A DNA stretch of 64,000 nt, taken from NCBI GenBank assembly GCA_022414725.1, contig JAJSRW010001883.1, positions 1 through 64,000 on the forward strand. Direction: 5' to 3'. The DNA is from Microglena sp. YARC (Eukaryota; Chlorophyta; Chlorophyceae; Chlamydomonadales; Chlamydomonadaceae). The notes under the pieces were generated by a model. The model searched no databases. It was not told the DNA's origin and saw nothing but the letters and a program-made list of their open reading frames with translations. Below, piece by piece: positions 1-64,000 of this stretch. The position numbers were made by a program, and so were the translations under genes. Every line of letters begins with the position of its first letter. Position 1 is the first letter of the stretch.

Positions 1-3000
1 AACCGTATGGGTAGTGGCATGATGTAGAAACAGTTCGACACCACACGGCACTGTTACCAGGGAGATGACGGGCATCATTCACACACCTGATTTGTTGCAA
101 TCCAAACCGTATGGGTAGTGGTATGATGTAGAAACGTGTTCGACACCACACGGGCACTGTTACAGGGAGATGACGGGCATCATTCACCACACCTGATTTG
201 TTTGCCCAATCCAAACCGTATGGGTAGTGGGATGAGCTAGAAACACGTGTTCGACAACCACACGCACTGTACAGAGATGACGGCATCATGTCACACACCG
301 ATTTGTTGCAGAATCCAACGTATGGGTAGGATGATGAGAACAGGTTCGACACCATACGGCACTGTACAGGGAGATGACGGCATCCATGCACACACCTGAA
401 TGTTGCCAAATCCCAAACCGTATGGGTAGTGGATGATGTAGAAACAGTGTTCGACACCACACGGCACTGTACAGGAGATGACGGCATCTCTCACACACCT
501 GATGTGCAATCCAAACCTATGGTAGTGGATGATGTAGAAACAGTGTTCGACACCACACGCACTGGAACAGGGAGATGACGGGCATCATTCACACACCTGA
601 TTTTGTTGGCAATTCCCAAAAAACGTAGGGGTAGTGGATGATGTAGAAACAGTGTTCGACACCCACACGCACTTACAGGAGATGACGCGCATCATTCCAC
701 ACACCGGATGTGCAATCCAAACCGTATGGGTAGTGATGATGTAAGAAACAGTGTTCGACACCACCACGCACTGTACAGGAGATGACGGGCATCATTCACA
801 ACTGATTGTTGCAATCCAAACCGTATGGGTAGTGGATTTTTGGGATTTGTAAACAGTGTTCGACACCACCACGGCCACTGTAACAGGAGATGACGGCATC
901 ATTCACACACCTGATTTTGCAATCCAAACCGTATGGAGTGGCATGATGTAGAACAGTGTTCACCACCACACGGCACTGTATAGGGAGATGACGGCATCAA
1001 TTCACACACCTGATTATGTTGCAATCCAAACCGCATGGAGTGGATGATGTATAAACAGTTTCGAACACCACACGGCACTGTACAGGAGATGACGGCGCAA
1101 ATCATTCACACACCTGATTGTGCAATCCCAACCGTATGGGTATGTGAGATGTAGAAACAGTGTTCACACCACACGGCACTGTACGAGGAGAGACGGGCAT
1201 CATTCACAACACCTATTGTTGCAATCCAAACCGTCATGGTTGGATGATGTAGAAACAGTGTTCGACACCACACCGGCACTGAACAGGGAAGATGACGGGC
1301 ATCATTCACACACCTGATTTGTTGCAAATCCAAAACCGTATGGGTAGTGGATTGATGTAGAAAACAGTGTTCGACACCACACGGCACTGTACAGGGAGAT
1401 GACGGCATTGCATCACCACACCTGATTTGTTGCAATCCAAAACCGTATGGTAGTGGATGATGTAGAAACAGTGTCGACACCACACGCACTGTAACAGGAG
1501 ATACGGGCATCATTCACACACCTGAGTTTGGTGCAATCCAAACCGTATGGTAGTTGGATGATGTAGAAAACAGTGTTCGACACCACACGGCACTGACAGG
1601 AGATCACGGCGCATCATTCACACACCTATTTGTTGCAATCCAAAACCCCCAAAAACCCCCTGTATGGTAGTGTGATGATGTAGAAACAGTGTTCGACACC
1701 ACACGGCACGTACAGGGAGATGACGGGCATCATTCACACACCTGATTTGTTGCAATCCAAACCGTATGGGTAGTGGATGATGTAAAACAGTGTTCGACAC
1801 CACACGGGCACTGTACAGGAATGACGGGCATCATTCACACACCTGATTTTTGCAATCCAACCGTAATGGAGGGATGATGTAGAAACAGTGTTCACACCAC
1901 ACGCACTGCACAGGGAGAGACGCATCATCACCACACCTGATTGTTGCCAATCCAAACCGTATGGGTGTGGATGAGTAGAAAAAACAGTGTTCGACACCAC
2001 ACGGCACTGTACAGGGAGATGACGGGCATCATTCACACACCTGATTTGTTGCAATCCAAACCGTAATGGGTAGTGGATGATGTAGAAACATGGTCGCACC
2101 ACACGGCACTTACAGGGAGATGACGGGCATCATCACACACCTGATTTGTTGCAATCCAAACCGTATGGGTAGTGGATGATGTAGAAACAGTGTTCGACAC
2201 CACACGGCACTGTACAGGGAGATGACGGGCATCATTCACACACCTGATTTGTTGCAATCCAAAACCGTATGGTAGTGATGTGTAAGAAACAAGGGCGACC
2301 ACACACCCGCACTTTACAGGAGATGACGCATCATTCACACACCTGATTGTTGCATCCAAACCGTATGGCTATGATGATGTAGAAACATTTTTCGACACCA
2401 CCCACGGCACTTACAGAGATGACGGCATCATTCACACCACCTGATTCTTGCATCCAAACCGATGGGTAGTGGGATGTAGAAACAGTGTTTCGACACCACA
2501 CGGCACTGTTTACAGGAGATGACGGGCATCATTCACACACCTGATTGTTGCAAATCCAAACCGTATGGTAGTGGAATGATGAGAAAACAAGGTTCGACAC
2601 CGACACGCACTACAGGGAGATGACGGGCATCATTCACACACCTGATTTGTTGCAATCCAAACCGTATGGTAGGGATGATGTAGAACAGGTTCGACACCAC
2701 ACGGCACTGTACAGGCCAGAGACGGCATCATTCACACACCTGATTTGTTGCAATCCAAACCGTATGGGTAGTGGATGATGTAATAAAACAGTGTTCGGAC
2801 ACACACGGCACTGTAACAGGAGATGACGGGCATCATTCACCACACCTGATTGTTGCAAGCCAAAACCGTATGGTAGTGATGATGTAGAAACAGTGTTCGA
2901 CACCACACGGCATCTGTTACAGAGATGACGAGCATCATTCAACACCTGATTTGTGCCAATCCAAACCGTATGGGTAGTGGATGATGTAGAAACAGTGGTC

Positions 3001-3890
3001 ACACCACACCCCCCCACCCACCCCAATCCCCCCACCAATCACTGTACAGGGATGACGGCATTCAATCACACACCTGATTTGTTGCAATCCAAACCGTATG
3101 GGTAGTGGATGATGTAGAAACAGTGTTCGACACCACACGGCACTGTACAGAGATGACGGCATCATTCACACACGCTGATTTGTTGCAATCCAAACCGTAT
3201 GGTAGTGGATATGTAGAAACAGTGCGACACCACACGCACTGTACAGGGAGATGACGGGCATCATTCACACCACCTGATTGTTGCAATCCAAAACCGTATG
3301 GGTAGTGGATGATGTAAAACAGTGTTCGACACCACACGGCACTGTACAGGGAGATGACGGGCATCATTCACACACCTGATTTGTTGCAATCCAAACCGTA
3401 TGGTAGTGGATATGTAATACAGTGTTCGACACCACACGCACTGTACAGGGAAGATGACGGGCATCATTTCACACACCTGATTTGTTGCAATCCAAAACCG
3501 TATGGTAGTGGATGATGTAGAAACAGTGTTCGACACCACACGGGCACTGTACAGGGAGATGACGGGCATCATTCACACACCTGATTTGTTGCAATCCAAA
3601 CCGTATGGGTAGTGGATTTGACTGTAGAAAAACAGGTTCGACACCACACGCCTGTACAGGGAGATGACGGGCATCATTCACACACCTGATTTTGCTAAGT
3701 CCAAACCGTTATGCGGTAGGGATGATGTAGAAAACAGTGGTTCGACACCATCACCGGCACTGTACAGGGAGATGGACGGCATCATTCACACCACCTGATT
3801 GTTGCAATCAAAACCGTATGGGTAGTGATGACTGTAGAACAGTGTCGACACCACTCGCACTGTACAGGGAGATATGAGGCGGCCAGCTCA
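1..3890 (-). repeat. About 39-copy array of a ~100-bp unit carrying a GT95 exon
   Basis: About 39 imperfect head-to-tail units of 96-108 bp, recognisable on the plus strand by AACCGTATGGGTAGTGGATG. Read on the minus strand each unit has a pyrimidine-rich tract ending CCCTGTACAG, a coding-like stretch giving FYIIHYPYGLDCNKSG, and then GTGTGTG. This is acceptor, exon and donor layout. The peptide matches the [16 protein letters not shown] end of gene A's exon at 4700-4878 and the [18 protein letters not shown] end of gene B's exon at 55067-55250, so the array is an amplified exon lying downstream of the gene A exon. Units differ mostly by one-base indels, which break many frames. The array continues past the left edge. 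Whether any unit is spliced in cannot be told from sequence. Confidence 0.85.
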
Positions 3891-4699
3891 CTCACCTGAT
3901 ATGTCATCCGACCTGCAGGTGTAGGTCGAGTAGTAGAAACAGTGCTTCGACACCACAAGGAAAACCCAATTCACTCACCTATTTGTTGTAATCCAACCCG
4001 CAAGTGTAGGAAGATGATGTAGAAGGGCTTGTTTAGGCGCGCCCTCATACAATGTTCCACCACACGCACTGTAGCTTGAAGTGAAGATGTAGAACATTGT
4101 TCCCCACCACACGCGCACTGTACAGGAGAGAGGCTCAATCATCACCTTGATTTGATGTCATCCGAACCTGCAGGTGTAGTGGTCGATATAGTAAACAGGT
4201 TCGACACCACACGGCAAGCTCAATTCACTCACCTGATTGTTGTAATCCGACCCCAAGTGTAAGTGGACGATGTAGAAGGACTTTTCACTCGCTCCTCATT
4301 ACAAAGTCCCATTTGTCGTAATCCAACCCGTAGTGTAGTGGATATAGTAGAAGGGCTTGTTAGCCGGCTCCTCATATCAGTTCCCCACCACATGCACTGT
4401 ACAGAGATGAATGCCAGCTCACTACACTTACCTGATATTTCTGTAATCCAAACGTAGTTTGTAAAAAAAGTGGGAATGACTAAGAAGGGCTTGCCAGCCA
4501 CGCCTAATACAATGTGCCCACCACATGGCCACTGTACCAGAGATGAGGTGCCTGCATAATGCACTCAACCTGATTTGTTGTAATCCAACCCGTACGAGAT
4601 ATTGTGATATAGACATTCTTGCAGCCGTTCCTCATACCAAATATTCCCCACCACATGGGCACTGTACAGGGAGAGAGGTGCCCGCTCACTAACACTCAC
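3891..4699 (-). repeat. Degenerate older units of the same exon array
   Basis: About eight more diverged and more widely spaced units bridge the regular array and the exon at 4700-4878. On the minus strand they keep a longer exon piece, roughly [15 protein letters not shown] then YGLDYNKSG, followed by GTGAGTG donor-like sequence. They are closer to the parent exon than the regular units are. This suggests growth from the exon outward, with the homogeneous units the youngest. Confidence 0.7.
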
Positions 4700-4878
4700 C
4701 TATTTGTTGTAATCCAAACCGTAGGTGTAGTGGATGATATAGAAGGGCTTGTTAGCTCGCTCCTCATACGAGGTGTCGTAGGGGCTAGCATAAGATGCGG
4801 AAGTAGGTGCTACCTCTTGAGCCGACTATGAAAGGCAAGCCATAGCAAACCATTACATCTCCTGCACCCAGCCCATTC
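4700..4878 (-). CDS. HPAT: Gene A exon 6 (GT95, WGWVQEMYGFAMA to YTYGLDYNK)
   Basis: Minus strand, bounded by a CACACAG acceptor and a GTGAGTG donor. With one-base corrections it reads EWGWVQEMYGFAMA, then a loop, [10 protein letters not shown] and [13 protein letters not shown], matching gene B exon 55067-55250 along its length (179 versus 184 bp). The serine codon just before the donor has lost a base, so AAATCAG became AAATAG and reads as a stop. There are two more indels in the first third. In the family this stretch holds the conserved GW-EMY and IHYTYG-DY motifs. Confidence 0.7.
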
Positions 4879-7800
4879 CTGTGTGGGTGGTTGGTCAGCT
4901 GTAGGGGTGGAGAGTGGGAGTAGACTGGGTGGGAGGTAGGAGGGTGGGTGGTTGTGATGCCGACTTATGAAAGCAGCCATAGCAAAGCCATACCATCTCC
5001 TTTGCACCCAGCCCCATTCCTTGTAGAGTTGGTGGTTGGATAGGTGGTTGGGTTGGTTCAAGCATATGGCGTGAGGTAAGTGGGGGGGGGGGGGGGGGGC
5101 CTGGGCCGACCATGAAAGCAAAGCCATAGTGAAGCCATGCACTCCTACCCTCCGCCCGCCCCCCCCCCCCCCTCCCCGCCCCCCCAGTCACAAAAACCTG
5201 TCCCGCCTTACCCTTGAACACCACTTACAGCCACATTTTACGGACACAAGCATGATTTTCTTTACACCCAATCTAGCATCACACACTGACTGCGGATACC
5301 TAGCCCATCAAGCCCCCCCACCACCACCACCCAACACACACACCATACCCCCCGTTTCAAGCACCTTGTCAGCTGGCCTCATCCTTCAATAACATTGGAC
5401 AGCCACAATATGCCACAAAGCATGCATTCTTCTCGTCATCTAGCATCATCCACAAACTGGACTGCTGATACCTATCTAACAAGCCCCCCCCCCACCACCA
5501 CCACCAACCACACACATTACCCCCTCAAGCACCTTGTCAAGCTGCCTCATCCTTCAAACATTGGCAGTACAATATGCCACAAAGGCATGATCTTCTTCTC
5601 GTCATCTAGCATCATGCCACACTGGACTGCTGATACTAGCTAACCAAAGCCCCCACCCCCCCACACAGACACATACCCCCCCAAACACAACAACAAACTC
5701 TCTCCTCACACACACACACACTACCCCCCCTTCACGCACCGTTGTAGCTTCCTTATCCCTTGAATACATTACAGGCACATTATCCACACAGCACGATCTC
5801 TTTTCGCCCCTCATCTACGTCATCCACACTGGACTGCTGATACCTAGCATCAAGCCCCCCCCCCCCCCCCCCAACACACACACCACACAACACACACACA
5901 TACCCCCAATTTCACGCACTTAGCTGCCTATCCTGAATACATTGACAGTCACATTAGCCACACAGGCATGATCTTCTTTATATCACCTACGTCATTCCAC
6001 ATGGACTGTTGCCCATAGGGTAGAACCTGCTCAAGCTCCCTTGTAGTGGTTTATACCCGTGGCCTGCAGGGTTAGTTTAGGAGTTTAGGGTTTGGGCCCA
6101 TAGGAAGACTTGCTCTTAGCTCCCCTGTAATGGTTATGCCCGTGCGCATGTGTTAGGTGTACAGTTTAGGGCTTAGTTTGCCCAGAGAAGACTTTCGCAA
6201 GCTCTCTTGTGTGGTTTATGCCTTGTGCTGCAAGGTTTAGGTGTAGGGTTGAGGCTTAGGGTTTTCCCGTAAAGAAACACTTGACTCAAGCCTCTTGTCG
6301 TGCGTTATGCCCGTGCTGCCTACAGGGTGTAGAAGGTGTTGGGCTTAGGCTTAGGGCTAGCCCGTAAGGAAGACTCTGCTCAAACATCTCTTGTAGGGTT
6401 AGCCCGTGTGCCAGCAGGGTTTAGGGTTTAGGTTTAGGGTCTAGGGCTTGGGTTTTTCCCCATAAGAAGCACTTCGCCGCAAGCTCCCCTTGTAGTGTAT
6501 GCCTGTGTTGCCTGTTAGGGTTAGGTGTACAGTTTAGGGCTCCAGGGTTTGCCATAGGATGACTTGCTCAAGCTCCCTTTGTAGTGGGTTATGCCTGTGG
6601 CCTTGCAAGGTTTAGGGTGTAGGGTTGGAAGGCTTAGTTTTCCCATTAAGTCGACTTGGCTCAAGCTCTCTTGTAGTGGTTATGCCCGTGTCGCCTACAG
6701 GGCTTTAGGGTGAGGTTTTAGGGCTAGTTTTGCGCGTAGGAAAAGACTGCTCAAGCTCTCTTTTACTGGTTAGTCCCCATGTGCCTGCAGGTTTAGGGCT
6801 TACAATTTGCCCATAAGAGAACTTGCCTCAAGCTCATCACGTATTATGGCCGTGTGCCCCTGTACTTCAACAAGATCCTCTGTACCTCAACAATCATTAC
6901 ATTCTCAACAACCCCCAAATATTCTCCTTCTGTACCCCTGACCCTACCTCCACTGTATCTCTTGACATTCAAACACAGCTGAGAAAGCCCACACTTCTAC
7001 TTCCGACCCTCTTTTTTATATACTAGCTCTGCGTACCTTGACTCGAAACACAATGGACAAACCCACACGTGACACCTATGTACCCATTACATATACTTAT
7101 CTACTTACTATCCGCAGTTATAGCTCAGCGTACCGTACTCTGACTGTCAAACACGGGAAAAACACGCATTTACTTACGACCCCCATTTATAAGCTAGATC
7201 CTGCGTACCTCTCGACTTTGAACACAATGGACAAACCCACACTACACCTATGTACCCCCTTATATAAGCTGTATAATTACTATCCCCCTTTATACACTCA
7301 TGCGTATATACCTCTGACTTCAATCAGAGTGACAAACCCGCACTTCTACTAACGACCCATTTTACTAAGCTAGCCTCCTTGTACCTTGACTTTTGAAACA
7401 CAATGGGCAAACCCACACCAAATATATGCAACCCCTTGAGGTCGTTCACACGGGACTGGTTTGGTTTTGGGTTTGGTTTGACGTTAACCTGCTGCGTCAG
7501 AGGGGGTTAGCCGAAGGTTAGCCGAGATTAGCCCAAACCCGCCCAACCCTGAATTCCGTCGAAACGGCATTCCAAGCTTCTTGTCAGTTGGGAAAGTTTG
7601 AAAATTTTGAATTGCCGATCAGCAGCAGGAGCGCTCAAATCAAGCAGGCTCTGGCGATAATGTGAGGAAGGCGGAAACTGCATCTCCTCAAACTGCGCAT
7701 CACGCTGCTGCATGCTGCTGCTGCTGCATCTCATGCTGGCGTGGATCTGCAGGTGGCGCCCATCTATCGGACCCCTCCATACAGCGCAGTGAATATCATA

Positions 7801-10800
7801 GATGGGCGAAAGGGCAGGACGGTTTCCGAGACAAGTGCGGTGAAGGAAATGCGGCAAAATGTATCGCAACAGAAACAACGAAAAAGCACGGTGTGCGACA
7901 CAACTATAAATCATAACCCAAACGTGTTCTGGTGTGAGTGGTGTTGTGGGGGGGGCACCGTTTTGGTTTGGTTTTCGTTAGCATTTGGTTAACTAAATTT
8001 GACCCCAAACCGTTCAACATTTTTCCCGTGTGAACGAAAAAAGTTTGGATGACGACAGAAACGCCCAAACACCCCTAAACCCAAACCCAAACAGTCCCGT
8101 AACGTGGAACGACTCTTATATAAGCTCATATGTCTAATTACTATTCCCCTTTTATAAGCTAGCTCTGTGTGACTTTTACTTCGAATACAGTTGACAAACC
8201 CACACTACGCCTATGTACCTCTTCTATAAGCTCATGTGTCTAATTACTATCTCCTTTTGTAAGCTCCTGCGTACCGTTCTCTTGACTTCGGAACACAGGG
8301 GAAAACCTGCGACTTTTTACTTACCAAACCCTATTTATGTACTAGCTTCCTGTGTACTCTCGACTTTGATATAGTGGGCAAACCCACACTACCACCTATG
8401 TACCTCTTCTATAAGCTCCTGTGTCTAATTAAGAATCCCTTTTTATAAGCTCGTGTGCGTACCGTACCTCTTGACTTCGAATACACTGGACAAACCCACA
8501 CTACTACTAACAACCCCCTTTTTATAAGCCCCCCTTTTTATATACTAGCTTCTGCGTATCTCTCGACTTTGTACACAATGAGCAAATCCACACTACACCT
8601 ATGTAGCCCCTTATATAAGCTATCTAATTACTATCCCCTTTTACAAGCTCATACGAACTGTACCTCTTGACGTGCGGTACGCTCTTGGGGTCTGTGGCGA
8701 CCACGTAGAAGAAGGGGAAGGCTGCTGGAACGTCCCCCTTCATGAAGTTTGGCAGGGGATGTATGATGATGTGATCCGGTTCAGACATGAAGATGTATTT
8801 TTCAGGGACCTGCACCATTGTTTTTTCGAAGGTGTGATTTAGGGGGAAGTGCAACTACCTAGAAGAAGGGGAAGGCTGCTGGAACATCCCCCTTCATGAA
8901 GTCTGGCAGCGGATGGATGATGATGTGATCCGGTTCAGACATGAAGGTGTATTTTTCAGGGACCTGCACCACAAGTAGATGTACTTTTCAGACATGATAG
9001 GTGTATTTTTTCAGGGACCCTTCACCATTTAATGTAGTTTGGCAGCGGGTGGATGATGATGTGATCCGATTCAGACATGAAGGTGTATTTTTCAGGGACC
9101 TGCACCACAAGTAGATGTACTTTTCAGACATTAAGGTGTATTTTTGTCAGGGACCTTCACCATTTAATGTAGTTGGGCAGCGGATGGATGATGATGTGAT
9201 CCAATTCAGACACGGAGATGTATTTTTCAGGGACCTGCACCACAAGAAGCTGTACTTTTCAGACATGAGGGTGTAATTTTCAGCGACCATCACCACTTCA
9301 TGTAGTTGGGCAGCGGGTGGATGATGATGTGATCCGATGTTTTTTGTTTGTTTCAGGCATGAAGATGTATTTCTCAGACATGATAGTGTATTTGTCAGGG
9401 ACCTTCACCACTTCATGAAATTAGGCAGCGGGTGGATGATGATGTGGTTTGGTTCAGACATGAAATGTATTCTTCAGGGACCTGCACCACACGAAGATGT
9501 ACTTTTCAGACATGAAGGTGTATTTTTCTGCGACCTGCACTAAGGTTTGCTTGAAGGGGTGATTTAAGGGAAAGTGCAACTATCATGAAATTAAATTAAA
9601 TTACATCTCTGGGTGCAAAAATTAAAATTCAATTTAATTCAAATTACATTTCGGGATGTAAAACTTTAAAAATCGATTCAAACTAAATTAAACTTCATGA
9701 TGAAAAAAATTAAAATTCCTAAGAAAAAACCTGACCTGCACGCACTTGTGTGGGTGTGGTTTGGTTTAATTTGGTTTGGTTTAATTTGGTTTGGGTTCAC
9801 TTGGATTGATTTGGTTTGGTTGGTTTGTGGTTGGGTTGGATTTACTTGGACTGGTATCACCCTCTCCCTACAAAACCTGACCTGCACGATCTTGATCCAC
9901 TCTACGAAGGCGAAAGGTCGATTCAGCACTACGTAGGACCGATGGGGCAACTAACACTCTCCGACAGGGGGTCCACCACGATGGTGGGAATCTCAATCCA
10001 TCAGTTGGTCTGTGCCACCCGAGTGAGCAACCGGAATGAAGCCCCCCCATGTTCACAGTTGGGTCCCAGTTGCTGTCTGCACTGAGCCCGCATCTTCTTG
10101 TAGTGGTAGTAGTGAGTGCGCATGGACCACTCCACACCTCTGCCCTGGAATGAGGTGATGGTGTGGAAGGGCTTGGGCGTGGGCTCTCTTTCAAATTTGA
10201 GGGCGACGATGTTTTCGGCAGATCGGACTGACTCTTCCCAGGCTAGGTGGACATAATTCCTTGCTGCAAGGTCTGGAGTGGAGGAGGTGATGGAGGGGTT
10301 TGGTGGTGTTTTGGTTTGGGTGGATGGTTGGTGTGGAGGTAGGTGGGAAGTGGGGGGTTTGCAGAATTAGGGGGTGGGAGTGGGGGGATTAGGCATTAGG
10401 GGGGGGGAGTGGGGGAGGCGTGGGGAGGTAGGGGGGGTGGGGAGTGAGTCGTGGAGGTGAGTGGAGAGTTAGGTGGGAAGTTGGGGGTGGGGGAGCTAAG
10501 AATTGTGTGGTGCACATATTTCTTGCTGCAAGGTCTGGAGGGTGAAGTGGAGAGAGTGATGGAGAAGTTGATGGTGGAGTTGGATGGGGAGTGGGGGGGG
10601 TGGGAAGTTCCGGGAGTGGGGTGAAGAATGGAAAGTTGGTCAATGCATGAGTGATGTGGAGGTGATGAGGTGACAGGACAACAGGTTAATCTGGGGGGTC
10701 CCACCCCCCAGGACAGCAGGACAGGGGGGCTCCGCCAAATTGAACCTGCGTGACTAATGCATGGAATTCTGAAGACATGTGTATACTTGAGGAGCATGGT

Positions 10801-13800
10801 GGGCCATGATCACAACCACCATCACCATCATCACCATCATCACCACCACCATCATCACCCACCACCATCACCACCCACCATAAACCACCACCATAATCAC
10901 CACCACCACCACCACCATCACCACCCACCATCATCACCACCACCATCACCACCACCATCCACCACCACCACCACCATCAACCAACCACCACCACCACCCC
11001 ACCATCACCACACCCATCCCACCCACCACACATCACACCACCACCCATCCACCATCATCACACATCACACCATCAAACACCACCACACCACATAAAACAC
11101 CACATCACCACCACCACTCACCACCACCACCACCACCACCACCACCACCATCACCACCACCATCATCACCACCACCCACCATTCATGCACCACCACTTTT
11201 TTTCCAAAAACCATCACCCAATCACCATCATCACCACCACCATCATCACCACCACCCACCATCACCACCACCACCACCACCATCATCCACCACCACCATC
11301 ATCACCACCACCATCACCACCAACCACCATCACATCACCCAATCATCACCACCACCATCCACCACCATCACCACCATCATCAATCACCACCACCATCATC
11401 ACCACCATCCACCATCCACCACCACATCACCACCACCAGTTCATCACCACCACCATCACCACCACCACCACCACCATCAATCCACCACCACCACCATCAT
11501 CCACCACCACCACCACCATCATCATCCACACCATCATCACCACCAATCACCATCCATCACCACCATCACCACCACCATCACACCACCACCATCACCATCA
11601 TCACCCACCACCACCACCATACCACCACCATCACCACCACCATCATCACCACCACCACCACCATCACCACCCACCATCAATCACCACCCACCATCACCAC
11701 CCCACCACCATCATCACCACCATCATCACCACCACCAACCATCACCACATCATCATCACACCACCACACCACCACCATCACCACCACCATCATCACCACA
11801 CCACATCACCACCACCTCATCATCCCACACATCACCACCACCACCAATCATCACCACCATCCATCATCACCACCATCACACCACATCGACCATCACACAC
11901 CACCATCATCACCACCACCACCACCACCATCCATCATCACACCCACCATCCCACCCCATCACCATCACCACCATCATCCACCACCACAATCACCATCACC
12001 ACCACCACCATCATCACCACCACCGATCATCACCACCACCACCACGCATCATCACCACAGTCCACCACCACCATCACACCACATCACCATCACCACCACC
12101 ACCACCACCATCACCACCCATCACCGCACCCACCACCACATCATCACCACCACCATCACCACCACCACCATCACTTACCCAACACCACCACCATCATCAC
12201 CATCTCACCACCATCACCACAACCATCACCACCACCATCACCACCACCATCACATCATCAACAGCCATCACCACCATCATCACCACCACCATCACCACCA
12301 TCACCACCACCATCACACCATCATCACCACCACCAGTCCCATCACCATCATCACCACCACCATCATCACCTACCACCATCAACCACTACCTCACCACCAT
12401 TCACCACCACCATCCATCACACTCACCACCACATCCATCCCACCCACCATCATCATCCATCATCACCACCACCACCACCACCACCATCATCACCACCACC
12501 ACACCATTCCACCACCACCATCACCACCACCATCCAATCATCACCATCACCACCTACCATGACCACCACCATCACCACCATCATCACCACCACCACCTCT
12601 CAACACCACCCACACCATGTCACCTCACATCACATAAATGCACCACCATCACCATCACCACGCATCACCACCACCATCATCCCCACCATCAACCACCACC
12701 ATCATCACCACCACCACCGATCATCACCACACCACCATCACTCACCACCACCACCATCAACCATTCACCACCACACACCACCAATCACCAAAAAACCCCA
12801 TCATCACCACCCCACATCACCAACCATCAGACCATCACCAGACCACCTCACCACCATCCATCATGCACCCACCACCATCATCACCACCATCATCCCATCA
12901 CCACCATCATCATCACCATCATCACCACCACCATCACATATCATCACCCACCACCATCACCACCATCACCACACCATTAATCCACCATCATTCACCACCA
13001 CCATCACCACCATCACACCACCATCACCAATCACCACCACCCATCACCACCACCATCACCACCATCACCATCACCACCATCACACACACCATCATCACCA
13101 CCAGTCCATCCCCATCACCACCACCATCACACCACCACCACCGATCACCATCACCACCATCACCACCACGCACCCACCATCCACCACCCACCAAACACAC
13201 CACCATCATCACCCACCACCATCAATCACCACCATCACCACCATCACACATCACCACCACCACCATCACCACCACATCACCAACCATCAATCACCACCAC
13301 CATCACACCACCCACACCCACCATCATCACCACCACCACCCATCACCACCATCCACCACCACCACCATCACCAACCTCACCACCACCACCACCATCACCA
13401 CCACCATCTCACCATACCACCACCACCAGTCACCACCATCATCACATTCCACCACCACCATCACCCCACCACCACCATCCCACCACCACCATCATCCACC
13501 ACCACATCACCACCACCACACCATCACCTCACCACCACCACCATCACCACCACATCATCACCATCCATTACCACCACCACCACCACCACCATCACCATCA
13601 TCCACCATCATTCACCACATCCACCACCATTACACCACCACCACCATCATCACCATCAATCACCAACACACCACCATCACCACCACACCACCACCCACCA
13701 CACACCACACACCAACCACCAATTCCACACCACCACCACCACCATCACCATCATCACCCACCACCATCATCACCACCATCACCACACCCACCACCAGCCA

Positions 13801-16800
13801 CCACCATCACCACCACATCACCACACCACCACACCATCCACCATCACCACCATCATCAACACCACCACTACCACATCACCCACCACCATCATTCACCACC
13901 TATCACCACCACCCACCCACTACCACCATCGACCACCATTACCACCACACCATCATCACTATTATGCATACACTACCCTACCAGGGCTGTATGAAGCATG
14001 GCCGGGACCAAAATTGTCACCACCACATAATCATAAAGTGAACGCTGCGCGACTAATGCATGGAATTTGAAGCACCTGTTGCGTATACATGTGGCGCACG
14101 GTGGGCCATGATCACCACCACCACCATCACCACCGGTGCTCATCATCACCACCATCACCACCACCACCATCATCACACCACCACCACCCCATCACATCAC
14201 CCCCCTCTTCCACCACCACTGAATCACCATCATCATCAATCCACCACCATCACCACCATCTGTTCTCACCATCGGTGGGCTTCCTCTCGCCTCCCCACCA
14301 CCCACCCACCATCAATCCCCATCTCCACCCCCCATTACCACCACACACCTTCTCATCACCACATCCAACACCACCACCATCATCACCACCAACCATCAAT
14401 CACCACACACCCATCACCACCACCACCATTATCACCACCATCACACCCACCACCATCATCACCACCATCACCCACCACACCACCACCACCACCAACCTCA
14501 CCTCCATCATCACCACACCACCACCACCACCACCATCACCACACCACCACCACCATCATCACCACCACCATCACCACCACCACCACCACCATCACCACCA
14601 CCACATCACATCACCACCACCACCAGACCATCACCACCACCATCATCACCCATCCACCACCCATCACCACCTACCATCATCACCCATCACCACCACCATC
14701 CATCACCTACCACCATCCACCATCATCACCACCACACATCACTGATCATCCACCACCACCATCACCACCACCATCACCATCATCACCACATCACCACCAC
14801 CATCACATCACCACCACCATACCACCACCACCTCACCACCACCATTCATCACACCACCATCACCACCACAAACCCACCCACCACCACCATCACCACCACC
14901 CATCACCATCATCACCACCACCATCCACCACCACCACCACCATCATCCACCATCACACCACCACCATCATCACCACCATCCACCACCATCACCACCACCA
15001 TCACACCACCACCATCACCACCACCATCATCACCGATCATCACCACCACCATCATCACCACCACCACCACCATCACCACCCACCACCACCAACCAGCCAT
15101 CATCACCACCACCATCATCACCACCACCAGATCATCACACCCACCACCACCACCATTCACACCACCACCCAACACCACCACCCACCATCACCACCACCGA
15201 CCATCTCCACCCATCACCACCATCATTATGCATACAACTACCTACCAGGGCTTTGTGAAGCATGGGGGACCATTATTGTCACCACCACATAATCATAAAG
15301 TGAACCTGCGTGACTAATGCATGGAGTTCCAAAGACCCCCTCGGATGTTGGAGCTGTTAATAATGTAATCTTACTTATTGTACAGAGAAGATAGTATGAT
15401 TTGCTGTACATCTATCTACACTCAGTTGGAATTATGTGAGGGTGCTTTGAAAAGCTTCCCTGGAAGTTGGGGAGGGGGCTTGTCTTGGACCATCATTTGG
15501 CAACCTATGGGGAGGGGGGATGCGTAGTAACCCACAAAGCCAGTACCCACAAGCCAGATCTCCTATACCCTATAACCTAAACCCCTAAACCCTAAACTTG
15601 AGGAGATCTGCTTGTGGGTACTGGCTTTGGTACCTAGCTTCCTCCCACTGCTTGACTCGGGCCATCATTGGCCTACATATGGCAATGAATTGTGATGTGA
15701 TGTGATGTACTGTACTGTACTGTACTGTACTGTACTGCACTGTAATGTAATGCATGCTACAGGAATGCATATAATGAAGCCCCCCAAGGCCCAATGTAGG
15801 GCTGGCAAGGGCAATTGTGAATGATGCACCTATGTAGTGTACGATTAGCCTCCCCCCCCCCACCACCACCACCACCACACACACACACACACAGGCTGGC
15901 AAGGGCGATTGTGAATGATGCACCTATGTAGTGTGCGATTAGCCCCCCCCCCCCCCCCACACCACCACCACCACCACACACCACACACACACACATACAC
16001 ACCGCCACCCACCAACACCCAGACCGCCACCACCCACACACCAACCGCCACCCACACAAACCCCACCGCCACACACACCCACACACACCGCCACCCACTC
16101 ACACACACACACCGCCATACACACCACCACCCACCGCCACCACCCACACACACACCGCCACCCCACCCACACACCCCCACCCACACACACACATCGCCAC
16201 CCCCACCCACACCCACACACCCACACCCACACACCCACACACCGCAACCCACACTAGAGCCACCCCCACCCACATTAGAGCAACCCAGACCCACCTGCAA
16301 CCATTCCCTCAGGTCAATGGTCAAATGGGTCAATAGCAAAACGACCCACACACACAGACCCACACACAAACAACTCACTCACCCACACAGACCCACACAC
16401 ACAGACCCACACACAAACAAACAACTCACCAACCACACAGACCCACACACACAGACCCACACACAAACAACTCAGCACCCACACAGACCCACACACAAAC
16501 GACTCACCCACCACACACCACAGACCCACACACAAACAACACCCCACCCACGCAGACCCACACACAAACAACTCACCACCCACACAGACCCACACACAAC
16601 AAACTCACCACCCACACAGACCCACACACAAACAACTCACCCACCCACACAGACCCACACACAAACAACTCAACACACTCACCACCCACACAGACCCACA
16701 CACAACACCACCACACAGACCCACACACAACCACAACAACTCACCACCCACACAGACCACACACACACAGACCCACACACAAACAACTCACCCACCCACA

Positions 16801-19800
16801 CAGACCCACACACTAACAACTCACCACCCACACAGACCCACACACAAACAACTCACTCACCCACACAGTCTCACAAACACAGACCCACACACAAACAACT
16901 CACCCACCCACACAGACCCACACAAAAACAACTCACTCACCCACACGGTCTCACAAACACAGACCCACACACAAACCCACATGTAAACAGCTCCCTCAGG
17001 TCAATGGCCAATCCCAAAAGGGTCAATGGCAAAACAACCCACCAACCTACCCACCCGGACCCACCAACAACCACCACCAAACCCAACCAACGGTCAAACG
17101 ACCCAGCCACCCAGACCCACCAAAAACCACCACCAATCCCAACCAACGGACAAACAACCCACACACACAGACCCACACACAAACAACTCACCCACCCACA
17201 CAGGCCCACACACAAACAACTTTGCCACCCACACAGACCCACACACAAACAACTTTGCCACCCACACAGACCCACACACAAACAACTAACTACCCACACA
17301 GACCCACCCACACAGACCCACACACAAACAACTCACCACCCACACAGACCCACACACAAACAACTCACCACCCACACAGACCCACACACACAGACCCACA
17401 CACAAACATCTCACCCACACACACAGACCCACACACAAACAACTTTGCAACCCACACAGACCCACACACAAACAACTCACCACCCACACAGACCCACACA
17501 CAAACAACTCACCCACCCACACAGACCCACACACAAACAACTCAGCACCCACACAGACCCACACACAAACAACTCACCACCCACACAGACCCACACACAA
17601 ACAACTCACCCACCCACACAGTCCCACACACAAACAACTCACCCACCCACACAGACCCACTCACAAACAACTTACCCACCCACACAGACCCACACACAAA
17701 CAACTCACCACCCACACAGACCCACTCACAAACAACTTACCCACCCACACAGACCCACACACAAACAACTCACCCACCCACACAGACCCACACACAAACA
17801 ACTCACCACCCACACAGACCCACACACACAGACCCACACACAAACAACTCACCCACCCACACAGACCCACACACTAACAACTCACCACCCACACAGACCC
17901 ACACACTAACAACTCACTCACCCACACGGTCTCACAAACACAGACCCACACACAAGCAACTCACCCACCCACACAGACCCACACAAAAACAACTCACTCA
18001 CCCACACGGTCTCACAAACACAGACCCACACACAAACCCACATGTAAACAGCTCCCTCAGGTCAATGGCCAATCCCAAAGGGGTCAATGGCAAAACAACC
18101 CACCAACCCACCCACCCGGACCCACCAACAACCACCACCAAACCCAACCAACGGTCAAACGACCCACCCACCTAGACCCACCAAAAACCACCACCTAACC
18201 CAACCAACGGTCAAACGACCCACACACACAGACCCACACACACAGACCCACATGTAAGCAACTCACCCCCCCACACAGACCCACCCAAACAGACCCACAC
18301 ACACAGACCCACCCACACAGACCCGCCCACCCAGACCCAACTACAAACAACTCACCCACCCACACAGACCCACCTTCAAACAACTCACCCACCCACACAG
18401 ACCCAATCACACAGACCCTCACACACAGGCCCACACACACAGACCCACACACACAGACCCACACACACAGACCCACACACACAGGCCCACACACACAAAC
18501 CCACACACACAGACCCACACACACAGGCCCACACACACAAACCCACCCACACAGACCCACACACACAGACCCAACTACAAACAACTCACCCACCCACACA
18601 GACCCACCTTCAAACAACCCACCCACCCACACAGACCCTCACACACAGGCCCACACACACAGAACCACACACACAGACCCACACACACAGGCCCACACAT
18701 ACAAACCCACACACACAGACCCACACACACAGACCCACACACACAGACCCACACACACAGACCCTCACACACAGACCCACACACACAGACCCACACACAC
18801 AGACCCACACACACAGACCCACATTTAAACAACTCACCCACCCACACAGACACACACACAGACCCACTCACACAGACCCACATGTAAACAACTCACCCAC
18901 CCACACAGACCCACACACACAGACCAACACACTCAGACCCACGCACACAGACCCACACACATAGACTCACACACACAGACCCACATGTAAACAACTCACC
19001 CACCCACAGAGACCCACACACTCAGACACACCTGTAAACGTCTAAACGACTCCCTCAGGTCCATGGTGTCCTTAGTGTCAACTGTCCAACCGATCTGGTC
19101 AATGGCCAAACCCTAAACCCTAAACGGGTTAATGGCCAAACGACCCACACACACAGACCCACCTGCAAACGATTCCCTCAGGTCCATGGTGTCCATAGTG
19201 CCAACTGTCCAACCGATCTGGGGCCCACTGCCCAGCGGGCTTGCCACTTGCAGATGTGCCAGATGCTTTAGCCAGCACTGCTGGTAAGTATCTTTGCACA
19301 ACTCCTTGTCGCCGCACCACACCCAGACATTGCAGTCCAGGGCGTCGTCGTTCGCGGGCTTGTATGCCTGGCATGCGTCGCAGCACTCTCCTGCGGTCTG
19401 TTTCTTGTGTTCCCAACCGTACTTGACTGCTACACCGGAGAAGTCCAAGTTGGGGTAAGCCCAGCAGGTGTTGATTTTGTACGCATTGGTCTTCAGCTCC
19501 TTTTTGCGCGCAGCAGGGGGAGGGGCAAGGGCGGCAATGTGTTCTACAGCTTTCGAGGGGGTGTCCTCTGGAAGTCCGCCCCCCACGCCCTGCTTGCCAG
19601 ACCCGGATTCCAGATCCGCATGCAAGTTCGAGTTCGTCTCAACTAAAATTTCCTTTATCTGGCTCACATTCCTGACTGCGCCGAAGTATCCCTCCCCGCC
19701 ATCGAAATCCTTGGTATGCGTGATGCTCGCTTCTTGCAATTCCCACGTAGAGTACACGACCAGCAAGATGACTGCGATGATAATCCCGTACGACAATTTA

Positions 19801-19829
19801 CCGATGTTCGATTTCGGGAAAAAGGCCAT
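4700..19829 (-). CDS. HPAT: Gene A: membrane-anchored PAN-like/GT95 hydroxyproline O-arabinosyltransferase-like gene, 3' end outside window
   Basis: Gene-level entry joining exons 19163-19829, 15306-15353, 9882-10263, 8664-8809, about 5919-6039 and about 4700-4878. HPAT enzymes are Golgi type II membrane proteins that add arabinofuranose to hydroxyproline of extensin-like wall proteins and secreted peptides. Seen here: N-terminal anchor, Cys-rich domain, then the GT95 landmarks [74 protein letters not shown] and [16 protein letters not shown], collinear with the family. Junction phases fit from exon 1 to exon 5. One-base indels break exons 3, 5 and 6; they may be sequencing errors or decay. 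The GEWHFDKR and C-terminal exons seen in gene B would lie left of position 1. Linking exon 1 to the GT exons rests on phase, order and strand. Confidence 0.7.
4960..5140 (-). repeat. Acceptor-edge copies of gene A exon 6
   Basis: Two further copies of the exon start lie immediately upstream of exon 6. The one at about 4965-5035 (minus) has a CTCTACAAG acceptor-like end, then EWGWVQ, an inserted base and [10 protein letters not shown]. The one at about 5103-5137 keeps only a decayed HGFTMA-like remnant before a poly-G/C tract. They carry the acceptor side and lie on the acceptor side of the exon. Confidence 0.65.
5145..5918 (-). repeat. Donor-edge echo array of gene A exon 5, ~5 units
   Basis: Four to five units of roughly 160-190 bp separated by poly-C/CA tracts. 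On the minus strand each gives a variant of [17 protein letters not shown] then FKDEAAYK, followed by GTGCGTGAA, which is a good 5' splice site. The peptide equals the second half of exon 5. All units lie downstream of exon 5 and keep its donor side. Many units carry indels. Confidence 0.75.
5919..6039 (-). CDS. HPAT: Gene A exon 5 (GT95, FPMGNSP to VNVFKDEAAYK)
   Basis: The only place where the acceptor-side and donor-side halves of this exon are contiguous. Minus strand: CACTACAAG acceptor, then R-ELEQV, PMGNSPV, a DIKKIMPVW core, NVTVNVF and the AAYK end. Gene B's equivalent (58542-58674) reads DLNTVFPMGSSPVFLSLEDM and KKLMPVWHNVTVNVY. Indels shorten it to 121 bp against 133, and the last G before the donor is missing. 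One base completes the AGG codon split with exon 4, as in gene B. Confidence 0.65.
6040..6845 (-). repeat. Acceptor-edge echo array of exon 5 with embedded TTTAGGG-like tracts
   Basis: About eight units of roughly 100 bp. On the minus strand each has an AACCACTACAAG acceptor-like end, GGAGCTTGAGCAAGTCTTCC and TATGGG, that is ELEQVFPMG, the first ten residues of exon 5. Between exon pieces the plus strand carries short runs such as GGGTTTAGGGTTTAGG and degenerate AGGGTTT strings. These resemble plant/green-algal telomere repeats but never form a long perfect array, so this is not a chromosome end. Confidence 0.75.
6846..7437 (-). repeat. Donor-edge echo array of gene A exon 4, left part
   Basis: About five to six units of roughly 100 bp. 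On the minus strand they contain TTCGAAGTCAAGAGGTACGC, related to the exon 4 end CACGTCAAGAG followed by GTACAG, and then a conserved intronic string around AAAAGGGGATAGTAATTAG. They repeat the last residues of exon 4 (VKR) and its 5' splice site and lie downstream of that exon. The array is interrupted at 7438-8115 by a transposon and resumes at 8116. Confidence 0.65.
7438..8115. mobile_element. Non-autonomous DNA-transposon-like insertion in the exon 4 echo array
   Basis: A non-repetitive block that splits the echo array. Its ends are inverted: GAGGTCGTTCACACGGGACTG on the left and, reverse-complemented, GAGTCGTTC...ACGGGACTG on the right. Both are followed by TTTGG-rich subterminal DNA. 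A second exact inverted pair (CGTTCACACGGGA at 7443, complement at 8024) lies inside. A CTT flanks both sides and may be a 3-bp target duplication, which would fit a PIF/Harbinger-like element. The interior has open frames of 84 and 128 codons but I recognise no protein. The right boundary is uncertain by several bases. Confidence 0.55.
8116..8663 (-). repeat. Donor-edge echo array of gene A exon 4, right part
   Basis: Continuation of the array seen at 6846-7437, about five units. Plus-strand landmarks are TGACTTCGAACACA, ACAAACCCACACTACACCTA and TTATATAAGCTC. On the minus strand each unit holds a decayed VKRYAGAYK-like end and donor. The unit touching exon 4 at 8664 is the parent junction, CACGTCAAGAG then GTACAG. 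Confidence 0.65.
8664..8809 (-). CDS. HPAT: Gene A exon 4 (GT95 catalytic core, FMSEPDHII)
   Basis: Minus strand, 146 bp. The acceptor is ATGGTGCAG, the donor is GTACAG and the frame is open throughout. It reads [36 protein letters not shown] and [15 protein letters not shown] and the PLPN/AAFPFFYI-type segment are hallmark positions of HPAT proteins; PDH is the likely DxD-equivalent nucleotide-sugar/metal site, inferred from the family. Phase joins exon 3 without residue loss (IVQ then VPEKY) and leaves AG for exon 5. This exon has no frame damage. Confidence 0.85.
8878..9545 (-). repeat. Acceptor-edge echo array of gene A exon 4, ~6 units
   Basis: About six units of 130-150 bp upstream of exon 4. 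Plus-strand landmarks are GCAGCGGATGGATGATGATG and TTCAGGGACCTGCACCA. On the minus strand each has a GGTGCAG acceptor, then [19 protein letters not shown] and NFMK, with substitutions and indels. Some units carry a second short copy of PEKYxxMSE. The downstream half of the exon (AAFPFFYV to VKR) is never copied here. Confidence 0.8.
9546..9881. repeat. AT-rich and GGTTT-rich intron with one donor copy
   Basis: Positions about 9580-9715 are AATTAAATT-rich. Positions about 9758-9850 are a loose GGTTTAATTTGGTTTGG repeat. At about 9728-9746 the minus strand repeats the exon 3 end, CGTGCAG followed by GTCAGGTTTT, so this exon also has a donor-edge copy downstream. I see no separate gene. Confidence 0.55.
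9882..10263 (-). CDS. HPAT: Gene A exon 3 (N-terminal half of GT95 domain)
   Basis: Minus strand, 382 bp, with a CCTTGCAG acceptor and a GTCAGG donor. It reads [58 protein letters not shown], then after frame shifts [20 protein letters not shown] and [24 protein letters not shown] proteins show FHT at the strand start of the GT fold, LMDEIPT-VVDPL and VLNRPWAFVQW at these places. Three one-base indels (in a G run near 10050, near MDEIPT and before HRSYVV) break the frame; all look like single insertions or deletions. Gene B has an intron just before YAVLNRPY that gene A lacks. Confidence 0.8.
10264..10498. repeat. G-rich intron sequence
   Basis: Purine-biased, GTGGGGGG-rich DNA with no recognisable gene. 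It reads as Pro/Ser/Thr-rich frames on the minus strand that come only from base composition. Confidence 0.5.
10499..10535 (-). repeat. Acceptor-edge copy of gene A exon 3
   Basis: The minus strand repeats CTCCAGACCTTGCAGCAAG followed by an AAATATG variant of the exon start (AARNM against AARNY). It is a single copy upstream of exon 3 that keeps its acceptor. Confidence 0.65.
10536..10805 (-). repeat. G-rich spacer, R-family piece and donor-edge copy of exon 2
   Basis: About 10670-10738 contains a GACAACAGG...CCCCCCAGGACAG...GGGGGGCTCCGCCAAA string also present near 51880-51925, so it is part of a dispersed repeat. At about 10739-10790 the minus strand shows GAATTCCATGCATTAGTCAC then GCAG and GTTCAATTT, a copy of the exon 2 donor edge (15306-15353). 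Confidence 0.55.
10806..13965. repeat. (CAC/CAT)n trinucleotide satellite, ~3.2 kb
   Basis: Nearly pure CAC, CAT and CCA triplets on the plus strand. It yields a 961-codon open frame of His, Pro, Thr, Ser and Ile. That frame has no other residues worth the name, no domain, and equally open neighbours, so it is not a gene. It lies within the intron between gene A exons 2 and 3. Confidence 0.9.
13966..14115 (-). repeat. Interspersed copy of exon 2 donor edge plus adjoining intron
   Basis: A 150-bp non-satellite block inside the CAY array. On the minus strand it holds the end of exon 2 (TTCCATGCATTAGTCGCGCAG with small changes) and about 100 bp of the intron that follows exon 2, including TTTATGATTATGTGGTGG and CATGCTTCA. 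The same block adjoins the real exon at 15220-15353, so this is a donor-side duplication. Confidence 0.65.
14116..15220. repeat. (CAC/CAT)n trinucleotide satellite, second block ~1.1 kb
   Basis: Same composition as 10806-13965 and bounded on both sides by copies of the exon 2 donor block. The satellite and the block therefore look like one compound repeat duplicated as a unit. His/Pro-rich frames here are artefacts. Confidence 0.9.
15306..15353 (-). CDS. HPAT: Gene A exon 2, 48-nt micro-exon (candidate)
   Basis: The minus-strand segment lies between an ATTATTAACAG acceptor and a GTTCAC donor. In the frame set by exon 1 it reads [16 protein letters not shown] and joins exon 3 as [11 protein letters not shown]. 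Phases match on both sides: exon 1 leaves one base, this exon starts with two and leaves one, and exon 3 starts with two. Its donor edge is duplicated at 14040-14075 and about 10745-10770. The peptide itself has no family signature. Support is splice phase plus the echo pattern. Confidence 0.45.
15354..15536. other. Unassigned intron sequence
   Basis: About 180 bp of non-repetitive DNA with no open frame or motif I recognise. On the minus strand it ends in a plausible pyrimidine/branch region leading to the exon 2 acceptor. Confidence 0.5.
15537..15630. repeat. Inverted repeat around a telomere-like core
   Basis: AAAGCCAGTACCCACAAGC and AGATCTCCT at 15537-15566 recur inverted at about 15601-15630. 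The ~35-bp centre holds CCCTATAACCTAAACCCC and TAAACCCTAAAC, close to the green-plant telomere repeat. The right arm is part of the open minus-strand peptide at 15600-15680. This could be a repaired break sealed with telomere-type repeats. Confidence 0.6.
15600..15682 (-). CDS. Possible unassigned exon
   Basis: The minus strand reads [20 protein letters not shown] then ADLLK, with mixed amino-acid composition unlike the surrounding simple repeats. It starts after an ATATGTAG acceptor-like site. No normal donor follows, because the frame runs into TTTAGGG-like sequence. It could be a gene A exon between exons 1 and 2 whose donor was lost, a retired exon, or chance. Its phase does not fit the exon 1 to exon 2 junction as drawn. 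Confidence 0.3.
15683..16260. repeat. GTACT, duplicated 45-bp block, and CA-rich repeats
   Basis: 15690-15740 is a GTGAT/GTACT pentamer run. A block around GGCTGGCAAGGGC...GATGCACCTATGTAGTGT occurs at about 15801-15850 and again at 15894-15943, separated by poly-C and (CA)n. 15955-16260 is a mixed CACA/CCGCCAC repeat. No gene seen. Confidence 0.65.
16261..19105 (-). repeat. Minisatellite in gene A intron 1 with donor-edge copies of exon 1
   Basis: About 2.8 kb of 30-40-bp units on the plus strand, of the type CCACACAGACCCACACACAA then ACAACTCACC. Non-satellite islands at about 16297-16345, 16985-17040, 18045-18100 and 19027-19110 carry, on the minus strand, decayed copies of the exon 1 end: [13 protein letters not shown], or [10 protein letters not shown] then a GTGGGT-like donor. 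The satellite unit itself resembles the sequence just after the exon 1 donor (GTGGGTCTGTGTGTGTGGGT), so the array probably grew from that splice site. Confidence 0.75.
19163..19829 (-). CDS. HPAT: Gene A exon 1: signal anchor and Cys-rich PAN/apple-like domain
   Basis: 667 bp on the minus strand, ATG at 19829 and a TTTGCAG/GTGGGTC donor. Residues 1-12 are short and basic. Residues 13-27 ([15 protein letters not shown]) form one membrane segment, a type II Golgi anchor topology. About 40-120 is a linker with NVS. Residues 121-208 are Cys-rich with cysteines near 122, 149, 150, 153, 166, 172, 178 and 185, including [11 protein letters not shown] and QQCWLKH and ending [12 protein letters not shown]. 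This matches the layout of PAN/apple-type modules in algal surface and Golgi proteins. The start is the first ATG of the frame and leads straight into the anchor. The link to the GT95 exons is inferred. Confidence 0.75.
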
Positions 19830-20054
19830 CGTCCTAAGCAGATCTCAAAATAGGACTGTCATGCAGATTGACTGTCTGCGCTTTACTGCCAGCGCCTGGC
19901 AGCCCGCGTCCACCTCGTGTCAAAGTCAAACAGAAGTCAACAGACACAGCACGGGCCGGCCCCCTTGCCGGTGCTTGAGCTCTGGCTCTGGGCCGCCCAG
20001 GGGAGTAGGGGACCAAGCACAGCAACTTCAAGATCCAGATTGATACGCTTCAAC
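19830..20054. promoter_or_regulatory. Upstream region of gene A, no motif identified
   Basis: About 220 bp between the ATG and a MITE. It is mixed-composition, non-satellite DNA. I see no clear TATA box or initiator, and the promoter, if here, cannot be pinned down. The MITE insertion at 20055 puts an insertion about 225 bp upstream of the start codon. Confidence 0.25.
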
Positions 20055-20266
20055 CACTGTTTTTCTTTTCAGCTACGAGCAGCAGCTTCTAGGCAGCTCT
20101 CCTGGCTGGATAATCAGCTAAACTTAAAGCTAACCTAGGGCACCTTGAAGCTGACATAATCAGCCCTCTAGCGCTACTGAATTTGGGTCTTTTGGAGGCT
20201 TAGCCTAGTGGCTGGGTCAGGGAGCTGCCTAGAAATTGCTTCTAGTAGCCGAAAAGAAAAAGAGCG
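20055..20266. mobile_element. hAT-type foldback MITE (family M1) with perfect 8-bp target duplication
   Basis: 212 bp flanked by GCTTCAAC at 20047-20054 and again at 20267-20274. Long inverted arms: CACTGTTTTTCTTTTCAGCT...GCAGCTTCTAGGCAGCTC on the left; the right arm complements it through GAGCTGCCTAGAA...TAGCCGAAAAGAAAAAGAGCG. An 8-bp target duplication and CA-start ends fit the hAT superfamily. No transposase is encoded. Related copies or arms lie at 44731-45664, 45700-45780, 46039-46240, 51300-51700 and 62392-62660. Confidence 0.85.
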
Positions 20267-20469
20267 GCTTCAACTGCTGCGATGTAGACCTTTCGATTTT
20301 GTCTTGCGACTTCAACGAGGTAAATGCATCCGAATCATATTAGCGTCACCCAGACGTGAAATGATTGGTTCAGCTCCAACATTTGATGTGCAAGAAAAAT
20401 ATATCATGATTACTCAAGGAAGTACGTAAGTTTATGCTCGTTTCACATTTTTGCTGACTGTGTATCAAT

Positions 20470-20470
<1 letters not shown>

Positions 20471-20522
<52 letters not shown>
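20471..20522. repeat. (CT)n microsatellite
   Basis: Pure CT dinucleotide run of about 50 bp followed by ACACACACAC. Confidence 0.95.
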
Positions 20523-20523
<1 letters not shown>

Positions 20524-20665
20524 ACACACACACAGATAGAAACGGAAAGCACAATGAAAAAGTTATGAACGGTTGAACCTTCCTACTGAGAGTCGAACTT
20601 AGAACGCCACATATCAAGAATGGTAAAGGTCTAGGGTTATACCCATAACACATCAGAAAACTGTC

Positions 20666-20741
20666 AGGCCGCCCGTCGGGGGCTCGAACCCTCGACCACA
20701 GGATTGAAAGTTTTGCGCTCTACCAACTGAACTACGCGGCC
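20666..20741 (-). tRNA. tRNA-like sequence, UUC (Glu-type) anticodon loop, probably pseudo
   Basis: The minus strand reads GGCCGCGTAGTTCAGTTGGT with AGAGC (box A type), then CTTTCAA as anticodon loop and GGTTCGAGCCCC (box B). The ends GGCCGC and GCGGCC pair over six bases. The anticodon stem has two A-C mismatches and the T arm/acceptor junction has extra bases, so it is more likely a decayed tRNA or a SINE head than a working tRNA. Confidence 0.5.
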
Positions 20742-20807
20742 ATTATAGTCACAAGGCATCATATGGAAAAACAAACACAAACAAGTTTCTATGACAACGC
20801 GAATATT

Positions 20808-21470
20808 CGTGCTGTAAACCATGGAGGTAAAAACGTTCGCATGGGCACTTCCGAGGCCGCCAGCAATGGGACGGAATCGGACGCAGAGGGACGCATGGCA
20901 TTCGAGTGAGACGCAGCCAACCTACTGAAGCTGCGTCTGCGACGCAACGGACCCTTCGACGTTCCTTCGACGACGGAGGACGCAGTGTCCTGAACAATTC
21001 GCCTTGGTCCCACTGGCGTGCCACTGCGATGCTGCCACACTGCAAGTCTGCCACTGCCAGACTGTCGACCGCCCCCCCCACCGGCCCCCCACTACATCCG
21101 CAATCATCATCACCTGCACCTGGTCGCCGATCTCAGTCCCGATCAATTCTCAATCCCGATCAATTCTCGATCCCAATCAATTCTCAATACCGACGTTAGC
21201 CTGTCTTCCCTTCGCCTGCCTCTGCTTGCTTGCTGCTGATCACGACGAATTTTCGCCTCACTCTGCCTGCTTGCTGCCGCTTCCGACAATTCTCCTTCCC
21301 GTTAAAATCTCCTTCCAGATCAGCTCCCAATCCCGCTCAATTCACAATCCCGGCGTTCGCCTGTCTCCCCTTCCGCCTCCACCAGGTATCCCACCCACAC
21401 CCACACACCATGTTCAATGCTTAACATGCACTCCCAATCGCACAGGGGTTAGGCCGCATTGAACTCAATC
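20808..21470. repeat. 660-bp dispersed repeat D, copy 1
   Basis: Nearly identical to 27269-27928 in the same orientation, beginning CGTGCTGTAAACCATGGAGG and ending TTGAACTCAATCACGTC. A short, diverged third piece is at about 31825-31865. It has no convincing coding frame; internal CAATTCTC-GATCCCGAT strings repeat locally. The right end abuts a LINE-related repeat at 21474. Copy 1 has a few inserted bases near its end (CAGGGGTTAGGCCGC versus CAGGGGCCGC). Confidence 0.85.
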
Positions 21471-21473
21471 ACG

Positions 21474-21859
21474 TCTGGTTATCATCCTTGACACTCCGGT
21501 CCTTTTCTGCAAGTTGGCTGTGTCGGGTTGTCTTGTGCTTTCTTCCTTTGAGGGCATTATCGCTGCATATTAAGGTGCTCATAGCGCATGCCCTTGGGTG
21601 GTATTTAGTTCTTTTAGTTTGACCTTCCTCTCTTGTGGTTGGTGGGCTTGGTGTTCTGGATTGCTTACTTTTGCATCCCTCCCCTTTCCGCTCTCCTTTA
21701 CGCCTCTAGTTTGTTTCCTTTTTGGGGACTTGACCTAGTTTGTTTTCAGGTTTGTGGGGGTGCCTTCAAAACCCTCGTGCTTCCGTGTTATAAAATTGGA
21801 TGGTCGGCAGGCTGTGCTGCTGTCCAGTCTCGGCAGTGATTTGCTGTGTTTATGTAACG
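21474..21859 (+). repeat. LINE-associated tail repeat T, copy 1
   Basis: About 390 bp starting GGTTATCATCCTTGACACTC and ending near GATTTGCTGTGTTTATGTAA then a CT-rich stretch. Direct copies lie at 24598-24995, partly at 25205-25432 and about 42085-42205, with a diverged one at about 43010-43260. Each intact copy ends GTTTATGTAACG and a (CT)n run, which looks like the microsatellite-ended 3' UTR of a LINE family. Confidence 0.7.
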
Positions 21860-24129
21860 AACCCTCTCTCAGAATATTGCAGGAGCCACCACTTTGGGGG
21901 TCTCGTTCACAAATGGATCTCCCACTTGCCCCCCGATGACCCCTCAATGGTCAGAACGGCTTGCCCACGTCGAACGCTGCTTCTCGCGCTTAGCCAAGCT
22001 GCCCCTCTCTTCTTTCGGCCGGGGTTTCTCTTCGTCTTCGTATGGCCTTAGCACCTTACTTTACCATGCTGAGTTTGGTGGGATTCCTCAACAGGTGGTC
22101 GATGACCTACAATGCCTTACCACCAAGCTGGTGGATAGAGGTTTGGGACCTGCTGATAAGGCTCGGGTTCTTCCAGGAGTTCCCTCTGCCCTTATCACAG
22201 GCTCCCCATGCCAAGGAGTCTTGGTGTCATGCCCTGGCAGCACCACATTACTAGCCGACATGCTATGTGGGGAGTTCGCCTTTTCGAGGTCTTGCGAGAG
22301 GGCTACAGCCATGGTCGCCTTTTGTGGCTTCTTGTAGCCCAAGAGCTTCTCCTTCATCTCATGCCTCAGTCCATGGCCTCCCAGCCTCCGGCGCTAGCGT
22401 TCCTACATGCTTCTAGGGACACTACCCACTTCAAGACATCAGCGGGTGCTCAAGGGTTACCTCATGGCCCGTTTGCGCCGTATGGCCATGGGATTTGCTG
22501 CCATCTCCGCCACCGCTGGTCCTCTACGGGATGTCACTTACAGGCCGTTGGAGCTGGGTCCATTGGTGTCACCAAGCACCGCTTTGGGGAAACCTTTTTC
22601 TGACCGCCCCATTACCATCTACCCCAGTTGCTGCACTCAACGCCCCTCCTTGTGTCTCCTATGGCACTTTTTTGGATGATGTGTTTTATCGGCTCATGCA
22701 GATCCCCTCATTGGTCTGTGTCGCAGACGCGGTACGCATCTCCTCCTCCCTTTCGGACGCCTTAGCAGAGTGCACTCGTCGGCACTGGACGGGTGACCAG
22801 CGTCGTCAATACTGCTCCACTTCTGTGTGGCACCCTGAACTTGGCCGTGTTGGGCTGTCCACCATGCCCTTTGGCATGCTCAATGTTGTCGGCGATCCCC
22901 ACAATGTGTCACTTTTGCTGACCTCCCTGCTTTCTTCTATTCCTCTAGGGTGGCTGTCCTCCCCTGCCCCTCCGCTTTCTCCCCCCCTGGTCCTTCTTCC
23001 CCCCTCCCCCCTCGTTCTCTTTCACTCCTGTCTGCCCCAGGGCTCCTGGAAACTCCGCCAGCCCCCCCACCTGTTTCCCTCATGCGCCTCCTCGTCACCC
23101 GGCTGGGATGGATCCTTCCCTGCTCCCCCTTTTCCCCTCCTCTTCAACTTGGTCCCCCAGCTGCGCTGGGCAAGTTCAAGGTCAAACTTGGGACTACTCT
23201 ACTGAATAGCGCCACAGGACGGCTTCAAGCAGAGGCACGGGCTGTGTTTGTGGGTCTAGCAATGGGCCCACCCCACAATCCCCGGTATGTGACAGGATGT
23301 ACCCGGATGTTTGCTCGGCGTTTGTCTGCTCTCTGGTCCTTTCCTTGGGAAAACCAACAGAAGGAAATCATGTGGCGTCTTGCAGCTGATGGGGTCCGTG
23401 GCAGCATCATCCAGGGTACAGTTTCGTTGCCCATGTTGCCCTGATGCACCTCCTAACTCAGATGCTCGTATGCACAGTTTTTGGACTTGTCCCGTGGCTG
23501 TGGCGGTTCGAGATGCTATTCAGACCACCCTGCTTGCCTCTACCACTGTCCCTCTCCAACGGGCCAGCCTCTGGTTGTGCTACCCCCGCCCTTCCTCGAC
23601 TATTAATCTGGAGGTGTGGGGTGTTGTCTGCCTTGCTGCTCTGTCAGCCATGGATCATGGTCGACTGCAAGCGTGGAGGCTGCACTATGCAGCCTCTAAT
23701 CAGGCTCTTCTTAACCAAGGTCAACGCACTCTCTATGAGGTGTGGGGACTAACTAATCCGCACGAGGTGGCATCCCGCCCTATCTCTGTCCGGGCTGGGG
23801 CCCTTGCTGTGACTGATTTTTGGGCCCGCATCGCTGACTTTGTAGCCATTGGGGCACCCCCGGATGATTGGGAGGACACTGTGGACTCTTCTCACCCCTT
23901 CATTAGCCATGGGGGAGCCAGGGTCAATATGGGTTCTCCCCCTCAAACTTTTCCGCATGAAGATGCTTCCCTCATCCACGATCCTCCACTTTCTCCTCCC
24001 CCCATCCCCCCTTCACCATCTACGCTCTTCAATCCTGTTCTCCCCATGGTTCCACTGGTACCCTCCCCTTCTCACATGCACCGGTTAGGTAGCCAACTGA
24101 TTTTGCCAGAGGAGTGGTCTTACGATTAG
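21860..24129 (+). mobile_element. 5'-truncated LINE: post-RT region with zinc-finger C terminus, frame-shifted
   Basis: Successive plus-strand frames carry one protein broken by several shifts. In order: LSTLLYHAEFGGIPQQVVDD, VLPGVPSALITG, VMPWQHHITSRHAMWGVRLF, ALGKPFSD, GKFKVKLGTTLL, AARFARRLSALW-like text, then CPCCPD...MHSFWTCPVA (a C-x2-C...H...C knuckle) and a terminal domain ending at the stop at 24129. This order is usual for the region after the reverse transcriptase in algal LINEs. No RT motif (YADD) is present, so the copy is truncated and dead. Confidence 0.75.
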
Positions 24130-24597
24130 CTGATACCTTTTTGCTAGTCTTTCTTTGCATGCGCCAGCTTGCTTGCCTCTTTACGCTCCTCTTTTCAGCT
24201 CCTCTTTCTTGGGTGCCAAGCATTAGATCGCTCTCGGGTTCTGTACGTCACAGGACACCCTTTTGTCTAGTTTTTTGGTTTGGCCCTTCATGCCCGCAGT
24301 TTTCGGGGATGGGTTTTGGGTTTAGGATTACCAGTTTTCACCCTGGACCCTAAACCCTACCCCCTCCCTTCTCCTTTTCGCCTCCCTTTCTCGCTGGCTG
24401 TGCTTAGATTGTTGGTTTCGTTTCTCTAGTAATAGCTCTAGTTTGTGGCTTCTGGTGTACGGGCAGGGCAGGTCTACCAAGTGTGGTGGATTCTATTGTC
24501 CCTGACATGTGTGCTTGCCTTCTGAGTCTTGCTAGGTTGGTTTCTGGCCTCTCTGTTTTCGGCTGCCCCCCCCCCCCCTTTCCTTCATGGGGTGTCT
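24130..24597 (+). repeat. LINE 3' untranslated region
   Basis: T/C-rich sequence between the LINE stop codon and the second T repeat. It contains one GGACCCTAAACCCTACC telomere-like string near 24342. No open frame of interest. Confidence 0.5.
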
Positions 24598-25432
24598 ATG
24601 GTTATCATCCTTGACGCTCCGGTCCTTTTCTGCAAGTTGGTTGTGTCGGGTTGTCTTGTGCTTTCTTCCTTTGAGGGCATTATCGCTGCTTATTAAGTTG
24701 CTCATAGCGCATGCCCTTGGGTGGTATTTAGTTCTTTTAGTTTGACCTTCCTCTCTTGTGGTTGGTGGGCTTGGTGTTCTGGATTGCTTACTTTTGCATC
24801 CCTCCCCTTTCCGCTCTCCTTTACGCCTCTAGTTTGTTTCCTTTTTGGGGACTTAACCTAGTTTGTTTTCAGGTTTGTGGGGGTGCCTTCAAAACCCTCG
24901 TGCTTCCGTGTTATAAAAATTGGAATGGTCGGCAGGCTGTGCTGCTGTCCAGTCTCGGCAGTGATTTGCTGAGTTTATGTAACGAACCCCCCCTCTCTCT
25001 CTCTGAATATAAATCGATATAAATTGATTTATAATATTGATCGAATATAAATTGATTTTTGCTGAGTATTTTTTTTTTTTTTTTTTTTGATGTATGTAAC
25101 TATATCCTCTCTCGCGAATATAAATCCTTTGGGTGTGTTTGGTAGTTCTCCTAGGCACTCTTGTCCTTATTTGCAAGAAGGCGGTGCTAGGTTGATTAGC
25201 GCTTTTTTCTGTTAAGGGCATTATCGCTGCATATTAAGGTGCTCATAGCGCATGCCCTTGATTGGTCTTTAGCTCTTTGCCTCAGCCCTCTTCTCTTGTG
25301 TTTGTTGGGCTTGGTGCTCTGGATTGCCTGCCTCAGCATCCCTCCCCTTCACGCTCCCCTTTCTGATCTTCTTTCCGCCTCTAGTTTGTTTCCTTGTTTT
25401 GGACTTGACCGAGTTTGTTTTCAGGTCTATCT
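24598..25432 (+). repeat. LINE tail repeat T, copies 2 and 3
   Basis: 24598-24995 is a near-identical direct copy of 21474-21860, ending in (CT)n and GAATATAAATCGATATAAAT. After a T run (25070-25088), 25205-25432 is a diverged partial copy starting GGGCATTATCGCTGCATATT. LINE tails stacked in one orientation suggest repeated insertion at or near the same site. Confidence 0.7.
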
Positions 25433-25458
25433 AACTATCTTCAGGTATTCTTAAGTCC

Positions 25459-26815
25459 ATGTATAATCATATCGTTTTCCAAGTTCGCTTACATGGGGAC
25501 ATTGGATCCTCCTTTCCATCCCTTGTAGGAGTTAAACAAGGAGACCCCCTATCCCCACTCCTATTCGGTCTGTTCATTGATAGAATTGAATCGTTCCTCC
25601 AATCCAAGCTCTCAAATGTAGGGGCTGAGCTTAGGGGAAAGATTCTGCAACTGTTACTTTATGCTGATGACCTAGCTATAATGGCAGAATCCCCGGCAGA
25701 TATGCAAGCGATGCTTGGCTGCCTGAGGGATTTCTGCGAGGCTACTAAGATGGCTGTGAATATAAAGAAAACTGAGATTGTCGTTTTCAACAAGCAATTC
25801 TGTGATGAGGCCCGTATGGATCCTGATTACAAATTTGTCTATGATGGAGCACAGCTTTCTACAAAGTTATCTTTTATCTACCTGGGATCCCTCTTTGTGG
25901 ATGGTGACTCAAGCAATCGTGCAAAAGCTGCTTTTTTTAGGATGCTCACTAAGGCCCAAAAGGCACACCACATGCTCCGTAGGCGATGCTATGGAGATAT
26001 ACAATATTGATATTCTCACCCACCTGTTTGATTCTCTTGTACAACCTATCCTGAATTTTGGCTGTGAGGTGTGGGCTCCTTCTATTCTGAACAACACACT
26101 TATCTCAAATGACCATGCTTGTGAGAAATGGCATAGGGGTAAACTTAAACAAATGTTGGGTGTTTGCCAATCTACTACATCTAATATTATCATGGAAGAG
26201 CTGGTTAGAACCCCGTTGTGTTTTGCTTGGCTTAAACAAGCTTTGCGCTTCTGGAACAAGACCATAGATAAAGAACCTGAGGATCTCATTATTTCAATCG
26301 ATAGAGTAGTTACACAGTGAAGACTGAAGAGCAGATAGCTTATCATCGCAACTCGTGCGGCTATATAGAAAAGGAAGTCTCCAGGAAGATTCTGAAGACA
26401 CGTGCAGGCCATAGCTAGCCTATGGCCTGGCGGCAGGCAACCCGGGTCCTGGAGCCACAGGACCTTGCGTGCGCTATGCCAACTCAGTGTCCGACGGAAC
26501 GGACAATAACACATTAGAATGGCTATTGAGGAATCTTTTGATTCCAACACTGGCTGGGTTCATGACTTATGTTGTGCTCTCCACAAGCTAGGATCCAGTA
26601 AAAAACTCAACATTTTGGAGGCTGTCGATGTGGAAGGTATTATGTCTGAAGTTTTTGAGTCATGGAGGTTTAAGTACCCAAGTGACACCAATGCAGTCAG
26701 GGACATCCCTGATGAGAGAAGGGTTGGCTTTAAACGCCTCCGATACCAGAAATGGTTCGCAGCCAACAGCAATACCCGAATGAAAAAATATAACAATTAT
26801 ATTTACAACATATAA
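25459..26815 (+). mobile_element. LINE reverse-transcriptase fragment, frame-shifted
   Basis: Plus strand. The first frame (25459-26010) has GVKQGDPLSPLLFGLFIDRI and LLLYADDLAIMAESPA, the RT palm motifs with the YADD catalytic pair, followed by MAVNIKKTEIVVFN and FIYLGSLF. A one-base shift near 26000 moves the frame. It continues ILTHLFDSLVQPILNFGCEV, KLKQMLGVCQ and LRFWNKTI, and a third piece (26519-26815) carries the post-RT region. The endonuclease and N terminus are missing and no zinc knuckle follows, so this is a truncated, inactive LINE of a clade different from 21860-24129. Confidence 0.85.
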
Positions 26816-27268
26816 CAATTATAAGACTTATTGATACCAGACATATTCTCACGAGACCACATATGAGCATCGCAATTCAAGAAGAGGAGGTAAGGTTTGT
26901 GCTTTTTGGGCCAAAAGCGACAAATATTGGGTAACATTTGTCATCATTTCAAATTCGTATCATCCAATCATGTGCACAAACATAGGTTTGGGAATGGAAT
27001 TGTCGTCAAAAAATCGAGGCGAAACATGCAAGCATCACAATGAACGAATCATTCTCCTAGGGCACTTGAGCTATTATTAGCACGGATTTCACCCACAACT
27101 CACCCGCAGGGCCGTGCGTGGGGTGGGCCAGGTCGGAAATCAAGCCACGCCAAGTAACCAAGGTACTCATAATTCTCGTAATGTTCATGTTTCCAGCCTT
27201 GCAACTTGCACAATGAACAATATCATGGGAAACGAATACAAATTCATCTCACGCACTTGCGACCATCG
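26816..27268. repeat. Dispersed repeat E, copy 1
   Basis: Contains TTATAAGACTTATTGATACC, ATGAGCATCGCAATTCAAGA, TTTTTGGGCCAAAAGCGACA and GAGGCGAAACATG, shared with 31340-31800 and, more diverged, 40425-40730, all in the same orientation. Non-coding as far as I can see. Confidence 0.8.
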
Positions 27269-27928
27269 TGCTGTAAACCATGGAGGTACAAACGTTCGCA
27301 TGGGCACTTCCGAGGCCGCCAGCAATGGGACGGAATCGGACGCAGAGGGACGCATGGCATTCAAGTGAGACGCAGCCAACCTACTGAGGCTGCGTCTGCG
27401 ACGCAACGGACCCTTCGACGTTCCTTCGACGACGGAGGACGCAGTGTCCTGAACAATTCGCCTTGGTCCCACTGGCGTGCCACTGCGATGCTGCCACACT
27501 GCAAGTCTGCCACTGCCAGACTGTCGACCGCCCCCCCCACCGGCCCCCCACTACATCCGCAATCATCATCACCTGCACCTGGTCGCCGATCTCAATCCCG
27601 ATCAATTCTCAATCCCGATCAATTCTCGATCCCGATCAATTCTCAATTCCGACGTTAGCCTGTCTTCCCTTCGCCTGCCCCTGCTTGCTTGCTGCTGATC
27701 ACGACGAATTTTCGCCTCACTCTGCCTGCTTGCTGCCGCTTCCGACAATTCTCCTTCCCGATAAAATCTCCTTCCAGATCAGCTCCCAATCCCGCTCAAT
27801 TCACAATCCCGGCGTTCGCCTGTCTGCCCTCCGCCTTCACCAGGTATCCCACCCACACCCACACACCATGTTCAATGCTTAACATGCACTCCCAATCGCA
27901 CAGGGGCCGCATTGAACTCAATCACGTC
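27269..27928. repeat. 660-bp dispersed repeat D, copy 2
   Basis: Matches 20808-21470 almost base for base. It begins CGTGCTGTAAACCATGGAGG and is joined on the left to repeat E. E and D may therefore be parts of one larger element of which copy 1 has only the D part. Confidence 0.85.
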
Positions 27929-28150
27929 CACGTCCGAGTTCGGATCTCTCGACACTTCCCTTCCCACTTCTACCCACTTCTACACCTCCCCACTCCAATC
28001 CCATATTCCCATCCTCTCGCCCCTATACCCCACGCCAGCGTCCACCCCCGGCCTGTCAACCTTTCCTCCACTCCCGCCCCAGATTTTCCTGGCCTGGGCT
28101 TTGCTCCCATTGCCCACACCCTTCCTCACTCCCCAGCCGTCATGGTGTAG
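27929..28150. other. Pyrimidine-rich unassigned sequence
   Basis: C/T-rich DNA on the plus strand with a Pro/Ser/Thr-rich open frame that looks compositional. It continues repeat D where copy 1 was cut by the T repeat. No gene recognised. Confidence 0.4.
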
Positions 28151-28490
28151 CACAGCATGGTATGATTTGTACCTACATGCACGGTTTATTGTGTAGTATG
28201 GCAAGGTGAAGCATAGCATGGCATGTAATGGTTTGTACATGCCATGCATGCATGAATTGTACAATGGTAGTATGGTGTGGTATGGCATGGTGTAGCATAG
28301 CATGGTATACATGCATGGTATAATTAGTATGGTATGGCATGGTGCAACATAGCATGGTTTGTTATGGTTTATACCAACATGCATTGTACAATGGTAGAAT
28401 GGTGTGGTATGGAATGGTGTAACATAGCATTGTATGGTGTGTACCTACATGCATGGTATATTGGTATAGTATGGCATGTTGCAGCATAGC
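28151..28490. repeat. GCATGGTATGG-type minisatellite, block 1
   Basis: Units of about 60-90 bp built from CATGGTATGGTTTGTACCTA-like and ATGCATGGTATATTGG-like pieces. The same family recurs at 32200-32460 and 38580-39120. Confidence 0.8.
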
Positions 28491-30190
28491 GGTCTAAATG
28501 GAAAGAAAGACAGATGGGATCCCTTCTTCGGGTGGCAGTGCATGCGTAGCCCCTTGTGTGTGCGTGTGTAAGTGTTTGGGTATGTGTGAATGTTTGCCTG
28601 GGGTTGTCTTGTAGTGCATGGATGGCCTGGTGTGTGTAAGGGTGAGTGTCTGATTGGGTTTTGTGTGTCGATGGGATTGTCTTGTAGTGCATGGATGGCC
28701 AGGTATCTGTATCTATGTACGAAACAGATCTTTGTGGCAGTGCATGTGTAGCCACTTGTGTGTGCATGTGCCTGGGGTTGTCTTGTAGTGCATGGATGGC
28801 CAGGTGTGTGTATATGGTATGAACAATGCTGTGTGGCAGTGCATGTGCAGCCAGTTGTTCGTTTGTGTGTTTGCATGCGTGAGTGTCTGGGTGTGTTTGT
28901 GTGTGCATGGGGTTGTCTTGTAGTGCTTGGATAGCCAGATGTTTGCGTATGTGCGTGCACAGTGCTGTGTGGCAGTGCATGGATAGCCAATTGTTTTGTG
29001 TGTGCATGTGTGTGTATTTGAGTTTGTTTGTGTTTGCATGGGGTTGTCTTGTAGTGCATGGATAGCCATATGTGCGTGTATTTGCGTGCACAGTGCTGTG
29101 TGGAAGTGCCAGAATAGCCAGATGTGTGTGTATGTGCATGCACAGTGCTGTGTGGCAGTGCATGGATAGCCAGATGTGTGTGTATGTGCGTGCACAGTGC
29201 TGTGTGGCAGTGCTTGGATAGCCAGATGTGTGCGTATGTGCATGCACATTGCTGTGTGGCAGTGCATGGATAGCCATATGTGTGTGCATGTGCGTGCACA
29301 GTGCTGTGTGGCAGTGCATGGATAGCCAGATGTGTGTGTATGTGCGTGCGCAGTGCTGTGTGGCAGTCCATGGATTGCCTCATGAGTGTGTATGTGCATG
29401 CACAGTGCTGTGTGGCAATGCATGGATAGCCATATGTGTGTGTATGTGTGTTCACAGTGCTGCGTGGCAGTGCAGGGGACCCAGATGTGTGTGTATGTGC
29501 TTGCACAGTGCTGCGTGGAAGTGCATGTATAGCCAGCTATGTGTGTGAATGTGCGTGTGCAGTGCTGTGTGGCAGTCCTAGGTAGCTGGATGTGTGTGTA
29601 TGTCCTTGCGCAGTGCTGTGTGGAAGTGCATGGATAGCCAGATGTGTGTGTATGTGCGTGCACAGTGCTGTGTGGCAGTGCATGGATAACAATTTGTATT
29701 GTGCGTGTATGCGTGCGTATTTGAATGTGTTCGTGTTTGCATGGGGTTGTCGTGTAGTGCATGGATAGCCAGATGTGTTTGTTTGTAGTAGCACATGGCT
29801 GTGCGACAATGTATGTGTAGCCAGTTGTTTTGTGTGTGCATGCTTGAGTGGCTGAATGTGTTTGTGTTTTCGTGTGGTAATGTAGTGCATGGTTAGCCAG
29901 ATGTGTGTGTATGTGCGTGCACAGTGCTGTGTGGCAGTGCATGGATAGCCAGCTATGTGTGTGTATGTGCGTGCGCAGTGCTGTGTGGCAGTGCTAGGTA
30001 GCCACATGTGTATGTTCATGCAAAGTGCTGTGTGGTAATGCATGTATAGCCAGCTATGTGTGTATGTGCGTGCACAGTGCTGTGTCGCAGCGCATGGATA
30101 GCCAGATGTGTGTGAATGTGCCTGCGTAGTGCTGTGTGGCAGTGCATGGATAGCTAGTTGTCTGTGTATGTGCGTGCTCATAAGTTGTCA
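28491..30190. repeat. ~60-bp minisatellite W, block 1
   Basis: About 25-28 units of the type GTGCATGGATAGCCAGATGT with GTGTGTATGTGCGTGCACAG and TGCTGTGTGGCA. Units at the left end alternate with GGGGTTGTCTTGTAGTGCAT variants. A shorter block of the same family is at 32600-33170. Long His/Thr-rich minus-strand frames here are artefacts of the unit length being near a multiple of three. Confidence 0.85.
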
Positions 30191-31340
30191 AACGTTTTGT
30201 AGCTTATTCTGCTATTAGTACCTACTTACTCCACTACTTTTGAAACTCCCAGCCTTCCTCCTCTCACTTTCTCGCATTCTGCATATCAACAATTTCTCGA
30301 CTATTTGCCCCATGTCCTGCCCGTGACGTCTAATGTGTTTAGGATTTGGTTGCTTATTGGTTTGAATGCCACCCGTTGAACATAATTCAGATGCTACGTG
30401 TCCAAGCTGTCGAGACTCTGTGTTCAATCCTACGCACACCAGGAACACGCCCAGCCGACTCTACAACCTAATTGTCAAAACACATGTCAGACCGCATATC
30501 ACACTGCGATCACGTAATACGATATTGTATTAGGTAACAAGCGGCTTGTGTCCTGGGGGTCCCCAATTAATTGCCATAAATGTGGGGAATGAAGCCACAT
30601 CAAGCTTGTATGCGGCTGACCGAATAAAATTCCCCAAAATCAACCATTCCTCTGATTGGTTACATTTTGTGTGCATCAGATGCTTGCAAATAATGCCCAT
30701 CTACAAGACAGTCTAGGCACCTTTAATACCACTTCAAATTTAACAACCCTACAAAATGTCAATTGTCGTTACTTCACAGTAAACAAAGCTACATCCATCG
30801 ATTCAATTCAATTAAATCCAAATATATTGAATTCAAATGAATACAACTCAAATCAATTAAATGCTTTCAATTCAAGTCCAAACAATTCAAATATTGATTC
30901 TATCAAATTAATTAAAAACATATTAATTAATGAATTCATGAATTAATACAATTTAATTAATTGAATTAAAGTAAAGTAAAGTAACAATTAATTAAATATA
31001 ATTTAATTGATGATGTAATTAATTAAATAGTACCAATGAATTTAAAATAATTTTATTTATTCATTTTAATCGTGTTATTAATGAATTAATTCAATTCATT
31101 TAATTAATTAAACTTATATACAATTAAAATAAATTCAATTATGCAATTAAATCCGAATTAAATTCTTAATTAAACTCATGATTATTTCAAACATTTTCAT
31201 TCGGGACGCGCCTCCAGGCGCCCTTTATTTTTGATTGAGGGATTAGCCTGTCAAAACTGTTTGTGTGTTTGTTTGTTTGTCCGTGTGTCACAACCTACTT
31301 TTCAGGTTTCACTTCAAATCACAAAAAAACAAAACATTAT
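30191..31340. repeat. 1.4-kb dispersed repeat F, copy 1, first part
   Basis: Matches 39292-40370 in order and orientation: GTAGCTTATTCTGCTATTAG, a ~220-bp coding-like part, CATCCATCGATTCAATTCAA, an AATTAATTAAATT-rich tract and CATTCGGGACGCGCCTCCAG with GCGCCCTTTATT. A third partial copy of the last motif is near 41318-41360. The GACGCGCCTCCAGGCGCC string is an imperfect palindrome. F is followed by repeat E in both full copies, so F plus E form one element. Confidence 0.8.
30385..30585 (+). pseudogene. Coding-like fragment in repeat F with Cys pair, copy 1
   Basis: The plus strand reads SDATCPSCRDSVFNPTHTRN, then TPSRLYNLIVKTHVRPHITL and RSRNTILY before a stop. The other copy (39478-39690) reads DATCPGCRDYVFNPAHARDT, then a matching YNLIGKTRVRPQITL segment and stays open longer. 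The CPxCRD-VFNP pattern is kept between copies. I do not recognise the family; it may be a remnant of a mobile-element protein. Confidence 0.4.
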
Positions 31341-31800
31341 ATAAGATATCCCAATTATAAGACTTATTGATACCGGAGATATGCTCAAGAGACCACTTAT
31401 GAGCATCGCAATTCAAGAAAAGGAGCTAAGGTTTGTGCTTTTTGGGCCAAAAGCGACAATTATTGGGTAACATTTGTCATCATTTCAAAATCGTACCATC
31501 CAATCATGTGCGCATACATAGGTTCGGGAATGGAATTGTCGTCAAAAAATCGAGGCGAAACATGTAAGCATCACAATGGACGAAACATTCCCCTAGGGCA
31601 CTTAAGCTATTTTTAGCACGGACTTCAGCCTCAGCTCAGCCGCAGGGGCGTGCGTGGAGTGGGACGGGTGCGTGGGGTGGGCCTACGGACATGTACTGTG
31701 TACTTCTAAGTCACGTAATGTTCATGTTTCCAGCCTCGCGAGCTTGCACAATGAACAATTACATGGGCAACGATAACATATCCAGCTCACACACTTGCGG
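31341..31800. repeat. Dispersed repeat E, copy 2
   Basis: Very similar to 26816-27268, e.g. GAGACCACTTATGAGCATCG, GTAACATTTGTCATCATTTC and GGCATGGAGTGGGA-like text before a GTGCGTGGGGTGGG segment. Confidence 0.8.
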
Positions 31801-32200
31801 AGCTTGGAATTAAGCACCAGCGAGTTTCGAGTTGCAAACTATGGAGGTACCATCATTCGCATGGGCCAAGCCGCCCCCATCTGTATTGCCGAGGCGAAAT
31901 GGACCACGCCACCGCGCCATACGTTACCCCTCCCTGGCAGGCGGCCTAGGATCGCCAGGGACCCGCTCTTCGCTCGTTTTCCCTCCTCGCCCATTCTCGC
32001 AGGCTTATTCAGTTGAAGTTTCTCAATTATTAGCTTTCGACACGCGCCTAGGACTTGTCTTTGAACCAATTCTTCGCAATTCTTGATGCCCCCCTCAGTT
32101 CAATTCTGGTAGTCGCCCATCGCCTCATTAAGCACGCGCGGTTCCCTGCTTCGCATGCAGCTGAGACAACATGGGAAGGATCATGCTACCACCCCTTGCT
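31801..32200. repeat. Diverged D-like segment and unassigned sequence
   Basis: 31825-31865 resembles the start of repeat D (CAAACTATGGAGGTACCATC). The rest up to 32200 is moderately GC-rich with short open frames and no family I recognise. Confidence 0.4.
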
Positions 32201-32590
32201 CTACCTGCATGGTAAATTTGGTATGGTACTGCATGGTGCAGAATAGCATGACATTGAATGGTTTATACCTACATGCATGGTACAATGGTAGATTAGAATG
32301 GTATGGCCTGGTGCAGCATAGCACTGCATGTTATGGTTTATACCAACATGCATGGTACAATGGTATAATAGTGGGGCATGGCATGGTGTAGCATAGCATT
32401 GTATGATGTGTACCTTCATGCATGGTATATTGGTATAGTATGGAGTGATGGTTGTGAAATAGATGATTCTAATTGTAGGAGTGATGATGATGGTCATGGT
32501 GAGATTGTTAGTACTGATGGTGTTAATGAGAAGATGATTGCGATCGTGTTACGTGGTGTTGTAGTGCGTGATATTTATTCGTGCTTCAGT
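32201..32590. repeat. GCATGGTATGG-type minisatellite, block 2, and short spacer
   Basis: 32201-32450 repeats the units of 28151-28490. 32450-32590 is a GATGATG/TGATTGTG-rich spacer without a recognisable gene. Confidence 0.7.
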
Positions 32591-33172
32591 AGTTGTGTTT
32601 GGGTTGTGCTGCAGTTGGATAGCCAGTTATGTGTGTGTTCAAGGTGTGTCTGAGTGTGTTTGTGTGTGTGTGCATGGGTAGTGAATGGATAGCCAGTGTG
32701 TGTGAGTGCATGTGTAGTGCATGGATAGCCAGTGTGTGTGAGTGAGTGCCTGAGTGTTGTTGTTTGTGTCAATGGATTGTCTTTTAGTGCATGGGATGGC
32801 AAGGTGTGTGTGTATGTAAGTAGGGCGGTGTGGCAGTGCATGCGTAGCCCCTTGTGTGTGCGTGTGTGAGTGTCTGGGTATGTGTGAATGTGTGCATGGG
32901 GTTGTCTTGTATTGCATGGATGGCCTGGTGTGTGTGTGCGTGAGTGTCTGATTGGGTTGTGTTTGTCCATGGATTGTCTTGTAGTGCATGGATGACCAGG
33001 TGTGTGTAACTGTGTACGGAAACAGATCTGTGTGGCAGTGCATGTGTAGCCAGATGTGTGTGCATGTGCCTGAGGTTGTCTTGTAGTGCATGGATGGCCA
33101 GGTGTGTGTATTTGGTATGAACTGTGCTATTTGGCAGTGCATGTGCAACCAGTTGTTCGTTTATGTGTTTGG
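32591..33172. repeat. Minisatellite W, block 2
   Basis: Same ~60-bp family as 28491-30190, about eight to ten units, arranged after the GCATGGTATGG block exactly as at 28-30 kb. The pair of satellites was therefore probably duplicated together. Confidence 0.8.
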
Positions 33173-36100
33173 CCTCACAAATCACCACACCATACCACAC
33201 CACACCACACCACACCACAACATAACACGCCACAAAAGGACACAAAATGACAAGGCACAACACAACACAACACAACACAACACAACACAACACAAAACAA
33301 CAAAACTCACCACAACTCACCACAACTCACTACAACTCATCACAAATCACTAAAAATCACCACACCACAGGACACCACACCACAAAATAAACGCCACAAA
33401 AGGACACAAAATGACACAAAAGGACGCGATGGACACAAAACGAAACAACACAGCACAATACAACTCACCACAACTCACCACACCACTCCACACCACACAC
33501 ACCACACCACACACACCACACCACACCACACCTCACCACACCACACCACACCACACCACACCCACACCACACCACACACACACCAACCACACCACACCAC
33601 ACCACACCACACCACACCCTCACCACACCACACCACACCACCACACCACACCACACCACATCTCACCACACCACACCACACTACACCTCACCACGCCGCG
33701 CCTCACCACACCACACACCACACACCACACCACACCACACCACACCACACCACACCACACAGCCTACACCTCGCCACACCACGCCTCACCACACCACACC
33801 ACACCACACCACTCCACACCACATCACACCACCCACACTGCACTGCACCATACCACGCCTCACCACACCACACCACACCCACACCACACCACACCACACC
33901 ACAAAACGACACAAATAACACATAAAAATACAACATGATACGCCACGCCACACCACACCACACCACACCACACCACACCACACCATACCACACCACACCA
34001 CACCACACCACACCACACCACACAACGCTGCACCATACTAGACCACACCACACCACACCACACCATACCCAAATGAAAACCTACACCTCGCTACACCAGG
34101 CCTCACCACACCACACCACACCACACCACACCACATCACACCACACCATACCGCCCCGCACCGCACCATACCACGCCTCACCACACCACACCACACCACA
34201 CCACACCACACCACACCACACCACACCACACACACACCTCACCACACCACACCTCACCACACCCACACCCACACCGCACCACACCCACACCACACCACAC
34301 CACACCACACCTCACCACACACCTCACAACAACACAACACAACACAGCACAACACAACACCACACACCACACCACACCATACCACGACACAAAACGATAC
34401 AAATCATACAAAACAACACGTCATGATACGCCACACAACACCACACCAAACCACACCACACCACACCACACCTCACCACACTGCACCATACTAGGCCACA
34501 CCACACCACACCACACCGCACACCACACCACACCACACCACACCACACCACACCACACCACACCACACACCTCACCATACCGACACCACACCACACCACA
34601 CCACACCACACCACACCACACCACGCTGCACCATACTAGGCCACACCACACCACACCATACCCGAATGAAAACCTAAACCTCGCTACACCAGGCCTCACC
34701 ACACCACACCACACCACACCACATCACACCACACCGCACCGCACCGCACCATACCACGCCTCACCACACCACAGCACACCACACCACTCCACACCACACC
34801 TCACCACACCACGCCTCACCACACCACCACCACACCACACCACACCTCACACACAACCTCACAACTGCAACACAACACAACACCAGCACAACACAACACA
34901 CACCACACACACACCACACCACCCACCACACCGCACCACGCCACACCCATACCACGACACAAAAAACGACACAAATCATACGAAACAACACGTCATGATA
35001 CGCCACACCACACCACACCACACCAAACCACACAACACCACACCACACCTCACCACACTGCACCATACTAGGCCACACCATACCACACCACACACACCAC
35101 ACACCACACCACACCAAACCTCACCACACCATACCACACCACCCACACCACACCACACCAACACCACACCACAGCCACACCACGCCTCACCACACCACAC
35201 ACCACACACCACACCGCACCACACCAAACCGCACCACACCTTACCACACCACACAGCCTACACCTCGGCCACACCACGCCCTCACCACACCACACCACAC
35301 CAACACCACACCACACCACACCACACCACACCACACCACACCCACACACTCCACACCACACCATCACCACCACACCACACTGCACCGCACCATACACACC
35401 ACACACACCACACCACAACCACACCACCAACCACACACACACCACACCCACACCACGCCTCACCACACACCACACACCACACACCACACCACCACCACAC
35501 CGCCACCACACCCTTACCACACCACACAGCCAACACCTCGCCACACCACGCCTCACCACACCACACCACACCACACCACACCACACCACTCCACACCACA
35601 TCACACCACACCACACTGCACCGCACCATACCACGCCTCACTACACCACACCTACACCACACACACCACACCCACACCACACCACACCTACACACACACA
35701 CCTCACCACAACACCACACCTCCAACACACCACCCACACCACCCACAAGCACAACAAAAACCACACCACCACCACACCCTACTGAACACCACACCACACC
35801 ACACCACACCACACCAACCACCACACCACACACACCACACCACACCACACCACACCACACCTCACCTTACGAACTAACACACACCTCACCACACACACAC
35901 CACACCACACGGTTCACCACCATACCACAACACAAAACGACACAAATTGACACAAAAAAAAAAAAAAAAAAAAAACATGATACGCCACGCAACACCACAC
36001 CACACCAAACCACACCACACCACTCCACACCGCACCACACCTATCACCACACCACACCACACCAGGTCACGCTGCACCATACTAGGCCAACACCACACCA

Positions 36101-38575
36101 CACCACACCACACCACAAACCCGAATGAAAACCTACACCTCGGCTACACCAGGCCTCACCACAACACCACACCACACCACATCACACCAACACCAACACT
36201 GCACCGCACCGCACCATACCCACGCCTCACCTCACCTCCCACCCACCGACACCACACCACACCACACACCCACACAGTAACACAACACCCACCACACCAC
36301 AACACAACCTCACCACACCACACAACACCTCACCACAGACACAACACACCACACCACACACTCACCACAACACACAAACACACACACAACACAACGCAAC
36401 ACCACCACCCACACCACCTTACAACAACAACACAACACAACACGCCACCCACACACACCGTACCACACATACCACGACACAAAATGACACAAAACAACAC
36501 GACATGATACGCCACGCAACACCACACCACACCACACCGCACCACCACACACACCACACCACACCACCCACACTGCACCATACTAGGCCACATCACACCA
36601 CACCACACCACACCACACCACACCACACCACACCTCACCACACCACACCACACCACACCACATCACGCCGCGCCTCACCACACACACACACACCACACAC
36701 CACACCCACACCACACCACACCACACACACACCACACCACACCACACCACACCACATAGCCTACACCTCGCCACACCACGCCTCACCACACCACGCCTCA
36801 CCACACCACACCACACCACGCCTCACCACACCACACTGCACCGCACCATACCACGCCTCACCACACCACACCACACCACACCACACCACACCACACCACA
36901 CCACACCTCACCACACACCTCACCACAACACAACACAACAGAACACCACACACCACACCACACCGCACCACACCACACCATACAACGACACAAAACGACA
37001 CAAATCAACACAAAACGACATGTCATGATACGCCACACAACACCACACCACACCACACCGCACCACACCAGACCACAACACAAATTGACACAAAACAACA
37101 CGACATGATACGCCACTCCACACCACACCACACCACACCACACCACACCACACACCACACCACACCACACACCACACCATACCGCACCACACCAGACCAC
37201 AACACAAATCGACACAAAACAACACGACATGATACGCCACGCCACGCCACACCACCACACCTCACCACACCACACCACAGTACACCTCACAACACCACAA
37301 CACAACACAACACAACACACCTCACCACACCACACACCTCCCACCAAACACAACACAACACAACGCCACACACCACACCACACCACCGCCCCCACCACAC
37401 CACACCATACCACGACACAAAATGACACAGAACAAACACGACATGATACGCCACGCAACACCACACCGCACCACACCCACACCACCACCACACCACACCA
37501 CACGTCACACCACACCACACCACATCACGCCGCGCCTCACCACACCACACCACACCACACACCACACCACACCACACCACACCTTACCACACCACACAGC
37601 CTACACCTCGCCACACCACGCCTCACCACACCACGCCTCACCACACCACACCACACCACACTGCACCGCACCATACCACGCCTCACCACACCACACCACA
37701 CCACATCACCACACCAACCACACCTCAACCACACCACACCACACACCACACCACACCACACCACAACCACACCACACCACACCACACCACACTCACCACA
37801 CACCTCACCACAACACAACACAACAGAACACCACACACCACACCCACACACCGCACCACACACCCACCATTACAACGACTCAAAACGACACAAATCGACA
37901 CAAAACAACATGACATGATACGCCACGCAACACCACACCACACCACACTGCACCACACCAGACCACAACACAAATCGACACAAAACAACACGACATGATA
38001 CGCCACTCCACACCACGCCACACCACACCACACACCACACCACACCACACCACACCACACCACACCACACCACACACCACACCACATCGCACCAGCCAGG
38101 CCACAACACAAATCGACACAAAACAACACGACATGATACGCCACACCACACCACACCACACCACACCACACCACACCACACCACACCACGCCTCACCACA
38201 CCACACCACACCACACCACACCACGCCTCGCCTCACCTCACCACACCACACCACACCACACCACACCATACCTCATCACACCACACCACACCACACCACA
38301 CCACACCACACTACACTACACCACACCACACCACACTACACCACACCACACCACACCACACCTCACCACACCACATGCCACGACACAACACGACATGCCA
38401 CAACACAACACACAACACAAATCACCACACCACAACGCAACTCACACAACCACAGCACCAACACAACACAAACGCACCAAAACACACCAAATCACACCAA
38501 AAACACACCAAAACACACCAAAAACACACCAAAACACACCCAAAACACACCAAAAGAGTACCACATCACACCACA
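33173..38575. repeat. (CCACA)n pentanucleotide satellite, 5.4 kb
   Basis: Dominated by CCACA/CACAC pentamers. A recurring ~45-bp spacer of the type ACGACACAAAACGACACAAA then TCATGATACGCCAC appears about ten times at uneven 220-700-bp spacing, giving a loose higher-order structure. Open frames of His/Thr/Pro (plus) or Val/Trp/Cys/Gly (minus) come from the pentamer and are not genes. There are also one 22-A run near 35949 and a CCAAAACACA variant at 38470-38555. Confidence 0.95.
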
Positions 38576-39125
38576 CATAATGGTGTCATATGTATAGGGT
38601 AGCATAGCATGGTATGATGTATACCCTACATGCATGGTTTATTGATATGGTATGACATGGTTGTAGCGTAGCATGGCATGTTATGGTTTATACCTGCAAT
38701 GCATGGTAACTTGTAGTATTGTTGTCGTATAAACATGGTGTGTGGCATAGCATGGTATATTGGTATGGTCTCTCATGGTGCAGCAATAGCATGGCATGTT
38801 ATGGGTTATACCAACATGCATGATTTACAAAGGTATATTGGTGTGGTATGGCATGGATGTAGCATGGCATGTATGGTTTAAACCTACATGCATGTTAGCA
38901 TGGTAGTTATGGTGTGTGCTATGGCATGGGTAGTATAGCATGGCATGGTATGGTATGGTGTATTCCAGCATGCATGATACAATGTCTAATGGTGTGGTAT
39001 GGCATGGTGTAGCATAGCATGGTATGGTTTGTACCTACCTGCATAGTATATTGGTATGGCATGGCATGGTGCAGCATAGCATGGCATGGCATGGTTTATA
39101 TATATTATATGTTGTATGTATGCTT
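38576..39125. repeat. GCATGGTATGG-type minisatellite, block 3
   Basis: Same family as 28151-28490 and 32201-32450, with more indels. It ends in TTTATATATATTATATG. Confidence 0.8.
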
Positions 39126-39291
39126 CAGGCCTCTGATGACCCCCCTAGGTTCCATGTGTCTCATTGTACATTAGTTTGTCTCTCTCCATCTGTGCTGCTG
39201 ATCCCAACAAACTCTGCACCCAAACAGTTGGCTCGTAGTTGGAGTGCGCATGACTAGAGATATCAGCATTGCAGCGGTCATGATCCTTCTC
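39126..39291. other. Unassigned spacer
   Basis: About 165 bp of non-repetitive sequence between the minisatellite and repeat F copy 2. Nothing recognised. Confidence 0.4.
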
Positions 39292-40730
39292 AAAAGTTTT
39301 CAAATGTTGTGTAGCTTATTCTGCTATTAGTACCTACTTACTCCACTACTTTTGAAACTCCCAGCCTTCCTCCTCTCACTTTCTCGCATTCTGCACATCA
39401 ACTATTTCTCGACTTTTTGCCCCATGTCCTGCGCGTGACTTCTAATGTGTTCAGGGTTTAGTTGCTTAGTGGTTTGAATGCCAGCGGTTGACCATAATTC
39501 AGATGCCACGTGTCCAGGCTGTCGAGACTATGTGTTCAATCCTGCGCACGCCAGGGACACGCCCAGCGGACTCTACAACCTCATTGGCAAAACACGTGTC
39601 CGACCGCAAATCACACTGCGAAATCGTAATACGATGTTGTATAAGGCAACAAGCGGCTTGTGTCCTGGGGTCCCGAATGAATTGCCATAAATGTGGGGAT
39701 TGAAGCCACATCAAGCTTGTATGCAGCTGACCGAACAAATTCAAATATACCTCTAATTGGTTACATTTCCTGTGCATCAACTGCTTGCAAATAAAGTCCA
39801 TCTACAAGACAGTCCAGGCACGTTTAATACTCCTTCAAATTTAACAACCCTACAAAATGTCAATTGTCGTAGTAAATGAAGCTACATCCATCGATTCAAT
39901 TCAACTAAATCCAAATGTATTGAATTCAAATGAATACAATTCAAATCAATTAAATGCATTCAAATCAAGTCAGTACAACACAATTTTGATTCTATCAAAT
40001 TAATTAAATCAATTTTAATTAATTAATTAATTAATTAACTAATTCATACAATTAAATTTAATTGATAATTAATTAAATATAATTTAATTAGTTAGTTAAT
40101 TAATCAATTAATGAATAACTTATAATTAATCAAACAGTTAAACTTAATTTGATACATTCATTGTAATCTTATTATTCATTAATTAATACAATTTATTTAT
40201 TTAATTAAACAATTCTACAATAATAAAATTATACAATTAACATTTTAATTAAATACAGATTATTTCAAACATTTTCATTCGGGACGCGCCTCCAGGCGCC
40301 CTTTATTAGAAGAGGGATTAGCCCCATTAAAATGTCCGTCCGTCCGTTAGTCCGTCCGTGTGTCACAAACCATTTTTTCAGGGTTTTATGAAAAACATCA
40401 AAAAGTTGAACATTCTATATTTTTGATGCAATTAATAAGACATATTTTATACCGGACAAATTCTGACCAGAGCACATATGAGCATCGCAATTGCACGAAA
40501 AAGGAGCTCAGGTTGGGCCAAAATGCTACAATTAACGGTTAATAATTTGATTTCAGGGTGTTTTGACCTAACATTTTCAAATTTGAACAAACTAAAACAT
40601 GGTGCGCATACATAGGTTGGAGCAGAATTGTCATCAAAAATTGGAGGCGAAACATGTAAGCATCACAATGGACGAAACAATCCCCTAGGGCACTAGTGCT
40701 ATAATTAGCCCTCGGACCCCACCTCAGGGC
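39292..40730. repeat. Dispersed repeat F plus E, copy 2
   Basis: Direct copy of 30191-31660. The F part runs 39292-40370 and the E part about 40425-40730 (ATGAGCATCGCAATTGCACG, GAGGCGAAACATGTAAGCAT, CCCTAGGGCACTAG). A GTCCGTCCGTCCGTTAGTCC run at 40334 marks the join; copy 1 has GTTTGTTTGTTTGTCC there. Confidence 0.8.
39478..39690 (+). pseudogene. Coding-like fragment in repeat F with Cys pair, copy 2
   Basis: 70 codons open: DATCPGCRDYVFNPAHARDT, GLYNLIGKTRVRPQITLRNR, MLYKATSGLCPGVPNELP. Compared with copy 1, several differences are conservative and the CxxC is kept, so the parent element probably coded for protein. Family unknown. Confidence 0.4.
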
Positions 40731-41384
40731 GTGCCGTGCGCTGGGCAGGGGCGGGGGCCACCGGTCGGGGGCGCGGGGCAGGGTCGGGCGGGGCCGGGGG
40801 GCACCGGGCGGGGGCAGTGGCGGAGGCAGGGGCAAGCCACGCCACCTGCCGCTGGCCAAAAAACCCGTTCAGGAGGACGGGACCGTTCACGTCTGGGCTG
40901 GGCCGAAACATGCAATACCTTTAAACAAATTCCGTAAAAATCAACCAGACACCTGATTGGCCTCATTTTTCTTGCATCAAATTCTAAAAACATAATTCAA
41001 TCTACATACATGCATTTTATTACAGAACAGAAATAGTTAAATACTGCTTAAATCAACAACCCTTCAAAAACCTATATTTCGTTACACTTTATAGTTAACA
41101 ATGCAAAAATCATTCAATCGATTTATTGGAATTCAATTAATTGAAAAGCATCCAGGCGGCCTTCAATTTTATCCTATTCGAATTGATACAATTTAAAGCA
41201 ATAACATGCATTCAAATCACGTTAATTAAATTAAATGGAAAGGAATAAATCGAATTAAAATAACACAACATTAAATTCAATTAATTAAAATACATTGACT
41301 TAAGGATTCGAATCATTTCATTCGGGTACGCGTAACTCGCCTCCAGGCCCTTAATGATGAGAATGGCTTGATTCCCTTTACATC
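40731..41384. repeat. GC-rich tract, then a partial F-like AT-rich segment
   Basis: 40731-40860 is a GGGGC-rich block with no gene recognised. 40900-41384 carries AT-rich and CTCGCCTCCAGGCCCTTAAT-like sequence diverged from repeat F. Confidence 0.45.
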
Positions 41385-41797
41385 TGCCTTACATTAAGGC
41401 AGGATCAGATTGCGTTCTATAGCACAGTTTAGAATGGGTTCCCATTGACTGAACACAGAAAGAATGAGGGTGGTGGATAGAGCACACATCCCTCGTTCAA
41501 TGAGACACTGTCAAATGTGTGGGTTCCAAAAACCTGAGGATGAAATGCATATGTTTGAGTGCCCTTTTTATAATGATATTCGCCTCCGCTACCAGAAAGC
41601 TGTTTTACAGATATTATATAGGCATGTCCATGAGGATACCGACTTAACCGTATGGAATGTGGAATTCTGCGATTCCACATTCAGAAGCTTTATGAATGGA
41701 AATGGCACTAAGACTTTCTGGAGCAACCTAGCCGACCATCTTTCTCCTTGTAGAAGAGCAACACAGGAAGCCCTGGACTGCTTAGTGGCGCCGTAAT
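41385..41797 (+). mobile_element. LINE C-terminal fragment with CCHC-type zinc knuckle
   Basis: Plus strand. RMRVVDRAHIPRSMRHCQMC, then GFQKPEDEMHMFECPFYNDI and RLRYQKAV give a C-x2-C...H...C knuckle of the kind that closes L1-like algal LINE ORF2. The stop is at 41794-41796. The first part, 41385-41463, is frame-disrupted. It could be the missing C terminus of the clade at 25459-26815. Confidence 0.75.
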
Positions 41798-42085
41798 TTA
41801 TTATCCTTTTTTTTCTTCTTGTGACTTCTCATTTGTTAGCTTCTTACCTCCGCCACTGTAAGTGGTTGAGATCTGGGTCCTGCTCTAGGGGGTTTAATAC
41901 CCTACGCCACCAAAACGTGGTTGGGAGTTTGGTTTTGTTTGTCCTCGACACCACCCCCTAATGTGAATGGGGTTTTTTGCTTTGTGGGGTGCTTTTTCTT
42001 TTTTGTTTAAAGCACAGAGTCTCATACACCCTTGGCGGTGTCAAGCGTAAGACTTGAACATTTACATGTAATGCTAATGTAACAG
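41798..42085 (+). repeat. LINE 3' UTR
   Basis: T-rich sequence following the stop, with TTTTTTTTCTTCTTG and repeated G/T strings, up to a T-repeat copy that starts near 42085. No gene. Confidence 0.5.
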
Positions 42086-42218
42086 GTTTGTGGGGGTGCC
42101 TTCTAAACCCTCGAGCTACCGTGTTATAAAATTGGATGGTCGGCAGGCTGTGCTGCTGTCCAGTCTCGGCAGTGATTTGCTGAGTTTATGTAAGGAACCC
42201 TCTCTCTCTCTCTCGTCT

Positions 42219-42291
<73 letters not shown>

Positions 42292-43263
42292 CTCTCTCAT
42301 CTCTCTCGAATATACCCTCTCTTCTCAGAATAGATCTCGGCATTGATTTTTTGCTGAGTACCGTATGTAACAATATCCTCTCTTGAATAGGTGTTGTTTC
42401 ACTGCTAGGACATGATGCCCCTTTAATCTTTCTTGGAAATCCGTTTGACTCTTGACCTGTTTGATTGCTCTCTCGTGCCCTCTCTCCGTCTTTAGCTTGA
42501 TGTGTTTCTTGACAGATAGGCTATGGACTCTCTTAGCTTTTCTCCGCTGGTCTTGGTCTGTCGCTCTTCCACACGCTTTTTGTCGTGTTAGTAGTTCTGC
42601 TTAGGTTGTTAAGTGTCCTTTCTTAGCTGTGCTTTTCCTTGTGGCGTTTTGGCTGACGGCTTGGTCTTGTGTTTGCCTTTAGATACGTCCTCTTGTAGAA
42701 TCTCGCTTGTTAGGCCTCGGCAACTCTCATCCCTTCTACTATGTACACTTAATTCGCTAGTCTCACTCTGCCTTGGTAGTTCGCTTTGCTTGTTGTCAAG
42801 CCTTTTAATTTGCTCTTTCGTACGCTTTTTGGAGGTTACCTCCTGGACCAGGTTCTGAGGGGTATGTTGCCCAAACCCTCACAGTTATAAAACTGTCCAG
42901 CTGCCCCGGCGCTGTTCAGTCTCGGCATTGATTTTGGCTGAGTATGTAACAATATCCTCTCTCTCGAATTCCTTGGGTGGTTTTTTAGTTTTTTTCGTTC
43001 GGCCTTCCTCGCTTGTGGTTGGTGGGCTTGGTGTCCTGGATTGCTTACCTTTGCATCCCTCCCCTTTCCGCTCTCCTTTCCGCCTCTAGTTTGTTTCCTT
43101 TTTTTGGACTTGACCTAAGTTTGTTTTCAACAGGTTTGCGGGGTCGCTGCCTTCAAAAACCCTTGATGCTTCCGTGTTATAAAATTTGGTGGTCGGCAGG
43201 CTGTGCAGCTGTCCAGTCTCGGCGGTGATTTGCTGAGTTTATGTAACGTACCCTCTCTCTCTC

Positions 43264-43296
<33 letters not shown>

Positions 43297-43330
43297 CTCT
43301 CGAATCCTAAAGTGATTGGATTGTGTCAAG
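42086..43330 (+). repeat. LINE tail repeats with (CT)n runs
   Basis: 42086-42205 and 43010-43260 match the right part of repeat T (GTTATAAAATTGGATGGTCG, GTCCAGTCTCGGCAGTGATT, GTTTATGTAA). 42842-42965 is a diverged copy (GTTCAGTCTCGGCATTGATT). Each ends in CT runs: 42200-42315 is about 110 bp and 43252-43303 about 50 bp. 42420-42840 between them is T-rich with no recognised protein. Confidence 0.65.
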
Positions 43331-43399
43331 TGTCAACACCATGCAACACCACAAGTCAAAAGCATGGAGGAGCCTTAAGCTTCCTGGGGTTATATTCAG
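43331..43399. other. Short unassigned spacer
   Basis: Non-repetitive flank of the MITE at 43408. Nothing recognised. Confidence 0.3.
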
Positions 43400-43407
43400 G
43401 GTAGGAC

Positions 43408-43602
43408 CAGGGTACTTCAAATGGCCAAATTGGCCAGCGCTTTAGCGCACTTGAAAACAAAAAAACTGCGCTTTGTAGTGCAAAAGCGCAAAAAATTGCT
43501 TGCTGCGCCACAGGGAGTTGCAAAAAAACTGCGCTTAAAGCGCAGAGGGGGTCAAAAAGTCAGCGCTCAAAAGCGCAAAAGCGCGCGCTTTGAATTACCC
43601 TG
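43408..43602. mobile_element. hAT-type MITE (family M2), copy 1, perfect 8-bp target duplication
   Basis: 195 bp. Ends CAGGGTACTTCAAA and TTTGAATTACCCTG are inverted (13 of 14). GGTAGGAC occurs at 43400-43407 and again at 43603-43610. The interior is rich in AAAGCGC/GCGCTTT palindromes. No coding capacity beyond a compositional Lys-rich frame. Confidence 0.9.
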
Positions 43603-43610
43603 GGTAGGAC

Positions 43611-44189
43611 TAAGGCCTCCCTGAAATGCGCTGGCAATACCAGAACTCTGTTTTTACCGTTCCGGTGCACTTACTGGGCCATTCTGAACACCGCATTTTC
43701 TTGTTTTGTCAAAAAAAATCCGGTTTGGCGAATTATACTTACTTATAATTTTACTAGGGTTGTATGTATACGCAGTGGTGTCCTTCACTTCACGTCCTAA
43801 GAGTGGCACATTACTCGGATGTAACAATTTGAGTTGTATGTATGTTACAGTCCAGGGGTAGACCAAATAGGCAAAAGGGACTTGCCCAACCGTGATAGGA
43901 AGGGATTAAAAAGATAAAGCATTGATGAGCTGAACCCAAACAATCGATTTACCGTTGGGGGGGCTGAGTTCGTGCTACATTCATCATTTAATTCTACAAT
44001 ATAATTATATTATCATCTCATCTGGGTTATTAGTGTTGTCAGGGAGCCAATTTCAATTTCAATTTCATTCCAATTATCAGGGAGCCAGGCACGCCACCAT
44101 AGCCTGCACGTATCGATTTTGGTTGGGGCTATGATCTTACATAGGATGTGCACCCACATTCAAAGTCAAGGCACTTGCCTGATACCCTA
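43611..44189. other. Unassigned sequence
   Basis: About 580 bp, AT-rich in parts, with short open frames only. It includes a small direct repeat around TTTCAATTTCAATTTCATT (44050) and two AGGGAGCCA strings at 44041 and 44079. I see no gene. Confidence 0.4.
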
Positions 44190-44333
44190 CGGCAGCCTAA
44201 ACCCTGTTCAGGTTGTTAAACAGGTGTCCAGGGTGTTAAACACCCGGTATACATACATTCATTTGGTAGAACGTGTAGTTGTTGGAAAGGTGCTGAACAC
44301 CTGTTTAACAACCTGAACAGGTACAGGCTGTCG
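44190..44333. mobile_element. Small TA-flanked inverted-repeat element
   Basis: A perfect 25-bp inverted pair, CCTGTTCAGGTTGTTAAACA plus GGTGT at 44203-44227 against 44297-44321, is extended imperfectly to CGGCAGCC...GGCTGTCG at the ends. TA flanks both sides (44188-44189, 44334-44335). A TA target and short TIRs suit a Tc1/mariner-type MITE. Confidence 0.55.
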
Positions 44334-44479
44334 TAGGTATACTGAGGAGCCGTAAGCCTTTAGCCATCAGTAGTTCAAGTTCAACATTGAAATAATGTTT
44401 TATTTCTTTTTTATTATGATGACGAGAACGATTAAATCATCCTTGTGCTTAACTAACAACGAAAAATAATAACGGGGAA

Positions 44480-44680
44480 TATATATTAGATGACAGTAAT
44501 ACATTACCACTGATGACAGAAATATATAACAGATGAAAGTGTCACAGTATGACAGATGACAGAAACATATCACTGGTGACAGTATCACTGATGACAGAAA
44601 TATCTCACAGATGACAGTATCACAGTATCACAGATGACAGAAATATATCACAGATGACAGTATCACCGATACAATGAACA
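44480..44680. repeat. ACAGATGACAG minisatellite
   Basis: Eight or so irregular units combining CAGATGACAG, TATCAC and AAATATATCAC. Confidence 0.75.
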
Positions 44681-44730
44681 TTGTCACGGAGGAGTGGAGG
44701 ATACTAAAATCCTATAAAATAAAATATTTG

Positions 44731-45664
44731 CAATGTTTATTTTTTTGGCTACGTGTAGCACAGTTTCTTTTTAGCGATGGGTCGCTATTGGCGCTGAAAC
44801 CCATCGCTTTCGAGATTGGCCTGGCGACGAAAGCGATTTGAGCGATGCAGCTATATCTGGCCAGCCCAGCAGCGATATCTGGCCAGCCCAGCAGCGATAT
44901 CTGGCCAGCCCAGCAGCTATATCTGGCCAGCCCAGCAGCGATATCTGGCCACCCGCAGCTATATCTGGCCAGCCCAGCTATATCTGCTTATATTGGCAGC
45001 CAGCAGCAAGCTATTCTGGCCAGTCCCAGCAGCTATATCTGGCCAGCCCAGCAGGCAGCTATAATCTGGCCAGCCCCAGCAGAGAGCTATATCTGGCCAG
45101 CCCGAGCATCATATATCCCAGCCCAGCAGAGCTATTTCTGGCCAGCCCAGCAGCTATACCTGGCCAGCCCAGCAGAGCTATATCTGGCCAGCCCAGCAGC
45201 TATATCTGGCCAGCCCAGCACCTATATCTGGCCAGCCCAGCAGCTATATCTGGCCAGCCCAGCAGCTATATCTGGCCAGCCCAGCACCTTACATCTGGCC
45301 AGCCCAGCAGCTATATCTGGCCAGCCCAGCAAGCTATATCTGGCCAGCCCAGCACCTATATCTGGCCAGCCCAGCAGCTATATCTGGCCAGCCCAGCACC
45401 TATATCTGGCCAGCCCAGCAGCTATATCTGGCCAGCCCAGCAGCTATATCTGGCCAGCCCAGCACCTATATCTGGCCAGCCCAGCGGCTTCTACTCAGCT
45501 CCCTTTCCCCGTAGTTAGGCCAGACCTGAAGCTAGCTAGTGCGTTTTTTTCTGAAAGGCGATGTGATAGGCAGTCCAATGCAGCTTCAAGTTTGGGCTTG
45601 ACCCAGTGGCTGGCTATTGGAGCTGGCGGTTAGCTGCCATGAGTAGCCCAAAAAAGAAACAGTG
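44731..45664. mobile_element. M1-family MITE expanded by an internal 22-bp minisatellite
   Basis: The left end, CAATGTTTATTTTTTTGGCT then ACGTGTAGCA, and the right end, GTAGCCCAAAAAAGAAACAG then TG, match M1 ends. Inside, 44845-45483 is about 28 units of AGCTATATCTGGCCAGCCCA then GC, with AGCGATATC and CACCTATATC variants. The flanks show no convincing target duplication, so the ends may come from two copies. The Ser/Gln/Ala/Ile-rich open frames (226 and 262 codons) are read through the minisatellite. Confidence 0.65.
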
Positions 45665-45806
45665 AATAAATCGATGGAGCGCTTTGACTCACACATATTT
45701 TCTTTTCGGCTATGACCAGCAGCTACTAGGCAGCTCCCCTGGCTGACTATCTATCCAGCCAATGCTAAAGCAACGTAGCGAATCTGGAAGCTGAAACAAT
45801 CACAAT
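45665..45806. repeat. M1-family single arm
   Basis: TTTTCTTTTCGGCTATGACC then AGCAGCTACTAGGCAGCTCC is one M1 arm without a recognisable partner before the M2 insertion. Confidence 0.55.
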
Positions 45807-45993
45807 CAGGGTACTTCAAATGGCCAAATTGGCTAGCACTTTAGCGCACTTGAAAACAAAAAAACTGCGCTTTGTAGTGCAAAAAGCGCAAAAATTGCTT
45901 GCAGCGCCCACAAGGGGTTGCGAAAAACTGTGCTTAAAGCGCAGAGGGGGTCAAAAAGTCAGCGCTCAAAAGCGCGCGCTTTGAATTACCCTG
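45807..45993. mobile_element. hAT-type MITE (family M2), copy 2
   Basis: 187 bp, about 95% like 43408-43602, with the same CAGGGTACTTCAAA and TTTGAATTACCCTG ends. The flanks are ATCACAAT (45799-45806) and ATCACGAT (45994-46001), an 8-bp target duplication with one change. Confidence 0.9.
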
Positions 45994-46016
45994 ATCACGA
46001 TAAGGCAATACTCCAA

Positions 46017-46427
46017 GCCCGTTTCAACGAGTGGCTCACACTGTTTCTTTATGTTGCTACCACAGCAGCTTCCAGGCAGCTCCCTTTCCCCGTCTTGGGG
46101 TCAAACCCAAAGCTAGCTAGTGGGTCTTAACGATGACAAGGCGGGCACTTCAATGCAGCTTCAAGCTATGGGATTGTCCCACTGACTGGCCGATGGAGCT
46201 GGGTGGAAGCTGCTGTGCGTAGCCCAAACAAGAAACAGTGGTGGCTCGATGGTAGAGCTCGTTGGAATTAGAAGGTGTGAGGTTTCGAATCCTACGGGGT
46301 GCACTTTAGTGTTCGCGGTCGCTGTCAACCGCCATGGCAGCACAGTCCAGGCAAAGTAGCAGCCTGTTCTCTACCGCCGTAAAACAGGGCTCCCTTAATA
46401 CCACGCCCCACCAGGCGTTATCATTAC
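46017..46427 (+). mobile_element. tRNA-derived SINE, copy S1, split by a MITE
   Basis: The left piece, 46017-46038 (GCCCGTTTCAACGAGTGGCT), and the right piece from 46241 are separated by an M1 MITE. The right piece has GATGGTAGAGC (end of box A), GGTTTCGAATCC (box B), then the body GGTCGCTGTCAACCGCCATG, CTCCCTTAATACCACGCCCC and ACCAGGCGTTATCATTAC. Body and head match S2 (56349-56562) and S3 (51114-51251). Pol III would transcribe the head; here box A is interrupted. Confidence 0.8.
46039..46240. mobile_element. hAT-type foldback MITE (family M1) inserted in SINE S1
   Basis: 202 bp. Left end CACTGTTTCTTTATGTTGCT, right end AGCCCAAACAAGAAACAGTG, with long inverted arms through GCAGCTTCCAGGCAGCTCCC. 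Flanks are GTGGCTCA (46031-46038) and GTGGCTCG (46241-46248), an 8-bp target duplication with one difference. No transposase. Confidence 0.85.
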
Positions 46428-46745
46428 AGCGATAAGCCACATCCCTTCTAGGACATACTATATTAAAATGATCGCAGCTATCTATTCACCAGAAAGCTGT
46501 CTAATCCTATGCTCCCTAGTTTCTGTGGACATGTTTAAATGATCACAGCTATCTATAAGCCAGGAAGCTGTATAATCCGCTTTGTATGCTCCCTGGTTGC
46601 CGTGGGATAGCCTTTAAATTGATCACAGCGTATCTATACACCAGGAAGCTGTATTAAGATCCGCTTCGTAATGCTCCCTGGTTGCCGTGGATAGCTTTAA
46701 ATGATCACAGCTATCTAAACACCAGCATATAGATACCTGTGATCA
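46428..46745. repeat. ~75-85-bp tandem repeat downstream of gene B
   Basis: Four irregular units around AAATGATCACAGCTATCTAT, CCAGGAAGCTGTATAATCCG and GCTCCCTGGTTGCCGTGG. They lie within a few hundred bases past gene B's stop, so they may be part of its 3' UTR or downstream DNA. No poly(A) signal can be assigned (green algae often use TGTAA; none stands out). Confidence 0.65.
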
Positions 46746-46746
46746 T

Positions 46747-46917
46747 TAGAAACACTTTGATGCATCCTCAGTTTCTAACCAATGTCTCGGTTTGGCCACT
46801 GGGCAGCTAGGCGCTGATGCTGGCAGTATAGACCACGCCAATGGACAGCTAGGCGCTGATGCTGGCAATATAGACCACGCCACTGGACAGCTAGGCGCTG
46901 ATGCTGGCAGTATAGCC
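46747..46917 (-). repeat. Copy of gene B's last codons and a 42-bp repeat
   Basis: 46747-46798 (minus) repeats the end of the last exon as KPRHWLETEDASKCF then a stop. 46799-46915 is three units of GACAGCTAGGCGCTGATGCT then GGCAATATAGACCACGCCAC. The copied exon end lies beyond the true stop, in line with the edge-copy pattern of the other exons. Confidence 0.75.
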
Positions 46918-47053
46918 TTAGAACACCTTTGATGCATCCTCTGTAGCCAACCAATGTCTTGGTTTCTCACCGCAGTCCTTTACAAGCTTCCTACCACCAG
47001 AATTCTTGTAGTCGTCCCAACATGGGTACGCCTCGGTTGCCTCGTTGAAGGCC
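46918..47053 (-). CDS. HPAT: Gene B last exon (AFNEATEAYPCWDDYK to stop)
   Basis: 136 bp, minus strand. After an ATGACCAG acceptor, one base completes LIQ, then AFNEATEAYPCWDDYKNSGG, RKLVKDCGEKPRHWLATEDA, SKVF and TAA. The NEAT segment aligns with the VNEATANIPNW end of plant HPATs. The 25-residue tail after it is an extension I do not know from plants. This is the only unit in the long array that continues past DDYK into NSGGRK. Confidence 0.8.
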
Positions 47054-48482
47054 CTGGTCATGAGAAGAGGGTGCGTGTGTGGGTGGGTGTAAGTGAGGGT
47101 GATGGTGTGGGTGTTAGAGTGGGTGTGGATATCTTTGGTTGTAAGTGTGGGTGAGTGAGGGTGAGGGTGTAATTGAGGGTGTTGAGGGTGGGTTGAGTGA
47201 GGGTGAGGTAGAGACATCTAGTAGCCATTCCCAGCATGGGTACGCCTCAGTTGCCTTGTTGAAATGCCCTGGTTATTGAGAGGAGGGTGCGCGTGTGGGT
47301 GTGTGTGTGAGAGTGTGTGTGTGGGGGTGGTGAGGGTGTTGTGGGGGGTAAAATGAGTGAGGGTGCGAATGAGGGTGTTGGATGTGACATCTGGTAATCC
47401 TCCCAGCATGGTACGCCCTGTTGCCTTGTTGAAGGCCCTGGTCTGAGAGGAGTGTGTGTGTGTGTGTGTGTGTGTGTGAGTGTGTGTGAGTGTGTGTGTG
47501 TGTGGGGGGGGGGAGTGTGTGTGTGTGTCGGTAAATGAATGAGGGTGTGAAGAGGGGTGTGGATGTGACATGTGTAGTCATCCCAACATGGGTACGCCTT
47601 TCATTTGCCTCGTTTGAAGGCCCTGGTCATGAGAGGAGGGTGTGGGGTGGGTGGGGCGGGGTTGTGTGTGGCGGTGTGGGGTGGGGGTAAATGGGTGAGG
47701 CGTTGAAATGAGGGGTGGATGTGACATCTTGTAGTCATCCCAACATGGTGTATGCCTCATTTGCCTCGTTGAAGGCCCTGGTCATGAGAGGAGGGTGCGT
47801 TGTGGGGGGTGGGGTGAGAGCTGTGTATTGTTGTGGGGGGTGAGGGATGTGTGCCGGGTGTAAATGAGTGAGGGTGCCGAAATGGAGGGTGTGCATGTGA
47901 CATATTGTAGTCATCCCCTACATGGTACGCTTCAGTTGCCTCGTTGAAGGGCCCTGGTCATGAGACGAGGGTGCGACTGTGGGTGGTGTAAGTGAGGGTG
48001 GTGTGGTTGTAGAGTGGTGTGGGTGTAAGTGTGGGGTGAGTGAGGGGTGAGGGTGTAATTGAGGGTGTGAGGGTGTGTGTGAGTGAGGGTGAGTAGAGAC
48101 ATCTAGTAGCCATCTCCAGCATGGGTACGCCTCAGTTGCCTTGTTGAATGCCCTGTTATGAGAGGCAGGGTGCGCGTGGGTGTGTGGGGTGTGTGTGTGA
48201 TAGTTGTGTGGGGTGTGTGGGGGGGTCAATGAAGTGAGGGTGCGAATGAGGGTTGTGATGTGACATCTGGTATCCTCCCAACATGGGTACGCCTCTGTTG
48301 CCCTTGTTGAAGGCCTGTCTTGAGTGGAGTGTGGTGTGTGTGTGTGAGTCTGTGTGTGTGTTGTGTGTGTGTGTGTGTGTTGGGGGGGGGGGGGGGGGGG
48401 GGTGGGGGGGGAGGGGGGGGGGAGGGGGGGGGGGGGGTGCGGGGGGGGGGGGGGGGGGGGGGGGGGGGGCGGTGGGGGGGGT

Positions 48483-48516
<34 letters not shown>

Positions 48517-51500
48517 GGGGGGGGGTGGGGGGGGGGGGGGGGGGGGGAGTGTGTGTTGGGGGGGGGTGTTGTTTGGGGGGGGTAAATGAGTGAGGGTGTG
48601 AATGAGGGTGTGGATGTGACATGTGTAGTCATCCCAACATGGGTACGTTCATTTTGCCCTCGTTGAAGGCCCTGGTCATGTGAGGAGGTGTGGGGGTGGG
48701 GTGTGGGTGGGGTGGGGCGGGGTGTGTGTGTGGGGTGGGGGTGGGGGGTAAATGGGAGGGTGTGAATGAGGGTGTGGATGTGACATCGTGTAGTCATGCC
48801 CAACATGGGTACGCCTCATTTGCCTCGTTGAAGGCCTGGTCATGAGAGGAGGGTGCGTGTGGGGGGTGGGGGTGAGTGTGTGTGTGTGGTGGGGCGTGAG
48901 GGTGTGTGCGGGGGTAATCATGAGTGAGGTGTGCGAATGAGGGTGGGATGTGACATATTGTAGTCATCCCAACATTGGTACGCCTCAGTTGCCTCGTTGA
49001 AGGCCCTGGTCATGAGAAGAGGGTGCGACTGTGGGTGGGTGTAAGTGAGGGTGAGGGTGTGGGTGTTAGAGTGGGTGTGGGTGTAAGTGTGGGTGAGTGA
49101 GGGTGAGGGTGTAATTGAGGGTGTGAGGGTGGGTGTGAGTGAGGGTGAGGTAGAGACATCTAGTAGCCATCCCAGCATGGGTACGCCTCAGTTGCCTTTG
49201 TTGAATGCCCTGTTATGATGAGAGGGTTGCGCGTGTGGGTGTGTGTGTGAGAGTGTGGTGTGGGGGTGTGTGAGGGGGTGCCTGGGGGGGTAAATGAGTG
49301 ATGGGTGCGAACCTGAGGGCTGTGGAATGTGACATCTGGTAATCCTCCCAGCATGGGTACGCCTCTGTTGCCTGTTGAAGGCCCTGGTCTTGAGAGGAAG
49401 TGTGTGTGTTTTGTGTGAGGTGTGTGAGTGTGTGTGTGGGGGGGGGGGGGGGGAGTGGTGTGTGTGTGGGTAATGAGTGAGGGTGTGAATGAGGGTGTGG
49501 ATGAGACATCTTGTAGTCATCCCAACATGGGTACGCCTCATTTGCCTCGTTGAAGGCCCTGGTCATATGAGAAGGAGGGTGTGGGGGTGGGGGTGTGGGG
49601 GTGTGGGGCGGCGGTGTGTGTGGGGGTGTGGGGGTGGGGGTAAAATGGGTGAGGGTGTTGAATGAGGGTGTGGATGTGACATCTTGTAGTCATCCCAACA
49701 TGGGTACGCCTCATTTGCCTCGTTGAAGGCCCTGGTCATGAGAGGAGGGTGCGTGTGGGGGGGTGGGGGTGAGAGTGTGTGTGTGTGGGGGGGTGAGGGT
49801 GTGTGCCGGGGTAAATGAGTGAGGGTGCGAATGAGGGTGTGGATGTGACATATTGTAGTCATCCCTACATGGGTACGCTTCAGTTGCCTCGTTGAAGGCC
49901 CTGGTCATGAGAAGAGGGTGCGTGTGTGGGTGTAAGTGAGGGTGAGGGTGTGGGTGTTAGAGTGGGTGTGGGTGTAAGTGTGGGTGAGTGAGGGTGAGGG
50001 TGTAATTGAGGGTGTGAGGGTGGGTGTGAGTGAGGGTGAGGTAGAGACATCTAGTAGCCATCCCAGCATGGGTACGCCTCAGTTGCCTTGTTGAATGGAG
50101 TCATAGGCCATTCAAGTACCTTTATGGCCCTGGTTATGAGAGGAGGGTGCGCGTGTGGGTGGTTGTGTGAGAGTGTGTGTGTGGGGGGTGTGAGGGTGTG
50201 TGTGTGGGGTAAATGAGTGAGGGTGTGAATGAGGGTGTGGATGTGACATCGTGTAGTCATCCCAACATGGGTATGCCTCATTTGCCTCGTTGAAGGCCCT
50301 GGTCATGAGAGGAGGGTGTGTGTGGGGGGTGTGGGGGTGGGGTGGGGCGGGGTGTGTGGGGGGGGGTAAATGAGTGAGGGTGCGAATGAGGGTGTGGATG
50401 TGACATCGTGTAGTCATCTCAACATGGGTATGCCTCATTTGCCTCGTTGAAGGCCCTGGTCATGAGAGGAGTGTGTGTGTGTGGGGGTGTGGGGGTGGGG
50501 TGGGGCGGGGTGTGTGTGTGGGGGTAAATGAGTGAGGGTGTGAATGAGGTGTGGATGTGACATCTTGTAGTCATCCCAAATGGGTACGCCTCATTTGCCT
50601 CGTTGAAGGCCCTGGTCATGAGAGGAGGGTGCGTGTGGGGGGTGGGGGGTGAGAGTGTGTGAGTGTGTGGGGGGTGAGGGTGGTGTGCCGGGGTAAATGA
50701 GTGAGGGTGCGAATGAGGGTGTGGATGTGACATCTTGTAGTCATCCCAACATGGGTACGCCTCAGTTGCCTCGTTGAAGGCCCTGGTCATGAGAGGAGGG
50801 TGCGTGTGGGGGGGGTGGGGGTGAGAGTGTGTGTGTGTGGGGGTGAGGGTGTGTGCGGGGGTAAATGAGTGAGGGTGTGAATGAGGGTGTGGATGTGACA
50901 TATTGTAGTCATCCCAACATGGGTACGTCGCTGTTGCCTTGTTGAAGGCCCTGGTATTAAGAGGAGTGTGTGTGTATGGGGGTGTGCGCTTCTGTGTGTG
51001 GGGGGGTGAGGGTGTGTGTGTGTGGGTAAATGGGTGAGGGTGTGGATGTGACATCTTGTATTCCTCCAAACATGGGTAAGCCTCAGTAGCCTAGTTGGAG
51101 GCCCTGGTCATGATAATGATAACGCCTAGTGCGTGGTGTTAAGGGAGCCCGTCGTACGCGGGTAGGGAGCGGTCTTCTACCTCAACTGGACAAGCTACCA
51201 TTGCGGTTGATAACGACCTGCAACACCAAGAGCAACCGAAGGGGGGATCGAGCCCTGGTCATGAAAGGAGTGCGTGCATATGTGTGTGTGTGCGCGTCTG
51301 TGTGGGACTACGACTTTGGACTACAACCGGTGGCTGGCTCAGGGAGCTACCGAGAAGCTGCTGCTCATAGCCAAAAAGAAAAGACATGGCTGCCAAAAAA
51401 AACAGCTTTCCATTAGTGTTGAAATATTTTGGCTCCAACTGGTGGCTGGCTCAGGGAGCTGCCTAGAAGCTGCTGCTCATAGCCAAAAAGAAAAGACACG

Positions 51501-54405
51501 GCTGCCAAAAAAAACAGCTTTCCATTAGTGTTTAAGTCTTGGGACTACAACCGGTGGCTGGCTCAGGGAGCTGCCTAGAAGCTGCTGCTCATAGCCAAAA
51601 AGAAAAGATATGGCTGCCAAGATAATCAGCTTTCCATTAGTGTTGAAATCTTTTGGCTCCAACTGGTGGCTGGCTCAGGGAGCTGCCGAGAAGCTGCTGC
51701 TAATCGGTAGCCGACAAGTCCTAGGCAGCGTCGCAAGCGACGCGGGAAATTGGCGGAGAGTGTTGGCAACGGAATCGAGCAGACAAAAGCCAGTTAGTAA
51801 CAAGACGGTTGGCTGACGTGTCATGCTTCGTCTTGGTTGCACGTGCACGTCGGTTGCTCAAACCAACAAACGGACAACAGGTGACCCTGGGGGCTCCCCC
51901 CCCCAGAACGGGGGGCTCCGCCAAAAAGGAAACCATGTTGGCAGCCTCATGACATGGTAGCTGTACAGCAAGAGGGGGCTTTACTCTCCAAGCAGCAGAC
52001 ACCCTTTTTTAAATAAACTAAGCAAGCACCCTTATGGCTGTATGACACTTCATTATTTATTTATGTATTTGACGAGACATTTTTTTATTTATTTAATGAG
52101 ACATTCATTTATTTCATGAGCATCACTGAATGAGCTTGTGGACATTTGCATATTTATTTATTTAGTCATTTAATGAGACATTCATTTGTTTCATGAGCAT
52201 CACTGAGTGATCTTGTGTAAATTTACAGATCTTTTTTTTAATTATACATTTATTTATTTATTTTACGAGACATTCATTTATTTAATGAGCATCACTGAGT
52301 GAGTTTGTGGACATTTACATATTTATTTATTTAATTATGCATTTATTTATTTATTTGACGACATATTTATTTATTTGTTTATTTAATGAGCCATTCATCT
52401 ATTTAATGTAAGCCATTTAATGAGCCTGCGGACGATGGAGCTGTTGACAGTTGTGAAAGGCTCACTCATGTTTTGTGGGATATGAGTTCTTTGTGCTCAA
52501 ATGATACACATTTTTTGCTGATGCAGGCAGCTAAGATTCCAAATATGAGTGAGACTAACTGGATGAGCTTGTGGACATTCATGTATGTATTTATTGATTC
52601 AATGACACATTTCTTTATTTATTGACGATACATTTATGTATTTATTTAATGAGACACACTGGATGAGCTTGTGAACATTTATTTATTTATTTGTTTAATT
52701 ATTTGTTTATCTATTTGTTTAATTATGTATATATTTATTTGTTTAATTATGTATATATTTGTTTATCTATTTGTAATTATTCATTTATTTATTTATCTAT
52801 TTGACGAGACATTTATTTATTGATTTATTTAATGAGCCATTCATGTATTGAATGTACTGGATGAGCTTGCAGACGATGGGGATGCTGACAGTTGCAAAAG
52901 GCTCACTCATATTTCGTGGGGTAGGAGTTCCTTGAGTTCGAAATGATATATACCTTTTTTGCTCTGTGGCGAACATTTGCTGCTGCGGACAGTATAGATT
53001 CCAAACATGAGTGAGACTCACTGGATGAGCTTGTGTACGTACATATATTTAATTCATTATACATTTATTTATTCATTTGACGAGACATTTACTTTTTTAA
53101 TGGGCCATTCATATATTTAATGAGACTCACTGAATGAGCTTGCCGACATTTATTCATTTAATGACACCTTAATGTATTTATTTATTTAATAAGACGTTTA
53201 TTTATTTATTTAATGGGACCATAATTTATTTAATGAGACTCACTGGATGAGCTTGCAGGAATCTATTTATTTACTTATTTAATTATACATCAATCTATAT
53301 ATTTGACGAGACATTAATTAATTAATTTAATGGGACATTTCAATATTTAATAAGACTCACTGACTAAGCTTGCCGACATTTATTCATATCATGACACCTC
53401 AATGTATTTATTTATTTAATAAGACGTTTATTTATCTATTTAATAATACCATAATCTATTTAATGAGACTCACTGGATGAGCTTGCGGGAATGTATTTAT
53501 TTGCTTATTTAATTATACATCAATTTATTTATTTGACAAGACATTTATTTATAAATTTAATGAGACATTAATATGTTTAATAAGACTGACTGACTGAGCT
53601 TGCCGACGATGGAGCTGTTGACAGTTACGAAAGGCTCACGCATATTTCGTGGGGTAGGAGTCGCCTGTGCTGAAATAAATAAATTATGTACCGTGTGTTC
53701 TGTTGCGAGCAGTATATATTCCCAACATGAGTGAGACTCACTGAATGAGCTTGCGGACGATGGAGCTGTTGACAGTTACGAAAGGCTCACGCATATTTCG
53801 TGGGGTAGGAGTGGCCTGAAATTAATAAATTATGTACCGTTTGTTCTGTTGCGAGCAGTATATATTTCAAACATGAGTGAGACTCACTGAATGAGCTTGC
53901 GGACGATGGAGCTGTTGACAGTTGCAAAAGGCTCACTCATGTTACGTGGGATAGGAGTTGCTTGGGCTCGCTTGTCGAAGTGCCACTCCCCAACAGTCCT
54001 TGGTAGCATCACTCCTGCAAATGCATTATGAATAAATGAATAAATAAATAAATGAATAAATAAATAAATACATTAATGAATGAATAAACGAATAAATGAA
54101 TAAAAGAAAAAGAAACTTGACATATGCTGTGGGATAGGAGTCGCTTGAGCTCGCTTGTCAAAGTGCCACTCCCCAATAGTCCTTGGTAGCATCACTCCTG
54201 CACATGCATAAGAAAACACAAAAACTTGACAATCTTCGTGGGACAGGAGTCGCTAGAGCTTGCTAGACAAAGCGCCACTCCCCAATAGTCCTTGGCAGCA
54301 TAGCTACCCCCTATATTGTAACAGCATACCTACGTACTTAACTACAATCAGACAGACAGACAGACAGGCAGACAGGCAGGCAGACAGGCAGGCAGGCAGG
54401 CAGAC

Positions 54406-54456
<51 letters not shown>

Positions 54457-54476
54457 CAGACAGACAGACAGACAGG

Positions 54477-54514
<38 letters not shown>

Positions 54515-57500
54515 GGCAGGCAGGCAGACAGACAGACAGACAGACATTCGATGTGCATGGCATGCATGTGCATCATCAAACGCCTAGCCATGCCTCTTAT
54601 ATTGAGGTGCAGACAGTAGACTCAGTGGGTGAGGTAGTAGGGCGTACTGACTTCCCCCCCCCCCCCCCCTCACACACACACACACACACACACATGCCAC
54701 ACACACGCAAACACCAAGCTTCCCTCCAGCATCCCCACACCACCCACCCACCCACACGAACACGCACCCCCACCCACACGCACGCACACACACAGATTCC
54801 GCCTAGCATCCCCCCCTACCCCCCACCCACACCACCCACCCACACACCACAAACACACACACACAATACCTGATTTATTGTAGTCCAAACCATAGGTGTA
54901 GTGGATGAGGTAGTAGGGCGTACTGACTTCCCCCCCACACACACACACCCACACCCACACCCACACCCACTCAAACACGCACCCACACCCACACGCACGC
55001 ACAACACACCCAAGATTCGCCTAGGCATCCCCCCCCCCCCACCCACCCACCCACCCACCCACATACCTGATTTATTGTAGTCCAAACCATAGGTGTAGTG
55101 GATGAGGTAATACGGGCTCCCCTTCTTAAACTCCAAGGCTGTCTGGTAGGGTGGTTGAGCCATCAAATCGTCAACAATGACAACGTCTTTGATGCCCACA
55201 ATCCTGGCAGCCATGGCAAAGCCATACATCTCTTGCACCCAGCCCCATGCCTGCACATGCGCCAGATGGTGGTTGGTGGGTGGGTGGGTGGTGGAGAGTG
55301 GTCGTGGTTGGTGGTTGGTGGTTGGTGGGTTGGTGGGTGGTGGAGAGTGGTCGTGGTTGGTGGTTGGTGGGTTGGTGGGTGGTGGTGGGTGGTGGCCCCC
55401 TTGGCTCCGTCGTGCCCCGGGCACATTTGAACCACCAAAACTGGGTGGTTTGTGGGTGGTGGTGGTGAGTTTGCGGTTGGTTGGTGATTGGTGGTTGGTG
55501 GTGGGTGGTTGGTGGTGGGTGGTGGCCCCCTTGGCTCCGTCATACCGCGGGCACATTTGGAGTCCATTAGGGAAGCTTGACAAAGGTTATCATCATCTTC
55601 ATCATCATCAGAGCTATAGAGCTCGACATGCAGTTTCCTTCGGGGGGCCTCATTTTACAGCTACTGGCCAGCTCCATTACCCAGCCACTGGGTCAAGGCC
55701 AAAGCTTGGTGTTCTATCTGAATGCTTGTCATGACAGCATGTAGACATCGTACCGCTATTTAAGAGGAAAACAACTTAAGTGAAACAGGCAGCTGTCTTA
55801 CGACCACATACTACCTAAACTAAGGTTTCACCCCAGGACCAAGAGGGAGCTGCTTAGAAGCTTCACGTAGCCCAAACAAGTCCAAGGAGCGTCGGAAGGG
55901 ACAAAGAAAATTGGCGCCGCTTAACGGGAGAGTGGCAACGAAATCGAGTGCAGCGGACCGAAGCCAGGGTTTAAGACATAGTCAAGGTCAGGGTTGCGTG
56001 CCGACAACCTGACAACCTGACAAACAACCGGACAAAGGGGTAACTCAGGGCCCCCCCACCTTCCCTGTGTGTGTGGGGGGGGGGGGGTTGTGGGGGTGGG
56101 GGGGTTGTGTGGGGGGGAAGGGTGTGTTGTGTGTGTGTGTGTGGTGGGTGGTGGTGGTGGTGGTGGGGGGAGCAAAAAGAAACAATGCGCTCACTGTGTT
56201 GGCTGATCAGTCCCTAAAGACATCTCTACGTGCACTAAATAAATAAATAAATAGTATGCCTTGTTACGAGGCGTGAGGTTGAGGGGGCCAGCCCGTTTGC
56301 TTTCACTGGGGCCAATCACCTCTGCGTGTAATACGTGTCCCAGTACCAGCCCGTTTCAGTGATACAATTGGTCTAGTGGTACACCAAATCGCTTAAACGA
56401 CGAAGGGTTGGGGGTTCGATTCCCCCTACGGGCACCCTTAGCGTTGCAGGTCGCTGTCAACCGCGATGGTAGCTTGTCCAGTCAAGGTGGTAGACCGTTA
56501 TCTGCCCGCATACGACAGGTTCCCTTAATACCACGCCCTACCAGGCGTTCTCATTACTTTTTGTCCCACTACCAATCTCTCTCGCCAATATTTCACCAGT
56601 CTCAAATAAATAAATAAAGAAAGAAATAAAGAAAGAAATAAAGAAAGAAATAAATAAATAGATAAATAAATAGTACGCCCTGTTACGAGGCGTGAGGTTG
56701 AGGGGGCCAGCCCGTTTGCTTTCACTGGGGCCAACCACCTCTAGGTGTAAAACTTGCCCCAGTACCAATCTCTCTCGCCAATATTTCACCAGTCTCAAAA
56801 AGCCGTCAGGTTTTCGGCCCATCTTATCGCCTTAACAACTGCACTGAGAGAACACCGCTATAGACATTGACGGTTACGTTATGCCACACAGGCATTAGCT
56901 TCTTCATGCCCTCTAAGCTTACAAACACTGGGCCGCTGCCCAAGAATGGAGCTGGGTGCAAGAGATGTATGGCTTCGCCATGGCTGGCTGCCATCACACC
57001 ACCACTTCAACCCCCACCCCCCAACCACCAATCCACCGATCCACCACCCACCATCTGGCGCTTGTGCAAGCATGGAGCTGGGTGCAAGAGATGTATGGCT
57101 TCGCCATAGCAGCCTGCTATCACCCACCACCCACCACCCACCATCTGGCGCTTGTGCAAGCATGGAGCTGGGTGCAAGAGATGTATGGCTTCGCCATAGC
57201 TGCCTGCTATCACCCACCACCCACCACCCACCATCTGGCGCTTGTGCAAGCGTGGAGCTGGGTGCAAGAGATGTATGGCTTCGCCATAGCTGCCTGCTAT
57301 CACCCACCACCCACCACCCACCATCTGGCGCTTGTGCAAGCATGGAGCAGGGTGCAAGAGATGTATGGCTTCGCCATAGCTGCCTGCTATCACCCACCAC
57401 CCACCATCTGGCGCTTGTGCAAGCATGGAGCTGGGTGCAAGAGATGTATGGCTTCGCCATGGCTGCCAGCTTTCACCCCACCAGCCACCAAACTAGCAAC

Positions 57501-60500
57501 CACCAACCCATCACCTACCAACCCACCAACCCACCAACTACCAACCACCTAACCACCAAACCAGCAACCACCTACCACCAACCCACAAATCACCTACCCA
57601 CAAACCATCTACCCACAAACCACCTACCCACAAACCACCTACCAACCACCCACCAACCCATCAACCACCTACCACCTACACACCAACCACCAACCCACCA
57701 ACCACCTACACACCGACCACTTACCCACCAACCACCTACACACCAACCACCTACTCACCAACCACCTACCAACTGACCACCTACCCACCAACCACCTACC
57801 CACCAACCACCTACCCACCAACCACCTGCCCACCTACCACCGACCACAAGCTCTCACCTTGCTGGCAGCCACCAACCACCAACCATCTGCCCACCAACCA
57901 CCTACACACCAACCACCTACACACCAACCACCTACACACCAACCACCTACCCACCAACCACTACCCACAAGCGCTCACCTTGCTGGTAGCCACCAACCAC
58001 CTACACACCAACCACCTACACACCAACCACTACCCACAAGCGCTCACCTTGCTGGTAGCCACCAACCACCTACCCACCAACCACCTACACACAAACCACC
58101 TACACACAAACCACTACCCACAAGCGCTCACCTTGCTGGTAGCCACCAACCACCTACCCACCAAACACCTACCCACCAACCACAAGCACTCACCTTGCTG
58201 GTAGCCACCAACCACCTACCCACCAACCACCTACCCACCAACCACAAGCGCTCACCTTGCTGGTAGCCACCAACCACCTACCCACCAACCACCTACCCAC
58301 CAACCACAAGCACTCACCTTGCTGGTAGCCACCAACCACCTACCCACCAACCACAAGCACTCACCTTGCTGGTAGCCACCAACCACCTACCCACCAACCA
58401 CCAACCACAAGCGCTCACCTTGCTGGTAGCCACCAACCACCTACCCACCAACCACCAACCACAGGCGCTCACCTTGCTGGTAGCCACCAACCACCTACCC
58501 ACCAACCACCTACCCACCAACCACCAACCACAAGCGCTCACCTTGCTGGCAGCTTGGTCCCTATAAACATTGACTGTTACGTTATGCCACACGGGCATTA
58601 GCTTCTTCATGTCCTCTAAGCTTAGAAACACAGGGCTGCTGCCCATAGGGAAAACGGTGTTCAAGTCTTGAAGGCTGGAGAGACCTGTGTGCCTGTGGGG
58701 GTGGAGTATGAGTATGAATATGAGTATGAGTATGAGTATGAGTATGCGTATGAGTGGGTGGAGGCTGGAGAGACCAGTGTGCCTGTGGGGGTGGAGTATG
58801 AGTATGAATATGAGTATGAGTATGAGTATGAGTATGAGTATGAGTATGAGTATGCGTATGCGTATGAGTATGAGTATGAGTATGAGTATGCGTATGAGTG
58901 GGTGGAGGCTGGAGAGACCAGTGTGCCTGTGGGGGTGGAGTATGAGTATGAATATGAGTATGAGTACGAGTATGAGTATGCGTATGAGTATGAGTATGAG
59001 TATGAGTATGCGTATGAGTGGGTGGAGGCTGGAGAGACCAGTGTGCCTGTGGGGGTGGAGTATGAGTATAAGTATGCGTATGAGTATGAGTATGAGTATG
59101 AGTATGAGTATGAGTATGAGAGGGTGGAGGCTGTAGAGACCAGTGTGCCTGTGGGGGTGGAGTATGAGTATGAATATGAGTATGAGTATGAGTATGAGTA
59201 TGAGTATGAGTATGAGTATGAGTATGCGTATGCGTATGAGTATGAGTATGAGTATGAGTATGAGTGGGTGGAGGCTGGAGAGACCTGTGTGCCTGTGGGG
59301 GTGGAGTATGAGTATGAGTATGAGTATGAGAGGGTGGAGGCTGGAGAGACCAGTGTGCCAGTGGGGGTGGAGTATGAGTATGAGTATGAGTATGAGTATG
59401 AGTATGAGTATGAGTATGAATATGAGTATGAGTACGAGTATGAGTGGGTGGAGGGTGGAGGGTCGGAGGTGGAGGGTGTGTGGGTGGGTGGATGGGTTCT
59501 TGGTTAGTCTGGACTCTTTCTTCATTTCCTGGGCTGCTGCCCATAGGGAAAACAGTTTTCAAGTCTTGAAGGCTGGACAGACTAGAGTGCTTGTGTGGAG
59601 GGTGGAGTATGGGCATGGGTATGAGTATGAGTAAGAGTATGAGGTGTGGTGGGTGGTGATGGTGGGTGGAGGGTGGAGGATGGAGTATGAGTATGAGTAT
59701 GAGTATGAGTATGCGTATGCGTATGAGTATGAGTATGAGTATGAGTATGCGTATGAGTATGAGTACGAGTATGAGTACGAGTACGAGTACAAGTACGAGT
59801 ATGCGTATGAATATGAGTATGAGTCCGAGTACGAGTACGAGTACGAGTATGAGTATGCGTATGCGTATGAGTACGAGCATGAGTATGCGTATGCGTATGA
59901 GTATGAGTATGAGTATGAGTATGCGTATGCGTATGAGTATGAGTATGAGTATGGGTATGAGTATGAGTATGCGTATGCGTATGCGTATGAGTATGAGTAT
60001 GCGTATGCGTATGCGTATGTGTATGTGTATGAGTATGAGTATGAGTATGGGTATGAGGATGAGTATGCGTATGCGTATGAGTATGAGTATGCGTATGTGT
60101 ATGAGTATGAGTATGAGTATGCGTATGCGTATGCGTATGAGTATGCGTATGAGTATGAGTATGAGTATGAGTATGAGTATGAGTATGAGTATGCGTATGC
60201 GTATGAGTATGAGTATGAGTATGAGTTTGAGTATGAGTATGAGTATGAGTATGAGTATGAGTACGTGTACGAGTACGAGTATGAGTATGAGTATGAGTAT
60301 GAGTATGAGTATGAGTATGAGTATGAGTATGCGTATGAGAATGAGTATGAGTATGAGTATGAGTATGAGTATGAGTATGAGTATGAGTATGAGTACGAGT
60401 ACGAGTACGAGTATGAGTATGAGTATGAGTATGAGTATGAGTATGAGTATGAGTTTGAGTATGAGTATGAGTATGAGTATGAGTATAAGTATGAGTATGA

Positions 60501-63500
60501 GTATGAGTGGGTGGAGGCTGGAGAGACCAGTGTGCCTGTGGGGTCGGAGTATGAGTATGAGTATGAGTATGAGTATGAGTATGAGTATGAGTATGAGTAT
60601 GCGTATGCGTATGCGTATGCGTATGCGTATGCGTATGAGTATGAGTACGAGTACGAGTACGAGTACGAGTATGAGTATGAGTATGAGTATGAGTATGAGT
60701 GGGTGGAGGCTGGAGAGACCAGTGTGCCTGTGGGGGTGGAGTATGAGTATGAATATGAGTATGAGTATGAGTATGCATATGCGTATGAGTATGAGTATGC
60801 GTATGCGTATGAGTGGGTGGAGGCTGGAGAGACCAGTGTGCCTGTGGGGGTGGAGTATGAGTATGAGTATGCGTATGCGTATGAGTATGAGTATGAGTAT
60901 GAGTATGAGAGGGTGGAGGCTGGAGAGACCAGTGTGCCTGTGGGGGTGGAGTATGAGTATGAATATGAGTATGAGTATGAGTATGAGTATGAGTATGAGT
61001 ATGCGTATGAGTATGAGTATGAGTATGAGTATGCGTATGAGTGGGTGGAGGCTGGAGAGACCTGTGTGCCTGTGGGGGTGGAGTATGAGTATGAATATGA
61101 GTATGAGTATGAGTATGCGTATGCGTATGAGTATGAGTATGAGTATGCGTATGAGTGGGTGGAGGCTGGAGAGACCAGTGTGCCTGTGGGGGTGGAGTAT
61201 GAGTATAAGTATGCGTATGAGTATGAGTATGAGTATGAGTATGAGAGGGTGGAGGCTGTAGAGACCAGTGTGCCTGTGGGGGTGGAGTATGAGTATGAAT
61301 ATGAGTATGAGTATGAGTATGAGTATGTGTATGCGTATGAGTATGAGTATGAGTATGAGTGGGTGGAGGCTGGAGAGACCTGTGTGCCAGTGGGGGTGGA
61401 GTATGAGTATGAGTATGAGTATGAGTATGAGTATGAGTATGAGTATGAGTATGAGTATGAGTATGAATATGAGTATGAGTACGAGTATGAGTGGGTGGAG
61501 GGTGGAGGGTCGGAGGTGGAGGGTGTGTGGGTGGGTGGATGGGTTCTTGGTTAGTCTGGACTCTTTCTTCATTTCCTGGGCTGCTGCCCATAGGGAAAAC
61601 AGTATTCAAGTCTTGAAGGCTGGACAGACTAGTGTGCTTGTGTGGAGGGTGGAGTATGGGCATGGGTATGAGTATGAGTAAGAGTATGAGGTGTGGTGGG
61701 TGGTGATGGTGGGTGGAGGGTGGAGGATGGAGTATGAGTATGAGTATGAGGTGTGGTGGGTGGTGTTGGGTGTTGGGTGGTGGGTGGAGGGTGGTGGGTG
61801 GAGGTTGGAGGGTCGAAGGTGGAGGGAGGGTGGGTGGTTCATTGCTTAGTCTGGACTCTCCCTTCACTTTCTGGGGTGCCTGTGGTATGTCTCCTAGGCA
61901 CTCATGTCCATTTCTGGAAGGGAGGTTGTGCTGGTTCGACATGCACTAATTTGAGGTGGTGGTGGAGGGTGGAGGGTGTAAGGTGTAAGGTGGAGTTTTG
62001 AGGGTGGTGGGTGGAGGGTGGAGGGTGTAAGGTGGAGTTTTGAGTTTGAGTTTGGAGTTTGGAGGGTGTTTGATTTTAGGGTTGGAGTATCATTTTAGGA
62101 TGGTGCGGTAGCATTTTGCGAAGCGCCGCTTGACTAAAGGGGTATGTGGTGAGTGGTGTGGTGGGTGGTGTAGTGGTATGTGGTGAGTGGTAGGTGGTAG
62201 GTGTGGGTATGTGGTGCTGTGGTGTGTGGTGGTATGTGTGTGTGGGGTACATGTAGGCCCCCGGGATTTTGGGGGGGGGTCCACATCTGTTACCACACCT
62301 CTCCTACCAATTGCTGGGTCAGCATGCTGTCCTTCTCGCCCCACTGTCCACAAGCGCTTATGCTACTCACAACCAAGGGCAATGCAGTACCACTGTTTCT
62401 TTTTTGGGCTACGTGTAGCAGATTCTCGGCAGCTCCTTTCGCCCACCCTTGGGCCAGATCTAAAGCTAGCTAGTGTGTCTGAAGGCTAGCATGACAGGCA
62501 TGCAAATGCAGCTGTCCTGCAAATGCAGCTGTCCTGCAAATGCAGCTGTCCTGCAAATGCAGCTGTCCTGCAAATGCAGCTGTCCTGCAAATGCAGCTGT
62601 CCTGCAAATGCAGCTGTCCTGCAAATGCAGCTGTCATGCAAATGCAGCTGTCATGCCATGTCATGTCATGCTATGCCATGTCATCTGTGGGCTTGAATCA
62701 GTGGTGGGTGGTACTGACCTTTTGACATGAGGAATGCTGTACGGTGCGCTAGCTTTGATGTAGGTGAACCTAGCTGCAGTCATGACTTCGCCTTTCTTCA
62801 TGTTCGGCAGAGTGGGTGGTGGTGGTCGTGGGTGGTGTAGGAGGGTGGTGGTGGTGGGTGGTACTGACCTTTTGACATGTGGGATGCTGTACGGTGCTGT
62901 AGCTTTGATGTAGGTGAACCTAGCTGCAGCCATGACTTCGCCTTTCATCATGTTCGGCAGCGGGTGCAGAAGGATGTGATCCGGCTCCGACATGAAAACA
63001 TACTTCTCAGGGATGGTGGCGTCCTTGACCCAGGTCATGAGAGCGTAGGGGCGGTTCAGCACTGCATACCTGGTGGGTGGTGTGGGGTGGTGGGTGGGTG
63101 TGGGTGTGGGTGGTGGGTGGTGGTAGTGGGGTGGGTTGTGGGTGGTGGGTGCGTGGTGGTAGTGGGTGGGTGGTGGGGGTGGTGGGTGGTGGTGTGGTGT
63201 GGTAGTGGTAGTGGGTGGTGGTGGGTGGTGTGCGTGGTGGTAGTGGTGTGGTGGTGGGTGGTGTGGTGGTAGTGGGTGGGTGGTGGTGGGTGGTGGGTGC
63301 GTGGTGGGTGGGTGGTGGGTGGTAGTGGGTGGGTGTGGGTGGTGGGTGGTGGTGGTGGTAGTGGGTGGGTGGGTGGTGTGTGTGGTAGTGGGTGGTGGTG
63401 TGGTGGGTGTGGTGGTAGTGGGTGGGTGGTGGGTGGTGTGGTGGTGTGATGGTAGTGGTGGTGGGTGTGCGTGGGTGCGTGGTGGTAGTGGGTGGGTGGT

Positions 63501-64000
63501 GGTGGGTGGTGGGGGTGGGGTGTGTGGGGGTGGGTGGGTGGGTGGTGGGTGGTGGTGGTGGGTGGTGGTGGGTGGGTGTGTGGTGGGTGTGGTGGTAGTG
63601 GGGTGGGTGGTGGTGGGTGGTGGGTGGTGGTGGTGTGGTGGGTGGTGTGTGTGGTGTGGGTGGTGGGTGTGTGGTGGGTGGTGGTGGTAGTGGGTGGTGG
63701 GTGGGTGGTGGCGGGTGTGGGTGGTGGTGGTGGGTGCTGGGGTGGTAGTGGGTGGTGGTGGTGTTGGTAGTGGGATGGTGTGGGTGGGTGGGTGGTGCGT
63801 GGGGTGATGGTGGTGGTGGTGGGTGGTGGGGTGGGTGATGTATGGTAGTGGGTGGTGTGGGGTGTAGTGGTAGTGGGTGGGTGGGGGTTAGTGGTGGTGG
63901 TGGTGTTGTGGTGGTAGTGGGTGGAGGTGGGTGGTGGGTGGTCCTTGACCTATTTCATGAGAGCATAGAGGCGGTTCAGCACTGCATACCTGGTGGGTGG
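46918..64000 (-). CDS. HPAT: Gene B: GT95 hydroxyproline O-arabinosyltransferase-like gene, 5' part outside window
   Basis: Gene-level entry joining exons 62869-63069, 58542-58674, 55067-55250, 53888-54014 and 46918-47053. Splice sites are GT-AG at each junction and phases fit exactly, giving a 259-residue open C-terminal half with a stop at 46918. Motifs in order: [127 protein letters not shown]. Arabidopsis HPATs show the same order (IGEWRFDKR, VNEATANIPNW). Expected role: Golgi arabinosylation of hydroxyproline. It is a diverged paralogue of gene A, in the same orientation. Introns are 1.0-6.8 kb of satellites. Confidence 0.85.
47054..51113 (-). repeat. Acceptor-edge echo array of gene B's last exon, ~22 extra units
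   Basis: Units of 160-350 bp. Each has, on the minus strand, CTCATGACCAG, then AFNEATEAYPCWDDYK or AFNEANEAYPCWDDYK, then ATGTCACATCCACACCCTCA and a C/A-rich spacer. The exon start is well conserved while spacers vary. A variant unit (CATCTAGTAGCCATCCCAGC and a Leu-to-Asn start change) recurs at about 47215, 48110, 49165 and 50050, so the array has a higher-order period near 0.9-1.05 kb made of about five units. All copies stop at the same point in the exon (GACTACAAG). Confidence 0.85.
48379..48552. repeat. Near-homopolymer G tract
   Basis: About 170 bases that are almost all G on the plus strand, with scattered T, A and C. It lies inside one array spacer and could form G-quadruplexes. Length and interruptions may be inaccurate because such runs sequence poorly. 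Confidence 0.85.
51114..51251 (-). mobile_element. tRNA-derived SINE, copy S3, 5'-truncated, 13-bp target duplication
   Basis: Reverse complement of the SINE body: starts TCGATCCCCCCTTCGG (box B remnant), then TTGCAGGTCGTTATCAACCG, GGCTCCCTTAACACCACGCA and TAGGCGTTATCATTA. It is flanked by GCCCTGGTCATGA at 51101-51113 and again at 51252-51264. The target is the acceptor edge of an exon-echo unit (gene B), so it inserted after that array formed. Truncation at the tRNA end suggests LINE-type reverse transcription from the 3' end. Confidence 0.85.
51300..51715. repeat. ~113-bp tandem repeat made from an M1 MITE arm, 4 units
   Basis: Four units of GGTGGCTGGCTCAGGGAGCT, GCCTAGAAGCTGCTGCTCAT and AGCCAAAAAGAAAAGACATG, then GCTGCCAAAAAAAACAGCTT. 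The middle equals the right arm of M1, so the MITE arm plus flank was tandemly multiplied. Confidence 0.8.
51716..52015. repeat. Dispersed repeat R, copy 1
   Basis: AGTCCTAGGCAGCGTCGCAA, GAAATTGGCGGAGAGTG, AATCGAGCAGAC and CAAACGGACAACAGGTGACC, then a poly-C and GGCTCCGCCAAAA. It corresponds to 55880-56060, and its last part to 10670-10738. Each of the two longer copies is adjacent to an M1 arm. Confidence 0.6.
52016..53887 (-). repeat. Donor-edge echo array of gene B exon d in TTTA-rich DNA
   Basis: Four longer copies (about 52430-52500, 52855-52935, 53590-53672, 53742-53815) read on the minus strand as TPTPRNMSEPFATVNSSIV then RKLIQ, with GTGAGTC donors. At least two have their own TTTCAG or TTCGAAC acceptor-like starts. 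About ten short pieces hold only the last codons and donor (plus-strand GACTCACTGGATGAGCTTGC; e.g. near 52125, 52210, 52295, 52560, 52660, 53020, 53125, 53235, 53365, 53465). The rest is a TTTATTTATTTAATGAGACA repeat. Confidence 0.75.
53888..54014 (-). CDS. HPAT: Gene B exon d (GEWHFDKR)
   Basis: 127 bp, minus strand, acceptor ATTTGCAG, donor GTGAGTC. It reads GVMLPRTVGEWHFDKRAQAT, PIPRNMSEPFATVNSSIV and RKLIQ. Plant HPATs have IGEWRFDKRS followed by PPRNL and a short helix before NEAT, the same layout. The frame is open, and phases join exon c (KSG) and the last exon (LIQ-AFNE). Confidence 0.85.
54015..54310 (-). repeat. Acceptor-edge copies of exon d and ATAAATGA repeat
   Basis: 54120-54197 (minus: GTGCAG acceptor, GVMLPRTIGEWHFDKRAQAT, PIPQHM) and 54241-54306 (MLPRTIGEWRFV then a stop, ATPVP) copy the first two thirds of exon d. 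They lie upstream of it. 54028-54110 is an ATAAATGAATAA repeat. Confidence 0.75.
54346..54546. repeat. (CAGA)n / CAGG tetranucleotide satellite
   Basis: 200 bp of CAGACAGA with CAGG and CACAGA variants. Confidence 0.95.
54600..55066 (-). repeat. Donor-edge copies of gene B exon c between CA-rich tracts
   Basis: 54870-54922 (minus) has an AAGTCAG acceptor-like site, then [17 protein letters not shown] and GTATTG. 54622-54652 is a worn copy (PYYLTH then a stop). CA/CCCACA tracts fill the gaps. These lie downstream of exon c and keep its donor side, the same part of the gene that makes up the 1-4699 array in gene A. Confidence 0.8.
55067..55250 (-). CDS. HPAT: Gene B exon c (WGWVQEMYGFAMAA to [11 protein letters not shown])
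   Basis: 184 bp, minus strand, CATGTGCAG acceptor, GTATGTG donor, open throughout: [62 protein letters not shown]. It aligns over its whole length with the FGWVLEMYAYA...DFM-QPPWD...FIIHYTYGCDY stretch of HPATs, so this is the true exon rather than an echo. Confidence 0.9.
55251..55562. repeat. GGTGGTTGGTGG minisatellite
   Basis: Degenerate GGTTGGTGGGTGG units with two copies of GTGGCCCCCTTGGCTCCGTC and GGGCACATTTG (about 55390 and 55530). Confidence 0.8.
55563..56230. repeat. M1-like arms, repeat R copy 2 and G-rich tract
   Basis: 55650-55720 and 55830-55880 resemble M1 arms (CAGCTACTGGCCAGCTCC; GGGAGCTGCTTAGAAGCTTC). 55880-56060 is repeat R copy 2 (AAAATTGGCGCCGC, GAGAGTGGCAACGAAATCGA). 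56065-56165 is GTGGGGG-rich. No gene. Confidence 0.5.
56264..56800. repeat. Tandem pair of a ~120-bp host repeat, one copy holding a SINE
   Basis: Copy 1 (56250-56348 plus 56563-56608) and copy 2 (56669-56800) share TTACGAGGCGTGAGGTTGAG, CCAGCCCGTTTGCTTTCACT and CAATCTCTCTCGCCAATATT. They are separated by an AAATAAATAAAG repeat. In copy 2 CCCCAGTACCAATCTCTC is uninterrupted; in copy 1 SINE S2 splits it. Confidence 0.85.
56349..56562 (+). mobile_element. tRNA-derived SINE, copy S2, full length, with empty-site paralogue
   Basis: 214 bp. Head GCCCGTTTCAGTGATACAAT, TGGTCTAGTGGTA (box A), GGGTTCGATTCCCCC (box B), TACGGGC pairing with GCCCGT. Body: TTGCAGGTCGCTGTCAACCG, GGTTCCCTTAATACCACGCC, CTCATTAC and a terminal TTTTT. 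Flanks GTCCCAGTACCA (56337-56348) and GTCCCACTACCA (56563-56574) form a 12-bp target duplication with one change. The T run could end Pol III transcription. Confidence 0.85.
56859..56942 (-). repeat. Partial copy of gene B exon b
   Basis: The minus strand reads GSGPVFVSLEGMKKLMPVWH then NVTVNVYS, matching the middle of exon b (58542-58674) but missing the FPM start and the RDQAASK end with its donor. It is open within itself. It abuts directly an opposite-strand array of exon c starts. Confidence 0.8.
56943..57470 (+). repeat. Inverted array of exon c starts, 6 units
   Basis: Six ~90-bp units on the plus strand, opposite to gene B: GCGCTTGTGCAAG, then AWSWVQEMYGFAIAA, then CACCCACCACCCACC. 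They are acceptor-edge copies of exon c, and they lie on the expected upstream side of exon c but in reverse orientation. The conserved exon part (over 90% between units) contrasts with simple CCACC spacers. Confidence 0.85.
57471..58541 (-). repeat. Donor-edge echo array of exon b, about 10 tandem 5' splice sites
   Basis: 57850-58541 consists of units of 50-90 bp, each with GCTACCAGCAAG then GTGAGCGCTTGTGG on the minus strand. That is the last codons of exon b (AASK, with changes) and its donor, followed by TTGGTGGGTAGGTGG spacers. 57471-57849 is spacer repeat only (CACCTACCCACCAAC). Confidence 0.85.
58542..58674 (-). CDS. HPAT: Gene B exon b (VFPMGSSPVFLSLEDMKK to VNVYRDQAASK)
   Basis: 133 bp, minus strand, CTCTCCAG acceptor, GTGAGCGC donor. 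It reads S-LQDLNTVFPMGSSPVFLSLE, DMKKLMPVWHNVTVNVYRDQ, AASK. It aligns with the PIGNSPVIVKKDDLKKIAPTW-MNVS stretch of HPATs. Open frame; phases fit exons a and c. Confidence 0.9.
58675..61640 (-). repeat. Acceptor-edge echo of exon b inside a (TATGAG)n satellite
   Basis: GAGTATGAGTATGCGTATGA-type hexamers fill 58700-59455 and 59600-61495. They are broken about 15 times by a ~40-bp punctuation, GGGTGGAGGCTGGAGAGACC then AGTGTGCCTGTGGGGGTGGA. This matches the sequence at the exon b acceptor (GAAGGCTGGAGAGACCTGTG, plus strand). Two longer copies, 59531-59576 and 61577-61622, carry the exon start SLQDLKTVFPMGSSP and stop there. Frames of 403 to 996 codons (Tyr/Glu, Ser/Met, His/Thr, Ile/Leu) are satellite artefacts. 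Confidence 0.85.
61641..62391. repeat. GGTGGGTGGAGGGTGG repeats and unassigned intron
   Basis: G-rich degenerate repeats. An island at 61840-61950 (CTGGACTCTCCCTTCACTTT, TCTCCTAGGCACTCATGTCC) has an open minus-strand frame and partly resembles sequence near 25150 beside the LINE tails. 62093-62390 has no recognised feature. Confidence 0.5.
62392..62665. mobile_element. M1-family MITE left half expanded by a 17-bp minisatellite
   Basis: Begins CCACTGTTTCTTTTTTGGGC, TACGTGTAGCAG and CAGATCTAAAGCTAGCTAGT as in M1, then runs into about nine units of TGCAAATGCAGCTGTCC (62500-62655) and loses the right arm. Confidence 0.7.
62719..62810 (-). repeat. Donor-edge copy of gene B exon a
   Basis: The minus strand reads LPNMKKGEVMTAARFTYIKA, SAPYSIPHVKR, followed by GTCAGTACC, the exon a donor. 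It is about 93% like the right half of exon a. Its left end is cut at CTGCCGAACATG without an acceptor. Confidence 0.85.
62869..63069 (-). CDS. HPAT: Gene B exon a (GT95 catalytic core, [15 protein letters not shown])
   Basis: 201 bp, minus strand, CCCACCAG acceptor, GTCAGTACC donor. It reads [66 protein letters not shown]. It joins in one exon what gene A splits into two after IVQ. PDH is the likely catalytic metal/sugar-nucleotide motif by family comparison. Clean open frame. Confidence 0.9.
63073..63940. repeat. (GGT)n/GGTGGGTGG satellite
   Basis: Almost pure G/T repeats with GGTAGTGGGTGGGTGG units, within the intron upstream of exon a. Val/Gly/Trp-rich frames are artefacts. Confidence 0.95.
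63941..63992 (-). repeat. Acceptor-edge copy of gene B exon a with a stop
   Basis: The minus strand has CCCACCAG, then YAVLNRLYALMK, TAG (TGG in the true exon), VKD, and then simple repeat. It copies the exon start only and lies upstream of exon a. Confidence 0.85.

Follow-up and report, generated by a model that had tools for sequence, protein, structure and literature searches.

Genes of the window and copies of their exon edges

The window, which is the whole stretch of DNA analysed here, comprised the first 64,000 bases of the 78,453-base contig C1454 in an assembly of 568 Mb. Two genes, A and B, lay on its minus strand, and 13 exons of these genes were delimited via the reading frame, the phase and the splice sites. 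Both genes carried the label GT95 in the first-pass annotation. In a Pfam search, the gene B protein matched PF23452 (HPAT) with 350.6 bits (cut-off 23.9) over positions 1–307 of the 307 in the profile, and the predicted product is thus a hydroxyproline O-arabinosyltransferase (HPAT). A weak match to the PAN profile PF14295 (20.4 bits) stayed under the cut-off of 27. The 20 best protein matches showed 42–45% identity, and those named to species were all from green algae. In a 27-row paralogue tree of proteins, gene B grouped with Chlamydomonas eustigma and five EukProt proteins in a seven-member clade (support 100/100), and support at the fork holding gene B was 82/86. When the innermost splice sites were joined, the frame of gene B stayed open all the way from B2 to the stop codon, and B_PAN, the PAN exon, joined B2 in frame. 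Upstream of the window, in L009, gene B had at least three further exons, which were likewise surrounded by edge copies.

In gene A, exons A1 and A2 joined in phase and read HPAT-like as far as a frame break in A2. A4 and A5 also appeared, by eye, to contain breaks, and the sequence of gene A is thus noisy or decayed. No Pfam match was obtained with A1. The exons and the copies of their edges were as follows.

19163..19829, minus strand: gene A exon A1, with donor GTGGGT, a membrane anchor and a PAN-like part by eye; related stretches elsewhere in the genome
16300..19105, minus strand: donor-side copies of A1; exon copy at 19098-19044 and 10 junction-spanning copies
9882..10272, minus strand: gene A exon A2 (exon 3 of the first-pass annotation), with frame breaks
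8851..9534, minus strand: eight direct acceptor-side copies of A3, upstream of it
8664..8809, minus strand: gene A exon A3 (formerly exon 4)
6800..8620, minus strand: array with probable A3 donor copies, seen by eye only; units keep about 12 exon bases and the donor
6070..6840, minus strand: acceptor-side copies of A4, unit with telomere-like CCCTAAA tracts; two copies by search, the rest by eye
5920..6063, minus strand: gene A exon A4 (formerly exon 5), frame break by eye
5540..5839, minus strand: two donor-side copies of A4
4700..4878, minus strand: gene A exon A5 (formerly exon 6), frame break by eye
1..4690, minus strand: 29 donor-side copies of A5, unit about 102 bp (Tandem Repeats Finder); the array begins at the contig end
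62869..63069, minus strand: gene B exon Ba; acceptor copy 63989-63929, donor copy 62810-62719
58542..58692, minus strand: gene B exon Bb; five acceptor-side copies at 59.3–61.6 kb, 11 donor-junction copies below 58.5 kb
56946..57469, plus strand: six inverted copies of the acceptor edge of Bc
56858..56942, minus strand: 85-nt copy of positions 48–132 of the 151 in Bb, 1.6 kb downstream; stops short of the donor edge
55067..55250, minus strand: gene B exon Bc, with HPAT match; donor copy 54918-54870
53888..54014, minus strand: gene B exon Bd; acceptor copies 54301-54129, donor copies 53818-52419
47229..51103, minus strand: 22 acceptor-side copies of Bl, unit about 169 bp
46918..47053, minus strand: gene B last exon Bl, with the stop codon
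46746..46793, minus strand: copy of the Bl stop-codon edge, downstream of the exon (48 nt at 83%, E 2e-9)

The arrays announced in the first-pass annotation for exons a to d of gene B, including the inverted one at exon c, were all recovered on both sides by the exon and junction searches, and queries spanning the junctions added two donor copies at B_PAN. For the last exon, the upstream array was found as described; the downstream copy carries the stop-codon edge, where no splice site exists in the gene model, and not a donor. The inverted array of Bc (57469-56946) was the sole inverted edge array found in the two genes and adjoined the long copy of Bb. A G run of 166 bases (87% matches) occupied positions 48382-48547 in the last intron of gene B.

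The outcome for gene A was more mixed. The donor array of A1, the acceptor array of A3, both arrays of A4 and the donor array of A5 were found by search, and A2 had one junction-spanning copy at each edge. At the acceptor side of A5, a single copy was found at E<=1e-3, and the junction-spanning search returned no copy there. Neither the exon-only nor the junction-spanning search returned a copy in the supposed donor array of A3 at 6.8–8.6 kb, which is weakly supported. An additional "exon 2" had been proposed in the first intron, from a segment recurring at approximately 15.3, 14.05 and 10.76 kb (10750-15340) beside a long GTG/GAT-type simple repeat. This segment is not an exon, since A1 joins A2 in phase and the homologous stretch of gene B leaves no room for it. 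Telomere-like TTTAGGG/CCCTAAA tracts were seen by eye in introns at 6040-6840, 15560-15605 and 19105-19130, in one case within a repeated unit. A tRNA-Glu (TTC) was predicted by ARAGORN at 20667-20742 on the minus strand, upstream of gene A, and a gathering-threshold search of the 64,000-base window against Rfam listed nothing.

The side rule in genes A and B

The exons served as queries against the entire contig at E<=1e-4. Every copy was assigned to the nearer exon end, here called the edge, although some copies stopped short of the last exon base. In the adjoining introns and flanks of genes A and B, all 92 edge copies detected at this threshold, which short copies escape, obeyed the same rule. 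The 48 copies of 5' sides were all upstream of their exon (42 direct and six inverted, the latter all from Bc), and the 44 copies of 3' sides were all downstream. The first-pass annotation had stated this rule for both genes, and an equal occurrence of either edge on the two sides was not seen. Another 22 matches, kept separate from the 92, linked gene A and gene B at a distance; 10 rows matching a paralogous exon itself were excluded from that count. Adjacency, direct orientation (86 of the 92 copies) and unit spacing, together with the arrays delineated by Tandem Repeats Finder, are those of tandem duplication. The exon-edge arrays of genes A and B are confirmed as real.

The same rule in other genes of the assembly

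The 30 best of 64 matches to PF00118 (chaperonin) and the 30 best of 38 matches to PF00022 (actin) were sampled with 1.5 kb on each side; 15 of the 60 exon cores contained one or more in-frame stops and remained in the sample. An edge copy was present at 38 of the 60 cores, on the upstream side of 25, on the downstream side of 28 and on both sides of 15, so that 53 of the 120 sides had copies within 1.5 kb. The rule proved to extend to these genes: 167 of the 168 copies obeyed it and all 168 were direct. The sole rule-breaker, L064, was a match with five internal stops. Edge copies exceed chance: 38 of the 60 exons had a copy of their own, and the cores of one family matched only 1 of 600 flanks of the other. 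The same control, which concerns only the exon part of the units, discarded an introner or transposon, i.e., the same element at many unrelated loci. At a looser threshold, and when partners were taken from both families pooled, seven matches were obtained in three core–partner pairs, all of them actin–actin. Two chaperonin matches (C6:13962293-13963762 and C5:11283081-11284901) differed from most of the 64 in that a single open frame spanned almost the entire profile; they may be of organellar type, retrocopies or contaminants.

Age, constraint and splice sites of the copies

Codon positions were compared in the 34 flanks holding two or more copies. The exon differed from all agreeing copies at 8/695, 8/695 and 39/691 sites for codon positions 1, 2 and 3, respectively (p ~2e-8). 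Differences among the copies themselves were almost evenly distributed (170/695, 150/695 and 195/691, p=0.045). The third-position excess in the first comparison and the near-evenness in the second indicate that the adjacent exon evolved under coding constraint and that the copies mostly did not. The copies are old, non-coding fossils and not noise. Strong coding constraint on them was rejected on the same figures, with a weak unevenness remaining.

Intact splice dinucleotides were carried by 105 of 120 donor copies, which came from 26 junctions, and by 94 of 106 acceptor copies, which came from 30; these are upper estimates, since only junction-spanning alignments were counted and the junctions of the 60 loci were predicted, with a donor matrix built from the window's own sites. 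In donor copies, the two bases of the GT matched at 0.94 and 0.91, and positions -8 to -1 and +3 to +9 at 0.67–0.93. In acceptor copies, the AG matched at 0.92 and 0.94, inside the range of its neighbours (0.76–0.95). A purging of decoy splice sites is thus not what is observed, as GT and AG were retained. The earlier proposal that recurrent tandem duplication lengthens these introns and leaves fossil splice sites is supported, and the check suggested with it, on other genes of the assembly, succeeded. The copies appear to be unused by splicing.

Breakpoints and simulated intron growth

According to the first-pass annotation, the duplications started at the exon–intron junctions. This part of the proposal did not hold. 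A copy was present at 71 of 146 exon sides, and the exon part of the nearest one ranged from 19 to 182 nt (median 65), parts shorter than about 19 nt escaping the search. The step from the exon to the nearest copy was 73–920 nt (median 166), 18 of the 71 steps were divisible by three, and the exon share of the step ranged from 0.05 to 1.0. A fixed breakpoint at the junction was rejected on this scatter of exon parts.

In the introns, 5509 of 38,138 bases (14%) were detectably exon-derived, and 13,355 (35%) lay under units that included a junction or the 150 intron bases next to it. We simulated introns grown to 3 kb by uniformly placed duplications, exon-internal ones being rejected, without decay or deletion. 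The exon-derived share reached 42, 30 and 19% for starting introns of 150, 250 and 400 nt, respectively, and 9 and 4% for those of 800 and 1500 nt. Compared with these shares, the edge copies are not above what a uniform process starting from short introns gives. For starting introns of 150–400 nt, the simulation placed junction copies at 82–94% of the junctions; the 53 of 120 sides observed at the sampled loci are below this range, a point against the model proposed below, in a simulation without decay.

Local copies in introns and elsewhere

Along the contig, local copies were found in 8/13 and 10/13 windows at the two exon edges, 30/44 at junctions and 6/49 in exon interiors. They were approximately three times as frequent in introns (455/632) as outside the modelled genes (194/934), an outside class that includes the unmodelled 5' end of gene B; 565 low-complexity windows were removed from the introns and 257 from the outside. 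Local copies were scarce upstream of B_PAN (5/132 windows at 68–72 kb) and frequent at 28–30 kb between genes A and B (48/56). In the flanks of the 60 loci, 1749 of 4531 windows had local copies. Duplication therefore does not look uniform: it may favour gene bodies, which leaves room for a mechanism linked to them. The intergenic figure could be diluted by transposon insertions, of which a reverse-transcriptase fragment (PF00078, E 1.7e-15, at 25435-26007 on the plus strand, between the two genes) is present.

A model for the origin of the arrays

We propose that many introns of this green alga were probably lengthened by local tandem duplication across exon borders, filtered by selection, with the innermost splice sites kept in use. 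Segments of about 70–300 bp would be duplicated frequently in genes, presumably through slippage or template switching in repeat-rich introns, and would then re-expand into arrays. A duplication within an exon or over a whole exon would alter the mRNA and be lost, and one internal to an intron would be retained. A duplication straddling a border would also be retained, since the copy adjoining the unbroken exon would still work. At the acceptor, the last copy would be the one joined to the exon, and fossils carrying the acceptor side would accumulate upstream; at the donor, the first copy would be joined, and fossils carrying the donor side would accumulate downstream. Splicing would pick the innermost acceptor–donor pair by exon definition, so that fossil splice sites would be tolerated while the intron grows. 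The side rule, for which the first-pass annotation knew of no described process, is real; a special process would not be needed, because the geometry of border-straddling duplications combined with preservation of the exon yields the rule, as a matter of argument. The full-length HPAT match of gene B under inner-site splicing favours this model. The L064 exception and the six inverted copies of Bc count against it.

The preference for introns over sequence outside the modelled genes could instead reflect a mechanism linked to junctions or to transcription, such as R-loops at GT/CA-rich intron ends or splicing-coupled breaks, that starts duplications near the borders. The greater frequency of tandem repeats near intron–exon junctions in two green algae (PMC3887541) points the same way. 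Such a mechanism appears unlikely, as the breakpoints are scattered within the exons, intron interiors carry local copies as often as junction windows, and the stop-codon edge was copied as well. A reading in which gene-body-specific duplication tied to transcription or splicing built many introns from exon borders, the fossil sites acting as stepping or competing sites under a strong dependence on exon definition, seems a rather distant prospect. The copies might also be functional and under selection, as alternative exons, decoys or stepping sites for the splicing of long introns. The proportion of intact dinucleotides and a GT match somewhat above that of its neighbours would fit; the AG match is within its neighbours' range, the junction-spanning requirement itself favours intact sites, and the copies differ from each other almost evenly over codon positions, which makes function very improbable.

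Finally, the frame breaks of gene A, the many single-base indels between copies and the position of the largest array at the contig end are features that a false tandem expansion from noisy long reads, or another assembly or sequencing artefact, would produce, and array copy numbers may be wrong. Noise would not concentrate the substitutions between exon and copies at third codon positions, and edge copies recur in two unrelated families at loci situated on contigs C1 to C5; an artefact as the source of the arrays can hardly be believed.

Relation to known modes of intron growth

Transposons or introner elements lengthen introns by adding DNA. In the introns reported here, by comparison, a large part of the added sequence has a local source, the exon border next to it. 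Rogers-type intron gain, also by tandem duplication, would create an intron that relatives lack; the present copies lie within existing introns. In the potato RdRp gene, a tandem duplication across an intron–exon boundary was described as intron gain (PMC4974935). As in that case, a duplication crossing the boundary brings splicing signals along; in the potato account, one duplication gave one new intron, spliced by means of the copied signals, whereas here arrays lengthen introns already present and their copies appear to be unused. In Chlamydomonas and Volvox, tandem repeats are densest in introns and more frequent near intron ends and junctions, according to the portion of the study consulted (PMC3887541). 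Microglena is likewise a green alga with intron repeats toward the ends; that portion deals with repeat motifs and does not mention exon edges or splice sites in the units, which the present units contain. Among the matches listed in a search of open-licence literature (titles and abstract openings, with subscription journals outside its range), none described arrays of exon edges that follow a side rule.

The comparison suggests that the exon-edge arrays are a product of selection-filtered tandem duplication, known in kind, at an unusual density. The surprises are this density, the retention of decoy splice sites and the predicted inner-site splicing. The arrays suggest a transposon-free route of intron growth, in which the copies record older states of the exon edge. 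They also offer a natural test of splice-site choice among many near-identical sites, a matter relevant to the question of exon or intron definition, and they could mislead gene finders and RNA-seq aligners.
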